Below, in pieces: positions 1 through 46,699 of a stretch of DNA of 46,699 bases (its first letter is position 1; every line of letters starts with the position of its first letter). The position numbers and the translations under genes were made by a program. A model generated the notes under the pieces. That model was given only the letters and a program-made list of their open reading frames with translations. It was not told where the DNA came from and made no database searches. The stretch comes from a virus. The stretch is taken from positions 1 to 46,699 of the IMG/VR virus record IMGVR_UViG_3300046001_003124; one strand, written 5' to 3'.

Positions 1-126
1 ACCCGCATCTCGGCCAGGGCGTCGATGTCGATGTCGTCGGCGTCGTAGTTCGAGTCCATCGGTTCGTCGTTCTCATCGGTGCTCGACCACAGGGCGGCGA
101 TCACGTAGTGGCGCAGGATGGTTTCA
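1..126. repeat. Terminal direct repeat, left copy (circular join)
   Basis: Bases 1-126 are identical to 46572-46697; identity stops at 127 (a against t). A leftward gene starting at 143 reads through base 1 into 46571 in frame, so the repeat marks a circular molecule, a circularly permuted genome, or an assembler overlap. The sequence alone cannot tell these apart. Confidence 0.95.
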
Positions 127-143
127 ATATCGAAGGGGATCAT
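1..143 (-). CDS. Hypothetical protein, N-terminal part (gene crosses the join)
   Basis: The gene starts at an ATG at 143-141, which overlaps the stop of the upstream gene as ATGA. It reads MIPFDIETILRHYVIAALWS and runs off the left edge. Joined to 46571-46352 it gives about 120 residues. The N-terminal half is very acidic (DADDIDIDALAE). No family is recognised. Placement inside a tightly coupled leftward early operon suggests an early accessory role, but nothing shows a function. Confidence 0.8.
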   Translation of the reverse strand, partial: MIPFDIETILRHYVIAALWSSTDENDEPMDSNYDADDIDIDALAEMR

Positions 144-448
144 GCTGCGGTCCCTCCCAGGGCGTTGAGGCGTTTGATTTCTGCACGGGCTGCGGCAGCG
201 GTTGGGAAGCTGTGGAACTCACCCACGGTGTCAATCCGTCCGCTGACGTGCTGGCGGCGCACGCTGTAGGCGGTCAAGCCAGAGGGGTTGGTCTCACGGG
301 TCACAAACAAGATCCCGGCGCTGGTCTCGTAGGCGTTGGCGGGCATCTTGCTCTTGAAGAAGGCAAGGGCACCCTTGGTGAACCAGAAGCCGGCGGGCTG
401 GTGGCTGTCGTAATACATGCGTACGTGGTTGAAGGGGATCGTTTTCAT
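140..448 (-). CDS. Hypothetical early protein (102 aa)
   Basis: I chose the internal ATG at 448 (MKTIPFNHVRMYYDSHQPAG), because a GAAAG Shine-Dalgarno-like run precedes it, as in other genes of this strand; a GTG at 475 would add nine residues. The protein is basic and aromatic-rich at the N-terminus, with a helical C-terminus (FPTAAAARAEIKRLNAL). No domain is recognised. It lies between the 115-aa gene upstream and the gene crossing the join, with which it overlaps by ATGA, so the pair is probably translationally coupled. Confidence 0.75.
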   Translation of the reverse strand: MKTIPFNHVRMYYDSHQPAGFWFTKGALAFFKSKMPANAYETSAGILFVTRETNPSGLTAYSVRRQHVSGRIDTVGEFHSFPTAAAARAEIKRLNALGGTAA

Positions 449-505
449 TTGGCGCTTTCGATGTTGGTTAATCACACTGATCTGCCCGGGGGCAGATCGC
501 TGGGA

Positions 506-853
506 TCAAACGGCGTTGTGCTGGCTGGCCACCTTCTTGTCCTCGAAGTCCTCCCAGTAGCCTGCCAGGGAGAAGTGGCCGCGCTTGTCAATGCGGGGCT
601 GGAGGTTGACGACCACGTCCTTGCTGATCAGGTAGTCGGCCATGCCGGGCCACACCTTGGCGCCCTGGGAGAAGCGCACAGCCAGTCCGAAGAGGGGAAG
701 GCGATCGCCCCACACGGTTGAGCAGTTAACGCGGCGGCGATCACCTTTGATGGTCACCTCTACCGAGTAGCGCTCGTAGTGCTGCTCTACACCTTTTTTG
801 TTGGTGAACACATGGTCAGGATCTTGGCGGTGGGTTTCGGGGTGGACTTGCAT
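506..853 (-). CDS. Hypothetical early protein (115 aa)
   Basis: First gene of the leftward operon served by the promoter/operator at 887-902. The ATG at 853 follows a GGAGAG ribosome site. The sequence (MQVHPETHRQDPDHVFTNKK) is soluble and mixed alpha/beta in appearance, with no recognisable catalytic motif, signal peptide or membrane segment. Position directly behind a putatively repressor-controlled promoter makes it an early gene; its function is unknown. Confidence 0.75.
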   Translation of the reverse strand: MQVHPETHRQDPDHVFTNKKGVEQHYERYSVEVTIKGDRRRVNCSTVWGDRLPLFGLAVRFSQGAKVWPGMADYLISKDVVVNLQPRIDKRGHFSLAGYWEDFEDKKVASQHNAV

Positions 854-886
854 GGTGCTCTCCGGTTAATTAAATGCGATGATTGA

Positions 887-902
887 ATTGTAGCAGATGC
901 TA
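887..902 (-). promoter_or_regulatory. Early leftward promoter with palindromic operator
   Basis: Read leftward, an extended -10 (TGCTACAAT; TACAAT at 892-887) is overlapped by the perfect palindrome TAGCAGATGCTA (891-902). No good -35 is visible (TGCGTG at 17-bp spacing). Predicted transcription starts about 27 nt before the ATG at 853. The same palindrome recurs at 37542 and 41116, with one-base variants at 43946, 45841 and 1569. Confidence 0.7.
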
Positions 903-914
903 AAACACTCACGC

Positions 915-941
915 AATAAAAACCCGACTAAAAAGCCGGGT
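915..941 (-). terminator. Rho-independent terminator of the repressor operon
   Basis: Read leftward, the arms at 941-934 and 929-922 form an 8-bp stem (ACCCGGCT/AGTCGGGT, one G-U pair) with a TTTT loop, followed by TTTTTATT. It lies just past the stop of the 54-aa gene and before the promoter at 887-902, so it should separate the repressor operon from the downstream early operon. Confidence 0.8.
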
Positions 942-961
942 CTTTAATTTTCTACGGGGGG

Positions 962-1126
962 CTACCGTATTAGAACGAGCAGCGCAGCGAGTCCAATGCT
1001 GCACCCCACGGCGGCGAGAACGAACAAGAAACGAATCTGGTGCTTGATGTCTGCCAGGGGGTCCTCCGCGATCCCGCCATGCTCTACCAGGTATGCAATC
1101 CGTTGCTTTAACTGCTGGTCGCTCAT
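962..1126 (-). CDS. Small membrane protein coupled to the repressor (54 aa)
   Basis: The ATG at 1126 overlaps the repressor stop as ATGA, so it is probably translated with the repressor. The first 30 residues are polar (MSDQQLKQRIAYLVEHGG), followed by one hydrophobic helix (about residues 32-53, FLFVLAAVGCSIGLAALLVL) ending in arginine. A terminator follows directly. Co-expression with a repressor and a single membrane span fits a lysogeny-stage exclusion or conversion protein, by analogy with rex-type genes; this is inference from context only. Confidence 0.7.
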   Translation of the reverse strand: MSDQQLKQRIAYLVEHGGIAEDPLADIKHQIRFLFVLAAVGCSIGLAALLVLIR

Positions 1127-1539
1127 TTCTTAATTAGTCCTACAAGTTTCTGAATGAAGGATTCGTCGACCCGGCCCGTGAGCTTGGTGTGCTCGTACGC
1201 AAGTGTGACCAGATTGCCGTAAGTTTTCGGGCCTATTTTGAGACCCGCGTCGCGTATCGCAGCAGCCACTGCACCCACGCAGATCCCAAGGGTCTCGTCG
1301 TCGACGGGCTTGCCTTTGCCTGTGTGCTCCTGGTCGAGCCATCCCACCGGCAATGACAGCCGGGTCTCGATGTCCCGTGCAACCTTCTCGCTGACCTCCC
1401 GGCTGGGGTTCGGGCCCACGAGCTGGGCGAGGTAGCTGCCGTTGCTGTGCTCCAGCTTCTTGGCCAGGCTGGTGGGGCCGCCCCATTCCTTCTGCAGGGT
1501 GCGCAGGTTGTCCCTGCGGATGTCGTAGACGTTTTTCAT
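1123..1539 (-). CDS. HTH phage repressor (CI-like, no peptidase domain)
   Basis: A 138-aa protein. Its N-terminal half is a helix-turn-helix region (about residues 9-65: RDNLRTLQKEWGGPTSLAKK, then SYLAQLVGPNPSREVSEKVA) ending in the LPVGWLD segment typical of short phage and transposon repressors. The C-terminal 60 residues are helical and contain no S24/LexA peptidase Ser-Lys dyad that I can see, so RecA-driven self-cleavage is not expected. It is divergent from the Cro-like gene at 1680, with 140 bp between them carrying operator-like sequence. It probably represses early promoters with the TAGCA palindrome; the target assignment is inferred. Confidence 0.8.
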   Translation of the reverse strand: MKNVYDIRRDNLRTLQKEWGGPTSLAKKLEHSNGSYLAQLVGPNPSREVSEKVARDIETRLSLPVGWLDQEHTGKGKPVDDETLGICVGAVAAAIRDAGLKIGPKTYGNLVTLAYEHTKLTGRVDESFIQKLVGLIKK

Positions 1540-1679
1540 AGAAGCAAAGTATTCCCCTCGGTTAGCCTTTGCACTTGCTAAATGTCAACCGCGTGAGTGC
1601 TTGACGAATTCAAGGGCGCAAAGGTATCACCCCTTACCCTATTGCAACAAGAGGCTTACAACCTGCTAAAATCCGCGAC
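1540..1679. promoter_or_regulatory. Immunity switch intergenic region
   Basis: Leftward: TTGACA (1588-1583) is placed 17 bp from a poor -10 (CTAACC), a weak maintenance-type promoter for the repressor. Rightward: TTGACG (1601-1606) is 18 bp from TATCAC (1625-1630), and an extended -10 TGCTAAAAT (TAAAAT 1667-1672) is so close to the ATG at 1680 that the transcript would be leaderless. The 12-mer TTGCACTTGCTA (1569-1580) is a one-mismatch copy of the palindrome found at the early leftward promoters. Confidence 0.65.
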
Positions 1680-2009
1680 ATGAAAACACTACACCCCATG
1701 CAGGTCTGGATGGCGGCGGCAACGCCCGCCGAGCAGACCCTCCTCGCCACCAACGCGGGCACCACCCGCGGGCACTTATACCAACTCTCGGGTGGCCACC
1801 GGCAATCCAGCGCCGTGATGGCGGGTAAAATCGAGTCCGCGACGGCCGAGATGCACAAGCACAGCAAGGGCCGCCTGCCCAAGGTGTACCGCACGGATCT
1901 GTGTGACGCCTGCCGGGTGTGCCAGTACGCGGCCAAGTGCCTGGGCCAGCGTGCCGTGGTCTCGGACTTCCCGATCGTCGACCCCCGTCAGATGGAACTG
2001 GCGGTATGA
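1680..2009 (+). CDS. Cro-like HTH regulator (109 aa)
   Basis: Divergent partner of the repressor. Residues about 5-50 form a Cro/CI-type HTH (MQVWMAAATPAEQTLLATNA, then TTRGHLYQLSGGHRQSSAVM). The C-terminal part carries a cysteine cluster (CDACRVCQYAAKC, about residues 74-86) that could bind metal, which is unusual for Cro. No Shine-Dalgarno lies before the ATG, and the -10 box ends 7 nt upstream, which points to a leaderless mRNA. It overlaps the next ORF by ATGA. Likely role is to turn off the repressor promoter and tune early transcription. Confidence 0.75.
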   Translation: MKTLHPMQVWMAAATPAEQTLLATNAGTTRGHLYQLSGGHRQSSAVMAGKIESATAEMHKHSKGRLPKVYRTDLCDACRVCQYAAKCLGQRAVVSDFPIVDPRQMELAV

Positions 2010-2089
2010 CGTTCCTGCTCGGGTTGTGGGCGGGCGCCATGTTCGGCTACTTCCTCGCGTGCCTGATGTTCGTGGGGCGTGACGAATGA
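2006..2089 (+). CDS. 27-residue membrane micropeptide
   Basis: The ATG at 2006 overlaps the Cro-like stop (ATGA) and its own stop overlaps the next ATG (AATGA). The product, starting MTFLLGLWAGAMFGYFLACL and ending in charged GRDE, is essentially one transmembrane helix. Stop-start overlaps on both sides are the main evidence that it is translated. Function unknown; compare the 27-residue membrane ORF between TerS and TerL at 6046. Confidence 0.55.
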   Translation: MTFLLGLWAGAMFGYFLACLMFVGRDE

Positions 2090-2259
2090 TCACGACCCTG
2101 CACGTCGGCATGCGGGTGCTACTGGCCAGCGGCAACGTCGTGCTGCTGTTGCGCCGCGAACGGGCGCACTGGGCGTGCGAGTACACCGCACACGCCAAGG
2201 CGCGCGGCGAGGTCGAGTTCAGCGGGGTCTACCTGCGCCGGTGGGGTCGTCAAGTCTGA
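2086..2259 (+). CDS. Small basic hypothetical protein (57 aa)
   Basis: Begins at the ATG overlapping the stop of the 27-residue ORF. The product (MITTLHVGMRVLLASGNVVL, then LLRRERAHWACEYTAHAKAR) is arginine-rich and looks like a small beta-barrel or KOW/SH3-like fold (G-M-R-V-L-L-x-S-G-N-V-V-L-L), a form common among small phage DNA-binding proteins; the fold is a guess. It is the last gene before the promoter and structured RNA at 2278-2400. Confidence 0.55.
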   Translation: MITTLHVGMRVLLASGNVVLLLRRERAHWACEYTAHAKARGEVEFSGVYLRRWGRQV

Positions 2260-2277
2260 CTTCGTCTGTGCGGTAGT

Positions 2278-2306
2278 TAACCTTAGACTTTACAGTGTGC
2301 TAAAGT
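2278..2306 (+). promoter_or_regulatory. Rightward promoter of the structured RNA/primase operon
   Basis: Extended -10 TGCTAAAGT (TAAAGT 2301-2306) with only a weak -35 (TAACCT at 17-bp spacing). The same TGCTAAAGT occurs before TerS at 5569-5577. Transcription from here would begin just before the structured RNA at 2307-2400. Confidence 0.5.
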
Positions 2307-2400
2307 CGAGGCCTCACACCGTTAATTTGCAAGCCCTGGAGAGGGCCCCAACCTGTGCAAACAGGGGTGTGAGAACCGGGGTCCTCTCCAGGGCTTTTTT
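2307..2400 (+). ncRNA. Structured leader/attenuator or small RNA ending in a strong terminator
   Basis: AAGCCCTGGAGAGGGCCCC (2331-2349) pairs with 2378-2396 in a 19-bp stem with one G-U, followed by T6 (2395-2400): a very strong terminator. The 28-nt loop holds a further hairpin, CCTGTgcaaACAGG (2352-2365). CTCACACC (2313-2320), just upstream, is perfectly complementary to GGTGTGAG (2366-2373) inside that loop, and TTTGCA (2326-2331) to TGCAAA (2356-2361). Those pairs cross the terminator stem, so two mutually exclusive folds exist. It precedes the replication genes and may be an attenuator or a stand-alone regulatory RNA, as in P4-type immunity. Confidence 0.7.
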
Positions 2401-2414
2401 ACTGAAAGTCTTAC

Positions 2415-2651
2415 ATGCAGCATGTCGATTTCATACAACGCATCGCGTTGGCCATGGTCAATTCTTCCACCGGCGACTGGCATCCTGAAGCGCGGGCGGC
2501 CCAGGTTATGAAAAGCCCTTGCCCCCCATTCGAGAAAGATCCTACGGGCTGGGCAGCCTGGAAGCAGGAAGCGGAGGGCAGGATTACCTACCAGGAAGCG
2601 GAGGCTTTTGCCAAGGGGTTCAGGGCTGAATCAGAACGCTTTGAGGTGTAG
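2415..2651 (+). CDS. Hypothetical protein upstream of primase (78 aa)
   Basis: The ATG at 2415 has a GAAAG site and lies 14 nt beyond the terminator-like hairpin, so expression depends on read-through or on a start inside the leader. The sequence (MQHVDFIQRIALAMVNSSTG ... PCPPFEKDPTGWAAWKQEAE) contains a short W-rich helical segment resembling small phage proteins encoded near primases. It ends 2 nt before the primase ATG, implying co-translation. No function is assigned. Confidence 0.7.
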   Translation: MQHVDFIQRIALAMVNSSTGDWHPEARAAQVMKSPCPPFEKDPTGWAAWKQEAEGRITYQEAEAFAKGFRAESERFEV

Positions 2652-2653
2652 GC

Positions 2654-5176
2654 ATGACCGACACCATCAGCACCCTGCACCACACGACCAACCTGCTGGC
2701 CAAGACTTGGAAAGCCGACGGCACGATGAGTGCCTACGGCGACGCCAAGTTTTTCAAGCTGATCAAGCGCACGGTCAACAACCTGACCGAGCTGTCGTCA
2801 CTGCTCACGCAGATCGAAGCGCATCCCAAGGCGTGCGTGATCCGTGGGGAGTACGCGGGGCATGAGCTTGCACAGCAGCGCGACCCTGAGTTCCAGGCCG
2901 GCAAGGTGCGCCGGGCGCTCGACTACTTCGACGATCAGGCGTTGCACACGGTACTGATCGACGTCGACAAGTTCGAGCCGTTGACCGCCGACGCGCTAAC
3001 CGATCCGCTCATGGCGATCGACGAGTTTGTCTTCACCATGCTGCCCGAGCCCTTCCATGGCGCGGGCTACCACTGGCAGCTATCCAACAGCGCGGGCCAC
3101 CCCAGCAAGGGCACAGAGCTGCGCGCGCACCTGTGGTTCTGGTTGGACAGCCCACTGACTTCGGCGCAGCTCAAGGGCTGGGCCAAGGCCACGGGCCTGA
3201 AGGCTGACCTGGCGCTGTTCAACCCGGTGCAGGTGCACTACACGGCGCTGCCCGTGTTCGAGCCTGGGCAGGTTGACCCCTACGCGGTGCGCTCGGGCTT
3301 TGTGAGCGGGCTGTTCGGCGATGAGGTGGTGCTCGAGATTGACACCGCGGTGCTGGCCGAGGCACAGAGCCATGCCGGTGGGCGCGGCCAGCGGCTGCTC
3401 AACGTGGCCACCGAGGACCCGATCGCCCAGGCCCTGTACTCGGGCGGCCTGGTCAAGAGCCAACGGCGCGAGGGCGCGCTCAATATCGAGTGCCCATTCA
3501 GCAGCGACCACACCAGCGACTCGGGCGAGAGCTCCACCGTCTACTACCCACCCAACACCGGCGGGTATGCAGTGGGCCACTTCAAGTGCTTGCACGCCAC
3601 CTGCGTGGGTCGAGGGCGTGGGCAGTTCCTATCACGCCTTGGCGTTGACGACTGTGGGTTTGAGGATGAAACCTTGAACGACGCGCCAGCGTCGGACGAC
3701 GGCGAGCACAAAATCACCCGCAAGGGCATCCCCGAAGCCAAGCACCTGAGTACCGACCAAGCCAACGCCGGGCGCATTGTGTCCAAGTTTGGTAAGCGTC
3801 TGATTGTGGTGGCAGGCCAGTGGTATGCGTGGTCAGGCATGCGCTGGGAGAAGGACGACGGCGAGGTCTACCGCTACGCCTGCAAGCTGTCCCAACTGAT
3901 CCACGCCGAGGCGGATGGCTGGCGCGCGAAGAAGACGAACGCCGCCGAGGAGTCAGACCGCAATGGGAAGATCGCCGACGCGTTGACCAAGTGGGCGCAG
4001 AAGTCTGAGATGAAGTCGGCAATCGAGGCGGCCGTTGGCTTGGCCAAGAAGATGCTGACCGTCAACGAGAACCAGATCGACCGCAACCCCTGGTTGCTCA
4101 ACTGCCTGAACGGTGTGGTGGATCTGCGCACGGGCGTGATCAAAGCGCACGACCCCGATGACTTCATCACCAAGCTGGTGCCGCTCGAGTACGACCCGAA
4201 GGCGCGCAGCACGGCGTGGGACACCACGATCGCACGGGTGACTCTCGAGGAGGAGATGACCACGCGCCCCTTGGCTAGGTTCCTGCAGCGCTGGTTTGGA
4301 TACTGCGCCACAGGCAGCACGCGCGAGCAGGCGTTCGTTGTGCATTACGGGCAGGGCTCCAACGGCAAGAGCACGATCCTGGACACCGTGGCCGAGGTGA
4401 TGGGCGACTACGCCGCCACGGGCGCCCCAGGCCTGCTGGTGGGCAACGGGCGCGACCGTCACCCCACCGAGATCGCTGACCTGTTTGGTCGGCGCATGGT
4501 GACCAGCCACGAGACAGGGGAGGGCGGTCATCTCAAGGAGGACATGGTCAAGCAGCTCACCGGAAGCGACAAGGTCAAGGCTCGGTTCATGCGTGCCGAC
4601 TTCTTTGAGTTTGACCCCACGCACAAGCTGCAACTGCTCACCAACTACAAGCCGATCATCAAGGGCCAAGACAACGGCATCTGGCGCCGGGTCTTGTTGA
4701 TGCCCTACATGGCGCGCTTTGCCTCGAGCGAGGAGGTGGCCAGCGGCCGCGCTCACTTCGTGAAGGACACGCGCATCGCCGAGCGCTTGAAGGGGGAGAT
4801 CCAGGGCGTGCTTACCTGGGTGGTGGAGGGTGCGCGAATCTGGTTCCAGGATGGGCTGCAGGCGCCTGACGCCGTGCTTGCTGCGTCGAAGGACTACCAG
4901 GCCGAGCAAGACCGTGTTGGGCAGTTTGTGACCGAGTGTTGCGAGCTGGGCAAGGACTTCGAGACACCCCTTTGTGGTGACTTTGGTGGGGTGTACGACA
5001 CCTACCGTGCGTGGTGCGGGGAGGGCGGATTCATGGCTTTAAGCAAAATGCGGCTCGTTCAGGAACTTGAGCGGTTGGTGCCATATTTTGCAAAGACAGC
5101 GCAGAAGCAAACTGGATCTGCAGGAAAACGCAAGAACGTGAGCATGTTGGTCGGGATTCGGGTGCTGGAAGGCTAA
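2654..5176 (+). CDS. D5-type primase-helicase
   Basis: An 840-aa replication initiator. The N-terminal part looks like an archaeo-eukaryotic primase domain: acidic pair LIDVDKF (about 101-107) and the RAHLWFWLD strand with histidine (about 154-162). A zinc site follows (ECPF..H at about 279 with CLHATC at about 313-319). The C-terminal half is a D5_N/DUF5906 SF3 helicase with Walker A GQGSNGKST (about 565-573). Such proteins prime and unwind DNA at phage and plasmid origins. An iteron-like inverted repeat starts 3 nt after the stop, consistent with an adjacent origin. The DNA polymerase is in the opposite arm. Confidence 0.9.
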   Translation: MTDTISTLHHTTNLLAKTWKADGTMSAYGDAKFFKLIKRTVNNLTELSSLLTQIEAHPKACVIRGEYAGHELAQQRDPEFQAGKVRRALDYFDDQALHTVLIDVDKFEPLTADALTDPLMAIDEFVFTMLPEPFHGAGYHWQLSNSAGHPSKGTELRAHLWFWLDSPLTSAQLKGWAKATGLKADLALFNPVQVHYTALPVFEPGQVDPYAVRSGFVSGLFGDEVVLEIDTAVLAEAQSHAGGRGQRLLNVATEDPIAQALYSGGLVKSQRREGALNIECPFSSDHTSDSGESSTVYYPPNTGGYAVGHFKCLHATCVGRGRGQFLSRLGVDDCGFEDETLNDAPASDDGEHKITRKGIPEAKHLSTDQANAGRIVSKFGKRLIVVAGQWYAWSGMRWEKDDGEVYRYACKLSQLIHAEADGWRAKKTNAAEESDRNGKIADALTKWAQKSEMKSAIEAAVGLAKKMLTVNENQIDRNPWLLNCLNGVVDLRTGVIKAHDPDDFITKLVPLEYDPKARSTAWDTTIARVTLEEEMTTRPLARFLQRWFGYCATGSTREQAFVVHYGQGSNGKSTILDTVAEVMGDYAATGAPGLLVGNGRDRHPTEIADLFGRRMVTSHETGEGGHLKEDMVKQLTGSDKVKARFMRADFFEFDPTHKLQLLTNYKPIIKGQDNGIWRRVLLMPYMARFASSEEVASGRAHFVKDTRIAERLKGEIQGVLTWVVEGARIWFQDGLQAPDAVLAASKDYQAEQDRVGQFVTECCELGKDFETPLCGDFGGVYDTYRAWCGEGGFMALSKMRLVQELERLVPYFAKTAQKQTGSAGKRKNVSMLVGIRVLEG

Positions 5177-5179
5177 AAG

Positions 5180-5286
5180 TGTCTGGTTGTCTGGTCAATA
5201 TGTGCCTTTTTCCTATTATCGCCCTAAGCAAACTACTCTTAGAGAGGTAATAGTAAAAACGCTGTTTTTGACCAGACAACCAGACA
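5180..5286. other. Candidate replication origin: inverted pair of tandem octamers around an AT-rich core
   Basis: TGTCTGGTTGTCTGGTCAA (5180-5198) is perfectly inverted at 5268-5286. Each arm is itself two tandem copies of TGTCTGGT, giving four iteron-like units. The 69 bp between them are strikingly A/T-rich for this genome and include a small CTAAG...CTTAG dyad. The position directly after the primase-helicase gene supports an origin; a transcript would instead fold into a long hairpin, so a regulatory role is the alternative. Confidence 0.6.
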
Positions 5287-5326
5287 AACACGGGAACGTG
5301 CAAAAAATTACACGAAAGGGTTTGTC

Positions 5327-5563
5327 ATGCAGAAACTGGTAGCACTGAACGAAAACGGTCGGCGAATAGGGGAACACCACCCCTTGGCCAAGTTGACGGA
5401 CGCAGAGGTCGAGCTGGTGCATGGGATGCGCGAGGACGGCCTGACCTTGAGTGAGATCGCAAAGAAGATGGAAGTGACCAAGGGCTGCGTGTGGAAGATT
5501 CTCAACGGCTACCGCCGTGCCCAGTCCACTGCGCGCACGGTTCGTGTGTCCGTGTCCGGTTAG
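5327..5563 (+). CDS. Small HTH regulator, candidate late activator (78 aa)
   Basis: The ATG at 5327 has an AAGGG site. After a basic N-terminus (NENGRRIGEHHPLAKLTDAE) comes a sigma region 4/resolvase-type helix-turn-helix: LTDAEVELVHGMREDGLTLS, then EIAKKMEVTKGCVWKILNGY (about 23-62). It stands alone between the replication and late blocks. Its last codons contain the first GTGTCCGTG late-promoter element. Position and size fit a late-gene activator, but binding to that element is not shown by sequence. Confidence 0.75.
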   Translation: MQKLVALNENGRRIGEHHPLAKLTDAEVELVHGMREDGLTLSEIAKKMEVTKGCVWKILNGYRRAQSTARTVRVSVSG

Positions 5564-5577
5564 CACCTTGCTAAAGT
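5546..5577 (+). promoter_or_regulatory. Late promoter P1 (before TerS)
   Basis: GTGTCCGTG at 5546-5554, 16 bases, then CTAAAGT (TAAAGT 5572-5577, also an extended -10 TGC). First of six identically spaced elements. It overlaps the end of the HTH gene. The predicted start at about 5583-5585 coincides with the TerS ATG at 5585, so the mRNA is probably leaderless. Confidence 0.75.
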
Positions 5578-5584
5578 TATTCGT

Positions 5585-6049
5585 ATGGGCAAATCAATTT
5601 ACACACCGGAACTGGCACAGCGCGTACTTGACGTGCTTGAGCGCACGGGCTCGCTGCGCGCTGCGTGCCGCGAGGTTGGCATCAACCGAGAGACCGTCGT
5701 GCGCTGGGTGGTCGATGACCTCAACGGCTTCGGCGTCGCATACGCGCGATCCAAAGACATCGGCATTGACAACCTGGTCGACGAGACCCTCGAGATCAGC
5801 GACGCGCCCCCTGGGCTAAATCAGTTCGGCGGCGTTGACACTGGGCATGTGGCGCACTCCAAGCTGCGCATCGAGACCCGGCGCTGGCTGGCAGAGCGCA
5901 TGGCACCCAAGCGCTACGGCCTCAAGCAGGGCCTGGACGTCACCAACAGCGATGCGAGCCTGCAGGTCGACGAGACCACACGCAGTGCACGCGTGGCCCA
6001 GCTGCTGGCGCTGGCATCGCAGCGCAAGGACTTCGAGGATCTGGCATGA
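5585..6049 (+). CDS. terS: Terminase small subunit
   Basis: A 154-aa protein with an N-terminal HTH for packaging-site recognition (ELAQRVLDVLERTGSLRAAC, then REVGINRETVVRWVVDDLNG, about 8-50) and a C-terminal oligomerisation/TerL-contact region (RWLAERMAPKRYGLKQGLDV). Size and position immediately before TerL fit TerS. The ATG lacks a ribosome site and lies at the predicted start of P1. It is joined to TerL by a 27-residue membrane ORF overlapping both genes. Confidence 0.85.
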   Translation: MGKSIYTPELAQRVLDVLERTGSLRAACREVGINRETVVRWVVDDLNGFGVAYARSKDIGIDNLVDETLEISDAPPGLNQFGGVDTGHVAHSKLRIETRRWLAERMAPKRYGLKQGLDVTNSDASLQVDETTRSARVAQLLALASQRKDFEDLA

Positions 6050-6129
6050 GCACCGACCGGCAAATCGTCGCCGCGTTGTTGGTCTGCTGGTTGTTTGTGT
6101 GGGCGGTGATGTACGTCGCGGGGCTATGA
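6046..6129 (+). CDS. 27-residue membrane micropeptide between TerS and TerL
   Basis: The ATG overlaps the TerS stop (ATGA) and its stop overlaps the TerL start (ATGA). The product is MSTDRQIVAALLVCWL followed by FVWAVMYVAGL, a single hydrophobic helix. Double stop-start overlap argues for translation by re-initiation, perhaps to couple TerS and TerL expression. It is the same length as, and has the same arrangement as, the ORF at 2006. No function known. Confidence 0.55.
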   Translation: MSTDRQIVAALLVCWLFVWAVMYVAGL

Positions 6130-7730
6130 CCCCCACTGAAGCGCGCAACCTTGAGCGCTACCTCACCCCAGCCGAGCGCGAAGAGCTCAACGCCCTGATC
6201 GCTGCCGACATCAAGCAGCACACCTGGCGCCCCTTGCCGGGCCCGCAGACCATGGCCTATGAGTCCAAGGCTGACGTGATCGGCTTCGGTGGCGCAGCAG
6301 GCGGGGGCAAGACGGATCTGGCCATCGGCTTGGCACTCACCGAGCACTACCGCACGCAGTTCTTCAGGCGTGAAGGCCCACAGCTCACCGGCGTGATCGA
6401 TCGCTTGGCCGAGATCGTGGGCTCGCGCGACAACATCAACGGCAAGCCCGCGGTGTACCGTGACGTCGACGACAGGCTGATCGAACTCAACTCCATGCCC
6501 AACCTGGGCGATGAGACCAAGTACCAGGGCCGACCCAAGGACCTGCTGGTCATCGATGAGGCCGCCAACTTCTTGGAGCAGCAGGTGCGCTTCGTCAAGG
6601 GCTGGGTGCGTACCACCCGACCCGGGCAACGCACACGCACGTTGATGACCTTCAACCCGCCCACCAACGCCGAAGGCCGGTGGGTGATTGGCTTCTTTGG
6701 CCCCTGGTTGGACAAGCGCCACCCGATGTACCCGACACCACCGGGCAAACTGCGCTACGTGTACGTCGATCCGGAATCAGGCAAAGACGTCTGGATTGCA
6801 GACGACAACCCCAAGCCCTTCGTGATTGCGCAAGGCACACGGGTCTACGACTTCGACCCCCTGGCGCACCGGCCCGAGGAGATCGTGCAGCCTGAGTCGC
6901 GCACCTTCGTGCCCTCACGCATCACCGACAACCCATTCCTGGTGTCCACGGGCTACATGGCGCAGCTGCAGGCCCTGCCCGAACCCCTGCGCAGCCAGAT
7001 GCTCAACGGCAACTTCGAGGCCGGCATGGAGGATGACCCATGGCAGGTGATACCAACCGCCTGGGTCGAGGCGGCCATGGCGCGCTGGAAACCACGCACA
7101 CCACGCGGCGAGATGATGGCCATGGGTGTGGACGTGGCACGCGGTGGACGTGACCAGACCGTCATTGCCACACGCCACAAGACCGAGCAGAACGAACTAT
7201 GGTTCGACACGCTGCACATGTACCCAGGCAGCGAGACCCCCAACGGCAACAGCGTCGCGGGGCTGGTCATCGGTGAACGCCGTGACCTGGCACCCGTGCA
7301 CATCGATGTGATCGGTGTTGGCGCCAGCCCCTACGACGTACTCAACGAGGCCAAGCAGGACGTCTACGGTGTCAACGTGTCGGAACGGGCCAACAGCCTC
7401 GACCGCAGTGGGCGCCTGTCGTTCATGAACCTGCGCAGCCAACTGTGGTGGCAGATGCGTGAAGCACTCGAGCCGTCGCAGCACAACGGCATCGCGCTGC
7501 CTGACGACAAGGATCTACTGGCCGAGCTGTGCGCCCCACGCTGGGAGCTGTCGGGCATGACCATCAAGGTAGAAAGCAGGCAGGACATCGTCGACCGGGT
7601 AGGGCGCAGCCCCGACCGGGCCACCGCCATCATGCTGGCGCTGATCCCCACACCCAAGGTGCGCGCCATCCGTGCGATGGCTGAATCGAGCAACAGCGCA
7701 CTGGATTGGGACCCGTACGCACGCACATAG
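6126..7730 (+). CDS. terL: Terminase large subunit
   Basis: The packaging motor and nuclease, 534 aa from the ATG overlapping the preceding stop. The frame is open further upstream, but that would run through TerS out of frame. Walker A-like GFGGAAGGGKT (about 53-63), Walker B DLLVIDEAANF (about 139-149), and a C-terminal RNase H-like nuclease beginning MGVDVARGGRDQTV (about 332-345) with VHIDVIGVG further on. The length is normal for the Terminase_6 type. Packaging mode (cos, pac or headful) cannot be read from this alone. Confidence 0.93.
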   Translation: MTPTEARNLERYLTPAEREELNALIAADIKQHTWRPLPGPQTMAYESKADVIGFGGAAGGGKTDLAIGLALTEHYRTQFFRREGPQLTGVIDRLAEIVGSRDNINGKPAVYRDVDDRLIELNSMPNLGDETKYQGRPKDLLVIDEAANFLEQQVRFVKGWVRTTRPGQRTRTLMTFNPPTNAEGRWVIGFFGPWLDKRHPMYPTPPGKLRYVYVDPESGKDVWIADDNPKPFVIAQGTRVYDFDPLAHRPEEIVQPESRTFVPSRITDNPFLVSTGYMAQLQALPEPLRSQMLNGNFEAGMEDDPWQVIPTAWVEAAMARWKPRTPRGEMMAMGVDVARGGRDQTVIATRHKTEQNELWFDTLHMYPGSETPNGNSVAGLVIGERRDLAPVHIDVIGVGASPYDVLNEAKQDVYGVNVSERANSLDRSGRLSFMNLRSQLWWQMREALEPSQHNGIALPDDKDLLAELCAPRWELSGMTIKVESRQDIVDRVGRSPDRATAIMLALIPTPKVRAIRAMAESSNSALDWDPYART

Positions 7731-7731
7731 G

Positions 7732-7763
7732 GTGTCCGTGTAATAGGCAGCCCCTTGCACAAT
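7732..7763 (+). promoter_or_regulatory. Late promoter P2 (before portal module)
   Basis: GTGTCCGTG at 7732-7740, 16 bases, then GCACAAT (CACAAT 7758-7763), the most divergent -10 of the set. It lies directly after the TerL stop and 29 nt before the next ATG, which has an AGAGGA site. Confidence 0.7.
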
Positions 7764-7791
7764 GGCGCGAAACCCCTAGAGGACCCGACCC

Positions 7792-7992
7792 ATGTGCATG
7801 CCTGATGCCCCGAAGATACCGCCACCTGCGCCACCTCCCCAGGCGGTGAAGCAGCCCGACCAGGTGCAGGCCCTTGACGCCATGAAGCGCAACCGCAACT
7901 CCTCCGCAATGGGTGGTGGCTCTTTGCTCACCGGCCCGAGCGGTGTGTCCGCGGGCGCAGCTACAGGCAAGACCAGCCTGCTGGGTGGTTAG
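7792..7992 (+). CDS. Small virion-type protein with MGGGSLLTGPSG tail (66 aa)
   Basis: Proline-rich N-terminus (PKIPPPAPPPQAVKQP) and a C-terminus (SAMGGGSLLTGPSG, then ATGKTSLLGG) shared almost exactly with the next gene. Small proteins with this glycine-leucine tail occur just before portal genes in many podoviruses and are thought to be minor head or tail components. A GAGGA ribosome site precedes the ATG. The exact role is unknown. Confidence 0.75.
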   Translation: MCMPDAPKIPPPAPPPQAVKQPDQVQALDAMKRNRNSSAMGGGSLLTGPSGVSAGAATGKTSLLGG

Positions 7993-7994
7993 CC

Positions 7995-8288
7995 GTGTGC
8001 ACCCCCAACAAGCTCGAGAACTCCCTTGATGGCTTCAACGCCATGGACGCCATAACCAACCCCCTCGACCCGTTGGCCAACGTGCGCAAGAAGTACAACA
8101 CGCCCGCTGCGGATGCACCTATCGCCCGCGGCACTAACGACGGCCAGACCTACCGAGGAGCGGAAGCTGCCCCCGCAATGGGTGCACGCCGCCGCAACAA
8201 CTCGGCCATGGGTGGTGGCTCTCTGCTCACCGGCCCGAGTGGCATCGACACAGCAGCCACCGGCAAGACTTCACTACTGGGCGGATAA
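7995..8288 (+). CDS. Paralogue of the preceding small virion-type protein (97 aa)
   Basis: GTG start 2 nt after the previous stop. Both proteins begin with M-C and end with the same RNxSAMGGGSLLTGPSG...ATGKTSLLGG block (about residues 67-97 here); the middle is unrelated. This is a tandem duplication or domain copy. The stop overlaps the portal ATG (TAATG), so all three should be co-translated. Probably a minor structural or assembly protein. Confidence 0.75.
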   Translation: MCTPNKLENSLDGFNAMDAITNPLDPLANVRKKYNTPAADAPIARGTNDGQTYRGAEAAPAMGARRRNNSAMGGGSLLTGPSGIDTAATGKTSLLGG

Positions 8289-9973
8289 TGGAAGAACCAA
8301 TCAACAAACGTCAGCGCATGCTTGCCCGCAAGGGCGCGCTGTGGAACGAACGCTCGAGCTGGATCTCCCACTGGCGTGAGATCAGCGAGTACCAGCAACC
8401 ACGCGCTGGACGTTTTGTTGCATCCGATCGCAACAAGGGCGACAAGCGCACCAACTCGATCATCGACAACGCCGCCATGTTCGGCTCGCGTACGCTGGCC
8501 GCCGGCATGATGTCGGGCATGACCAGCCCCGCACGGCCATGGTTCCGCCTGGAGATCCAAGACAAGGACCTCATGGAGTTCGGCGCGGTCAAGACCTGGC
8601 TGCACGACAGCGCCACGCTGCTGCGCGCGATCTTCGCCTCGAGCAACACCTACCGCGCACTGCACACGATCTACGAGGAGCTTGGCCTGTTCGGCACGGC
8701 AGCCACCATCGTGCTGCCCGACTACGACAGCGTGCTCCACCACTACCCCCTGACCGTGGGCGAGTACGCACTCGGCACCAACTACAAAGGCGTGGTCGAT
8801 ACGCTGTGCCGTGAGTTCCAGATGACCGTCGGCCAGATGGTCGGCCAGTTCGGCATCGACAACGTGAGCGAGACCGTCAAAAACCTGTACCACCGCCACC
8901 AGGTGGACCAGTGGGTCGACGTGATCCACCTGATCGAGCCGCGCAAGGAGCGTGAGTACGGCAAGCTCGACTCCAAGAACAAACGCTTCGCCTCGTGTTA
9001 CATCGAGCCAGGCAAAGACAACAACGACAAGTACCTGAGCGAATCAGGTTTCGACAAGTTCCCAGCGCTCGCACCTCGTTGGGTCGTGACTGGTAATGAC
9101 ATCTACGGCACCAGCCCCGGCATGGAATGCCTGGGCGACGTTAAGCAGTTGCAGCACCAGCAGACCCGCAAGGGTCAGGCGATTGACTACCAGGTCAACC
9201 CACCACTGCAGGTGCCGACCAAGTACAAGGAAGCAGCACGCGCACGCCTACCTGGCGGCGTGTTCTACGTCGACACCGTCGGCACTGGCCAAGCGGTCAA
9301 GGCTGCGTTCGAGGTCAATCTCAACCTGCAGCACTTGATGCTCGACATCCAGGACGTGCGCGAACGTGTGCGCTCGGCGTACTACGCCGACCTGTTCATG
9401 ATGCTGGCCAACGACACCCGCTCGGGCATCACGGCCACCGAGGTCGCTGAACGCCACGAGGAAAAGCTGCTCATGCTCGGCCCCGTGCTGGAGCGCCTGC
9501 AGAATGAGCTACTCAGCCCGATGATCGACACTGCGTTCGAGTACGCGGCCAAGGCCGGCATCTTGCCAACCCCACCCAAAGAACTCGAAGGACTCGACCT
9601 CAAGGTGGAGTTCATCAGCGTACTGGCCCAGGCCCAGCGTGCCGTCGCCTCGCAAGGGGTGGACCGCCTGCTGGCTACTGTCGGCCAGCTCGCCACCATC
9701 AACCCGGGCGTGCTCGACAAGATCGACTTCGACCAGGTGATCGACGACTACGGCGACATGTACGGGGTCAATCCCAAGATCATCGTGCCCGACAACGTGG
9801 TGGCCGAGAAACGCGCCGCTGCTGCACAAGCAGCACAGGCTGCACAGACCGCTGCTGCCATGCCGCAGATGGTCGAGTCGGCCAAGACTGCGGGCGAAGT
9901 GAACATGCAAGGCGTGCAGGATGTGATGGCCTCGCTGCAAGGATACGGCACCGTCAACGGCGCCACGGTCTAG
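8288..9973 (+). CDS. Portal (head-tail connector) protein
   Basis: A 561-aa protein of the podovirus head-to-tail connecting family. The N-terminus (RKGALWNERSSWISHWREIS, then EYQQPRAGRF) and the segment SRTLAAGMMSGMTSPARPWF are diagnostic. The C-terminus is an Ala/Gln-rich helix (AEKRAAAAQAAQAAQTAAAM, about 517-536), as in portal crowns. The dodecameric ring forms the packaging vertex with TerL and later binds the tail-tube proteins at 14.8-17.7 kb. Length is normal. Confidence 0.92.
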   Translation: MEEPINKRQRMLARKGALWNERSSWISHWREISEYQQPRAGRFVASDRNKGDKRTNSIIDNAAMFGSRTLAAGMMSGMTSPARPWFRLEIQDKDLMEFGAVKTWLHDSATLLRAIFASSNTYRALHTIYEELGLFGTAATIVLPDYDSVLHHYPLTVGEYALGTNYKGVVDTLCREFQMTVGQMVGQFGIDNVSETVKNLYHRHQVDQWVDVIHLIEPRKEREYGKLDSKNKRFASCYIEPGKDNNDKYLSESGFDKFPALAPRWVVTGNDIYGTSPGMECLGDVKQLQHQQTRKGQAIDYQVNPPLQVPTKYKEAARARLPGGVFYVDTVGTGQAVKAAFEVNLNLQHLMLDIQDVRERVRSAYYADLFMMLANDTRSGITATEVAERHEEKLLMLGPVLERLQNELLSPMIDTAFEYAAKAGILPTPPKELEGLDLKVEFISVLAQAQRAVASQGVDRLLATVGQLATINPGVLDKIDFDQVIDDYGDMYGVNPKIIVPDNVVAEKRAAAAQAAQAAQTAAAMPQMVESAKTAGEVNMQGVQDVMASLQGYGTVNGATV

Positions 9974-9974
9974 C

Positions 9975-10006
9975 GTGTCCGTGATCTGCCCGCGTGCCCC
10001 TACGAT
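9975..10006 (+). promoter_or_regulatory. Late promoter P3 (before capsid module)
   Basis: GTGTCCGTG at 9975-9983, 16 bases, then CTACGAT (TACGAT 10001-10006). The predicted start at about 10012-10014 falls on the GTG start codon at 10013, so the first mRNA is probably leaderless. Confidence 0.75.
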
Positions 10007-10012
10007 TCGCGC

Positions 10013-10330
10013 GTGGCAACTAACAACGATCCAACAGACCTGAAGCGCCAAGAGCGCGAAGCCGAAGCCGATGAGGCGGGGGCACGCGAGCACCGACGCA
10101 AAGAACTCGACGATCTTCGTTGGATGCTAGGCCACCCGCAAGGCAGGCGCATCGTGATGCGTTTGTTGGAAGAGGCCGGTGTGTTTCGTAGTTCCTTCAA
10201 CACAAGCGGAAGCGTAATGGCTTTCGCAGAAGGACGCCGACACATGGGGCTTTTTCTAACAGGCGAACTGCTCGAAGCATCTGCTGACGGGTATATGAAA
10301 GTCCTCAAGGAATTCAAGGCTAAAGAATGA
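10013..10330 (+). CDS. Bbp19-like virion protein (105 aa)
   Basis: Resembles the Bbp19 family of Bordetella phage BPP-1: RKELDDLRWMLGHPQGRRIV, then MRLLEEAGVFRSSFNTSGSV (about 29-68), with the later GRRHMGLFL segment. Family members are encoded between portal and scaffold and are taken to be structural. GTG start without a ribosome site, at the predicted +1 of P3. The last codon overlaps the scaffold ATG (ATGA). Confidence 0.8.
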   Translation: MATNNDPTDLKRQEREAEADEAGAREHRRKELDDLRWMLGHPQGRRIVMRLLEEAGVFRSSFNTSGSVMAFAEGRRHMGLFLTGELLEASADGYMKVLKEFKAKE

Positions 10331-10914
10331 CGATAGATACGAACGCGGAAACCGGCACAACTACCACTGACGCTGGGGACACGCAAACCACGACTGATAC
10401 TTCCGTTACAACGCCCGCGGTCGCAACGAGCACCACGCCCACAGAAGTCAAAGCCCCCGAGGCTGTGGCACCTGAGAGCTACGAGTTCGCCATGCCCGAA
10501 GGTGTGCAGCTGGATAAAACCGCTGCCGACGAGTTCACCACGATCGCCAAAGAGCTGAAGCTCGACCAGGCAACGGCGCAGAAGGTCGCCGACGTTGGAG
10601 CCAAGATGGCCCAGCGTCAGACCGAAGCACACGCCAAGCTGGTGGAGTCTTGGGTCGAGGCAGTCAAGTCCGACAAAGAGATCGGCGGCGACAACCTCGC
10701 GGAGAACCTCGGCGTGGCGCGTAAGGCGCTTGAAACATTTGGTGATCCCGAACTGCGGGACGTCTTGAACTCGACCGGACTGGGCAACCACCCGGGGCTG
10801 ATCAAGATGATGCACCGAATCGGCAAAGCAATCAGTGAAGACCGTTTCGTGACTGGCACCGCAAAGGGCGCCGACACCGACATGGCCAAGCGCATGTTCC
10901 CCTCAATGAATTAA
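10327..10914 (+). CDS. Scaffolding protein
   Basis: A 195-aa protein with a Thr/Ala/Pro-rich disordered N-terminus (about 1-50), then a helical region (AADEFTTIAKELKLDQATAQ, then KVADVGAKMAQRQTEAHAKL) and a C-terminal segment typical of capsid assembly scaffolds (LGNHPGLIKMMHRIGKAISE, about 160-180). It sits directly before the major capsid gene. Its role is to direct procapsid assembly and then exit. ATGA overlap with the upstream gene. Confidence 0.85.
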   Translation: MTIDTNAETGTTTTDAGDTQTTTDTSVTTPAVATSTTPTEVKAPEAVAPESYEFAMPEGVQLDKTAADEFTTIAKELKLDQATAQKVADVGAKMAQRQTEAHAKLVESWVEAVKSDKEIGGDNLAENLGVARKALETFGDPELRDVLNSTGLGNHPGLIKMMHRIGKAISEDRFVTGTAKGADTDMAKRMFPSMN

Positions 10915-10930
10915 CGAAAGGTACTAACCC

Positions 10931-11926
10931 ATGACCACGCTCGCTACCACCCACCCCACGCTCTTGGACGTTGCCAAGCGCCTGGACCCCAACGGCAAGA
11001 TCGACTCCATCGTCGAACTGATGGCCGCCCAGAACCCAATTCTGGAAGACATGACCTTCGTCGAGGGCAACCTCGCCACCGGTCACAAGACCACCGTGCG
11101 CACGGGTCTGCCCACTCCGACCTGGCGCAAGCTGTACGGCGGCGTGCAGCCCGGCAAGTCCACCACTGCGCAGGTCACTGACTCGTGCGGTATGTTGGAA
11201 GCCTACGCCGAAGTGGACAAAGCCCTGGCCGACCTGAACGGCAACAGCGCCGCGTTCCGCTTGAGCGAAGACGCAGCCCACATCGAAGGCATCGCCCAGG
11301 AACACGCACAGACGTTGTTCTACGGCAACGAGGGCACCGAGCCTGAAGCCTTCACTGGTTTGGCACCGCGCTACAACTCACTCTCCGCACAGAACGCGGA
11401 CAACATCATCGACGGGTTCTCTGGATCTGGCGGCGACTTGACCTCGATCTGGTTGTGCGTGTGGGGCCCACAGACTGGCTTCGGCATCTACCCCAAGGGC
11501 AGCAAGGGCGGCCTGCAGATGGAAGACAAGGGCCAGGTCACGATCGAGAACGTCGACGGCGCTGGCGGACGCATGGAAGGCTACCGCACTCACTACCGCA
11601 TGGACTCGGGTCTGACGATCCGCGACTGGCGCTACTTCGTGCGTATCGCCAACATCGACGTGAGCGAGCTGTCCACCTTGGCCAACACCAAGAACCTGAT
11701 CACTTGGATGATTCAGGCCAGCGAGCGTATCCCTCAGTTGGGCAAGGGCCGGGCATGTTTCTACATGAACCGCACGCTGCGCGAGAAGCTGCGCCTGGGC
11801 ATCCTGGAAAAGGTGTCCACCAACCTGAACTGGGAATCGGTCAGTGGCAAGCGCGTGATGACGTTCGACGACATCCCTGTCCGTCGCACCGACGCGCTGA
11901 TCAGCACCGAGTCCCGCGTGGTCTAA
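10931..11926 (+). CDS. Major capsid protein (BPP-1 Bbp17-like)
   Basis: 331 aa, with an AAAGG site before the ATG. The N-terminal pattern (LAKR-like LDVAKRLDPNGKIDSIVELM, then AAQNPILEDMTFVEGN) and body (VRTGLPTPTWRKLYGGVQPG) match major capsid proteins of BPP-1-like podoviruses, an HK97-fold family. It is followed by a cement protein and preceded by a scaffold, as expected. Length is normal for the group. Confidence 0.88.
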   Translation: MTTLATTHPTLLDVAKRLDPNGKIDSIVELMAAQNPILEDMTFVEGNLATGHKTTVRTGLPTPTWRKLYGGVQPGKSTTAQVTDSCGMLEAYAEVDKALADLNGNSAAFRLSEDAAHIEGIAQEHAQTLFYGNEGTEPEAFTGLAPRYNSLSAQNADNIIDGFSGSGGDLTSIWLCVWGPQTGFGIYPKGSKGGLQMEDKGQVTIENVDGAGGRMEGYRTHYRMDSGLTIRDWRYFVRIANIDVSELSTLANTKNLITWMIQASERIPQLGKGRACFYMNRTLREKLRLGILEKVSTNLNWESVSGKRVMTFDDIPVRRTDALISTESRVV

Positions 11927-11953
11927 CCCCCGAACACTGAAAAGGTAACTATC

Positions 11954-12424
11954 ATGATTCTCGACTCTCGAAATGAATTTGCTGATGCCACTTCGGTGGC
12001 AGCGGCCGCCGGCACCGTACTGATCGGCAACGTCATCGACCTCGGCACCGACGGTCTCAACGACGTTGACAGCCTGTACGCGGTCATCAGTGTAGACACT
12101 GAGATCGCCACGGCAGCTGCTGCCGGTACGGTCCAGCTGTTCCTGGTCTCTGACGCCTTGGCCACCCTGGGCGCCGGTGTCGTGGCCAACTGCACGACCC
12201 ACGTCGCCTCACCGATCTTCGTGACCGGTGCCACCACGGTCCAGCCCCTGCTGGCCGCGGGCAAGACCTTGATGCAGGTAGAACTGCCGAAGGGTCAGTA
12301 CGAGCGCTACCTCGGTATCTTGTGCACGACCGGCACGACCACGACCACGACCGGCAAAGTGAACTGCTTCCTGACACCCACACCGGTGACCCAGAAGTCG
12401 TTCGACTCTCCGTTCCACCTCTAA
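11954..12424 (+). CDS. Capsid cement/decoration protein (Bbp16-like)
   Basis: A 156-aa beta-rich protein beginning MILDSRNEFADATSVAAAAG and containing ATAAAAGTVQLFLVSDALAT, the pattern of the Bbp16 family of BPP-1, which forms a jellyroll dimer on the capsid surface at symmetry axes. An AAAGG site precedes the ATG. Location straight after the major capsid gene supports the call. Confidence 0.85.
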   Translation: MILDSRNEFADATSVAAAAGTVLIGNVIDLGTDGLNDVDSLYAVISVDTEIATAAAAGTVQLFLVSDALATLGAGVVANCTTHVASPIFVTGATTVQPLLAAGKTLMQVELPKGQYERYLGILCTTGTTTTTTGKVNCFLTPTPVTQKSFDSPFHL

Positions 12425-12434
12425 GGTCTAGCCC

Positions 12435-12653
12435 ATGAAAATCGTTGCCATCAAACCAGCGTTTTACAATGGGCGCCGCGTGCGCGTAGGCGACGAGCTC
12501 GACATCCCGCAAGGGACGAAGGGTTCGTGGTTTGCGCCCGTCGCTTCTTCCGAGGCCGACAAGGCCAAGGTCAAGCCCGGCAAGGACGCGCCAAAAGCGT
12601 TGTCCGAGCTGGGCGTGGAAAAGGCCAAGAGCTTCACCGACGTCTTGGCCTAA
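12435..12653 (+). CDS. Hypothetical structural-module protein (72 aa)
   Basis: MKIVAIKPAFYNGRRVRVGD, then ELDIPQGTKGSWFAPV, resembles the small beta-barrel 'FYNGxRVRxGD' proteins found after capsid genes in many phages. The C-terminal third is lysine-rich and helical. It is closely spaced with its neighbours and clearly part of the late operon. Role unknown, perhaps a head-completion factor. Confidence 0.75.
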   Translation: MKIVAIKPAFYNGRRVRVGDELDIPQGTKGSWFAPVASSEADKAKVKPGKDAPKALSELGVEKAKSFTDVLA

Positions 12654-12656
12654 GCG

Positions 12657-13007
12657 ATGGCGCTGGTTGTCCCGGTCACCACCTTCCCGTTCGAGACCTC
12701 TCGTGATGTGGCGGTGACGACCTGGGACAACATGCTGGCGGACGACGACGGTGAGCCAGTCCGGCTCGCCGTCTACTCCGACCGCTCGATCCAGGTCGCC
12801 GGCACGTTCGGTGGCGCCAGCGTCACCATCGGCGGCAGCAATGACGGCGAGACCTACCACGCACTGCACGACACTGCGGGCAGCGCCATGACCCTGACCG
12901 AGGGCAAGCTGCAGCAGATCGTGGAGCTGCCCATTTTCATCAAGCCCCGCGTATTCGGCGGCGACGGCACGACTGCACTCAAGGTGGTGATGTCGGGACG
13001 AAAATAA
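12657..13007 (+). CDS. Putative minor virion protein (116 aa)
   Basis: Beta-rich protein (VYSDRSIQVAGTFGGASVTI, then GGSNDGETYHALHDTAGSAM), an Ig-like or decoration-type fold often seen in phage structural proteins with the 'GSNDG..W/Y..L.D..G' pattern. It starts 3 nt after the previous stop. No enzymatic motif. Probably a capsid or tail accessory protein. Confidence 0.75.
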   Translation: MALVVPVTTFPFETSRDVAVTTWDNMLADDDGEPVRLAVYSDRSIQVAGTFGGASVTIGGSNDGETYHALHDTAGSAMTLTEGKLQQIVELPIFIKPRVFGGDGTTALKVVMSGRK

Positions 13008-13022
13008 ATTTAAGGAACTGCA

Positions 13023-13460
13023 GTGTCCAAAGCCAACGCAACCGAAAACGACTTCGTAAAGTTCGTATTCAACGCAGTCGCCATGCCCTCGTATGGGGCA
13101 ACGCTGCAACTTAACTTCCACACCGCTGACCCGGGTGAGGCAGGCACGGCCATCACCAGCAAGCCGACCCCAACCAGCTACGTGGCCCAGGTGGTCGCCC
13201 GCGACGGCACGGGCTGGGCGGTTTGCGACACCAATGGCACGCTGAACGCAGCAGGTAGCGCAGCCAAGAACGTGGCGCAAGTCACATTTCCCGAGGTCGA
13301 GAGTGGCTTTGTCGGCACCGAGACTTGGACGCACGGCAGCGTGAGCGTGGTTGCCACGGGCCAAATCCTGTACTCCGGTGCGCTGACCCAGCCGATCATC
13401 GTGTCGGCACTCACCACGCCGATCTTCCCCGCTGGCACCGTTCTGTTTTCCGAGGATTGA
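13023..13460 (+). CDS. Putative tail/virion protein (145 aa)
   Basis: GTG start with an AAGGAA site. The N-terminal section (LQLNFHTADPGEAGTAITSK) matches the 'L.FTADPG.AG' pattern of a widespread small phage tail-associated family, and the rest is beta-rich. It sits between the capsid and tail-tube genes. No catalytic motif is visible. Confidence 0.75.
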   Translation: MSKANATENDFVKFVFNAVAMPSYGATLQLNFHTADPGEAGTAITSKPTPTSYVAQVVARDGTGWAVCDTNGTLNAAGSAAKNVAQVTFPEVESGFVGTETWTHGSVSVVATGQILYSGALTQPIIVSALTTPIFPAGTVLFSED

Positions 13461-13463
13461 TCC

Positions 13464-14084
13464 ATGCCCGAAAGTTTCACCCAAGTACCGCCCAATAGCA
13501 CGGGCAACAAGATGCGCACCCGAGAGCGGGTGGTTGGCGCAAACACGGTGCATGAGCAGGGCGTATTCCAAGGCTCTTTGCCCACGTACTACGCATTGGC
13601 AGACAACGTTGCATTCGCTGCAAATAAGCACATGATTTCCATCCACAACGCCGCAGGCACGGGCGTGATGGTGTCGCTCAAGAAGATGTTTTTGATTAAC
13701 TTGGCGCTGGCTGCGGTGACGGGCGTGGCGTTACGTCAAGATGTGAAGCGGTTTTCTGCTGTCCACACTGTCGGCACAGCAATCACCCCCACCACCAGCG
13801 ACAGCTTGAACCCCGCACTGCCAGCGGGAGTGACCGTCAAGACCGGCGCAACGCTGACCGATGGCGCCCTGATCTTCCCGTTGACGTTCACGAATGACGA
13901 GGGCGGTGCAACACAGGCATTCCCATCCACCATGCTGCAGGCCGGTATCAACTGGTTGCCCGAGGGGTCGGAGGTGCAGGAGATTCGTTTGCGTGAGGGC
14001 GAAGGCATAACCATCAAGAACATCACCAGCACCACCATCGGCTCTTACGCCTACCTGATCGTTTTCACCATTGACGAGCTTTAA
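13464..14084 (+). CDS. Putative virion protein (206 aa)
   Basis: Starts 3 nt after the previous stop. Beta-rich with conserved-looking patches (MISIHNAAGTGVMVSLKKMF and GSEVQEIRLREGEGITIKNI). Proteins of this size and composition occur in the head-tail junction section of related phages and are annotated only as structural or hypothetical. The stop overlaps the next ATG (TAATG), so the two are co-translated. Confidence 0.72.
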   Translation: MPESFTQVPPNSTGNKMRTRERVVGANTVHEQGVFQGSLPTYYALADNVAFAANKHMISIHNAAGTGVMVSLKKMFLINLALAAVTGVALRQDVKRFSAVHTVGTAITPTTSDSLNPALPAGVTVKTGATLTDGALIFPLTFTNDEGGATQAFPSTMLQAGINWLPEGSEVQEIRLREGEGITIKNITSTTIGSYAYLIVFTIDEL

Positions 14085-14572
14085 TGCTGCTTTCGCTCAC
14101 CACGCTTGAATACTACGGCCCCGGCGCAACGTCGATGGCCTTGGGAGATGGCGCGGGTGTTGGTGCGGCAGTTGCGCAACCCGTGATGACCAAGCGCACG
14201 GGCGCATCCATCGGCGGCGCGGGTACAGCAAACGTCCTTCGGCCATACCGGGGGCGGGTATTCCGTTTGTCGGCAGGTGGCACGGGTGCAATGGCAAGCC
14301 AGCCTCGTAAGCGCAACCGCTTTGCCTTGTCGGTGTCCATTGGTGGCGCCTTGACGCAGGACGGCGTGACCGGTGCGGTGCTGGAGTCCAAGGTCGAGGG
14401 CGATCTGACACTCAAGCAGGCACTTCGGATTCTGCTGGCGCACGCGGCCGGTGACGCTACCGGGCTGGAAGGCGCCAGCCCCGCGTTCAAAAGCCTGGAC
14501 GGTAGCAAGACCCGCATCGCCGGGACTTACACCGGCGGCACGCGCAACGTGACAACCATCGACGGCAGCTAG
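14084..14572 (+). CDS. Minor virion protein with C-terminal LTLKQALRILLA domain (162 aa)
   Basis: The C-terminal part (DLTLKQALRILLAHAAGDAT, then a DGSKTRIAGTYTGGTRNVTT stretch, about 106-158) matches a short domain seen at the C-terminus of many phage structural proteins (S-L-T-x-x-Q-x-L-R-x-x-L-A ... R-x-x-x-T-x-D...N-R). The N-terminal half is glycine- and alanine-rich. It is co-translated with the upstream gene. Confidence 0.75.
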   Translation: MLLSLTTLEYYGPGATSMALGDGAGVGAAVAQPVMTKRTGASIGGAGTANVLRPYRGRVFRLSAGGTGAMASQPRKRNRFALSVSIGGALTQDGVTGAVLESKVEGDLTLKQALRILLAHAAGDATGLEGASPAFKSLDGSKTRIAGTYTGGTRNVTTIDGS

Positions 14573-14574
14573 AC

Positions 14575-14775
14575 ATGCAAGGCCACTGGCTCGGCCGCTG
14601 GGTGGGGCGCTGGCTTGGCGACCTGGGCGGCGCCGCCCCCAGCCCTACTTACGTCTACGCCGCCCTGGTGGTGGCGGGTGTGGGGTCTGCACACCTTACC
14701 GCAACAGGCGGCGCCACCGTTCCTACCGGTCTTATCGGGTATCTCTGGCTGGCACGGGCCCGCAGGCGCCGCTAG
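14575..14775 (+). CDS. Small W/G-rich phage protein (66 aa)
   Basis: Begins MQGHWLGRWVGRWLGDLGG, an N-terminus seen on many small phage ORFs following the LTLKQA-type protein, and ends in an arginine tail (ARARRRR). One hydrophobic stretch occurs in the middle (about 26-40). It starts 2 nt after the previous stop, and its last base is the first base of the P4 9-mer. Function unknown. Confidence 0.65.
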   Translation: MQGHWLGRWVGRWLGDLGGAAPSPTYVYAALVVAGVGSAHLTATGGATVPTGLIGYLWLARARRRR

Positions 14776-14806
14776 TGTCCGTGACTTAAACCCTCGCACC
14801 TACACT
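14775..14806 (+). promoter_or_regulatory. Late promoter P4 (before tail-tube/internal core operon)
   Basis: GTGTCCGTG at 14775-14783, 16 bases, then CTACACT (TACACT 14801-14806). The predicted start at about 14813 gives a 14-nt leader containing the GGAG ribosome site of the gene at 14827. It overlaps the preceding gene's final base. Confidence 0.75.
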
Positions 14807-14826
14807 GAGCGCCACCGGAGACCCGC

Positions 14827-15420
14827 ATGGCATCAGTCGTTCAAATCTGCAACATGGCTCTGAGCCACATCGGCTCCGACGCTCGCGTGTCGAGCATCAA
14901 CCCGCCCGACGGTAGCGCCGAGGCTGGCCACTGCGCCACCTTCTTCGACCAAGTCCGCACCGAGCTGCTCGAGCCCGGCGCCTGGGCGTTCTCGCTCAAA
15001 CGTTCCGCGCTGGCCCAGGTGACCAACATCAGCGACGCCTGGCTATTCGCCTACGCCAAGCCCTCCGACTGCCTGCGCCCCGTGCGCGTGCTGCGCGCAG
15101 GGGCAGGGGACGACGCGCAGGGTGCCAACTTTATCCTCGAAGGCGACGCACTGTTCTCCAACGAGGAGGACGCCGTGCTGCTGTACGCACGCGACGTCAC
15201 CGACACCACCAAGTTCACCGCGAGCTTCACCGGCGCCTTCGCCTACCTGCTCGCCGCCTACGTGGCCGGGCCCATCATCAAGGGTAGCGAAGGCATGCGC
15301 GTCAGCGATGCGATGCGTCAGCGCGCCATGTCATTGGCCGAAGCCTCCGCCGCAGCCCTGGCCAACGCCAGCCAAGACGACACCGAGTTCACCGCCGGGT
15401 CACTGGCCGCCCGCAAATGA
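14827..15420 (+). CDS. Tail tubular protein A-like
   Basis: 197 aa beginning ASVVQICNMALSHIGSDARV, the hallmark N-terminus of the T7 gp11-like/adaptor family (N-x-A-L-x-x-I-G). It joins the portal ring to the nozzle. ATG with a GGAG site, first gene of the P4 operon. The stop overlaps the next ATG (ATGA), and the next gene is the expected nozzle/stabilisation partner. Confidence 0.87.
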   Translation: MASVVQICNMALSHIGSDARVSSINPPDGSAEAGHCATFFDQVRTELLEPGAWAFSLKRSALAQVTNISDAWLFAYAKPSDCLRPVRVLRAGAGDDAQGANFILEGDALFSNEEDAVLLYARDVTDTTKFTASFTGAFAYLLAAYVAGPIIKGSEGMRVSDAMRQRAMSLAEASAAALANASQDDTEFTAGSLAARK

Positions 15421-17666
15421 GCAACAAGACCCTGCTTCGCAGCTTCGCCGGGGGCGAGATCACACCCGAACTGGCCGGGCGCCTTGACCTGATTAAGTAC
15501 CAGACCGGCGTCAGCTTGCTGCGCAACTTCCTGTCACTGCCGCACGGGCCTGTCGCCCGGCGCACCGGCTTCGAGTTCGTCAACGAGGCCAAAGACAGCA
15601 CGCAGGCCGTGCGCCTGATGCCGTTCACCTTCAGCGCCAGCCAAACCGCCGTGCTCGAGTTCGGAGATCTTTATATCCGGTTCCACATCAACGGCGGCAC
15701 CCTGCTCGAAGCGACCAAGGCGATCAGCTCGATCGCTGGCAGCACCGTCAACACGACCGCCGCCCACGGCTACACCACCGGCGACTGGGCGTTCATCGGC
15801 AACCGCTGGCACAAGGTCACGCTGGTCGATGCGGACACCTTCACCACCACCGACCTGTGGGGTGTGGCCACCACGGCGGTGGGTACGACCAGTGCCCGCG
15901 CCTACACGCTGACCAGCACTTACGCCGCTGCCGACCTGTTCGCGCTGCATTTCACGCAAAGCTCGGACGTGATCACGGTCACGCACCCCGATTACCCTGC
16001 GCGCGAACTCAAGCGCCTGGGCGCCACCAACTGGACGCTGACCGACGTGTCGTTCTCGCCCACCGTCACGGTGCCCGCCGTGCCGTCGGTGACGACCACC
16101 GCGCCCACTGCGGGCAAACCCTCACCACAGGAATACTGCGTCACTGCCGTGGCCTCCGACGGCGTGACCGAATCACTAGCCAGCGCCAGCACCACGGTGT
16201 CGAACGACCTGTCGATCGCCGGCAACTACAACACCATCACCTGGCTCGCCGTCGCAGGCGCTGGACGCTACAACGTCTACAAGCGCCGCGGTGGCGGATT
16301 CGGCTACATGGGCCAAACCACCGGCCTGTCGGCCACCGACGAGAACATCCTGCCCGACACCACGCAGTCACCGCCCGAGGACATCATCGACCTCAACGGC
16401 GGGGCAGGCGACTACCCGACCGCCACCACCTACCACGAACAGCGTCGCTGGTTTGCAGGCAGCAATAACAAACCCCAGGTGGTTTGGGCCACCCGCACCG
16501 GCACCGAGTCGAACCTCACCAGCTCACTGCCCGCACGCGATGCCGACGGCCTGGAGCTGCGCGTCGCTTCGATGCAGAACAACCAGATCCTGCACCTCGT
16601 GCCCCTGGCCGACTTGATCGCGTTCACCGCTGCGGGCGAGTTCCGCATGTTCTCTGACGGGGCGCCGGCCATCACCCCCAGCTCGGTCTCCATCAAGCCC
16701 CAGGGCTACAACGGCGCCAGCAACGTGCAGCCCGTGGTCAGCTCGGGCTCGGTGCTCTACGTGCAGGCGCAGGGCTCGCGCATCCGCGAACTTGCCTACG
16801 GCGGCGAGTCCTCCAACTACGGGTACAAATCCGTGGACGTGTCCCTCATGGCACCGCACAGGTTCAACGGCTACACGGTCACCCAACTGGCCTACACCCG
16901 CGCCCCGGAGCCCACACTGTGGGCAGTGCGCAACGACGGCGTGCTGTTGGGAATGACCTACGTCCCCGAGCAACAGGTCTATGGCTGGCACGCGCACGAC
17001 ACGCTCGGCCTGTTCGAGAGCGTGTGTGTGGTGGCCGAGGGCAACGAGGACGTGCTCTATGCCGTCGTCAAGCGCACGGTCAACGGGCGCGACGTGCGCT
17101 ACGTCGAGCGCTTGCGCACGCGCACCCTCACCACGCTGGCCGACGCCTTCTTCGTGGATTCGGGCCTGACCTACGACGGCGCGCCCACGACCACGGTCTC
17201 AGGCCTGTACCACCTGGAAGGCCGCACCGTCGACATCCTGGCCGACGGCGCAGTGGAGCCGACCCAGGTAGTGGCCAACGGCGCTATCACGCTGACCACC
17301 GCCGCCAGCAAGATCAGCATCGGCCTTAACATCGTGGCCGACATGCGCACGCTCCCACTCGTGATCGAGGGCGTTCGTGGCATCGGGGCTTCAGGGCAGG
17401 GCACCGTGAAGAATGTGAACAAGGTGCACCTGCGCGTGGGCCAGTCGTCACTGGTCAAGGCCGGGCCGACCTTTGACCGCCTGCGCGAATACCCCGCGCG
17501 TGCGATCACCGACCCGTACGGATCTCCCCCCGCGTTGCGCGACGGCGAACTGTCGCTGTCGATCGACCCAAGCTGGAACACCGACGCCGCGGTCTGCATC
17601 CGACAGGACGCACCCGTCCCGCTCACCGTGCTGTCCATGACACTCGAAGTGCAGGCTGGTGGCTGA
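15417..17666 (+). CDS. Tail nozzle/stabilisation protein (tubular protein B-like)
   Basis: 749 aa. The N-terminus (LRSFAGGEITPELAGRLDLI, then KYQTGVSLLRNFLSLPHGPV) is diagnostic for a large podovirus tail protein family found downstream of tubular protein A. The rest is beta-rich with a propeller-like appearance. It is predicted to be the hexameric nozzle below the adaptor. The last 8 bases overlap the next gene's GTG start region. Confidence 0.85.
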   Translation: MSNKTLLRSFAGGEITPELAGRLDLIKYQTGVSLLRNFLSLPHGPVARRTGFEFVNEAKDSTQAVRLMPFTFSASQTAVLEFGDLYIRFHINGGTLLEATKAISSIAGSTVNTTAAHGYTTGDWAFIGNRWHKVTLVDADTFTTTDLWGVATTAVGTTSARAYTLTSTYAAADLFALHFTQSSDVITVTHPDYPARELKRLGATNWTLTDVSFSPTVTVPAVPSVTTTAPTAGKPSPQEYCVTAVASDGVTESLASASTTVSNDLSIAGNYNTITWLAVAGAGRYNVYKRRGGGFGYMGQTTGLSATDENILPDTTQSPPEDIIDLNGGAGDYPTATTYHEQRRWFAGSNNKPQVVWATRTGTESNLTSSLPARDADGLELRVASMQNNQILHLVPLADLIAFTAAGEFRMFSDGAPAITPSSVSIKPQGYNGASNVQPVVSSGSVLYVQAQGSRIRELAYGGESSNYGYKSVDVSLMAPHRFNGYTVTQLAYTRAPEPTLWAVRNDGVLLGMTYVPEQQVYGWHAHDTLGLFESVCVVAEGNEDVLYAVVKRTVNGRDVRYVERLRTRTLTTLADAFFVDSGLTYDGAPTTTVSGLYHLEGRTVDILADGAVEPTQVVANGAITLTTAASKISIGLNIVADMRTLPLVIEGVRGIGASGQGTVKNVNKVHLRVGQSSLVKAGPTFDRLREYPARAITDPYGSPPALRDGELSLSIDPSWNTDAAVCIRQDAPVPLTVLSMTLEVQAGG

Positions 17667-18117
17667 CATACAAATAAGGGCTACAGTCCCCGAGGACATT
17701 GCGCTGCTTGCTACCAATATGAGAGCAAGCGATACCGCCGAGGTGGCCGCCTGCGGACTCACCTCTGCGCAAGCAGCTCAGATTGGCGTCACCCGTTCCG
17801 TGCTGTGCTGGTCTGCATTCGCCGACGGCGAGCTCGGTTGCATCATCGGCTGCGCACCGTTGTCCGTCCTCGGTGGCCTTGGCTCCCCGTGGATGCTGGG
17901 CACCCCGGTGCTCGACAAGCACAGCCGTGTCCTTGTGCGCCGCACCCCCCGTTACATTGCTGAAATGCTAAAGGCCTTCCCGCATTTGGTAAACCACGTA
18001 CACGCGGACAACAAGACCAGCGTCCGCTGGTTACGTCAGGTCGGGTTTTCCATCGGAAAGGCAGAACCGTTCGGCACGCTGGGCGAGCCCTTTCACCGTT
18101 TTGAAATGAGAACCTGA
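17659..18117 (+). CDS. T7 gp13-like GNAT-fold internal protein (DUF2833)
   Basis: 152 aa, GTG start overlapping the nozzle gene. GNAT-like arrangement: IRATVPEDIALLATNMRASD at the N-terminus, a central beta-hairpin, and VHADNKTSVRWLRQVGFSIG (about 114-133), the usual acyl-CoA-side C-terminal motif. DUF2833/gp13 relatives occur at this place in podoviruses, required for core assembly or host interaction. Whether it acetylates anything is unknown. Confidence 0.82.
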   Translation: MADIQIRATVPEDIALLATNMRASDTAEVAACGLTSAQAAQIGVTRSVLCWSAFADGELGCIIGCAPLSVLGGLGSPWMLGTPVLDKHSRVLVRRTPRYIAEMLKAFPHLVNHVHADNKTSVRWLRQVGFSIGKAEPFGTLGEPFHRFEMRT

Positions 18118-18119
18118 CC

Positions 18120-18602
18120 ATGTGCATACCCCTCGCCGCCGTCGGCATTATTGCAAGCCTTGCGGGCACCGCGGTGAGCATGAGCGCCGCACAGACGCAG
18201 GCAGATACCTCCCAGAAGATCGCCAACAACAACGCCAAGATGGCCGATTACGCGGCAACGGATGCCAAGGCCAAAGGTGAGGAGGAGGCGATCGCACTGC
18301 AGCGCCGCGGCGCCAGCATCAAGAGCTCGCAGCGCGTAGCACAGGCGGCCAATGGCCTGGACCTGGGCTACGGCACCGCCGCCGACCTGCAGGACCAGAC
18401 CGACTTCTTTTCTCAGTCCGATGCCGCCACCGCACGCACGAACGCGGCACGCAGCGCGTGGAGCACCACGCAGCAGGGCCAGGACTTCAGGACACAAGGC
18501 GCCGCTGCTTCCTACAACGGAGGCATGCAGGCAACCGGGTCACTGATAAGCGGCGCCGGCCAAGTCTCTGAAAAGTGGAACGCATACAAGAAAGCTGGTT
18601 AA
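18120..18602 (+). CDS. Internal virion protein B-like (T7 gp14-like)
   Basis: 160 aa. N-terminal hydrophobic segment (IPLAAVGIIASLAGTAVSMS, about 3-22) followed by a long Ala/Gln-rich helix, as in gp14-type ejected proteins that enter the host outer membrane. Gene order (GNAT, gp14-like, gp15-like, giant gp16-like) is as in T7-like and related podoviruses. No catalytic motif expected or seen. Confidence 0.82.
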   Translation: MCIPLAAVGIIASLAGTAVSMSAAQTQADTSQKIANNNAKMADYAATDAKAKGEEEAIALQRRGASIKSSQRVAQAANGLDLGYGTAADLQDQTDFFSQSDAATARTNAARSAWSTTQQGQDFRTQGAAASYNGGMQATGSLISGAGQVSEKWNAYKKAG

Positions 18603-18605
18603 GCC

Positions 18606-20237
18606 ATGGCAACCGTCCCCACCTATGGCACCCCCCGGGTGCAAGAGCAGGCGCTGCGCCCGAACTACCAGAACAACGTCGACGTCAGTAGCGGCAGCCG
18701 CGCACTGGCGCAAAGTCTGGGCCAGGTGTCCGAGGTCGTCGACCGCATCGCTACGCGCGACGCCGAGACCAAGGCCAACGCTGCCGACACCGAAATCTCA
18801 GCCGGCTGGCTGCAGTGGGACGCCGAGAACCGCAAGAAGTACCAAGGCGGCAACATCGACGGCTACGCCCCCGCCGCTAAAGAGTGGTGGGACAAGGCCG
18901 CGCAGACCTACGGCGAGAAGCTCGACCCGATGGCCAAGGCCATGGTCACCAAGAACCTGATGCGCCGGCAAGCGGTGTCGATGGGCTCCGTGGCCCAGCA
19001 CACTGAAGCCGTCAAAGAATCCCACGCCGACGAAACCGCCGTCGCCAACATCAACACCACGATCCAGTTCGGTGTCACCACCGGCGACGTGGCGGGTGCG
19101 TCCGCACAGGTGCGCAAGCTCGCGTCTGAAGTCGGGGCACGCAAGGGCTGGACCACCGAGCAGGTGCAGGCCGAGACCGGCAAGAACCTGTCAGCCCTGC
19201 ACCTGGCGCAGATCAGCAAGCTGGCCGAGTACGACCCGCAGAAGGCGCAGGCCTACTACGACGCGAACAAGGAAGAGGTGGGCTTCGCCCAGCAGCCCCG
19301 CGTCGAGGAGGTGCTGCGCAAGGAAGTGGACAACCAGTTCGCCATCACCTTTGCCGGTCAGAACGCGGGCAAACCCCTGGCCGAACAGATCAAGCTCGCC
19401 GCCGATATCACGGACCCCAACCGGCGCGAGAAGGCGATCCACGAAATCAAGCTCAACCACGCCCTGATCAAGGAAGCGGAGGCCGAGAAAGAACGCACCG
19501 CCTCCGATAAGGCGTGGCAACTAGTCGGCCAAGGTAAGCGCGTGCCCGAGGCCATCCTCGCCACCATGGACGGCAAGGGCCGCGTGCAACTGCAGGAACA
19601 CCTGCAGGCGCGGGCCGATCGCCTGGCCGTTGGCAAGCCGGTCAAGACCAACATGGCCACCTACATCGACCTGCGCGAAAAACTCGCCGCGGGCGAGAAG
19701 GTGAACCTGAAGGCATACACCGAGAAAGTCGGCGGCGCCCAGATGGAGCAGCTGCTCGACATCCAGTCCGCAGCCAGCAAGCCCGGCACCGCCAAGCAAG
19801 ACAGCATGCTCACCGATGAGGGGCGCATCTCCACCGCGCTCACCGGCATGGGTGTCGATAAGAGCAAGGACCCAGACACTGCGGCCAAGTTCAGCATTGA
19901 AGTCGACCGCCGCGTGCGTGCGCTGTCCGCATCGAAGGGGGACAAACCTGTCACCCCCGATGAGAAGCAGAAGATCGTCGACGGCGTATCGCTCGACAAG
20001 GTGTTCGTGGACGAGTGGGGCCGCGACCCTGAGAAGCCTCTGTTCCAACTGACACCGGACGAACTGAAAAAAGCCTACGTCACCGTGGGGGGCAAGAACA
20101 TCCCGGTGGCCAGCGTACCCGCGGCCGACCGTGCCGAGATCATCCGTGGACGCCGTGCGCGTGGGCTGTCAACCACTGAGCAGTCGGTCGTCGAGACCTA
20201 CGTCAAAGCAAACAAGAACCCCGAAGGGAAATGGTAA
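18606..20237 (+). CDS. Internal virion protein C-like (T7 gp15-like)
   Basis: 543 aa, almost entirely helical and charged. The N-terminus (QNNVDVSSGSRALAQSLGQV) and SAGWLQWDAENRKKYQGGNI (about 62-81) resemble gp15-type core proteins, which form the periplasmic ejection tube. The stop overlaps the ATG of the giant protein (TAATG), implying balanced synthesis of the two core proteins. Confidence 0.82.
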   Translation: MATVPTYGTPRVQEQALRPNYQNNVDVSSGSRALAQSLGQVSEVVDRIATRDAETKANAADTEISAGWLQWDAENRKKYQGGNIDGYAPAAKEWWDKAAQTYGEKLDPMAKAMVTKNLMRRQAVSMGSVAQHTEAVKESHADETAVANINTTIQFGVTTGDVAGASAQVRKLASEVGARKGWTTEQVQAETGKNLSALHLAQISKLAEYDPQKAQAYYDANKEEVGFAQQPRVEEVLRKEVDNQFAITFAGQNAGKPLAEQIKLAADITDPNRREKAIHEIKLNHALIKEAEAEKERTASDKAWQLVGQGKRVPEAILATMDGKGRVQLQEHLQARADRLAVGKPVKTNMATYIDLREKLAAGEKVNLKAYTEKVGGAQMEQLLDIQSAASKPGTAKQDSMLTDEGRISTALTGMGVDKSKDPDTAAKFSIEVDRRVRALSASKGDKPVTPDEKQKIVDGVSLDKVFVDEWGRDPEKPLFQLTPDELKKAYVTVGGKNIPVASVPAADRAEIIRGRRARGLSTTEQSVVETYVKANKNPEGKW

Positions 20238-23200
20238 TGGTCAGTAAATACGACGCGATCCTTGACGAGGAGCAGGGAAGCGCCCCGGCGACTGGCCCCA
20301 GCAGCTACGACACGGTGCTCGACCAAGAGGTCCAGATGCAGCAACGGGCTGCGCGTACGGTGTTCGAGAAGGCGCTGGCGGTTAACCCCGACCAAGCGGC
20401 CAGCTCCAAGAAACTGATGACCACCACAGGCCTGCCTCTGGCCGTGGTGGAGCGCAACCTCGACGAGGTCAAACGCAAGGACCAGGCCCGCATGCTGGAC
20501 CTGGCGCAGATGGCACAGGATTCTCCCGTCCTGGCGCGTCAGATCATGGACCCAAGTTTCACCAACCAAGCGCACGACGACGTCAGCACCCTCGGCAGTC
20601 TTGAGCAGTTCCTGCGCGACACCGGCGGGTCCATGAAAGCCGGCGTATTCAACGCCAGCAAAGGCGCTGCCGGGCTGTTCCGTGCGGGTGCCGAGCTCAT
20701 CGCGCCCATACTCGATCCGCTCGCTGGAACGATCTTGCCAGAGAACCCGCTGCGTCGTGTCGCTGCTGGGTTTGCAGAAATGGGAGCCGGAGCCGGCGCC
20801 ATCGCCAAGGCCGCCACACCAACAACCACCGGCGTGCTGTCGGGGGGTTTCCAGTCGGGTGTTCAATCCTTGACGCAGAACCTGCTCACCCTGCCCGCCG
20901 CGTTCCTGCCGGGTGGACAAGCTGCTGCGCTGACGGGCATGGTCGGCTTCACCGGCGGCCAGTCCTACCAGGACGCCCGCGAGAAAGGCCTGTCAATGTC
21001 GCAGGCGCTGCCGTTCGCCGCCTCGCAGGCTGCGATCGAGTACGCCACCGAGAAGATGCCGCTGGAGCAGTTGATCGGCGGCATCAAGGCGGGTGCCCCC
21101 CTCCTGCAGACCATAGCCAAGCAGATGGCGCTGGAGATACCGGGCGAACAGGTCGCCACCATCTTGCAGGATCTCAACGAGTGGGCGGTGCTCAACCCTG
21201 AAAAGACATTCCGGTCTTATCTGGAAGAACGCCCCAACGCTGCAGCGCAGACCCTGATCGCCACGATCGTCGGCACCGGCGGCAACATCCTGGTGGCCAA
21301 AGGGGTGGAAGCCGCCACCAAGCGCCTGATGGGTGACGCCTACGACGCAGGCCAAGCCGACACCCACGCGGCACAGTTACAGGACGCATTCAAGAACGCG
21401 CTCGACTCGAAGCTGCGCGAACGCAACCCCGACGACTTCCGCACGCTCATACAGAAGATGGCCGACAACACCGACGGCGCACCCAAGGAGGTGTACGTCG
21501 ATGCCGAGGTGCTGAACCAGCTTGCTCCAGAATTGATAGCACAACTCCCAGAGTCCGTGCGGGCCGCACTGCCCGACGCGCTCGCGGCCAACGACGTGGT
21601 GGCGATCCCTGTTGGGGATGTGCTCACCGTCGCACCCGGCACGCCGATGGAGCAGATGCTGGTCGAGCACGCTCGCATCGGTGACGTGCGCGCCATGAGC
21701 CAGTTCGAGGCTAAAGAAGCCGGCGCCAAGGCGCAGGAGTTCCTCGCGCAAGAATCCCAGCGCGTGATCCAGCAGGCTGTTGACCAACGGGCCACGCAAG
21801 AATCACACGACCGCGTCAAGCAGACGCTGCTCGACCAGCTGAACTCTGTCGGGCGAAATCGCACTGCGGTGAATGAGACCACGGCCACGCTCTACGCGTC
21901 GCTGTACACCACCCTGGCGGGCCAGCTCGGCATCACGCCCGAGGCTGCGTTCGCGCTGCACGGCGTTAACGTCACAGGCAAGACAGGGCAGGGCGGGGTG
22001 CTCAACACCGGCGGCATGGCGGGCGAGATGTCCGTCGAGGGCTACCACTTCAGCGCCGCTGACCGCACGACGCTCTCCACCGCAATGTACGGCACGGGTC
22101 TCAAGGGCAGTGCACGCGATGAAATCATGAACCACCCCGACCAGCGCCTGAAAGAGCGCCTGTCGTTTTACTTCGACAAGGGCACGGGCATCCGCCCCGA
22201 GTCTGGTGTGGGTGGCCGCGCACACCGGGTGCAACTGTCGGGCGTGTACGACGCCGACGCAGATCCGCTGAAGCTGCGCACAGGCAACGCCCGCGAGCTT
22301 GAGTCCAAACTGCTGGACCTGGGCTACAAGGGTTACGCCAACCGCATGGACGGCACACAGCCTGGCCAGGTCATCATGCTCGGTGCGCAGAACTTCCAGC
22401 CCGAGCTGCTGGGTGCGTTATCGCAGATCACTACCGGCCAGCGCGTGGCGCCGATCGCAGCCGCTGCACCGCAGTGGCAGACCCAGGCGAGCGGTGAGCC
22501 TGCCATGCTCGCGGCCAAGCTCGAGCGCATGCAGGCGATGCCCGCCTGGGCTGGCTACGACCTGCGCATCGAGGGGCGTGAGCTTCAGTCGATGCAGAGG
22601 CAAGACACCTACGCGCAGCAGTCGCAGGCACTGCAGACTGAGATCGAGCAGGCCGGCGGCAAGGTCAACGACATCCTGCAAGTCGACCAGCTGATCAGCA
22701 GCGAAGAGATCCCGACCATCACGTTGCAAGACCTGATCGGCCTGGACATCTTCCCGACGATCGCCGACCGCACAGCCGCCGCCGCGGTTTACTCGGGCAT
22801 CGACTCTTCCCGCCTGGACGTGGCAATCCCGCTGCTGGGCGGCCCCCTGTTCCCCCTGCGCGAGACCAACGTCGAAGCAGGTGTGGTGTGGGCCAACCGC
22901 GGCAAGGGCGTCACCAGCCAGAAGGCTGCCAAGCTCAAAGCCGGCGCCAACTACATGATGGTGCTGCTCGGCGATGCCGACATGCACCAATCGAACAGCA
23001 CCGTGGCCGCCGCGGTCATGGGCACGTTAGAGGCCTGGCAACGCGACGGGCGTCTGGGCGTCGAACATGTTGAAGCCCTGGCCGAACTCGTGCGCACCGC
23101 ACCCTCCGCCGATACCGTCGTCAAGAGCTATCTGGAGAACTTCCCAGGCTTTGACGACGCCGCGATCATGCACGCCTATATGGACGGCATGTCATTCAAT

Positions 23201-26200
23201 GCGCGCAAGCGCGTGATCGAACTGCTGGCGTCCAAGGAAGCCATGGTGCTGGGCGCGCCACCCATGAACCTGATTCTGGACGCCACCCGCGAGCCCTCGA
23301 TGGCAGGCCACCGCTGGGGTGACGGCGTCATCCTGCTCGAGGTGGACCAGACCAACACCCAAGTCGAGCTCGGCACTGAAGGCACGACCGCACACCCCGA
23401 CTTTCCGGTCGGCATCCGCGGTCGCGTGGTCGGTAAGCTCAATGCCCCGATCAGCTGGCAGGTGCTGTGGCAGGACTGGCTCAACGCCAACAACGGCGCG
23501 TCCCCTCGCCGCGCGTTCGAGCTGTCCAAACCCGTCGTCACCGTGACGCAAGAACTGATCGACCGCATCGGCCCGATCAACCAGACCAACATCGACAGTG
23601 CACGCCAGGCCCGCCTCGCTGCCGACTTCGCCGCCGACAACTGGCGCCAGACCGGCGTGCCGGTGAAGCAGGGCGGCGCGTCGCCACAGGAGTTTGTTGA
23701 CGCCATTCTGACAACCGCAGCGCGCCCGGTGCTCACCGAGTATTCGCTCGACCAGGTCAAGCAGGGCGCCAAGGACGGCAGCTTCAAGGTGTTCCAGCTC
23801 GGTGCCGATGGCCGAATCTTCTTCGGCATGAAGTACGGGGACCCGGGCTACGCCGCCGACTACGGCATCAACATCCCCGAGATCACGGCCAACGAAGTGG
23901 CGCTGGTCTCTGTGGTCAACAACGAGCAAGGTGCCCGCGGTATCGGTGCACCTGCCGTGGTGCTCAAGGCGCTGCAGGAGGGGGCCACGGTGCTGGACTG
24001 CTTCGCGGTCAAGAACGAAAAGTTCACCGACGGCTTCCTGCCCGAGATCTATGCAGCGTTCGGATTCGAGAAAGTTGCAGAAATACCTTTCGCACCGGAG
24101 TATTACAGCGCGCAAAAGTTAGCAGATGCTGTAAAATTCTGGAAAGACACCACCCCGGGTTTCGACCCTGCAACCAACGGCTACCCGCCGCTGGTCATTA
24201 TGAAATGGAAGGGCACCGATGCCGACAGAACAGACATCATCAATCGATACCTACGCGATGGCGTTGCAGGTGTCCTCGCTCGAGGAGCTTCAGAAAGTTC
24301 CACGGCCAACGCTGATCGGGTTCTTTCATCTGTTGGAGCAGAAGGCGCTGCGCAAGGGGGCACCTCTGACGCACAACGAGATCCTGGGAATCAAGGAGAT
24401 AGCGCTGGAGCACGTATCGCATCCCGCGCTCGCGGCACTGTCCAAGGCATTGCCGGCCTCAACGACGGCGAACTCCGAAACCTCGGACTCACCGTTGCCG
24501 ACCGAACCGCAGTCCAACGCGGACTCGGCGCCCCCGTCACAGACAACGCCCCTGCCGTAGCCCAAGCACCCGCAGGACCCGAGACCCTAGAGCAAGGCCC
24601 CCGCGGCACGTTCAACCCCAAGACCTTCGAGCTCGCGTTAAACGAGGGCTCGAACATGTCCACCGTGCACCACGAGATGGGGCACGCGTACCTCGAGATC
24701 ATCACCAAGATCGCCAGCGAGCCCGGCGCACCACAGGGCATCATCGACCAGGTCGAGCGCTTCCTGAAGTGGCAGGGCGTTGCAGATCTGGCGACATGGC
24801 AGGCGATGACGCTGGACCAGAAGCGCCCACACCATGAGGCACTGGCCGAGAGCTACGAGCATTACCTGCTGACAGGCAAGGCCCCGAGCCTTGAACTGCA
24901 GCCCCTGTTCCGCAAGCTCAAGGCCTACATGCTCAACGCCTACAAGACGCTGAAGGCGTTCTTCGAGGCCAACCCCAACGTCGCGCAGAAGCTGCCACCC
25001 GAGATGGTGCAGTTCTATGACCGCATGCTGGCCAGCGAGGAGCAGATCGCGCAAGCCGAGGAGGTGGCTGGGCTGCTGCCCGAGCAGGACGCCACCGCCG
25101 AGGCAGTTGAGAAGCTGACCGCGCGTTCGCTGCGGGACCTGAAGTGGACGGTGAACGCCCGCAACAGGGAGATCAAGAAGCTGCAGGCGCAGGCCAAGGC
25201 CTTGCGCAAGGGCATCGAAACCGAGGTCACCGCCGAGGTGAACGCGATGCCCGAGTTCCAAGCCAAGGAGATGCTGGACAAGACCCGCAAGGAAAACAAA
25301 GAACAGCTCAACGACACCGAACTGGCCATCGTTGCCGACGCCTTCCAGTACGCGAGCGTCGAGGAGATGCTCCGTGCCATCGACGGCGCTGGCAAGAAGG
25401 CCGACGTGATCGAGGGTATGACCGACCAGCGCATGCTCGAGGAGCACGGCGACCTGATCGACCAACGTGCGGTCGAGGCCGCGGCCAACGAGGCCGTGCA
25501 CAACGAAGCCCGTGCCCGATCGCTGGCCACCGAACTGCGCAGCCAAGCCGAGATGCTGAACCCGCGCACCGACACGGGTGAGGTGAACGCCAAGGGCAGC
25601 AAGATCACGGTCAACGCGATCGTCGAGGCGGCCAAGCAGTTCGCTGCCAACGTGGTCGCCCGTACCCCGCTCAAGGATCTGAAGGCCAAGGCCTGGCAAC
25701 ACACCGCGGCCGAGCGCCGCGCTGGCAAGCGTTGGACCGAGGCTACCGCCGCTGGCAAGACGCAGGACGCGGTCAAGGCCAAGCAGGACCAGGTGCTCAA
25801 CAACGCCGCCGCCAAGGCTGCGCTGGACGCGCAGACCGAGATGCGCAAGATCCTCGAGTTCTTCAAGCGCGTGATCAAGGACAACAACGAGAAGGTGGTC
25901 GACAAGGGCCGCGACCCTGACGTCGTCAACGCAGCCCGTGCGGTGCTGGCAGCCTACGGTGTCGCGCCAAAGGCGGGCAAGACTGCGCTGGAGTACATGG
26001 ACCTGGTCGAGAAGAACGACCCTGCCATGTTCGCAGCTCTGCAGCCCTCTGTGCAGGGTGCGCTCAACATGGCCCAGCCCCTGGACGCGCTGACCATGGA
26101 CGAGCTGCGCGCCTTGCACGAGGAGATCCAGGGCATGTGGCACCTGGCCAAGCGCTCGCGCCAGATGGAGATTGACGGCAACATGCTGGACATGCAAGAC

Positions 26201-28339
26201 GCCGAGGACGAATTGCAGGCGCGCATGCAGGTGCTGGGTGTGCCCCTCACCATGCCTGGCGACTCCGGTGCTGTGACCAAGGCCGAGGAGCGGGTGCGCA
26301 AACTGCAGGGCGTGCGCGCCTTGCTGCGCCGGGTGGAGCAGTGGGCCGAGGGGATGGGCAAGCCGTTCACCCGTCTGGTGTTCCAGCCGATCAAGGACGC
26401 CGCCGACGCCTACCGTGCCGACCGCACGGTGTACCGCAAGAAGTACCAGGCGCTGGTGGACAAGGTCGCGCCAGCACTGACCAAGGGCCTGATCGAAGCG
26501 CCCGAACTGGGTTACACCTTCGGTAAGGGCCACAACGGCATCGGCCACGCCGAGCTGCTGCACGCGATCCTGCACACCGGCAACGAGAGCAACAAGCGCA
26601 AGCTGCTGCTCGGCCGCGGCTGGGCCCTCGAGAACGCAGACGGCACACTCAACACCGACCGCTGGGACGCGTTCCTCAAGCGCGCCCACGACACGGGCCT
26701 GCTGAACAAGGCGCACTACGACTTCGCCCAGGGTGTGTGGGATCTGCTGGAAGAAACCAAACCGCTGGCGCAGAAGACGCACCGCGACGTGTTCGGTCGC
26801 TACTTCGCCGAGGTCACCGCCGACAGTTTCACCACACCGTTCGGCGACTACGCTGGCGGCTACGTGCCAGCGCAAGCTGACCCGCGCATCGTGCAAGACG
26901 CTGACCTGCGCAAGCTGACCGAGTCTGAAAACGAGAACATGAGCTTCAGTTTCCCAAGCACCAGCAAGGGATTCACCAAGGGCCGCGTCGAGTACAACCG
27001 CCCGCTGCTGCTGGACCTGCGCACGATCGGCCAGCACCTGGACAAGGTGCTGCTGTTCTCGCACATGGAGCCTGCCGTGCGCGATGTCAACAAGCTGCTG
27101 TCCCGCAAGGGCGTGGCCTACTCGCTGGGCCGCATCGACCCGGCTGCCTACTCAGGCATGCTGACCCCCTGGCTGAACCGCAGCGCACGTCAGGTCGTCG
27201 AGACCCCGGTGGTGGGCGACGGCGGGATCTCGCGCGTGCTGTCCGCAGCCCGCGGGCGTGCAGGCATGGCACTGATGTTCGCCAACGTCAGCAACACGAT
27301 CCAGCAGCTCACCGGCTTCAGCACGGCGGCGATCAAGGTGAAGCCCGCCAGCATGATGGCCGCCACCGCGCAGTTCATCAGTGGGCCGAAGAAGATGGCG
27401 CAGGCCGTCAGCGAGGCCAGCGTGTTCATGGCCGGGCGCATGGACAATGAGATCAGCGCGATAAATGACGCGATGGACGCGATCCTGCTGGACCCGAACC
27501 TGTACGAGAAGGCGCAGGCCTGGAGCCAGAAGCATGCGTACTTCATGCAGACGGCGATGGCCAACACCATGGAGCCGATCATCTGGACCGGCGCCTACAA
27601 CGACGCCCTCGAGCGTGGCGACAGCGAACGCGACGCGGTGCGCTTTGCCGACAGCGTGATCCGCACCACACAGGGCTCGACCCTGCCAGAGGACGTGAGC
27701 CGAATCGAGACCGGCCCGGCCTACGCGCGAATCTTCACGCAGTTCATCGGCTACTTCAACATGATGGCCAACACCAACGCCACCGCGTTGCAGCAGATCT
27801 CGCAAGAGATCGGGCTGAAGAAGGGCGCCGGCAAGGCGATCGGCGTCGTGACGCTGGGCCTGCTGATCCCGCTGTGGGTGGCCGAAGCGATTGCACAGGC
27901 CATGCGCGGCGGTCCTGACGATCCCGACAAGGACGGCTACCTCGATGACTGGCTGGCCGCCGTGTTCGGCATGGGCACGATCAAGGGCACGCTGGCCATG
28001 GTGCCGTTCATCGGGCAGCTGGCCAACGCCGGGATCAACCGATTCAACGGCAACCCCGCCGACGACAAGGTGAGCCTGTCCCCCGCGGTCAGCTTGCTGG
28101 AGTCAGCGGTGGGCGTGCCGGTCGACGTGTACAAGGCGATCACCGGCGATGTGAACAAACGCAACATGGTGCGGGACGTGGCCAGCGCCGTTAGCTTGGC
28201 CACCGGGCTGCCAGCGATCGCCATCGCGCGACCACTGGGCTACCTGGCGGGCGTGGAGGACGGCAAGATCAAACCCACGGGCCCTGTCGATGCAACACGC
28301 GGTGCGATCACAGGAACACCGAGCCCCGCCAGTAAGTAG
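20237..28339 (+). CDS. Giant polyvalent internal virion protein (gp16-like) with ART-like and metallopeptidase domains
   Basis: About 2,700 aa. I start at 20237, the ATG overlapping the previous stop; 20231 is an alternative. Order: repeated YDxxLDxE at the N-terminus; Ala/Gly hydrophobic region (about 150-370); ADP-ribosyltransferase-like polyvalent domain (about 600-720, FYFDKGTGIRPESGVGGRAH); GNAT-like region (about 1155-1324); low-complexity linker (1325-1440); zinc metallopeptidase with HEMGH (1479-1483) and downstream AESYEHY (1538-1542) as possible third ligand; coiled coil (about 1600-2000); conserved C-terminus with a hydrophobic helix (about 2530-2555). It should be ejected with the DNA and act on the envelope or host proteins. 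Enzyme activities are predictions. Confidence 0.85.
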   Translation: MVSKYDAILDEEQGSAPATGPSSYDTVLDQEVQMQQRAARTVFEKALAVNPDQAASSKKLMTTTGLPLAVVERNLDEVKRKDQARMLDLAQMAQDSPVLARQIMDPSFTNQAHDDVSTLGSLEQFLRDTGGSMKAGVFNASKGAAGLFRAGAELIAPILDPLAGTILPENPLRRVAAGFAEMGAGAGAIAKAATPTTTGVLSGGFQSGVQSLTQNLLTLPAAFLPGGQAAALTGMVGFTGGQSYQDAREKGLSMSQALPFAASQAAIEYATEKMPLEQLIGGIKAGAPLLQTIAKQMALEIPGEQVATILQDLNEWAVLNPEKTFRSYLEERPNAAAQTLIATIVGTGGNILVAKGVEAATKRLMGDAYDAGQADTHAAQLQDAFKNALDSKLRERNPDDFRTLIQKMADNTDGAPKEVYVDAEVLNQLAPELIAQLPESVRAALPDALAANDVVAIPVGDVLTVAPGTPMEQMLVEHARIGDVRAMSQFEAKEAGAKAQEFLAQESQRVIQQAVDQRATQESHDRVKQTLLDQLNSVGRNRTAVNETTATLYASLYTTLAGQLGITPEAAFALHGVNVTGKTGQGGVLNTGGMAGEMSVEGYHFSAADRTTLSTAMYGTGLKGSARDEIMNHPDQRLKERLSFYFDKGTGIRPESGVGGRAHRVQLSGVYDADADPLKLRTGNARELESKLLDLGYKGYANRMDGTQPGQVIMLGAQNFQPELLGALSQITTGQRVAPIAAAAPQWQTQASGEPAMLAAKLERMQAMPAWAGYDLRIEGRELQSMQRQDTYAQQSQALQTEIEQAGGKVNDILQVDQLISSEEIPTITLQDLIGLDIFPTIADRTAAAAVYSGIDSSRLDVAIPLLGGPLFPLRETNVEAGVVWANRGKGVTSQKAAKLKAGANYMMVLLGDADMHQSNSTVAAAVMGTLEAWQRDGRLGVEHVEALAELVRTAPSADTVVKSYLENFPGFDDAAIMHAYMDGMSFNARKRVIELLASKEAMVLGAPPMNLILDATREPSMAGHRWGDGVILLEVDQTNTQVELGTEGTTAHPDFPVGIRGRVVGKLNAPISWQVLWQDWLNANNGASPRRAFELSKPVVTVTQELIDRIGPINQTNIDSARQARLAADFAADNWRQTGVPVKQGGASPQEFVDAILTTAARPVLTEYSLDQVKQGAKDGSFKVFQLGADGRIFFGMKYGDPGYAADYGINIPEITANEVALVSVVNNEQGARGIGAPAVVLKALQEGATVLDCFAVKNEKFTDGFLPEIYAAFGFEKVAEIPFAPEYYSAQKLADAVKFWKDTTPGFDPATNGYPPLVIMKWKGTDADRTDIINRYLRDGVAGVLARGASESSTANADRVLSSVGAEGAAQGGTSDAQRDPGNQGDSAGARIASRARGTVQGIAGLNDGELRNLGLTVADRTAVQRGLGAPVTDNAPAVAQAPAGPETLEQGPRGTFNPKTFELALNEGSNMSTVHHEMGHAYLEIITKIASEPGAPQGIIDQVERFLKWQGVADLATWQAMTLDQKRPHHEALAESYEHYLLTGKAPSLELQPLFRKLKAYMLNAYKTLKAFFEANPNVAQKLPPEMVQFYDRMLASEEQIAQAEEVAGLLPEQDATAEAVEKLTARSLRDLKWTVNARNREIKKLQAQAKALRKGIETEVTAEVNAMPEFQAKEMLDKTRKENKEQLNDTELAIVADAFQYASVEEMLRAIDGAGKKADVIEGMTDQRMLEEHGDLIDQRAVEAAANEAVHNEARARSLATELRSQAEMLNPRTDTGEVNAKGSKITVNAIVEAAKQFAANVVARTPLKDLKAKAWQHTAAERRAGKRWTEATAAGKTQDAVKAKQDQVLNNAAAKAALDAQTEMRKILEFFKRVIKDNNEKVVDKGRDPDVVNAARAVLAAYGVAPKAGKTALEYMDLVEKNDPAMFAALQPSVQGALNMAQPLDALTMDELRALHEEIQGMWHLAKRSRQMEIDGNMLDMQDAEDELQARMQVLGVPLTMPGDSGAVTKAEERVRKLQGVRALLRRVEQWAEGMGKPFTRLVFQPIKDAADAYRADRTVYRKKYQALVDKVAPALTKGLIEAPELGYTFGKGHNGIGHAELLHAILHTGNESNKRKLLLGRGWALENADGTLNTDRWDAFLKRAHDTGLLNKAHYDFAQGVWDLLEETKPLAQKTHRDVFGRYFAEVTADSFTTPFGDYAGGYVPAQADPRIVQDADLRKLTESENENMSFSFPSTSKGFTKGRVEYNRPLLLDLRTIGQHLDKVLLFSHMEPAVRDVNKLLSRKGVAYSLGRIDPAAYSGMLTPWLNRSARQVVETPVVGDGGISRVLSAARGRAGMALMFANVSNTIQQLTGFSTAAIKVKPASMMAATAQFISGPKKMAQAVSEASVFMAGRMDNEISAINDAMDAILLDPNLYEKAQAWSQKHAYFMQTAMANTMEPIIWTGAYNDALERGDSERDAVRFADSVIRTTQGSTLPEDVSRIETGPAYARIFTQFIGYFNMMANTNATALQQISQEIGLKKGAGKAIGVVTLGLLIPLWVAEAIAQAMRGGPDDPDKDGYLDDWLAAVFGMGTIKGTLAMVPFIGQLANAGINRFNGNPADDKVSLSPAVSLLESAVGVPVDVYKAITGDVNKRNMVRDVASAVSLATGLPAIAIARPLGYLAGVEDGKIKPTGPVDATRGAITGTPSPASK
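24219..24560 (+). CDS. Possible overprinted gene inside the giant gene (113 aa, +1 frame)
   Basis: Open in the +1 frame from an ATG with GGAAGGG five bases upstream, a better ribosome site than most genes here have. The product (ALQVSSLEELQKVPRPTLIG, then FFHLLEQKALRKGAPLTHNE) looks like a globular helical domain for 70 residues before a Ser/Thr/Pro tail. The giant protein in the same bases reads as a low-complexity Ala/Gly/Arg/Ser linker, so the nested frame seems the more constrained one. A one-mismatch copy of the TAGCA palindrome lies 88 bp upstream. Confidence 0.5.
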   Translation: MPTEQTSSIDTYAMALQVSSLEELQKVPRPTLIGFFHLLEQKALRKGAPLTHNEILGIKEIALEHVSHPALAALSKALPASTTANSETSDSPLPTEPQSNADSAPPSQTTPLP

Positions 28340-28340
28340 G

Positions 28341-28372
28341 GTGTCCGTGTTGGGGCTCCTGCCGCCTACCAT
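28341..28372 (+). promoter_or_regulatory. Late promoter P5 (before tail fibre)
   Basis: GTGTCCGTG at 28341-28349, 16 bases, then CTACCAT (TACCAT 28367-28372). The predicted start at about 28379 leaves a 20-nt leader with an AGGAG site. A 9-bp inverted repeat straddles the start (see the hairpin entry). Confidence 0.75.
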
Positions 28373-28392
28373 CTTGGTAATCTGCAGGAGCC
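28354..28392 (+). promoter_or_regulatory. Hairpin that would hide the tail-fibre ribosome site in read-through RNA
   Basis: GGCTCCTGC (28354-28362) is perfectly complementary to GCAGGAGCC (28384-28392), which contains the AGGAG site of the fibre gene. RNA reading through from upstream has both arms; RNA starting at P5 (about 28379) has only the second. The fibre gene should thus be translated mainly from P5 transcripts. This is inference from pairing. Confidence 0.55.
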
Positions 28393-28398
28393 TCCCAC

Positions 28399-29652
28399 AT
28401 GACGATCCCTTCCACCGCACGCAAGGCCGGTCCTCTTCTGGGGACAGGCGTGCAAACCGCTTGGCCGTTCGCGTTCAAGGTCTTCTCTGACTCCGACATC
28501 CTTGTGGCGATCGCAGACAGCGACGGTGTGGAAACTCCCGTAACGCTCAACACCGACTACTCGGTGGCGCTCAACGCGAACCAAGACACCAGCCCCGGCG
28601 GCACCGTCACTTATCCGCTCACGGGTTCGCCTTTGGCAACCGGCAGCGTGCTCTCCATTGTGGGGGACATCGACTACGACCAACCGCTGGACCTACCAAG
28701 CGGTGGCAACTTTTCACCGACGGCGCTGGAGAATGAGCTCGACCGCCTGGCCATGCAGATCCAGCAGCTGCGCGAGATCCTGACGCGTGCACTGCTGGCG
28801 CCCGTTACGTCTGGCGCATCGGGCCAGCTGCCTGCGCCTGAAGCAAATGCGCTCATTGGATGGAGCGACGCCTCGACCCTGCAGAATGTGCCTATCTCTG
28901 ACCTGGTGACGGCCGGCACTTACGGCTTGACGCGAAACGACATCGTCACCGGCGACGGCGCGACGGTGCTTTTCTCCCTGTCCGAAGATCCGGTTGTCCT
29001 GTCTAACTTGCTTGTAAGCGTTGACGGACTCGTGCTCGTGCCGGGTGTTGATTACCAGCTCGTGGGCGGCGCAGTCATGTTTACTGTGGCCCCTTCGCTT
29101 GGTGCCGAAGTGTTGGTGCGCTACGGCCAGGCACTAATCACCACCGGCGGGATGGCCAGCACTACAGTGTTCACCCCAGCGGGTGGGCTGTCCTCGCTCA
29201 ACGTGCAGGATGCGCTCGAGGAACTGGACTCCGAGAAGGTAGCAGCCAGCGCCATCGCCAATATGCTGGAGACCTCAGACATCGGTGCAAGCGTCCAGGC
29301 CTACGATGTTGACACAGCTAAGACAGATGTTGTCCAGACATGGACTACTTCTCAGCGTACAAATGAAACTACTGACAATGATGGCAGCTTTGACCTCAAT
29401 GCTGCTATTGACTTTAAGTGTACTCCAGCTGCTGGTTTCACCCTCACCTTTACTAACATCCCTACCACCCCTGTAGTGCAGAAAGGAACTGTAATGCTAA
29501 TCAATCCAAGTGCTTATGCAGTGGCAGCCCATGCGAACACCAAGCTCGGAGCAGCCACGCTCGCTGCACTCAGCGCCGCAGGCACCTACGAGTTGGCCTA
29601 CCGCACCAGCAATGGTGTGGCGTACGTCACAGCGTCGGGAGCGCTCGCATGA
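28399..29652 (+). CDS. Tail fibre with virion-attachment N-terminus and foreign C-terminal module
   Basis: 417 aa. The first 150 residues (AWPFAFKVFSDSDILVAIAD, then LPSGGNFSPTALENELDRLA) are the T7-type fibre attachment domain plus a trimerising helix. A beta-rich repeat follows, with VQDALEELDSEKV as neck. From about residue 300 (VVQTWTTSQRTNETTDNDGS) the module resembles the C-termini of aquatic phage fibres, and base composition drops to markedly A/T-rich (about 29310-29510). The stop overlaps the next ATG (ATGA). Confidence 0.85.
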   Translation: MTIPSTARKAGPLLGTGVQTAWPFAFKVFSDSDILVAIADSDGVETPVTLNTDYSVALNANQDTSPGGTVTYPLTGSPLATGSVLSIVGDIDYDQPLDLPSGGNFSPTALENELDRLAMQIQQLREILTRALLAPVTSGASGQLPAPEANALIGWSDASTLQNVPISDLVTAGTYGLTRNDIVTGDGATVLFSLSEDPVVLSNLLVSVDGLVLVPGVDYQLVGGAVMFTVAPSLGAEVLVRYGQALITTGGMASTTVFTPAGGLSSLNVQDALEELDSEKVAASAIANMLETSDIGASVQAYDVDTAKTDVVQTWTTSQRTNETTDNDGSFDLNAAIDFKCTPAAGFTLTFTNIPTTPVVQKGTVMLINPSAYAVAAHANTKLGAATLAALSAAGTYELAYRTSNGVAYVTASGALA

Positions 29653-32033
29653 CCGGATTCCTTGATGGCGGCGTGATTGAGGAAGGTGGCGGCTACCAAA
29701 TCCAGCGCAGCCTGCGTTTGCGGGCGAGTGCTACGGCGTATTTGAACCGCACCACGCCAGCCTCTGGCGGCAACCGCGACCAGTCGTGGGGTTATGTGGG
29801 TTTCAAGCGTGGAACCATTGGCGTACTCCAGTACCTGCACGGTGCGGACACTGCCGCTGCGGACGCTCTCTACCTTGATGCCAACGATAAGCTCTGCTTT
29901 GATGTAGCGGGAACAAACCGGCTAATTTCTACGCAGGTATTCCGCGACCCCATTGCGCACGGGATATTTATGTGGGGGTTTGACGCCGCCAACGGCACAG
30001 CCGCAAGCAAGCTGCGCATCTACTACTCAGGTAACGCGGCCAGCACATTTGCCGAAATAACATCTTGGGCGACAGATACCCGAAGCGGCATCACGACCGG
30101 CACAGCAAAGACGATGCACAACAGCGTCGCGCATTTCATTGGTAAAAATCCAACCGCTGCTAATGGGTGGGCTGACGGCTACGTGTCGGAGCATCGCGTA
30201 GGTACTTGGACAGGTTCGCCGCCAACACCCGCAAACTTCGGTGGCGTCAGTGCAATTACCGGAGTTTGGGCGCCGTCGGGTACTTCTGCGGCCTACGGAA
30301 CGTCAGGCAGCTATGCCGACTTCAGCGATCCAACTTCAGCCACCACGCTATGCTACGACCGTTCAGGCAACGGCAACAACTGGACCCCTAACAACATCAG
30401 CACGACTGCTGGAGCCACTTACGACTCCATGCTCGATGTGCCACTGGGTGGTGGGGGTGCGGAGCGGGGGAATTACTGCACGTTGAATCCGTTGGCAAAG
30501 GCGTCATCGACTCTCAGCGAGGGAAACCTCAATGCCACAGTATCGGGGATGACTCTCGGGACAATATCAACCGCATCTGGCAAGTGGTATTGGGAAGTGC
30601 TGGTTACCTCAGACCCATCACCGGGTTCCTTCATTGGTGTTGCAGATGCAGACGACGCAACAAAGTACCTTTTCTACTACGCATACAGCGGCAGCCGATA
30701 TATTGCTGGTGTGCAGACGGGTTATGGGGCAACTTACGGTGCAACGGACACCATTGGAATTGCGCTTGATGCAGACGCTAAGACTGTCACTTTCTACAAG
30801 AACAACGTGTCACAAGGGGTTTTAGCTCTGTCCCTTATTGGCACTACGTCTGGTAATTGGGTTCCCGCGACAAATAACGGAAGTACCCCGCAGACTATTG
30901 CATGTACCTTCGGCCAGCGCCCCTTCACCTACACCCCACCCACAGGCTTCAAGGCACTGCACACCGGCAACTTGCCAACGCCAACTGGCGCTGCGCTGGA
31001 GCCTAAGAAGCATTTTGATGTGGTGACGTACCTTGGAAATGGAGGCGCAAAAGCCATTACGGGTGTGCAGTTCCAGCCCGACTTGGTGTGGCCGAAGGAT
31101 CGCGGTGTGGCTTTGAATCACCGCTTGGTAGATTCAGTGCGCGGCACAACCAAGGTTCTGTCGTCAAACACCACTGATGCGGAACGCACGATTCCAGACG
31201 CGAACGACACCTTCACATCCTTTGATTCTGGTGGCTTCACGCTTGGTGCTGGTCAGGGCATGAACTCCAATGGGGATAGCTATGTTGCATGGCTCTGGAA
31301 AGCAGGCGGCGCAGCAGTCACGAACAACGCAGGCAGCATCAGCTCTCAGGTGAGTGCGAACGTGGCGGCGGGGTTCAGCATCGTGACTTACACGGCAGAC
31401 GGTGTATCGGGTCGCACTATCGGGCATGGTCAGGGGGCCGCGCTCGACCTAGTGATGATAAAGGCCCGCACAGGAGTGGCATCTAGCTGGGTTGTTGGGC
31501 AGTCTGCAACGGGATGGGCCAACAGGCTGTATCTTGAGTCTACCGCAGCGCAGGTGAGCGACAACACCGCATGGTTATCAACTGCTCCGTCGTCGTCCGT
31601 AATTACGTTGGGCGGGTTCGCAGGCCTAAACGCAGGTGGGACTCAGTATGTCGCCTGCTGTGCCCGCAGTATTCCCGGATACTCCAAAATCGGGAGTTGG
31701 ACAAATAACAATTCAGCAGACGGAACATTTGTCTATTGCGGATTCCGACCCCGGTGGATCATGCTGAAAAACTACGACAACTCGGAGGCGTGGTACGAGT
31801 TCGATTCTGCGCGACAGGGTTACAACATCGCTCCCGCAGCGTCAAGTTGGTTACAGCCAAACACTGCAAGCGCCGAAGGCGGGTGGGCTGCAACAGCAAC
31901 GATTGATCTAGTTGCCAACGGCTTCAAGATTCGGACAACCAACCCTGCATCTGGTGAAGTTTCGTTCGGCACTCGGAGTTACGTTTTCTACGCCATAGCA
32001 GAAGCCCCATTCAAATACGCACTAGGACGCTAA
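29649..32033 (+). CDS. SPRY-containing tail/receptor-binding protein (794 aa)
   Basis: N-terminal beta-rich LamG-like region, then a SPRY-type domain (about 310-425: ASGKWYWEVLVTSDPSPGSF, then DTIGIALDADAKTVTFYKNN). The C-terminal half matches a phage tail domain (DUF7483-like) with FQPDLVWPKDRG, FDSGGFTLGAGQGMNSNGDS and YVAWLWKAGG. Likely the distal receptor- or polysaccharide-binding component. Less GC-rich than the core genes. Co-translated with the upstream fibre and followed by a small chaperone-like gene. Confidence 0.83.
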   Translation: MTGFLDGGVIEEGGGYQIQRSLRLRASATAYLNRTTPASGGNRDQSWGYVGFKRGTIGVLQYLHGADTAAADALYLDANDKLCFDVAGTNRLISTQVFRDPIAHGIFMWGFDAANGTAASKLRIYYSGNAASTFAEITSWATDTRSGITTGTAKTMHNSVAHFIGKNPTAANGWADGYVSEHRVGTWTGSPPTPANFGGVSAITGVWAPSGTSAAYGTSGSYADFSDPTSATTLCYDRSGNGNNWTPNNISTTAGATYDSMLDVPLGGGGAERGNYCTLNPLAKASSTLSEGNLNATVSGMTLGTISTASGKWYWEVLVTSDPSPGSFIGVADADDATKYLFYYAYSGSRYIAGVQTGYGATYGATDTIGIALDADAKTVTFYKNNVSQGVLALSLIGTTSGNWVPATNNGSTPQTIACTFGQRPFTYTPPTGFKALHTGNLPTPTGAALEPKKHFDVVTYLGNGGAKAITGVQFQPDLVWPKDRGVALNHRLVDSVRGTTKVLSSNTTDAERTIPDANDTFTSFDSGGFTLGAGQGMNSNGDSYVAWLWKAGGAAVTNNAGSISSQVSANVAAGFSIVTYTADGVSGRTIGHGQGAALDLVMIKARTGVASSWVVGQSATGWANRLYLESTAAQVSDNTAWLSTAPSSSVITLGGFAGLNAGGTQYVACCARSIPGYSKIGSWTNNNSADGTFVYCGFRPRWIMLKNYDNSEAWYEFDSARQGYNIAPAASSWLQPNTASAEGGWAATATIDLVANGFKIRTTNPASGEVSFGTRSYVFYAIAEAPFKYALGR

Positions 32034-32035
32034 TC

Positions 32036-32452
32036 ATGCAATACCACCCCGAATCAAACATCTACGTCCAAGACGGTGAAGCCTTCGTGCTGAACGGCAC
32101 TCAGTACCCAGCCAATTGGGACAAGGCAAGCCTTGGCTTCATCGAAGTCACTACCGTGGGAACCCGTGAGAACGATGCCTACTACTGGGTCAGCGAGGAA
32201 GTGAAGGACGGTGTTCGTATCATCACCAACACGCCCAAAGACCCGGAGATGATTGCGCAAATGGAGTCGGCAAAGAAGCTGGCTGAGATTGATGCTCTGG
32301 AGCGTAACGCCTTGATGCCCCGAGCCACCCGCGAGTTCATGCTGTTGATGATGCAGTCGATGGCAACACCGGAGCAGCTTGAAGCAAACTTTGGGTACAA
32401 AGCGGTCAAAGCATTTGACGAGCAGATCAACGCTCTGAGAGCTGCGCTGTGA
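32036..32452 (+). CDS. Tail fibre assembly/chaperone-like protein (138 aa)
   Basis: ATG 2 nt after the receptor-binding gene. The N-terminus (YHPESNIYVQDGEAFVLNGT) is a short beta domain, and the C-terminus is helical (MPRATREFMLLMMQSMATPE, then a QLEANFGYKAVKAFDEQINA stretch). The size, position and helical C-terminus fit small proteins encoded behind fibres that fold or cap them. The specific partner is inferred from adjacency. Confidence 0.7.
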   Translation: MQYHPESNIYVQDGEAFVLNGTQYPANWDKASLGFIEVTTVGTRENDAYYWVSEEVKDGVRIITNTPKDPEMIAQMESAKKLAEIDALERNALMPRATREFMLLMMQSMATPEQLEANFGYKAVKAFDEQINALRAAL

Positions 32453-32727
32453 CGCTGTTGCTTGCACTCCTGTACCCACTCGCAGTCCAGTTTGAGCGCG
32501 GAGGCTGGTGGCGTTTGCTTGCTCCAATCACGCTGTTCACGCTTGCGATCGACGTAATCGCTACCCACACCGAGCTTGCTCTGATCTGTGGCTGGCCGCG
32601 CAAAGGCGAGTGGACTTTCAGCACCTGCCTGCTTCGCCTTCGATACCGGGGTGACGGCATCGGAGTGATGTGCAGACTTGTGATTGATTACCTGAATTTC
32701 TGGGCACCTGATGGGAGGCACGTCTAG
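32449..32727 (+). CDS. Membrane protein near lysis genes (92 aa)
   Basis: GTG start overlapping the previous stop (GTGA). Two hydrophobic segments (LLLALLYPLAV near 2-12; WWRLLAPITLFTLAIDVIAT at 20-39), then a basic, aromatic C-terminus (WPRRGE-like WPRKGEWTFSTCLLRLRYRG). Similar small membrane proteins are encoded beside lysis cassettes in betaproteobacterial phages. Could be a holin-like or accessory protein; not a certain holin. Confidence 0.7.
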   Translation: MTLLLALLYPLAVQFERGGWWRLLAPITLFTLAIDVIATHTELALICGWPRKGEWTFSTCLLRLRYRGDGIGVMCRLVIDYLNFWAPDGRHV

Positions 32728-32735
32728 CCCCGCCA

Positions 32736-32767
32736 GTGTCCGTGTCGTCGTCGCTGCCCACTACCAT
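32736..32767 (+). promoter_or_regulatory. Late promoter P6 (before lysis operon)
   Basis: GTGTCCGTG at 32736-32744, 16 bases, then CTACCAT (TACCAT 32762-32767). Predicted start at about 32774, 22 nt before the ATG at 32796, which has no obvious ribosome site. Confidence 0.75.
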
Positions 32768-32795
32768 GCGGCAACGATATTTAAACGCCCGACGC

Positions 32796-33050
32796 ATGGA
32801 CACTCAGACCGCCTTCAACATTGTGCTTTCCCTTGTGGCGTTCCTGGGGGGTTGGGTACTTAACTCGATCCGCGACAGCATCGCAGCCCTGCAGCGCACC
32901 GACAACGATCTCGCCGACAAGGTGCAGCACATCGAAGTCCTGGTCGCAGGCTCCTACGTCAAGCGCGACGACCTCGACAAACTGACCACAGCGCTGTTCG
33001 ACAAGCTCGACAAGATCGACGCGAAGCTCGACCGGAAGGTCGACAAATGA
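32796..33050 (+). CDS. Membrane-anchored coiled-coil protein of the lysis cassette (84 aa)
   Basis: I start at the ATG at 32796, because the open frame upstream contains promoter P6. One membrane helix (TAFNIVLSLVAFLGGWVLNS, about 5-24) followed by a heptad-rich helix ending DKLDKIDAKLDRKVDK. Resembles small holin-neighbour or spanin-like phage proteins. The stop overlaps the lysozyme ATG (ATGA). A role in lysis is inferred from context. Confidence 0.75.
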   Translation: MDTQTAFNIVLSLVAFLGGWVLNSIRDSIAALQRTDNDLADKVQHIEVLVAGSYVKRDDLDKLTTALFDKLDKIDAKLDRKVDK

Positions 33051-33466
33051 ACTTAGCCCAGATGCTCGAGGACGAGGAGGGGCGCAAGCGCTCGGCCTAC
33101 CAGGACTCGCTCGGTTTCTGGACGATCGGCATCGGGCGCCTGATCGACTCGCGCAAGGGTGGTGGCCTCTCCAACGAAGAGATCGACTACCTGCTGGCCA
33201 ATGACATCAAGGCGAAGACCGCCGAAGTCAGTAAGGCCTTGCCGTGGATCTCCACCCTGAACGGTGCGCGCCAGGCGGTGCTGCTCGGCATGGCGTTCCA
33301 GCTCGGCACCGACGGCCTGCTAGCCTTCAAGAACACCTTGGCCAAGGTCCAGGCGGGCGACTTCAAGGGCGCCGCCGACAACATGCTGCTCAGTAAATGG
33401 GCCACCCAAACCCCCGCCCGTGCCAAGCGCATGGCGCAACAGATGGAGACCGGCACATGGCTTTAG
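33047..33466 (+). CDS. Endolysin, T4-type lysozyme (GH24)
   Basis: 139 aa. The catalytic triad aligns by position with T4 lysozyme: Glu11 (EDEEGRKRSAYQD), Asp20 and Thr26 in the motif DSLGFWTIGIGRLI. Cleaves the GlcNAc-MurNAc bond of peptidoglycan. No signal peptide or SAR segment is visible, so it needs a holin to leave the cytoplasm; the holin gene overlaps its 3' end by 10 bases. Confidence 0.93.
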   Translation: MNLAQMLEDEEGRKRSAYQDSLGFWTIGIGRLIDSRKGGGLSNEEIDYLLANDIKAKTAEVSKALPWISTLNGARQAVLLGMAFQLGTDGLLAFKNTLAKVQAGDFKGAADNMLLSKWATQTPARAKRMAQQMETGTWL

Positions 33467-33852
33467 ACCCCGTCACTGCAGCGCTCGACGTGGGCGGCAA
33501 GCTGATCGACCGGCTGTGGCCCGACCCAACGCAAAAGGCCCAGGCCCAGGTCGCACTGCTCGAGCTCGCGCAGAAGGGCGAGCTTGCGGTGTTTACCGCC
33601 AAGGCTGACATCGTAAAGACCGAGGCCGCGAGCGAGCACTGGCTGGCCGCGAACTGGCGCCCGATCCTGATGCTGACCTTCGGCGCGCTGATCGTGGCGC
33701 GCTGGTTCGGCTGGGCCGCACCCAACTTATCCGAAGCTGAGTACCTCAAGCTGTGGTCGATCGTCGAGCTCGGGCTCGGCGGTTACGTGATCGGCCGTAG
33801 TGCCGAGAAGATTGTGCCGGCCGTTGTGACGGCGATGAAAGGGAGTTCATGA
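33457..33852 (+). CDS. Holin-like protein (GTA_holin_3TM type)
   Basis: 131 aa from the ATG at 33457. Amphipathic N-terminus (ALDVGGKLIDRLWPDPTQKA), then hydrophobic segments: NWRPILMLTFGALIVARWFG (about 66-85) and LWSIVELGLGGYVIGRSAEK (about 98-117). This matches the family of phage/GTA holins encoded beside lysozymes. Expected to permeabilise the inner membrane. It overlaps lysozyme upstream and the spike gene downstream (ATGA). Confidence 0.82.
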   Translation: MALDPVTAALDVGGKLIDRLWPDPTQKAQAQVALLELAQKGELAVFTAKADIVKTEAASEHWLAANWRPILMLTFGALIVARWFGWAAPNLSEAEYLKLWSIVELGLGGYVIGRSAEKIVPAVVTAMKGSS

Positions 33853-34499
33853 GCAATGCCAAAGACAACCAGAGCAAACTGACCGACCTGCCGATTCTGC
33901 TGTCGCCGAGCGGGGGCAACGACAGCACCGCCCTCCAGGCACTGGCTAATGCGTGCGCTGCGAGCGGTGAGCCTATGGTGGTGCAGCCTGGCACCTACAC
34001 GTTGGGTGCCACACTGGTCCTTAATTGCATCGGCGACCTCTCGGCCTGCACCTTCAACGTGGCGTCCAGCACCGTGACGCCGGCCATTCGGGTGGGCGTG
34101 ACCACGAGTGGGCCTACGCAACTGAACGGCATCCTGCGCCTGCCCAAGCTCGTGAACACCACCAAGCCCACCACGGGCTGGGCGGGCCAGGGCGTGGGGA
34201 TTGAGTTTGCCGACCTCTACCAGTCCGAGGTCTACGTGCCGCTGGTGCAGGGCTTCGCGGTGGGCGTGACCTGCGGTGGCTACAGCAGCGGCTTCGCCTA
34301 CAACACGGTGCGCATCGGCATGCTCGCCACCAACGGCATCGGCCTGCGCCTGAAGGCGGGCGCCGCCACGGGCTGGGTCAACCAGAACACCTTCATCGGT
34401 GGGCGCATCTTCATTCCTTCGAGCGAGGGCGCGGCGATCGCCGGCACCCGCTACTTGCAGATGCTGCCCTTCAACGTGGCGACCAGCGGCTCGACCTGA
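33849..34499 (+). CDS. Tail spike, N-terminal part up to in-frame TGA (216 aa)
   Basis: Begins with a short head (SKLTDLPILLSPSGGNDSTA) followed by a parallel beta-helix of the pectate-lyase type (LQALANACAASGEPMVVQPG, TYTLGATLVLNCIG...). This is the usual fold of depolymerising or receptor-binding spikes. It stops at TGA 34497-34499 (ST*PNGNTFLG), after which the same frame continues without interruption for 193 codons. The alternatives are a nonsense mutation, a sequencing error (TGG to TGA), or stop-codon read-through. Confidence 0.7.
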   Translation: MSNAKDNQSKLTDLPILLSPSGGNDSTALQALANACAASGEPMVVQPGTYTLGATLVLNCIGDLSACTFNVASSTVTPAIRVGVTTSGPTQLNGILRLPKLVNTTKPTTGWAGQGVGIEFADLYQSEVYVPLVQGFAVGVTCGGYSSGFAYNTVRIGMLATNGIGLRLKAGAATGWVNQNTFIGGRIFIPSSEGAAIAGTRYLQMLPFNVATSGST

Positions 34500-35078
34500 C
34501 CGAACGGCAACACCTTTCTGGGGTTGACGTTCGAGTCGGACGAGGCCGAGTACCAGGCCGAGATCTCCGGCAACAACAACCTGTTCGTGAACTGCCGCTG
34601 GGAAGCGGTCAGCCCCGCGGTGCTGTTCACCGGCCACGCGACCCTCACCGACACCTATGAGAACCTGATCGTGGGCGGCTACCAGGCCTCCAGCATCACG
34701 TTCACGCGCTCGGGCAAGTCGCCCTACTGCAGCGTGATCAACTCGCGCGTCAACACGTTCTCGGGCAGTGACGTGGTGATGAACCTGCGCAACGACGGCT
34801 CGGGCACCTACCCCATCCTGCAAGGGTTCGATGCGAGCGTGGAGGTGTTCGGTAAGAACAGCGCCTCGACCGACTGGAGCTTTAGGCTCTCGGCCACGCA
34901 GCTGTTGGGAAAGGCGAGTGGCGATGCCAATCCGCGCGTGACGATCGACTTCCAGACCGGGCAATTCCGGCTACTGTCGCTCGCCACCTACACCAATGAC
35001 GCGAACGCCGCGGCCGGGGGTATCCCGATCGGGGGCTTCTACCGCAACGGCAGCGCCGTGCAGGTGCGCGTCGTCTGA
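34500..35078 (+). CDS. Tail spike, C-terminal part after the TGA
   Basis: Same frame as 33849-34499. Continues the beta-helix pattern (NNNLFVNCRWEAVSPAVLFT, NLIVGGYQASSITFTRSGKS) and ends in a compact C-terminal cap (GGIPIGGFYRNGSAVQVRVV). A TTG at 34524 after CTGGGG could start it independently. Clean coding character after the stop suggests recent loss, read-through or an error, rather than an old pseudogene. The last 108 bases overlap the opposing gene at 34971-35456. Confidence 0.6.
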   Translation, partial: PNGNTFLGLTFESDEAEYQAEISGNNNLFVNCRWEAVSPAVLFTGHATLTDTYENLIVGGYQASSITFTRSGKSPYCSVINSRVNTFSGSDVVMNLRNDGSGTYPILQGFDASVEVFGKNSASTDWSFRLSATQLLGKASGDANPRVTIDFQTGQFRLLSLATYTNDANAAAGGIPIGGFYRNGSAVQVRVV

Positions 35079-35456
35079 TCCGGTCAGGTGCTCGAGCGCG
35101 AGCTCGGCGGTTTGCAGTTTGAGTTTCAGGGCGCGCACCTCGCGCGCGAGCTCGTTGTAGATCTGGCGGTTCAAGCAGATGGCGAGCACCTCGCCCGACC
35201 GATAGCGGTCGCCGGCCGGGGAGTACAGCAGCCCGTCATGGAACCGCCACCCGGTCCACTGGCCGGCAGTACCCGGCAGATCCCCGAGCAGCGCTTTTAT
35301 TGCGATGTGCTGGGCGCCGGGGATCTGGATCTGCCCACTCAGCCAGCGCCGGATCGTGGTGCGGTGGACGTTGAGTTCGCGCTCGAGCCGGCGCTCCCCG
35401 ATCAGTTCGATCAGCGCGCGCAGATCCCGGCCTGGGATCTTATTTACTTCAAGCAC
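34971..35456 (-). CDS. DUF3653-like HTH protein (161 aa)
   Basis: GTG start overlapping the preceding stop. N-terminal HTH (LIELIGERRLERELNVHRTT, then IRRWLSGQIQIPGAQHIAIK, about 16-55), followed by the WTGWRFHDGLLYSPAGDRYR block (about 68-87) typical of DUF3653 proteins of filamentous and tailed phages. Then a heptad helix (about 100-125). The last 35 residues are antisense to the spike 3' end and look non-conserved. Probably a DNA-binding regulator, last in the leftward transcript. Confidence 0.72.
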   Translation of the reverse strand: MLEVNKIPGRDLRALIELIGERRLERELNVHRTTIRRWLSGQIQIPGAQHIAIKALLGDLPGTAGQWTGWRFHDGLLYSPAGDRYRSGEVLAICLNRQIYNELAREVRALKLKLQTAELALEHLTGSDDAHLHGAAVAVEAPDRDTPGRGVRVIGVGGERQ

Positions 35457-35631
35457 GAGCTGCGCTCGACGCAGGCCCTGCGGCGCGGAGGTACGGGCAC
35501 ATGCCGCGCTCCGGTGCGTAGGTCCAGCAGGCCGCCTTGTCGGTGACGTCGGGGCAGTCCTCGTCCAGGTCGTCGCAGTCCGGACAGCGGGCCACTGGCT
35601 GAGTGGCGATCGGGATGGTCGCGGTGCGCAT
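35449..35631 (-). CDS. Small cysteine-rich protein (60 aa)
   Basis: MRTATIPIATQPVARCPDCD, then DLDEDCPDVTDKAACWTYAP and CPYLRAAG: five cysteines in a CPxC...C...C...C array that could bind zinc. The start shares the GAACGGAA-N-ATTATGCG leader with the next two upstream genes. The stop overlaps the HTH gene. Function unknown. Confidence 0.6.
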   Translation of the reverse strand: MRTATIPIATQPVARCPDCDDLDEDCPDVTDKAACWTYAPERGMCPYLRAAGPASSAARA

Positions 35632-35649
35632 AATGGGGGTTCCGTTCAG
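35629..35649 (-). repeat. Cassette boundary repeat, copy 1
   Basis: CTGAACGGAA, six variable bases, then ATTATG (read leftward), covering the ribosome site and start of the 60-aa gene. The same element stands at 36012-36032 and 36347-36367; all three genes then begin Met-Arg-Thr. Confidence 0.75.
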
Positions 35650-36014
35650 GGTGAGAGGGGAGGGGAATCAACGGACTGGGCGGTGCTTGCTGCACGGCGC
35701 AGTTCGAGCTTCAGCGCCTCGACGATCTGCGACAGCCAGCGCTCCTCGCGGTGTTCGGCCCGCTTGAGCATCACGTCCCGGGGCAGCATCAGCTTGCCGA
35801 CGATGTAGCCCGTAGAGGCGTGGCCGAGGAAATTCGACAGGGTGGCGCCGTTGCCCATTGCGCCCCAGAAGTACGTCCAGGCACGGCCCCAGCAGACCAA
35901 CGTGAGCTGCCCGCGCCCCGGCTCGAAGTCCTCCAAGAAAGCAGTCACCGGGTCGAGTTCGTCGAGACCGGCTGCGGCGTCATAGCGTTGGGCTGGGATG
36001 TGGAGAGTTCTCAT
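35646..36014 (-). CDS. Hypothetical cassette protein (122 aa)
   Basis: Starts at the ATG within the boundary repeat (MRTLHIPAQRYDAAAGLDEL). The middle contains LTLVCWGRAWTYFWGAMGNG, then ATLSNFLGHASTGYIVGKLM, a pattern I recall from phage hypothetical proteins but cannot assign. The C-terminal tail (RAASTAQSVDSPPLSP) resembles the ends of the two upstream cassette genes. Soluble, with no catalytic motif. Confidence 0.72.
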   Translation of the reverse strand: MRTLHIPAQRYDAAAGLDELDPVTAFLEDFEPGRGQLTLVCWGRAWTYFWGAMGNGATLSNFLGHASTGYIVGKLMLPRDVMLKRAEHREERWLSQIVEALKLELRRAASTAQSVDSPPLSP

Positions 36015-36032
36015 AATCGTTCTTCCGTTCAT
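36012..36032 (-). repeat. Cassette boundary repeat, copy 2
   Basis: Same TGAACGGAA...ATTATG core as at 35629 and 36347, carrying the ribosome site of the 122-aa gene. It adjoins the first copy of a longer near-identical repeat at 36056-36081. Confidence 0.75.
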
Positions 36033-36349
36033 TGAGGATTGGTTGGTGGGGCAGGGGGTTGGGGTGCGCTTGCTGCACCGAGTAGCTGGTACTGCTCAAA
36101 CGCTTTCCGAAGATGCTCGACCAGTCCTTCAGGCAGTTGTTCGGGGCGCTCCTCACGGTCTATGCAGGTGTAGTTCCACCCTCTGCCGCAGCAATCAGGG
36201 CAGTCCCGGCGACCGTCCATGTCTTTGAACCCCCCGCCGATCGCGCCCGAGCCACCACACCTCACACAATCCACGCGGGTGTCGTACTGCTTTGGTTTCC
36301 AGCCCACTTCAACGTCGAGCCACCAGTCTTTTGTTTCGAGGGTTCGCAT
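36029..36349 (-). CDS. DnaJ-type zinc-finger hypothetical protein (106 aa)
   Basis: MRTLETKDWWLDVEVGWKPK, then two CxxCxGxG-like elements (CVRCGGSG at about 28-35; CPDCCGRG at about 50-57), which would form a DnaJ-type zinc ribbon. Start chosen inside the boundary repeat; an upstream GTG would add two residues. The C-terminus GAASAPQPPAPPTNPQ is shared with neighbours. Possibly a nucleic-acid or protein-binding accessory factor. Confidence 0.7.
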   Translation of the reverse strand: MRTLETKDWWLDVEVGWKPKQYDTRVDCVRCGGSGAIGGGFKDMDGRRDCPDCCGRGWNYTCIDREERPEQLPEGLVEHLRKAFEQYQLLGAASAPQPPAPPTNPQ

Positions 36350-36416
36350 AATCACGATTCCGTTCAGGGTTGAATCGCCGGCAGGTCAGCGGGTTGGGGT
36401 GCGCTTTCTGCACCGA
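36056..36416. repeat. Pair of near-identical 26-bp repeats (36056-36081 and 36391-36416)
   Basis: The two 26-mers differ at one base and encode the same Gly-Ala-x-Ser-Ala-Pro-Gln-Pro C-terminal motif at the ends of the genes at 36029 and 36364. A weaker third copy lies near 35678-35697. Together with the boundary repeats they frame each small gene as a unit. Confidence 0.7.
36347..36367 (-). repeat. Cassette boundary repeat, copy 3
   Basis: CTGAACGGAA...ATTATG, carrying the ribosome site of the 106-aa zinc-finger gene and overlapping the stop of the 285-aa gene. Confidence 0.75.
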
Positions 36417-37221
36417 CGAAGTTGATCTTGAAGCGCTGGTATTTGGAGCGGTGTTCCTGCTCGCAGTAGCGGCGAAACGCAGCCTCGTGCAGTTCGCCCG
36501 GCAACATGTCGAAGTCAGTGCCGCACGTTCCGCCTTTCCACGATCCTTTCTCAGGACCAACCTCGGAGGAAAAGTTGAGGTCCAGCGAGCGGCGGGTCAT
36601 CGGCTTGCAGAACACCGACAACCACTTAAACCACCCCTCACCGAAGCGCCACTCACGTTCGTCGATCCTAGTTGTGACGACGAGGCGCTGGCCGTCGTAG
36701 TCATCGAACTCGAACTTGACGGCAGGGCACGCATCCTTGACTGCCTGATGGGCGTCCCAGGTGTCACGGAAAGGAAACCCCCGGGGGCGAGCCCACTCCG
36801 TCCAGAAGTGCTTGCCTGCCGCGTCGTAGAAGCTCGTGCGGATGTGGCGCCACTGCGTCCATGGCAGGTGCCACGACCAGCTCTGCGTGGTCAAACTGTC
36901 GTGCGTCTGGGCGCCGAGGAAGAGCTGCAGGAAGCCCTCGTGCAGTGAGAACCCGTACTCGCGGGCGTGCACGTCCCAGTAGCCGGCGTCGGGGGACTTC
37001 GCCCAATCGTAGTGAGAGACGTCGACCCAGCGGCGCCACGGTTGCATGAGCTTCGGCAGGCGCAGGCGGGCCACCCAGCCTAGGGCGTAGCCGGTGACAT
37101 GGTTGTGCGGGTAGCCCTCATCTCCCCCTCCCGTGCTGAAGACGAGCCGCAGCGGGTTCCAACTGGACCGTGCGTAGGTCAGGCCCCCGATGTGGCGGTC
37201 GTTGTCTGTTAGTCGAGTCAT
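36364..37221 (-). CDS. Hypothetical phage protein (285 aa)
   Basis: ATG at 37221 with an AGAAAG site (a TTG two codons upstream is less likely). Tryptophan-rich and soluble: RSSWNPLRLVFSTGGGDEGY, LMQPWRRWVDVSHYDWAKSP, REYGFSLHEGFLQLFLGAQT. Large unassigned proteins of this kind recur in phages; the pattern looks conserved, but I know no function for it. It ends in the shared GAESAPQPADLPAIQP tail. First of the run of cassette genes. Confidence 0.78.
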   Translation of the reverse strand: MTRLTDNDRHIGGLTYARSSWNPLRLVFSTGGGDEGYPHNHVTGYALGWVARLRLPKLMQPWRRWVDVSHYDWAKSPDAGYWDVHAREYGFSLHEGFLQLFLGAQTHDSLTTQSWSWHLPWTQWRHIRTSFYDAAGKHFWTEWARPRGFPFRDTWDAHQAVKDACPAVKFEFDDYDGQRLVVTTRIDEREWRFGEGWFKWLSVFCKPMTRRSLDLNFSSEVGPEKGSWKGGTCGTDFDMLPGELHEAAFRRYCEQEHRSKYQRFKINFVGAESAPQPADLPAIQP

Positions 37222-37279
37222 TTTCAATTCTTTCTAGGTGTTGCTTTTGCGCACTCAGTACGCAATCGTCTGTACATTG

Positions 37280-37492
37280 TTAAATGCTTTTCAGGCCGGA
37301 GTTGCTACAGGCCCAACGGCCTGCTTCCCTCATGTTCTTGAACGCCCGCAGGGTCAGGTCGTTACGCTTTCCGGTGTTGTCCCGCAGCGTGCGCTCGGCG
37401 TCGCACTTGGCTGTATGTCTGGCAAGGCCGAGGTTGTTGGCGCAAAAATCTAGGCGCCCCTGGCGGGTTGTGTAGGTGACAACGTAGACCAT
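37280..37492 (-). CDS. Hypothetical early protein (70 aa)
   Basis: ATG at 37492 with an AAGGAA site, just behind the promoter/operator region at 37500-37560. The product (MVYVVTYTTRQGRLDFCANN, then LTLRAFKNMREAGRWACSNS) is small, basic and soluble, without a recognisable domain. About 60 bp separate it from the next gene, with no clear terminator. Confidence 0.7.
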   Translation of the reverse strand: MVYVVTYTTRQGRLDFCANNLGLARHTAKCDAERTLRDNTGKRNDLTLRAFKNMREAGRWACSNSGLKSI

Positions 37493-37684
37493 TTTGCTTT
37501 CCTTAAGTGGTTGATTCTGTAGCGAAGTGTAGCATAAATTTTAGCAAGTGCTACTGTCATATACCCCTCTCTGGGACGCATAATGTATAGAATGACCAAG
37601 CAAATTGCTAAAGCCATCCAATACTTGCACAAAACTTACTGCACTTTTCGCGTTACCAAGTGCAACGAATAAGTGCAGGATGCA
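37493..37684 (-). promoter_or_regulatory. A/T-rich intergenic control region with palindromic operator
   Basis: Contains the perfect palindrome TAGCAAGTGCTA (37542-37553). Read leftward, TGCTAAAAT and ATGCTACACT are extended -10 candidates within and just after it. Further upstream lie TATACA (near 37585) and repeated TGCACTT/AAGTGCA words. No convincing gene occurs here; one 60-codon leftward frame lacks a ribosome site. Probably the promoter region for the cassette genes. Confidence 0.6.
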
Positions 37685-37879
37685 CTATCGCAAATGGCGG
37701 GGCAACTCTTGCCACTCATCTCGGCACGCACTGTTGCACCAGCGCGCAGTGTCGTCAAGAATCTCGTCGCAGTAGAGACAGCGCCCAGTCGCTACAGGCC
37801 CGACTGTTTTGCGCGCACGCAAGGCTTCACCAAGCGAGCGCTCAACCTCACCCTGCGCGCGGTCGATATCGTCGCTCAT
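37685..37879 (-). CDS. TraR/DksA-like zinc-finger protein (64 aa)
   Basis: I start at the ATG (37879) that overlaps the thyX stop as ATGA. MSDDIDRAQGEVERSLGEAL is a short coiled-coil tip, and CLYCDEILDDTARWCNSACR (about 36-55) is the C4 zinc finger of the TraR/DksA group. Such small proteins enter the RNA polymerase secondary channel and change promoter choice. It could bias host RNA polymerase toward phage promoters, but that is inference. Confidence 0.75.
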   Translation of the reverse strand: MSDDIDRAQGEVERSLGEALRARKTVGPVATGRCLYCDEILDDTARWCNSACRDEWQELPRHLR

Positions 37880-38529
37880 GACGCCACCGGGAAGAAGGCA
37901 CCCATGGTCACCGGCGCGACCGCACGCAGTGTGGTGAGAATCTGACAAGCAATTTCTCGGTGTTCTTTTTGTGTGCTCGGGTCGAGCCGGGATTTGAGGT
38001 AGTGCACCCAGCTGCGCAGCGTGCCGTTCATGTACATGCGGCTGCTGGTCAGTCCTTCAGGGAGGAGGGCGCGGGCCTGCTCCTTTGCGATGCCGCGCTG
38101 TAGCGCCTCTTGGTACAGGTCACCCGACAGCTGCTCGACTTGGCCCTGGGCATGCGCCCACCAACTGGAGACCCGAGCCTCATCGGTCTCGATCGAGTTC
38201 TGCCGGTTCTCGGTGTCCTGCAGGCGACACTCGCGCAGCGGCGCCTCGGGTAGGACGTCCACCGCGGCGTAGCGCTGGCTGAATTCCTGGAAGCTGAAGC
38301 TGCGGTGGCGCAGGATCTGGCGCCCGATGTCGCGGGTGGTGTTGATCTCCACGCAGGCGTTGGCCATCTCGAACGGGCTGACGTGGCCGTGCTCCATCAT
38401 GTAGCGCAGCAGGCCATCGATCTTGGTGTTGGCCTGGTTGGCAGGGTTCGAGACCCGGGCGATTGTGGCCACGGTCTGGTCGATGTCGGGCGTGGCCCAG
38501 ATAAGATTCACGTTCACGATTTCATCCAT
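37876..38529 (-). CDS. thyX: FAD-dependent thymidylate synthase
   Basis: 217 aa, normal length. The ThyX signature RHRSFSFQEFSQRY is at 74-87 (RHRx7S), with MEHGHVSPFE upstream (46-55) and a C-terminal SRMYMNGTLRSWVHYLKSRL block. Converts dUMP to dTMP using methylene-THF and NADPH/FAD, supplying thymidine for phage DNA. It overlaps the 65-aa gene upstream and the zinc-finger gene downstream within the nucleotide/replication operon. Confidence 0.95.
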   Translation of the reverse strand: MDEIVNVNLIWATPDIDQTVATIARVSNPANQANTKIDGLLRYMMEHGHVSPFEMANACVEINTTRDIGRQILRHRSFSFQEFSQRYAAVDVLPEAPLRECRLQDTENRQNSIETDEARVSSWWAHAQGQVEQLSGDLYQEALQRGIAKEQARALLPEGLTSSRMYMNGTLRSWVHYLKSRLDPSTQKEHREIACQILTTLRAVAPVTMGAFFPVAS

Positions 38530-38711
38530 TCAGGTTTGTTGGGGAGCGGGGCCCAGCCCGTCCAGAAAGTGTCTTTGCCTACGTATTGCGCATAGATGGC
38601 AACACCGCCCTGGCCGAGCAGTTGCACCTTGACGCCTTGGGGGCAGGTGGTCATGGGCTGCCAGTAGTAACCCCGGTCAACGGCCACGGAGGTGTTGGTG
38701 CTGGACGTCAC
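38514..38711 (-). CDS. Small hypothetical protein (65 aa)
   Basis: GTG start overlapping the DUF3310 stop (GTGA); ends 16 bases inside thyX. The product (YYWQPMTTCPQGVKVQLLGQ, then GGVAIYAQYVGKDTFWTGWA) matches the short 'W.PM.T.P.g..V.L....G....G.......fxxWAPLP' proteins seen in many phages (DUF551-like). Function unknown; strongly coupled to its neighbours. Confidence 0.72.
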   Translation of the reverse strand: MTSSTNTSVAVDRGYYWQPMTTCPQGVKVQLLGQGGVAIYAQYVGKDTFWTGWAPLPNKPEWMKS

Positions 38712-38920
38712 GTCCGGGTCTCCAGTTCGATCAGCAGGTCGATGAAGTGGCGGGCCTTCTTCAAATCCCCGATGCCGCCCTTGGCGCGCCAGCGGGTGAG
38801 GTACTTGATCGCGCAGCCTTCAGCGAACGGGATGTTGTTCGCGTGGATGTACTCGATCGGCTGGATCTTCAGGTCCTTGTAGTGATCGCCACCTTCTTGG
38901 TGGGCCAGTGCTTCGCTCAT
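38708..38920 (-). CDS. DUF3310 family protein (70 aa)
   Basis: HQEGGDHYKDLKIQPIEYIH, then ANNIPFAEGCAIKYLTRWRA and KGGIGDLKKARHFIDLLIEL: complete DUF3310 signature (DHY...QP.E.....L.F..G..IKY..R...K.g..DL.KA..Y...L). The family is common in phage nucleotide and replication operons (T7 gp1.7-like) and is sometimes called a nucleotide kinase. Starts in the helicase stop (ATGA). Confidence 0.88.
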   Translation of the reverse strand: MSEALAHQEGGDHYKDLKIQPIEYIHANNIPFAEGCAIKYLTRWRAKGGIGDLKKARHFIDLLIELETRT

Positions 38921-40323
38921 AGTTCGCCTTTCATGTAGTCCATCAATGCATCTTGCACTGACCTCTTGCCGTCACGGCGGGCGAGGACCACCTGGTCCAC
39001 GGTGCCGCGCGTGACGATGTAATGGACAAAGACGTTGCGGTCTTTGCCCGCCTGCATCTGGCGCATGGGTCCCACGCGCTCGATGATCTGGTCGTGGAGG
39101 TCTAGCCTCCACGTCTGGCCGAAGAACACGACGGTGTTGCAGTGTTCCTGCAGGCCGTCGATACCCTCGCCGATACTGGCCGGGTGGCCAATCCACAGCT
39201 TGCCCTTGCCTGACTTGGCCAGCGCCAGGTGGTCCTCGCGCGCCAGATCCAGCGCGTCGGGCCACTCGCGCAGGATGCGGTCCCGGTCGCTCTTGAACTC
39301 ATAGCTCACCAGCAGTGGGTCGTCGCCGGTGGCGTCCATCAGTTCCTGCAGCGCGTCGAGTTTCTCGCGGTGCATCTCCACCCACACGCCGGCACCGTAG
39401 CGCTCGGCGTCCAGGTAGGCGGCGCCGTTGGCCATCTGCAGGCACTTGTTGGACAGCGCCGCGGCGTTGAACACCTCGACCTCCTGGCCGTCGATCATGG
39501 TGAACAGCTCGCGCTCCATCTCGCGGTACTTGGCGCGGGCGCTGGCAGGCATCTCGACCTCGATCACGTTGACGATCGGGTCCTTCAGGTCGAACCAGTC
39601 CTTCGGGTCCAACGTCAGGCAGATGTCGGCCAGTCGGGCGTGGATCTCCTCGTGCGCGTTGGGCAGGATCACCGGCACGATGCCGGGCTTCTTGCTGATG
39701 GCGTCGACCACGCGCTTGTACGCGAACCAACGATTTTCAAATGCGGAGTAGGTGCGACCCAGGCGCTGGCCTGCGTCGAGAAACCACATCTGCCCCCACA
39801 AGTCCTTCAGCCCGTTGCTGGCCGGCGTGCCGGTGAGCTGGATGAAGCGCTTGACGTGCTTGTGCGCCATGCTGCCGAGCGCCTGCGAGCGCTGGGTGCC
39901 TTGCTTCAGGCGGAAGCCCTTGAGGCGCACGGCCTCGTCGGCCACCACGGTGGCGAAGGGCCAACGGTCGCCCAGCGTTTCAGCAAGCCACGGCAGCTGT
40001 TCGTAGTTGGTCACGTAGACCGGCGCGTCTTTGCGCAGTGCGGCCTTGCGCTGATCGGGGTCGCCCACGATCGGCACCACGTCAAGACCGCGCAAGTGCT
40101 TCCACTTGCCTGCCTCGGTGGCCCAGGTATCGCGGGCCACGCGCAGGGGCGCCAGCACCAGAGTGGGTTTGCTCTCACCCCACACGCGGTGGAGGATGTC
40201 CAGGTGCGTGAGGGTCAGAATGGTTTTTCCCATCCCGGGCTTGGCCCAGAGCGCACAGCGGTCCTGCGTATTGAAGTGGGACATCGCCAAGGGGGCGAAG
40301 GCGCGGGCGGTGTACTCACGCAC
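38917..40323 (-). CDS. SNF2/SF2-type helicase
   Basis: 468 aa, GTG start. Walker A AKPGMGKT (27-34), DEAV box (129-132), motif III LTGTPASNG (163-171), and a C-terminal helicase half with GEGIDGLQEHCNTVVFFGQT and the motif VI region DQIIERVGPMRQMQAG. This arrangement is typical of phage SNF2-like helicases next to VRR-NUC genes, inferred to act in recombination-dependent replication or fork processing. It overlaps the zinc-ribbon gene upstream by 8 bases and the DUF3310 gene downstream by 4. Confidence 0.9.
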   Translation of the reverse strand: MREYTARAFAPLAMSHFNTQDRCALWAKPGMGKTILTLTHLDILHRVWGESKPTLVLAPLRVARDTWATEAGKWKHLRGLDVVPIVGDPDQRKAALRKDAPVYVTNYEQLPWLAETLGDRWPFATVVADEAVRLKGFRLKQGTQRSQALGSMAHKHVKRFIQLTGTPASNGLKDLWGQMWFLDAGQRLGRTYSAFENRWFAYKRVVDAISKKPGIVPVILPNAHEEIHARLADICLTLDPKDWFDLKDPIVNVIEVEMPASARAKYREMERELFTMIDGQEVEVFNAAALSNKCLQMANGAAYLDAERYGAGVWVEMHREKLDALQELMDATGDDPLLVSYEFKSDRDRILREWPDALDLAREDHLALAKSGKGKLWIGHPASIGEGIDGLQEHCNTVVFFGQTWRLDLHDQIIERVGPMRQMQAGKDRNVFVHYIVTRGTVDQVVLARRDGKRSVQDALMDYMKGEL

Positions 40324-40468
40324 GCTTGAGCTCCTTCACCACCGGCTTCTCTTCGGTCGTGAAGCGGTGCAAGTTCGCGCACTCGTAGCGGCGTGTCGTC
40401 GCGTCGTCGGCCTTGCGCTGCCGGGTCTCGAGCACGGACGCCCACGCGCCGCAGACAGGGCACTTCAC
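40316..40468 (-). CDS. Zinc-ribbon protein (50 aa)
   Basis: GTG start overlapping the VRR-NUC stop. KCPVCGAWASVLETRQRKAD, then DATTRRYECANLHRFTTEEK: CPxC...C..xH is an NrdR/Ogr-like zinc ribbon (CPxCG, spacer with basic residues, Y.C.N.H.F). Likely binds nucleic acid and may assist the adjacent helicase or nuclease, or act as an Ogr-type activator. The overlaps on both sides make it easy to miss. Confidence 0.72.
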   Translation of the reverse strand: MKCPVCGAWASVLETRQRKADDATTRRYECANLHRFTTEEKPVVKELKRA

Positions 40469-40782
40469 GCGAGCACCTCGTCCACGCCGGCGTAGCTGTC
40501 AACCACGACGACGCGCTGGCCCATGGCGCGCATGCGCTCGTGCTCACGGTGCTGCTGGCGCTCGTGCGGGGTGTGGGGGAAGAGAGCAGCCAGGCCTTCG
40601 GCCTTGAGCTCGACCCAGATGGCGCGGTCGATGTACTTAGCCAGCGAGCCGGTTGTTCTCGGCGGGAGCATCACGAAGCGATCAGGTGCGCCCTTGCGGC
40701 CCTGCCACGTTACCTTGCGGACTTCGCCGCCGCGTTCCTTCACGCGCTTCACGAGGTAGTCTTCGATGGTGGACTCTCTCAT
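40465..40782 (-). CDS. VRR-NUC domain nuclease
   Basis: 105 aa from the ATG at 40782, overlapping the previous stop (ATGA). Complete minimal VRR-NUC: E7 (STIEDYLVKRVKERGG), GAPDRFVML with D34, VELKAEG with E58 and K60, then QQHREHERMRAMGQRVVVVD. Stand-alone phage VRR-NUC proteins are structure-selective (Holliday-junction type) nucleases. Encoded with the SNF2 helicase, as in many phages. Confidence 0.9.
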   Translation of the reverse strand: MRESTIEDYLVKRVKERGGEVRKVTWQGRKGAPDRFVMLPPRTTGSLAKYIDRAIWVELKAEGLAALFPHTPHERQQHREHERMRAMGQRVVVVDSYAGVDEVLA

Positions 40783-40922
40783 GACGCGTACCCGTAGAAG
40801 AATGCAACGAGCACGAGCATGGCGACAAAGCCAAGCATTGCCAGGAAGTTGCGGACCAGGCCGATGACCCAGTCGAAGTCGAACGGGTTGTCCAGGTTGA
40901 TGGGGGTGTCGTCTTTTTTCAT
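40779..40922 (-). CDS. Small membrane protein (47 aa)
   Basis: The ATG at 40922 overlaps the preceding stop (TAATG). Polar N-terminus (MKKDDTPINLDNPFDFDW), then one hydrophobic helix (about 23-45: VRNFLAMLGFVAMLVLVAFF). Its own stop overlaps the VRR-NUC ATG. Possibly coupling or membrane modulation; function unknown. Confidence 0.62.
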   Translation of the reverse strand: MKKDDTPINLDNPFDFDWVIGLVRNFLAMLGFVAMLVLVAFFYGYAS

Positions 40923-41083
40923 TACGCCAACAGTACAAACATCAGCACGAGGGCGGCGATGATCGAGCCGGTCAACACCACGCGTTCCTGCCAGTCCATA
41001 CGGGTGGTTGGCTCTTCGATGTGGTTGCTGGTGTAGGGGCCGAAGGCCTCCTTCATGGTGCGGGGATATTTACGAGTGTTCAT
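40922..41083 (-). CDS. Small membrane protein (53 aa)
   Basis: ATG at 41083 with a GAAAGAGG site, about 20 nt downstream of the predicted start from the promoter at 41113. Polar N-terminus (MNTRKYPRTMKEAFGPYTSN), then a membrane helix (about 35-53: VVLTGSIIAALVLMFVLLA). It is followed by a second small membrane gene in TAATG overlap. First gene of the sub-operon leading to the nuclease, helicase and thyX. Confidence 0.65.
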   Translation of the reverse strand: MNTRKYPRTMKEAFGPYTSNHIEEPTTRMDWQERVVLTGSIIAALVLMFVLLA

Positions 41084-41111
41084 TTTCCTCTTTCGGTTGT
41101 TGATGTTGTGA

Positions 41112-41127
41112 ATTGTAGCAGATGCTA
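41112..41127 (-). promoter_or_regulatory. Early leftward promoter with palindromic operator
   Basis: TACAAT at 41117-41112 (extended TGCTACAAT) overlapped by TAGCAGATGCTA (41116-41127). It drives the membrane-protein/nuclease/helicase/thyX run and lies 6 bp past the DNA polymerase stop. Confidence 0.7.
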
Positions 41128-41133
41128 CAGCCG

Positions 41134-43209
41134 TTAATCTTTGCGGTATCGAAAAGTTTCAAAGCCCGCGGCGGCCAGCGGGATGCCCTGGGCCCATGGC
41201 GGGGCGGTGGCCAGCATGCGGGACAGCTCCGCGACGCTGAACGAGGGCGAGTCGTAGGTCTCGGTGATCAGCTCGTCGTGCACGGACAGCACGATCTCGT
41301 AGCGCTCGGCCTCGATCTCAGCCATGGCGCTGGCCATGATGTCGCGGGCAAAGGCCTGGGTGCAGTTCTCGATGATCTTACCGCCGTAGGTTTTGATCGG
41401 TCCCCATTGGCGGGTGTATTGGTTGACGCCGAAGTACGTGATCTGCCCGTCGTCGGCCACCTTGGGGTTGATGTAGCAGAGGTAGCGGCCAGATGGCAGG
41501 CGGATGCGCAGCCAGGCACCATCGCGGCGGACCTTGAGGTGCTCGCCGATGTCGAAGGTCTGGCCCGGGTTGTTGATCGCTGCGCGCACGGAGTCACCGG
41601 CGGCCTTCCACAGCGCGGTAGTGTTGGGGTGCGCGTCGCGCCATGCGCGCTTCAGCACCTCGCAGGCCACGTAAATATTCTCAGGCAGGCCCAGCGTGCG
41701 CTTCTTCGACTTGGCCCACTTCCACATGCCCAGCGCGTTGGCCATGGCCTCGCCGCTGGCGGTGGCGTAGACCGCGGCGGCGAGCTCGTCCAGGTCCATG
41801 TTGTAGACCACGGCGAAGGTCAAGAACGCAGCGACGCCGCCCTCGTAGCCCAGGCCCAGCTCCATGACCTTGCCGATCTGGCGCTTCTGGCCGGTGGCTT
41901 CCTTGGGGTCGATGTTGAACGAGCGGCCGTAGGCCACTTTGTAGAGATCCTCGCCGATACCTGCATCGAAGTCGGCGAAGGCTTTGAGCTTCCAGCGCTC
42001 ACCTGCCAAGAACGCGAGCCCGCGGCCTTCGATGTTGGACAGGTCGGAGATGACCAGCTTCTTGCCGGGCGGCGCCACGATGCAACCGCGCACGGTGTTG
42101 GCCGTCAGGCGCATTACGTTGTCGAAGAACAGGTCGGCGCAGTTGGCCTTGAGTGCGTCGATGCCCTCGTCGATCAGGGGCTGCTTCATGTCAGGGCGGG
42201 GCATGTTCTGGGGCTGGAAGATACGACCAGCCCACCGTGCGGTGCGCTGTGCGCCGGCAAACTGCAGCGTGTTGCGCAGGCGGCCGTCTGCGCTGGTCGC
42301 GTTCATCAGGGCCTTGTACTTGGCGGTGCTGGTCTTGGTGGCCTCGAGTCGAATGGCCAGCAGCAGCTTCACCGCCTCGGGCAGCTCGGGGTCGTCCATC
42401 CTGCGGCGCAGGGTGTCGGCCTTCATGTCGGGCAGGTTGACGCCGTACTCGGCGCAGATGAACGCCAGAAGGTTGTCGCGCTGGCTGACGTTGGTCACCA
42501 GGCCGTCGGTCTGGGTGTTTACCGCGCGCTTGAGTCGCTTCTGCTCCACTGCAACAGCAGTGATGGCGGCGTCCGCGAGTTCCATGTCGACCGCCACTCC
42601 GCGATCATTGATGCGCTGATCAAGGTGCCACAGCGCGAGCTCGGGGTGGCCGGCTCGGTAGTTCCAGCTTGGCAGGCGCGTACCAATGGCTCGCATGGCG
42701 ACAATATCTTGTCTGCTGTACTCAAGGAATTCAGCCCATTCTTTGGGGTGGGTTTCACGGGTAGCCCTTCGCAGTGTTGAATTCTTCGGGCGGGGCTTGC
42801 AGAAGAGATGAATCAACTCGCGGCCGCGCTTGTCCTTGGCGAGGTCGGCAGGGAGGCCAACGATCTGGCCGATCTTGTCAAGGCCACCGGGCAGGCCGTG
42901 GGCCATGGCCTGAATCATCGTGTCCTGCCAGCGCTCGATCGGAACGTCGATGCCCCAGCAGTGGCGCAGCAGGGTGCGGTCGAACATGGAGTTGTGCGCG
43001 ATGATGGTGACGGTGGGGTCGTTGAGCATCTTCTCGAACCCAGCGGGGAAGTGACGGCCGGTGCAATCGAAAACGTGGGGCTCGCCATCATCGATCGCCC
43101 ACTGGGCCACGGTGATCTCGGTGCTGGGGTGCTCGGCGTAGCGGTGGGTGCCGTGCGCTTTGAGGTCGCACTCGCTGAATGTCTCACTGTCGAACCAGAG
43201 GGTGGTCAT
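41134..43209 (-). CDS. DNA polymerase, family A, with 3'-5' exonuclease
   Basis: 691 aa from the ATG at 43209 (AAAGGAAC site). Exo I DSETFS (7-12), Exo II AHNSMFD (71-77), Exo III YSRQD. Polymerase motif A SDLSNIEGRGLAFLAGE, motif B KRQIGKVMELGLGYEGG, motif C VHDE (643-646). All catalytic acids are present. This is the phage PolA group found with DUF2800, DUF2815 and VRR-NUC genes. It replicates the phage genome with the D5 primase-helicase. A long structured leader precedes it. Confidence 0.94.
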   Translation of the reverse strand: MTTLWFDSETFSECDLKAHGTHRYAEHPSTEITVAQWAIDDGEPHVFDCTGRHFPAGFEKMLNDPTVTIIAHNSMFDRTLLRHCWGIDVPIERWQDTMIQAMAHGLPGGLDKIGQIVGLPADLAKDKRGRELIHLFCKPRPKNSTLRRATRETHPKEWAEFLEYSRQDIVAMRAIGTRLPSWNYRAGHPELALWHLDQRINDRGVAVDMELADAAITAVAVEQKRLKRAVNTQTDGLVTNVSQRDNLLAFICAEYGVNLPDMKADTLRRRMDDPELPEAVKLLLAIRLEATKTSTAKYKALMNATSADGRLRNTLQFAGAQRTARWAGRIFQPQNMPRPDMKQPLIDEGIDALKANCADLFFDNVMRLTANTVRGCIVAPPGKKLVISDLSNIEGRGLAFLAGERWKLKAFADFDAGIGEDLYKVAYGRSFNIDPKEATGQKRQIGKVMELGLGYEGGVAAFLTFAVVYNMDLDELAAAVYATASGEAMANALGMWKWAKSKKRTLGLPENIYVACEVLKRAWRDAHPNTTALWKAAGDSVRAAINNPGQTFDIGEHLKVRRDGAWLRIRLPSGRYLCYINPKVADDGQITYFGVNQYTRQWGPIKTYGGKIIENCTQAFARDIMASAMAEIEAERYEIVLSVHDELITETYDSPSFSVAELSRMLATAPPWAQGIPLAAAGFETFRYRKD

Positions 43210-43320
43210 TTTGTTGTTCCTTTGGTGAAGACCCTGCAGATCCTCACCAAAAGAAAGCCCCGCTATACTGGCAGGGCAGTTGTCCTTAGCCCGGGGCTCA
43301 ATACCCCGGGCATTTTTTCG
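43210..43320 (-). promoter_or_regulatory. Structured leader of the DNA polymerase gene (possible attenuator)
   Basis: Read leftward: hairpin 1 GCCCGGGG/CCCCGGGC (43311-43304 with 43296-43289). AGCCCCG within it can instead pair with CGGGGCT (about 43263-43257), which is followed by TTCTTTT, a terminator-like fold. A third hairpin CTTTGGTGA-type (TTTGGTGA/TCACCAAA) sits directly before the AAAGGAAC ribosome site. Read rightward, hairpin 1 is followed by T6 and would terminate opposing transcription. Confidence 0.55.
43289..43318 (+). terminator. Rho-independent terminator for rightward (antisense) transcription
   Basis: GCCCGGGG (43289-43296), 7-nt loop, CCCCGGGC (43304-43311), then ATTTTTT. 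It may stop antisense transcripts entering the DUF2815 gene. TATACT at 43264-43269 could be a -10 for a short antisense RNA, but no -35 is evident. Confidence 0.6.
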
Positions 43321-43321
43321 T

Positions 43322-43903
43322 TTACGCGAAGTCGTCGGCGCCTGCGCCTTCAGTGACTTCCTCAAACTCGTCAGCGTCGGCTGGGCGGCCTGCGCTGAAG
43401 CTGTCGCCGTCAGCGTAGAACTGGATGCCACGGAGCTGGGCGTTCACGCGCTGGCCGTAGTTGTTGTCCTGGGCCCACAGCTCGATCGATGCGTTCACAA
43501 AGCAGCCAGGGTAAGGGCGGCCAGATTTGGCAGACAGTGGCGAGCGATCGCGGTCGATGACGGTCGGCGCTGCGTTCTCTTGCGCTGCGGCGCTGATGAA
43601 CGAGTTGCCGGGGAAGCCGTCGTACTTGCTCTTGGTGTCACCGTCGTGCAGTGCCAGCTTGTCCTGCTTGCCCAAGCCCTTGACGATCGCGGCGGCTTTG
43701 ACGCCCCACTTGGCGTTGGCGACTGCGAGCTGGGCAGCCTCGATCTCCGCGATCTGTGGGTGGTCCGCAGGAATCAACAGCGTAGCGCTGTAACGGGGTT
43801 TGCCTTCACCCGCCACGGTGGTGGGCTCGAACAGGTTGGGGAATGCCAGGCGCACGTTTTTGACCAAGATGCGGCCGATGGGTTGAGCTTGTGTAGTTGC
43901 CAT
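43322..43903 (-). CDS. DUF2815 ssDNA-binding-like protein
   Basis: 193 aa. ILVKNVRLAFPNLFEPTTVA, then GKPRYSATLLIPADHP at the N-terminus, NSFISAAAQENAAPTVIDRD and GCFVNASIELWAQDNNYGQR in the middle, and an acidic C-terminal tail (ADADEFEEVTEGAGADDFA). This is the DUF2815 pattern, an OB-fold with acidic tail like T7 gp2.5. Predicted to coat ssDNA and recruit the polymerase encoded next. Own promoter at 43942-43957. Confidence 0.88.
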   Translation of the reverse strand: MATTQAQPIGRILVKNVRLAFPNLFEPTTVAGEGKPRYSATLLIPADHPQIAEIEAAQLAVANAKWGVKAAAIVKGLGKQDKLALHDGDTKSKYDGFPGNSFISAAAQENAAPTVIDRDRSPLSAKSGRPYPGCFVNASIELWAQDNNYGQRVNAQLRGIQFYADGDSFSAGRPADADEFEEVTEGAGADDFA

Positions 43904-43941
43904 GAGTGAAAAGTCCTTTTGTGAAAAATGAATACGGTTAT

Positions 43942-43957
43942 ATTGTAGCGGATGCTA
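43942..43957 (-). promoter_or_regulatory. Early leftward promoter with operator variant
   Basis: TACAAT at 43947-43942 overlapped by TAGCGGATGCTA (43946-43957), a one-base variant of the palindrome. No good -35. Directs the DUF2815/DNA polymerase pair; begins 6 bp beyond the DUF2800 stop. Confidence 0.65.
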
Positions 43958-43962
43958 AAGCG

Positions 43963-45216
43963 TTACGCGAGATCGTCAGATATATTTTCAAAGTCATCTA
44001 TCGCGGGTTTCACATCCAGCGCGGTGCGCGGATCTGACGCCGGTGCCACATGTGGCGAGCCTTCGCGCTGCACGATCAGCTCCTGCAGCTTGGGCCACTG
44101 GCGTTTGCCAATGACCTCGGCCTTGGCCAGCTTGTCGGCGCTGGTGGGGCTGATCAGCTTGAAGTCGTACATGTCCTCGAGCTTGACGCGCATGGTCTTG
44201 AGCATGGCTTCGGCGGCCTTGGCATCTGCCCACTGGCGGTTGCCCTTCTTGCCTTGCACCAGCTTGTAGCCAGGCACACCCTCACCCGCCAGCAGTCGGC
44301 GCTCGACCTCGGCGCGCACGGCCTTGCACCAGTCCTCGATCAGGTCGCACTTGGCCAGAGCACTGGCAAGGGGTTCAGCGTCGTCGAGCTTTGGGTCCGA
44401 TGCGACAAGGTTCTCGAACTCCGTGGCCGTCGCGGCGCTCACTGTCTCGATGACCTCAGCCCGCAGCTGTGGGCAGGTCGCCTTTGCCTTGCAGAACTTG
44501 CATTGCTTCTCGCCGGGGCGCAGGTAGACCAGCCCCCAGTCGTTCGCCGTGAGCTGGTGCGGCGCCTGGGCGGTCTTGCACGACGCCACGGCATCGCGCG
44601 CAGCGCCACGGCCCCACGCTTCCAGTTCCACGACCGTGAGGTCGTACTCGCTGGGTGCGGTCTTGATGCGGGGCTGACTGATGGCCAGGCGCACAGTCTC
44701 GAAGTCGGCGACCAAGCCCTGGAACTGCTGCAGCGCGCCCAGACCGTAAAGCGACATCTGTGGGTTCTTCTCGGCCGAGACCTCGACGCCCATGCCGTAT
44801 TTGAAATCCACGACGATTAGTTCGGCGCCGCGGGCCACGATCACGTCGGCCGTGCCCCAGGCCTCGACCTCGGGGGTGTCGAGGTAGCTGGAGTAGTTGA
44901 CGCGGATGTCAGCGAAGATGATGCCGTCGTCGCCCTTCAGGTCGTTGGCGTAGTCGATGCAGACCTGGACGTGGCGGGCCATGTCCTCGTCCACCACAAA
45001 CACAAAGCCATCGGCCTCGATCGCGGTGTTCAGGAAGTGCGCGGCGGGCAGCTCCTGCTGCAGTGCCCAGGTCAGCACCTGGTGCGCAGCAGTACCTTCA
45101 GCTGCGTACTTGCTGGTGCTGTTGGGCTTGCCTGCCTCCAGCACTTTCTTGCCGGGGCACAGCATGACCGACTCGAAGCCCGAGGCCGACCATTTGGAGT
45201 GTGCGAGTTCAGCCAC
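43963..45216 (-). CDS. DUF2800 PD-(D/E)XK nuclease-like protein
   Basis: 417 aa, GTG start overlapping the upstream stop. N-terminus SKWSASGFESVMLCPGKKVL, AAEGTAAHQVLTWAL (RecB-like GTxxH), EAWGTADVIV and ELIVVDFKYGMGVEV (D-x-K catalytic core), QMSLYGLGALQ, and a C-terminal CKFCKAKATCPQLR cluster that with Cys19 fits the Fe-S-type Cys set of AddB/Cas4-like nucleases. Probably a recombination exonuclease acting with DUF2815 and the SNF2 helicase. Confidence 0.88.
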   Translation of the reverse strand: MAELAHSKWSASGFESVMLCPGKKVLEAGKPNSTSKYAAEGTAAHQVLTWALQQELPAAHFLNTAIEADGFVFVVDEDMARHVQVCIDYANDLKGDDGIIFADIRVNYSSYLDTPEVEAWGTADVIVARGAELIVVDFKYGMGVEVSAEKNPQMSLYGLGALQQFQGLVADFETVRLAISQPRIKTAPSEYDLTVVELEAWGRGAARDAVASCKTAQAPHQLTANDWGLVYLRPGEKQCKFCKAKATCPQLRAEVIETVSAATATEFENLVASDPKLDDAEPLASALAKCDLIEDWCKAVRAEVERRLLAGEGVPGYKLVQGKKGNRQWADAKAAEAMLKTMRVKLEDMYDFKLISPTSADKLAKAEVIGKRQWPKLQELIVQREGSPHVAPASDPRTALDVKPAIDDFENISDDLA

Positions 45217-45397
45217 GGCAGTTCCTTTTGTGGCGGGCCACGTTGCGGGTTTTTGTGGCGGCGCGGCGGATCTTCAGCGCGCCGGTCTTGCCCTTTGCAG
45301 GGGCATAGTGGCTGTTGCGGCCAAGCGCTACGGGCTCGTGCGCGGCCGCCATGCTCATGCTCATGCTGGCCAGCAGGCCTGCCAATGCGGCGCGCAT
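45209..45397 (-). CDS. Small basic protein with signal-like N-terminus (62 aa)
   Basis: The ATG at 45397 overlaps the preceding stop (TAATG). MRAALAGLLASMSMSMAAAH looks like a signal peptide with an AAA-H cleavage site. The rest is strongly basic (KIRRAATKTRNVARHKRNCR). It overlaps DUF2800 by 8 bases. Either a small exported protein or a nucleic-acid-binding peptide; composition cannot decide. Confidence 0.6.
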   Translation of the reverse strand: MRAALAGLLASMSMSMAAAHEPVALGRNSHYAPAKGKTGALKIRRAATKTRNVARHKRNCRG

Positions 45398-45807
45398 TAC
45401 GCAGCTTCCAGTGCGACGTTCACAGCAGCCAAGGCTTCAGCCCACTTGCTGGAGTCGAGTTCTTTGAACGTCTTGACGCCCAAGGCAGCAGCTACAGCAC
45501 CCGCAGCTTCGCGGCTCTTACCGGCCAGCGCGAACACTGCCTTCTGCAAAGTAGGGTAATCGACTGATTCGGAGGGCTTCGCCGAAGAGGTCGTACCCTC
45601 GGCTACTGGCTTTGGGTCTGGAGTTGCTACAGTTTTAGTAGCTGCCTGTGCACGTTCCACGGGGGCTGGCGCCTCTTTTGTTACTTTCTTTGGGGCTTCC
45701 ACCTTGGCTTCAGGCGCAGGGCCGCCGACCAGGGAGGAGGAGGGGATCTCGAGCAGGGCAGCGCGGGCGGCCTCGATGGAGGTGAATGTCAGGGTCAGTG
45801 TGATCAC
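45397..45807 (-). CDS. Hypothetical early protein with Pro/Ala linker (136 aa)
   Basis: GTG start with an AAAGGAA site, behind the promoter at 45837. N-terminal strand-helix (ITLTLTFTSIEAARAALLEI), a long Pro/Ala/Lys linker (about 30-80), and a C-terminal helical domain (YPTLQKAVFALAGKSREAAG, then ALGVKTFKELDSSKWAEALA) of a kind found in phage recombination operons. Possibly an accessory of the recombination proteins downstream. Confidence 0.75.
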   Translation of the reverse strand: MITLTLTFTSIEAARAALLEIPSSSLVGGPAPEAKVEAPKKVTKEAPAPVERAQAATKTVATPDPKPVAEGTTSSAKPSESVDYPTLQKAVFALAGKSREAAGAVAAALGVKTFKELDSSKWAEALAAVNVALEAA

Positions 45808-45832
45808 GTTGTTTCCTTTAGTTAGTGATAAA

Positions 45833-46042
45833 TCATATTGTAGCGGATGCTACAGCTTCGGACAAAACTTTTTGCAAAATATTCAGTTCGGCATCCGACA
45901 GGATGGCGTGGAACTTGACCTGCTCCTCGGGGCGACGTGCGTGGGGCACGAAGGTGGTCAGCTTCAGGCTGGTGCCGTGGACACTGCGCTCGAGGCTGAT
46001 GTCCAGCCGGTGGGCTGGGGTGTTGATGATGGTGGTTTTCAC
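45833..46042 (-). CDS. Hypothetical early protein (69 aa)
   Basis: GTG at 46042 with an AAAGGAA site is chosen over longer in-frame extensions, which lack a site and read as shadow sequence. MKTTIINTPAHRLDISLERS, then VHGTSLKLTTFVPHARRPEE: beta-rich, and ends in a helix (LSDAELNILQKVLSEAVASA). The 3' end covers the promoter at 45837. No family assigned. Confidence 0.7.
   Translation of the reverse strand: MKTTIINTPAHRLDISLERSVHGTSLKLTTFVPHARRPEEQVKFHAILSDAELNILQKVLSEAVASATI
45837..45852 (-). promoter_or_regulatory. Early leftward promoter with operator variant
   Basis: TACAAT at 45842-45837 overlapped by TAGCGGATGCTA (45841-45852). TTGTCC lies 17 bp upstream, the best -35 among these promoters. 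Drives the 136-aa gene, the 62-aa gene and DUF2800. Confidence 0.7.
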
Positions 46043-46058
46043 TTGGTTCCTTTCAGGG

Positions 46059-46355
46059 TTAATTGCCAGCGATGACGCCGGGTTTGGTGAGATATCCGAT
46101 GTCGTCGCCGTAGTTGACGATCTCTGCGCTGCGCCAGCTGCGGCGGTTGCGCACCCAGTCGACCATGATGTGGAAGCTGGCGAAGTTGTCGCGGCCAATT
46201 GCCCCATCGGCGTAGAAGACGCGCAGGCTGCCATTGACCTTGGCAAAGGGGGTCAGCTCCACGCGAACCACGGGGCTGACTCTGGCGTAGTCCAGCAGGC
46301 CGCGCAGATTGCGGGACCGGCGAATGATTCGGGCGGTGTGCGTGATCGTGCTCAT
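46059..46355 (-). CDS. Hypothetical early protein (98 aa)
   Basis: The ATG at 46355 overlaps the stop of the gene crossing the join (ATGA). MSTITHTARIIRRSRNLRGL, then RVSPVVRVELTPFAKVNGSL and HIMVDWVRNRRSWRSAEIVN: basic and beta-rich, possibly nucleic-acid binding, but no recognised motif. Part of the same coupled operon that starts at 853. Confidence 0.72.
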   Translation of the reverse strand: MSTITHTARIIRRSRNLRGLLDYARVSPVVRVELTPFAKVNGSLRVFYADGAIGRDNFASFHIMVDWVRNRRSWRSAEIVNYGDDIGYLTKPGVIAGN

Positions 46356-46699
46356 TGGTAGACCTTTCCGTCGTCGCCGACATATAAATAAACTTCTCCG
46401 TAGGGCTTGCAGGCATCACTCAGGCGATCGCCGACCTCGCCCAGGCCACGGTCCCAGAACCCGGCGCCGTGGCCATTGCGGGTCAGCCAGAAGTCGTGGC
46501 CGATCTGCTCTTCGCTCTGTCCCGAATCGAGCAGCAACTGGATGTTGGCGGCAACAAAGTCGGCCACGTCTACCCGCATCTCGGCCAGGGCGTCGATGTC
46601 GATGTCGTCGGCGTCGTAGTTCGAGTCCATCGGTTCGTCGTTCTCATCGGTGCTCGACCACAGGGCGGCGATCACGTAGTGGCGCAGGATGGTTTCATC
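46352..46699 (-). CDS. Hypothetical protein, C-terminal part (gene crosses the join)
   Basis: Open to the right edge. Bases 46572-46697 repeat 1-126, so the true start is the ATG at 143, and the full protein has about 120 residues. The C-terminal part contains SGQSEEQIGHDFWLTRNGHG, then AGFWDRGLGEVGDRLSDACK, the pattern of a small phage protein family ('Q.G.DFwLTRNgHGAGFWDRG.g..Gd.Lt..A...G'), found in early and recombination regions of many phages. Function unknown. Confidence 0.82.
   Translation of the reverse strand, partial: DETILRHYVIAALWSSTDENDEPMDSNYDADDIDIDALAEMRVDVADFVAANIQLLLDSGQSEEQIGHDFWLTRNGHGAGFWDRGLGEVGDRLSDACKPYGEVYLYVGDDGKVYQ
46572..46697. repeat. Terminal direct repeat, right copy (circular join)
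   Basis: Identical to bases 1-126. The two final bases of the window (46698-46699, tc) do not match the expected continuation (at), probably an end-of-contig artefact. Confidence 0.95.

Follow-up and report, generated by a model that had tools for sequence, protein, structure and literature searches.

A putative C4-like antisense RNA in the leader of a podophage replication operon

We have identified, ahead of the replication genes of a podophage, a conserved RNA in which a long stem (P1) encloses two hairpins (P2 and P3) that show in their loops two stretches, b′ and a′, complementary to segments b and a at the 5′ end of the very same transcript. In all, 57 distinct elements of this kind occur in IMG/VR viral contigs, including that of the window, i.e., the one whole IMG/VR virus record analysed here (46,699 bases), whose portal protein is closest, amongst named ones, to that of Bordetella phage BPP-1 (54% identical). 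Judged from sequence comparison, the element seems likely to be the leader of the replication operon and to encode an antisense RNA resembling C4 and CI. The best reading is that of a new C4-like antisense RNA family that would gate the replication operon and would probably set the specificity of superinfection.

The element of the window and its surroundings

In the window, the RNA element lies between a repressor/Cro-like gene pair and the primase gene (Table 1), and the same gene order is extant in L102, an integrase-bearing record. The Cro-like protein resembles proteins annotated as Cro-like antirepressor or antirepressor HTH-XRE; C-terminal to its HTH, it carries a conserved cysteine cluster, CxxCxxCxxxxxC, which is unusual among Cro proteins. 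The primase/helicase is presumed to be the gene under control of the element. Searches of profile families with the 78-amino acid ORF that separates the two gave no match. The ORF behind the element differs, without any relation in sequence, among otherwise similar phages (the window, L001, L002, L003, L018, L020 and L032/L048), so that the cargo site varies behind a conserved and apparently regulated RBS.

Table 1. Features of the early region of the window and of its RNA element.
Feature	Position	Strand	Remarks
Repressor-like HTH gene, divergent	1123-1539	-	phrog_12107 transcriptional repressor, 4.6e-14
Cro-like HTH protein, 109 aa	1680-2009	+	Opens the early operon upstream of the RNA element
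Conserved 57-aa ORF	2086-2259	+	Immediately 5′ of the RNA element
TGCTAAAGT, extended -10-like promoter element	2298-2306	+	Read from sequence
Segment a, CTCACACC	2313-2320	+	5′ target site; 8 bp perfect with a′
Segment b, TTTGCA	2326-2331	+	Second 5′ target site; 6 bp perfect with b′; final base shared with P1 stem
P1 stem, 5′ arm	2331-2349	+	19-bp stem with 2378-2396; folding, family covariation
P2 hairpin, CCTGT-GCAA-ACAGG	2352-2365	+	Displays b′
b′, TGCAAA	2356-2361	+	In P2 hairpin loop
P3 hairpin, GGT-GTGAGA-ACC	2366-2377	+	Displays a′
a′, GGTGTGAG	2366-2373	+	Within P3 hairpin
P1 stem, 3′ arm	2378-2396	+	Folding, covariation
T6 run after P1 stem	2395-2400	+	Possible intrinsic terminator in code IV
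Putative RBS (GAAAG) through start codon of next ORF	2404-2417	+	"a2"/"seqC" equivalent
78-aa ORF, first gene 3′ of the RNA element	2415-2651	+	Variable cargo
Replication primase/helicase, D5_N	2654-5176	+	P4-alpha-like architecture; phrog_16950 DNA primase, E = 0; PF08706 D5_N, 5.8e-30

A note made earlier from the letters of this DNA had placed a promoter-like site ahead of the element; this site is present, and most homologues have TGCTA[AC]AGT or a close variant 5′ of a, about equally far from it. Transcription likely starts at about 2311-2314, as far as can be read from the sequence. A scan for the sigma-70 consensus upstream of the window element yielded no good -35. The -10-like motif, with TTTACA 9 nt upstream, also occurs at the promoter of the Cro gene (1655-1670) and elsewhere in the window. 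Furthermore, a partly palindromic motif, TTTACAnnnTGCTAAA (TTAGCA..TGCTAA), is found in the window at 889-904, 1655-1670, 2289-2304, 5560-5575, 43944-43959 and 45817-45832, amongst others; its 10 matches compare with 2.7 expected, and none of 100 shuffles reached that number. The sites include the promoters of the Cro gene and of the RNA, and the motif is perhaps the operator of the divergent repressor.

The 19-bp stem and the T6 run described in the earlier note are there base for base, the first two T of the run pairing with the AA that opens the P1 stem, and the two perfect complementarities (a with a′, b with b′) are present as it had given them. What it overlooked are the inner hairpins displaying b′ and a′, as well as the complementarity of a′ to the RBS in most homologues. 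The predicted fold of the window element has an energy of -57.1 kcal/mol (z = -4.65), and none of 200 shuffled sequences folded as well. Taken alone, the window's a:a′ and b:b′ pairings are not beyond chance (duplex-energy shuffle p of about 0.07 each), nor is its RBS:a′ pairing significant (p = 0.42), a weak complementarity of 8 bp, two of them G-U, between TCTTACAT in the RBS region (2409-2416) and the GTGTGAGA part of a′. Because GC-rich DNA made the duplex-energy statistics too noisy, exchange tests on helix length were used in their place (see below). Since the complementarities within a single phage are only marginal against chance, the case rests on the comparison of homologues. Inside the window, there are no further a+b-like targets above chance, and the new covariance model gave no credible match to a second copy of the element.

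Outside the early region, three other features of the window were noted. A homologue of the CBASS inhibitor Acb3 (PF25187, E = 6e-70), an anti-defence gene, is located at 36364-37227 on the minus strand. Two neighbouring ORFs before the portal gene (7792-7992 and 7995-8288) specify a near-identical C-terminal peptide (NSSAMGGGSLLTGPSG...TGKTSLLGG and NNSAMGGGSLLTGPSG...TGKTSLLGG). A 2702-amino acid ORF (20231-28339) within the structural region possibly sits where BPP-1 has its giant virion protein, bbp10.

One architecture, several codes

Homologues were gathered first through proteins related to the primase, to the Cro-like protein and to the product of the 57-amino acid ORF, and then by two motif searches; 39 of the 57 distinct elements come from protein-anchored loci and are thereby free of motif bias. 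Amongst the protein-anchored loci that lack an element of the family, one has an unrelated stem and eight have none, several of these being truncated. The shared layout consists of a promoter, segments a and b, a P1 stem of 17-23 bp that encloses P2 (b′ in the loop) and P3 (a′ in the loop), and the RBS of the next gene. The window element and all six representatives that we folded adopt the P1-P2-P3 shape, each presenting b′ in the loop of P2 and a′ within P3. By this comparison, structure, not sequence, is what the element conserves. We have placed it in the replication-gene operon in the window, L001-L003, L023/L024, L102 and L011.

The a′ and b′ sequences define at least five codes, the labels being assigned from the loop motifs. 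They are code I (a, GCCAAACC; b, CTGTCC), code II (a, GCCAACC; b, CGTGT), code III (a, GCCAACC; b, AACCTA) and code IV, which includes the window (a and b as in Table 1) together with L216, L261 and L262; the remainder are a mixture of I and II and the singletons L102, L155, L176 and L221.

Covariation statistics were computed on 49 distinct rows. In the P1/P2/P3 structure, 97.9% of the cells are paired and 22 of the 25 pairs show changes on both sides; the covariation score is 0.71, as compared to 0.22 in shuffled and at most 0.17 in slid alignments. Across the family, all 19 P1 stem pairs change on both sides and the pairs of P3 (helix 3) covary, while P2 covaries even inside code IV (CCCGT/ACGGG in L216, CTGGG/CCCAG in L261, CCGGG/CCCGG in L262). 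Mismatches in the P1 stem are G-U in 44 instances and A-C in three, which identifies the transcribed plus-strand RNA as the selected structure.

The cross-pairings behave in the same way. Compensatory changes are seen in the close relatives L261 and L262 (GTCACAC/GTGTGAC in a/a′; CTGCA/TGCAG in b/b′), distant homologues retain the pairings with unrelated sequences, and the b:b′ helix exists in 18 distinct sequence versions in which 102 of 108 positions are Watson-Crick. The claim of the earlier note that a structured RNA with a conserved alternative pairing precedes the replication genes is thus upheld by the homologues: the alternative pairing was not lost where the stem is kept, and it covaries.

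In the exchange test, the helix that an outside segment forms with its own loop is compared in length with those formed with the loops of other codes. For the 39 protein-anchored elements, own and permuted lengths were 7.26 and 5.59 for a:a′ (P = 0.00095), 5.66 and 3.80 for b:b′ (P = 0.00015), and 8.91 and 6.61 for RBS:a′ (P = 0.00065). On the full set, a:a′ was also longer in the own element (P = 0.001), as was b:b′ (P ≤ 0.0002 at the type level); the RBS:a′ test is biased there, two search patterns having demanded a′ plus the RBS motif, and was, therefore, repeated on the protein-anchored loci. The RBS:a′ pairing is clear in codes I-III. In homologues, the helix of GAAAGCGCCAA or GAAAGTCGCCAA with a′ extends to as many as 13 bp, a length attained in L003, L105 and L155. 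In code IV it is weak, and the match of the window is not common to L216, L261 and L262; occlusion of the RBS cannot, therefore, be claimed for the window. An equivalent of b2, i.e., a target for b′ at the RBS of the next gene, was not seen.

A new covariance model, built from 16 elements, scores the window element with 59.9 bits and its reverse strand with 33 bits. It finds a remote homologue, L011, at the expected position in a 60.9-kb phage whose primase is 34% identical. A concerted change from GCCAA/TTGGC to GCCAG/CTGGC has there affected a (GCCAG), a′ (CTGGC) and the RBS site (GCCAG). The model gave no credible score on BPP-1, Limnohabitans phage DC33, segments of phage P1, P4, or segments of Curvibacter phage PCA1, Caulobacter phage GB2A and Pseudomonas phage AUS531phi. 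No element was found at L195 and L222, where the Cro-like gene is present, nor in the cognate regions of BPP-1 and PCA1. DNA similarity searches of named phages with the elements of the window and of codes I and II gave none, and neither did a search of plasmid DNA with the L102 element. The sole match in 398 sampled genomes of one proteobacterial phylum, L264, was rejected, since its surroundings are not those of a phage and its long hairpin is a chance one.

In the main group, near-complete records contain no tyrosine integrase, serine recombinase or ParA, so that for these phages lysogeny, and with it prophage immunity in the classical sense, is no more than a possibility. The element also occurs in three records that have an integrase and a different backbone (those of L029, L034 and L045), and the record of L102 combines repressor, Cro-like gene, integrase and element.

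Exchange of codes between phages

Closely related phages may carry different codes. Between L023 and L024, identity is 97-100% over the 600 bases that lead up to and include the promoter, 44-57% in the element itself and 87-94% downstream; the RBS segment changes along with the code. In L040 and L157, the code is swapped on an upstream region that is 88-96% identical. L032 and L048, for their part, are 92-100% identical upstream and through the element, and diverge directly 3′ of it, which makes the junction a site of cargo-gene exchange as well.

On a tree of the Cro-like protein from 45 phages, based on 109 columns, we counted 23 changes of code as compared to 24.0 with shuffled labels; there is, thus, practically no linkage between the code and a gene only a few hundred bases away. 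Such exchange fits selection for immunity specificity, and reassortment of codes is what would be expected if diversifying selection acted on an immunity specificity; other causes, e.g., a hotspot of recombination with no role in immunity, are also conceivable.

Likeness to C4-type RNAs and alternative explanations

C4 is a short RNA released through RNase P processing, and CI of P4, with seqA and seqC, confers superinfection immunity on the lysogen. The C4 RNA of phages P1 and P7 (RF01695; targets, RF03163 c4-a1b1) measures some 65-80 nt and has a long P1 stem enclosing P2 and P3; the annotated layout in phage P1 (promoter, a1, b1, c4, a2, b2, icd) is broadly also that of the new element, in which segment a is the counterpart of a1 (seqA in P4) and segment b that of b1. 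Common to both is the complementarity of a′ and b′ to paired upstream sites (a1, b1); at the RBS of the gene that follows, the new element has a clear match to a′ in codes I-III and a weak one in the code IV of the window. Short stretches, a′ and b′, determine the specificity of C4 and would do so here. The two differ in where these stretches lie: in phage P1 c4, the loop of P3 holds b′ (CACTAAC), the linker 3′ of P3 holds a′ (CTGTCAA) and P2 has a UUCG loop, whereas the new element presents b′ in the loop of P2 and a′ within P3. They differ also in the likely target, which is the replication operon instead of icd/ant. In P4, the C4 match lies within the operon of primase alpha, and the new element is likewise in a replication operon.

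C4 works via a pair of displayed stretches, and cross-action is restricted by slight alterations of a′, four altered nucleotides being enough between phages P1 and P7 (PMC5320573). P4 CI RNA pairs with upstream seqA and downstream seqC, and premature termination silences the replication genes of P4 (PMC4825925). The single promoter of IsrK in prophage Gifsy-1 yields a short RNA by termination and a long mRNA by readthrough, the short one acting on the long one (PMC4825925); IsrK, unlike the repression proposed here, activates translation of its target, and the Rfam isrK model has no match in the window. The early region of BPP-1 shares the gene plan, in which one arm has cI, Cro, a cargo gene and primase and the second arm has polymerase, exonuclease and helicase; an integrase is present in BPP-1, whereas a search with the new model gave no such RNA.

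The Rfam C4 model (curated threshold, 45 bits) recognises phage P1 c4 with 68.8 bits and P4 CI with 74.9 bits, both members of the family, and gave no match at E ≤ 10 to the window, L079, L037, L131, L043 or L110; conversely, the new model does not detect phage P1 c4 or P4 CI. Searching Rfam with the window and homologue elements, at gathering and at permissive thresholds, returned only chance microRNA-type matches to the hairpin. This agrees with the earlier note, which had recognised no known RNA family, and its comparison with the RNA immunity of P4 also gains support, the CI RNA of P4 being found by the C4 model. The element would most likely act like C4/CI while lying outside RF01695.

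In the mechanism that we propose, transcription would begin just 5′ of segment a and a hairpin RNA of about 65 nt would be freed by termination or processing. Acting in trans, this RNA would pair with further copies of the transcript, at their a/b and their RBS, by which the replication operon would be silenced under repression or at a late stage of infection, as would incoming phages of the same code; the code would, thus, decide which transcripts the antisense RNA recognises. The a:a′/b:b′ fold of the nascent transcript, before completion of P1, may be a competing "on" conformation. Within one molecule, this fold and the full P1 stem are exclusive because b abuts or overlaps P1 without a linker; P1 does not, however, preclude pairing between molecules, and, by its geometry, the hairpin display of b′ and a′ would suit an antisense RNA acting between molecules. 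We propose, more tentatively, that this is a new antisense RNA family with a sequence model unrelated to C4/CI, whose at least five exchangeable codes are superinfection-immunity alleles, reshuffled among podophages independently of the Cro-like gene.

The same parts could serve a purely cis-acting, co-transcriptional attenuator, in which early a:a′/b:b′ pairing delays P1 and the polymerase passes the U-tract, while P1 terminates once a/b are occupied, with no separate small RNA. The nascent RNA's own a/b can indeed pair with a′/b′ in cis, and the mutually exclusive folds are conserved: the energy minimum of full-length leaders is the P1 hairpin in 56 of 58, and in leaders cut before the 3′ arm of P1 it contains the outside-to-loop pairing in 51 of 58. 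The T6 run of the window has its like in the three code-IV relatives (T-runs of at least six after the hairpin in L216 and L261; CTTCTTTT in L262). However, code-swapped leaders pair early nearly as often as own ones (81% versus 89%), a modest preference for which we count this test as support for feasibility only; L133, L028, L031 and L037 are devoid of the U-tract with hairpin, b-pairing and all else kept; and the conserved display of b′/a′ and the RBS:a′ match would be superfluous, all of which makes such an attenuator unlikely. The terminator/antiterminator switch suggested in the earlier note survives in so far as the alternative pairing excludes the stem; as a general mechanism it does not, given the four leaders without a U-tract and a P1 fold that, in the full RNA (about -50 to -60 kcal/mol), is far stabler than the alternative. 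That the hairpin is an ordinary intrinsic terminator of the upstream Cro operon, with incidental cross-pairings, would account for the long, GC-rich hairpin of the window and the T6 behind it, but is contradicted already by three covarying pairings beyond the stem, as well as by the lack of conservation of the U-tract, the promoter-like site 5′ of the hairpin and the RBS directly 3′; we regard it as very improbable.

The antisense RNA could also damp the primase within one replicating phage, controlling copy number or timing without immunity, as in plasmid rep-leader antisense systems; the location before the primase gene and the absence of an integrase from the main group would suit this. Near-random redistribution of codes among close relatives is, however, not predicted by such control itself (although incompatibility-type selection could bring it about), and in the integrase-bearing record the element adjoins the repressor/Cro switch, so that we consider this explanation quite improbable. 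Adjacency to the primase gene might equally hint at a structure working at the DNA level, e.g., a single-strand origin or a primase loading site; given the excess of G-U over A-C in the P1 stem, the low score of the reverse strand and an RBS pairing that makes no sense in DNA, this is hardly conceivable.

The best reading, thus, remains a C4-like antisense RNA. Known RNA-based phage immunity comprises a few well-studied enterobacterial cases (c4 of phages P1/P7 and CI of P4), all within one Rfam family; the element seems to represent another family that follows the same logic, carried by no named phage relative as far as we have searched. The covariance model, together with the a/b/a′ grammar, allows the family to be sought elsewhere, and the sister pairs L023/L024 and L040/L157, with different codes behind near-identical upstream regions, render an immunity boundary of a few nucleotides directly testable.

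Follow-up and report, generated by a model that had tools for sequence, protein, structure and literature searches.

A small helix-turn-helix protein as the proposed activator of late promoters in BPP-1-like podoviruses

Late activators of phages are usually encoded at the boundary between early and late genes. P2 Ogr/delta and Mu C/Mor are small phage activators that work with the host sigma70 RNA polymerase, each turning on a number of late operons by way of common boxes; their boxes, often dyads, are located farther upstream, and Ogr is a zinc-finger protein. In T4, MotA works with AsiA, which displaces sigma region 4 (PMC6755090; PMC7403470). Here we describe six putative late promoters in a viral stretch of 46,699 nt (the window; IMG/VR record IMGVR_UViG_3300046001_003124) and a 78-amino-acid helix-turn-helix (HTH) protein proposed to activate them. 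Their box, unlike those of P2 and Mu, is single, non-palindromic and in the place of the -35 element, and the window protein, with only one cysteine, differs from the zinc-finger Ogr. The likeness to T4 MotA/AsiA is that the box replaces the -35 element while host sigma would read the -10, a parallel that in the window rests on geometry alone. By our analysis the two systems would share this takeover of the -35 position but are unrelated: the window protein is a single HTH domain, and among the families listed in Pfam scans of it and 57 relatives, generic HTH ones, there was no MotA; its box is centred near -34 rather than at -30 (MotA box as defined in PMC6755090); it would serve late rather than middle genes; and no AsiA-like partner has so far been identified.

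Six identically spaced elements ahead of late genes

An exact search of the window found the 9-mer GTGTCCGTG six times on the + strand (at 5546, 7732, 9975, 14775, 28341 and 32736) and never on the - strand, while 100 dinucleotide shuffles of the window gave a mean of 0.86 copies and at most 4. In all six sites, 16 nt of unrelated spacer sequence lead to a heptamer of the form C/G-YAnnnT (in site order CTAAAGT, GCACAAT, CTACGAT, CTACACT, CTACCAT and CTACCAT), such that the YAnnnT hexamer starts 17 nt past the 9-mer in every case. With a background frequency of 0.0176 per position for YAnnnT, the probability of six out of six at one preset spacing is ~3e-11 by chance. When one mismatch was allowed, the 9-mer alone occurred 27 times against 20 expected and enrichment was no longer clear; the signal thus rests on the exact word together with its spacing. 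All six sites lie at the end of a gene and ahead of a late gene or operon. The original prediction had named these six copies, confined to one strand at gene ends before late operons, with their 16-nt unrelated spacers and their heptamers, and we recovered each of them exactly. Its division of the late region into terminase, portal, capsid, tail/core, fibre and lysis units likewise agrees with what follows the sites: terS; ORF 7792 and portal; a Bbp19-like protein, protease and capsid; tail tubular A/B and internal virion proteins; tail fibre; and lysis genes.

Start sites were inferred by placing +1 at 7 nt after the -10 hexamer, which puts the box at about -38 to -30. Late promoter 1 (5546-5577, + strand as are the others; 9-mer 5546-5554, -10 hexamer TAAAGT 5572-5577) precedes terS/terL, with a predicted +1 at 5584 and the ATG at 5585, which would leave the mRNA little or no leader; orthologous sites are present in relatives. 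Late promoter 2 (7732-7763; 9-mer 7732-7740, CACAAT 7758-7763) would start at 7770 and give ORF 7792 and the portal gene a leader of ~22 nt, and its GCACAAT form is kept in relatives. At late promoter 3 (9975-10006; 9-mer 9975-9983, TACGAT 10001-10006), ahead of the Bbp19-like, protease and capsid genes, the predicted +1 is the first base of the GTG start at 10013. Late promoter 4 (14775-14806; 9-mer 14775-14783, TACACT 14801-14806), serving tail tubular A/B and the internal virion proteins, has a predicted +1 at 14813 and a 14-nt leader with GGAG, and late promoter 5 (28341-28372; 9-mer 28341-28349, TACCAT 28367-28372), serving the tail fibre, one at 28379 and a 20-nt leader with AGGAG. Late promoter 6 (32736-32767; 9-mer 32736-32744, TACCAT 32762-32767) precedes the lysis genes, with a predicted +1 at 32774; the small membrane protein has its first ATG at 32796, and the GTG at 32736 that the mechanical ORF listing gives as a start falls inside this promoter. 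With these inferred start sites the terS and Bbp19-like mRNAs would lack a leader, and several late transcripts are probably leaderless.

A possible weak seventh site, GTGTCCTTG-N16-TTACATT (17927-17958, + strand), lies within an internal virion protein gene. It is conserved in relatives, but in conserved coding sequence where coding constraint applies, and we did not accept it as a promoter.

A DNA-binding module between primase and terS

Directly upstream of the first site, and overlapping it with its last codons V-S-V (GTG TCC GTG), lies the gene of the proposed activator (5327-5563, + strand). It stands between the replication genes and the late genes, with a DNA primase gene (2654-5176, + strand; phrog_16950, E=0) upstream, and BPP-1 has the same order. 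Judged by its sequence the protein is a member of the Bbp27 family of BPP-1-like podoviruses: it is 45% identical to Bbp27, and both are encoded between primase and terS. Its predicted structure has a confident three-helix core, of which helix 3, at residues 52-60, is the recognition helix.

Bbp27 is annotated as 'endonuclease' in NC_005357. The DNA-binding domains of HNH and GIY-YIG homing endonucleases from phages do account for many viral fold matches of the HTH core and for one sequence-family match, but we rejected an HNH endonuclease identity: Pfam gave no nuclease domain match, the 78 residues amount to one HTH with flanking strands, and the window protein is, unlike those enzymes, a DNA-binding module only, whose gene keeps a constant position between those for primase and terS. 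Membership in sigma region 4 was also rejected. The protein scored 23.7 bits against Sigma70_r4 (PF04545), just short of the family threshold of 24.1; in the Pfam scan no more than 3 of 58 relatives matched that family at E<=0.01; and fold searches returned HTH domains of Pax, resolvase, Tc3 and homing endonucleases, not sigma. We retain the analogy to sigma70 region 4 and stand-alone sigma-4-like proteins, namely an expected major-groove recognition by an HTH at -35 and a 17-bp spacer to the -10. The protein passes the cut-off of no curated family, and contact with RNA polymerase therefore cannot be read from homology.

Conservation and covariation with the recognition helix

The pattern GTGTCCGT-N18-TAnnnT is found at late-operon starts in 23 of 24 IMG/VR relatives, with 47 matches against 1 for a reversed control pattern and a single orientation in each genome. 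Across the window and ten relatives, GTGTCCGT on the late strand has YAnnnT at spacing 17 in 46 of 59 cases, as opposed to none of three on the other strand. The original prediction would have fallen if relatives sharing the gene order had lacked the 9-mer or carried it at random positions; the motif withstood this check. By contrast, BPP-1, Jess A, zth2-2, MW202722, MW202640 and DC33 contain no GTGTCCGT with the -10 pattern and carry variants of the 9-mer instead. Such variants are genome-specific in the farther relatives, Bordetella phage BPP-1 and Caulobacter phage Jess A included (GTGCCCGTG, GTGCGCATG, GTACCCGTA, GTGCACGTA and others), and sit at the same operon starts, nearly all 17 nt from a -10 hexamer. 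De novo counting of 6-mers plus a -10 gave a first hint for MW202640; in Jess A, zth2-2 and BPP-1, repeats within coding sequence drowned out any signal. 9-mers picked purely by geometry from start codons were GTRYNCRTR-like in most loci with a -10 there. As far as these sequences tell, the exact window 9-mer is restricted to the window's clade, and the family consensus is approximately GTRYNCRTR.

We gathered loci through portal alignments; the diverse HTH alignment has no conserved stretches usable for searching. Among 184 loci with the HTH gene, the 17-nt spacing yielded at least two consistent sites in 142 and at least three in 90, versus at most 7 and 1, respectively, at control spacings of 14-16 and 18-20 nt. 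A shared box at a fixed distance from the -10, ahead of several late operons and in one orientation, is one criterion of activator-dependent late promoters, and these sites fulfil it. The motif also coincides with the gene: it was found in 123 of 159 loci with the HTH gene but in 1 of 49 without it (Fisher 7e-23). The remaining 36 HTH loci had no repeated motif by the method used, with a one-base shift in some.

Within the HTH protein, residue 57 carries the highest excess mutual information with motif base 5 of all residues (0.96 bits; next residue, 0.43), pairing K/H with C, D/G/S with G, and R/Y/N with A. Where nearest relatives differ in base 5, residue 57 is different in 95% of the pairs; where they agree in base 5, it is different in 15% (Fisher 1e-9). 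The site sets behind this covariation were found through a GT..T skeleton and the 17-nt spacing and so depend in part on the hypothesis, with base 5 itself unconstrained in the search. The code weakens when training is limited to loci below 65% portal identity: base 5 is then predicted from residue 57 in 56% of cases versus a 48% baseline, and in 83% with a limit of 80%. Partial Mantel correlations are small (r ~0.1). We set aside a covariation between base 4 and residues near 72, because in many genomes the codons concerned double as the terS promoter.

A natural exchange is visible in two loci with 99% identical portals, L231 and L232, whose HTH helices read KSTVRDI and KGAVAKI and whose boxes before the same two genes are GTGCGCGTA and GTGCCCGTT/A; from these sequences, their promoter differences match their HTH alleles. 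The covariation and this exchange fulfil a further criterion, namely that the box has a phage protein of its own with DNA-reading residues to suit it. On sequence evidence alone, from a comparison of hundreds of related phages, the HTH protein is the likely reader of the 9-mer, the two covarying among phages, and we propose K57 as the reader of base 5.

Proposed mechanism, alternatives and implications

We consider it highly probable that the six elements serve as late promoters in a BPP-1-like podovirus, and that a phage HTH protein takes over the -35 position there and host sigma reads the -10, although no RNA, binding or genetic data are available. Each promoter would consist of the 9-bp box and a sigma70-type -10 hexamer. 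The third helix of the HTH protein would bind the box and bring host RNA polymerase to the promoter, with host sigma70 reading the hexamer; both binding and activation are inferred. Because the box fills the place of sigma region 4, the protein most likely pushes that region aside or stands in for it, again by inference.

The original prediction of late promoters with a -35 element not of the sigma70 kind is supported by comparison, and it had left the reader as either a phage-encoded activator or a host factor. A host alternative sigma or activator, with some other role for the HTH protein, would agree with -10 hexamers of host sigma70 type and with the lack of a phage RNA polymerase among the genes annotated in this analysis. 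However, among phages that infect related Betaproteobacteria the 9-mer varies, in step with one HTH residue, loci without the HTH gene lack it, and L231 and L232 differ in both box and HTH allele despite their near-identical portals. Variation with a phage helix is not expected from a host factor, so the comparison favours the phage activator and leaves the host only a very slim chance. It is similarly hard to credit, if marginally less so, that the protein is a repressor and the 9-mers operators in otherwise ordinary promoters: HTH proteins are often repressors, and by geometry the box overlaps the RNA polymerase footprint, but a box occupying the -35 position leaves these promoters without a -35 element of their own, the near-invariant distance to the hexamer fits a stereospecific polymerase contact that an operator does not need, and the gene lies at the early-late boundary, where late activators belong. 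That the 9-mers are oriented signals for packaging, recombination or replication would suit their common direction in the late region; we regard it as next to negligible, given sites at gene junctions ahead of operons, tied to a -10 at fixed distance and to start codons.

A variant of the activator reading remains quite possible, though less likely than not: region 4 may stay beside the protein, as in ordinary class II activation, or the protein may depend on another phage product similar to AsiA. The role of AsiA beside T4 MotA and the lack of established region 4 homology in the HTH protein speak for it; against it, the box from -38 to -30 includes the six bases of region 4, and co-binding in the same groove seems hard. 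Returning to takeover of the -35 by the HTH protein, a more far-reaching reading, tenable but less likely than not, is that this 9-kDa HTH, akin to the DNA-binding domains of homing endonucleases, is a minimal, re-programmable replacement of region 4 at the -35, with the -10 left to region 2 of host sigma70. A compact code in the recognition helix, in which residue 57 would set base 5 and residue 56 would set base 3, would allow related phages to keep late promoters private to each, and several of the late mRNAs would be leaderless.

We found no prior description of BPP-1/Rauchvirus late promoters, bbp27 or leaderless phage late genes in the open-access literature; subscription papers, such as the 2004 BPP-1 genome paper, were outside its scope. 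The promoters and activator together constitute a proposed late transcription programme for podoviruses akin to BPP-1, which serves as the model in work on diversity-generating retroelements, and assign a likely function to Bbp27. The box and its spacing offer a practical marker for late operons in such phages and prophages, and leaderless terS and Bbp19 mRNAs are predicted in phages of Betaproteobacteria. Finally, dozens of natural activator/box pairs lend themselves to testing how a single residue of the helix determines the preferred base at -34, and by what means so small a protein may take over -35 recognition.

The virus and its proposed late promoter sites

The 46.7-kb IMG/VR record has the same set of structural genes as Bordetella phage BPP-1. 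The two portal proteins are 54% identical, and primase, a small helix-turn-helix (HTH) protein, terS, terL, portal, Bbp19, protease and capsid follow one another in the same order in both. Among bacterial genomes, close relatives of this portal turn up mainly in Burkholderiales and other Betaproteobacteria, so the host is likely, though not shown, to be a betaproteobacterium. A giant late protein of 2702 aa with an LPD22 polyvalent-protein domain (20231-28339) occupies the position that giant proteins have in BPP-1-like phages; a leftward arm on the minus strand (36364-45216) encodes a thymidylate synthase-like protein, helicase, DNA polymerase, gp2.5-like SSB and exonuclease; and a repressor-like protein (1123-1539, minus strand) suggests a lysogeny switch.

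The original observation of six identically spaced 9-mer boxes, proposed as late promoter elements, was borne out at the sequence level: GTGTCCGTG has six exact copies in the window (5546, 7732, 9975, 14775, 28341 and 32736), compared with an expectation of 0.86. Every copy is on the + strand, and each is followed by 16 mutually unrelated bases and the heptamer listed for it (in order, CTAAAGT, GCACAAT, CTACGAT, CTACACT, CTACCAT and CTACCAT). The heptamer's inner hexamer, YAnnnT, starts 17 nt past the 9-mer at 6/6 sites; since its background frequency is 0.0176 per position, this joint spacing is far beyond chance. Downstream lie terS (a phrog_1482 match) at the first site; a small ORF and portal at the second; a Bbp19-like protein with protease and capsid at the third; tail tubular proteins A/B and internal virion proteins at the fourth; the tail fibre at the fifth; and lysis genes, among them those for an endolysin-like protein and a holin, at the sixth. 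Within an internal virion protein gene, 17927-17958 reads GTGTCCTTG-N16-TTACATT; the clade keeps this site along with its spacer, which coding constraint may explain.

Conservation and variation of the box

Close relatives of the 78-aa HTH protein (5327-5563, + strand) are encoded in 24 records, 23 of which contain GTGTCCGT-N18-TAnnnT; the 47 matches keep a single orientation within each genome, as compared to 1 match for a reversed control pattern. In a set made up of the window plus ten relatives, eight of which reach at least 38 kb, YAnnnT follows late-strand GTGTCCGT at spacing 17 in 46 of 59 cases and opposite-strand GTGTCCGT in none of three. The clade sites stand before the same genes as in the window, and the unusual GCACAAT form of site 2 is kept ahead of the portal operon.

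More distant relatives carry variant boxes. In BPP-1, no GTGTCCGT was followed at this distance by a -10 hexamer; GTGCCCGTG occurs there exactly four times, only on the late strand, preceding terS, the GNAT gene, bbp19 and the bbp9 fibre gene, with a standard hexamer at 17 nt in three cases and AAAACT in the fourth. The box is GTGCCCGTA in MW202640 and GTACCCGTA in MW202722, DC33 and zth2-2. Jess A carries four copies of GTGCGCATG, of which three are late-strand and one lies on the opposite strand; its -10 hexamers are looser.

Portal-based scans supplied several hundred further loci. The box was also defined by geometry alone, as the 9-mer located from a YAnnnT ending 5-8 nt upstream of the terS or Bbp19-homologue start codon. 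Most loci with such a hexamer yielded the form GTRYNCRTR, its middle letters phage-specific. Among 184 loci longer than 12 kb with the HTH gene, spacing 17 gave at least two consistent sites in 142 and at least three in 90; identical searches at the other spacings from 14 to 20 nt gave at most 7 loci and 1 locus, respectively.

Two of the records deserve comment. Limnohabitans phage DC33 (PQ492659.1) is filed under Inoviridae, a taxonomy that looks wrong given the BPP-1-like podovirus gene content of its 39 kb. Caulobacter phage Jess A (MK942064.1) has a terminase large subunit gene annotated at each end of its linear record; the probable cause is either a terminal repeat or an artefact of the record.

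The HTH protein as the probable reader of the box

When only loci reaching 5 kb or more upstream of the portal were counted, repeated boxes were present in 123 of 159 loci with the HTH gene versus 1 of 49 without it (Fisher 7e-23); a smaller earlier set gave 59/75 and 0/33. Skeleton and spacing were partly fixed when the motif sets were gathered, and the loci are related; phylogeny was controlled by pairs and portal identity, with no full tree model.

Across 125 dereplicated loci, the residue most closely coupled to box base 5 is 57, which falls within the predicted recognition helix (residues 52-60): the excess mutual information is 0.96 bits, twice that of the runner-up, the adjacent residue 56. 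K or H at 57 pairs with C (53 cases), D, G or S with G (39), and R, Y or N mostly with A; where base 3 is A, residue 56 is mostly Q or K. Among 60 disjoint nearest-relative pairs, base 5 differed in 21 and matched in 39; residue 57 was different in 95% of the former and 15% of the latter (Fisher 1e-9), the sharpest contrast of any column. With training loci below 80% portal identity, residue 57 predicted base 5 in 83% of cases; the nearest portal gave 63%, and the baseline was 48%. Accuracy fell to 56% when training was restricted to loci below 65% identity, and part of the code is therefore lineage-bound.

Judged from sequence, the clearest single case of a box matching the HTH allele is a close pair of loci, L231 and L232, whose portals are 99% identical and whose HTH helices read KSTVRDI and KGAVAKI. 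Ahead of the GNAT gene and bbp19, one locus has GTGCGCGTA and the other has GTGCCCGTT / GTGCCCGTA; at the bbp19 promoter, box and spacer have changed in line with the allele, and the -10 and start are unchanged. The two loci are ~93% identical downstream from the GNAT gene (after 7.74 kb) and diverged upstream (about 5.0-7.74 kb), and this bbp19 promoter sits inside the similar block.

The protein's predicted structure has a three-helix HTH core with one strand on either side (mean pLDDT 78.7; about 87-93 over residues 31-60). Sequence libraries gave only generic HTH matches; Sigma70_r4 fell just under its cut-off and is rarely matched in relatives. Fold matches in the PDB were to Pax, resolvase and Tc3-type HTH domains, none significant, and those among viral predicted structures to phage homing-endonuclease DNA-binding domains, most also weak. 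On these results, the description that fits best is a stand-alone HTH resembling homing-endonuclease DNA-binding domains, rather than a sigma fragment.

Proposed promoter architecture and predicted leaderless transcripts

If +1 is taken 7 nt past the -10 hexamer, the box would span -38 to -30, placing base 5 at -34, the usual place of the sigma region 4 recognition helix; the -10 hexamer would still be read by host sigma70. The boxes could also be repressor operators, but the nearly invariant distance between box and -10 speaks against this and, in the absence of experimental data, argues for contact with RNA polymerase. Among known systems, T4 middle promoters come closest: there the -35 gives way to a MotA box with its centre at -30, and region 4 is displaced by AsiA (PMC6755090; reviewed in PMC7403470). 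With polymerase contact, the HTH protein could be the sole substitute for region 4 or could require a partner; both are possible. We found no earlier description in the open-access literature (subscription papers were outside our scope).

The distance from the -10 to the first start codon peaks sharply at 6-7 nt, which for ATG accounts for 75 of 217 aligned sites; a second group lies near 19-28 nt. Most members of the 6-7 nt class are terS and Bbp19-homologue sites, joined in BPP-1-like phages by those of the GNAT gene. The start codons of terS (5585) and the Bbp19-like gene (10013) lie on or beside the predicted +1. From this spacing, terS, Bbp19-like and, in BPP-1 relatives, GNAT late mRNAs are thus predicted to be leaderless across the family. 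The candidates in BPP-1 (minus strand) are bbp24, bbp26 and bbp19, and there the prediction would put the terS start downstream of the annotated bbp26 start.
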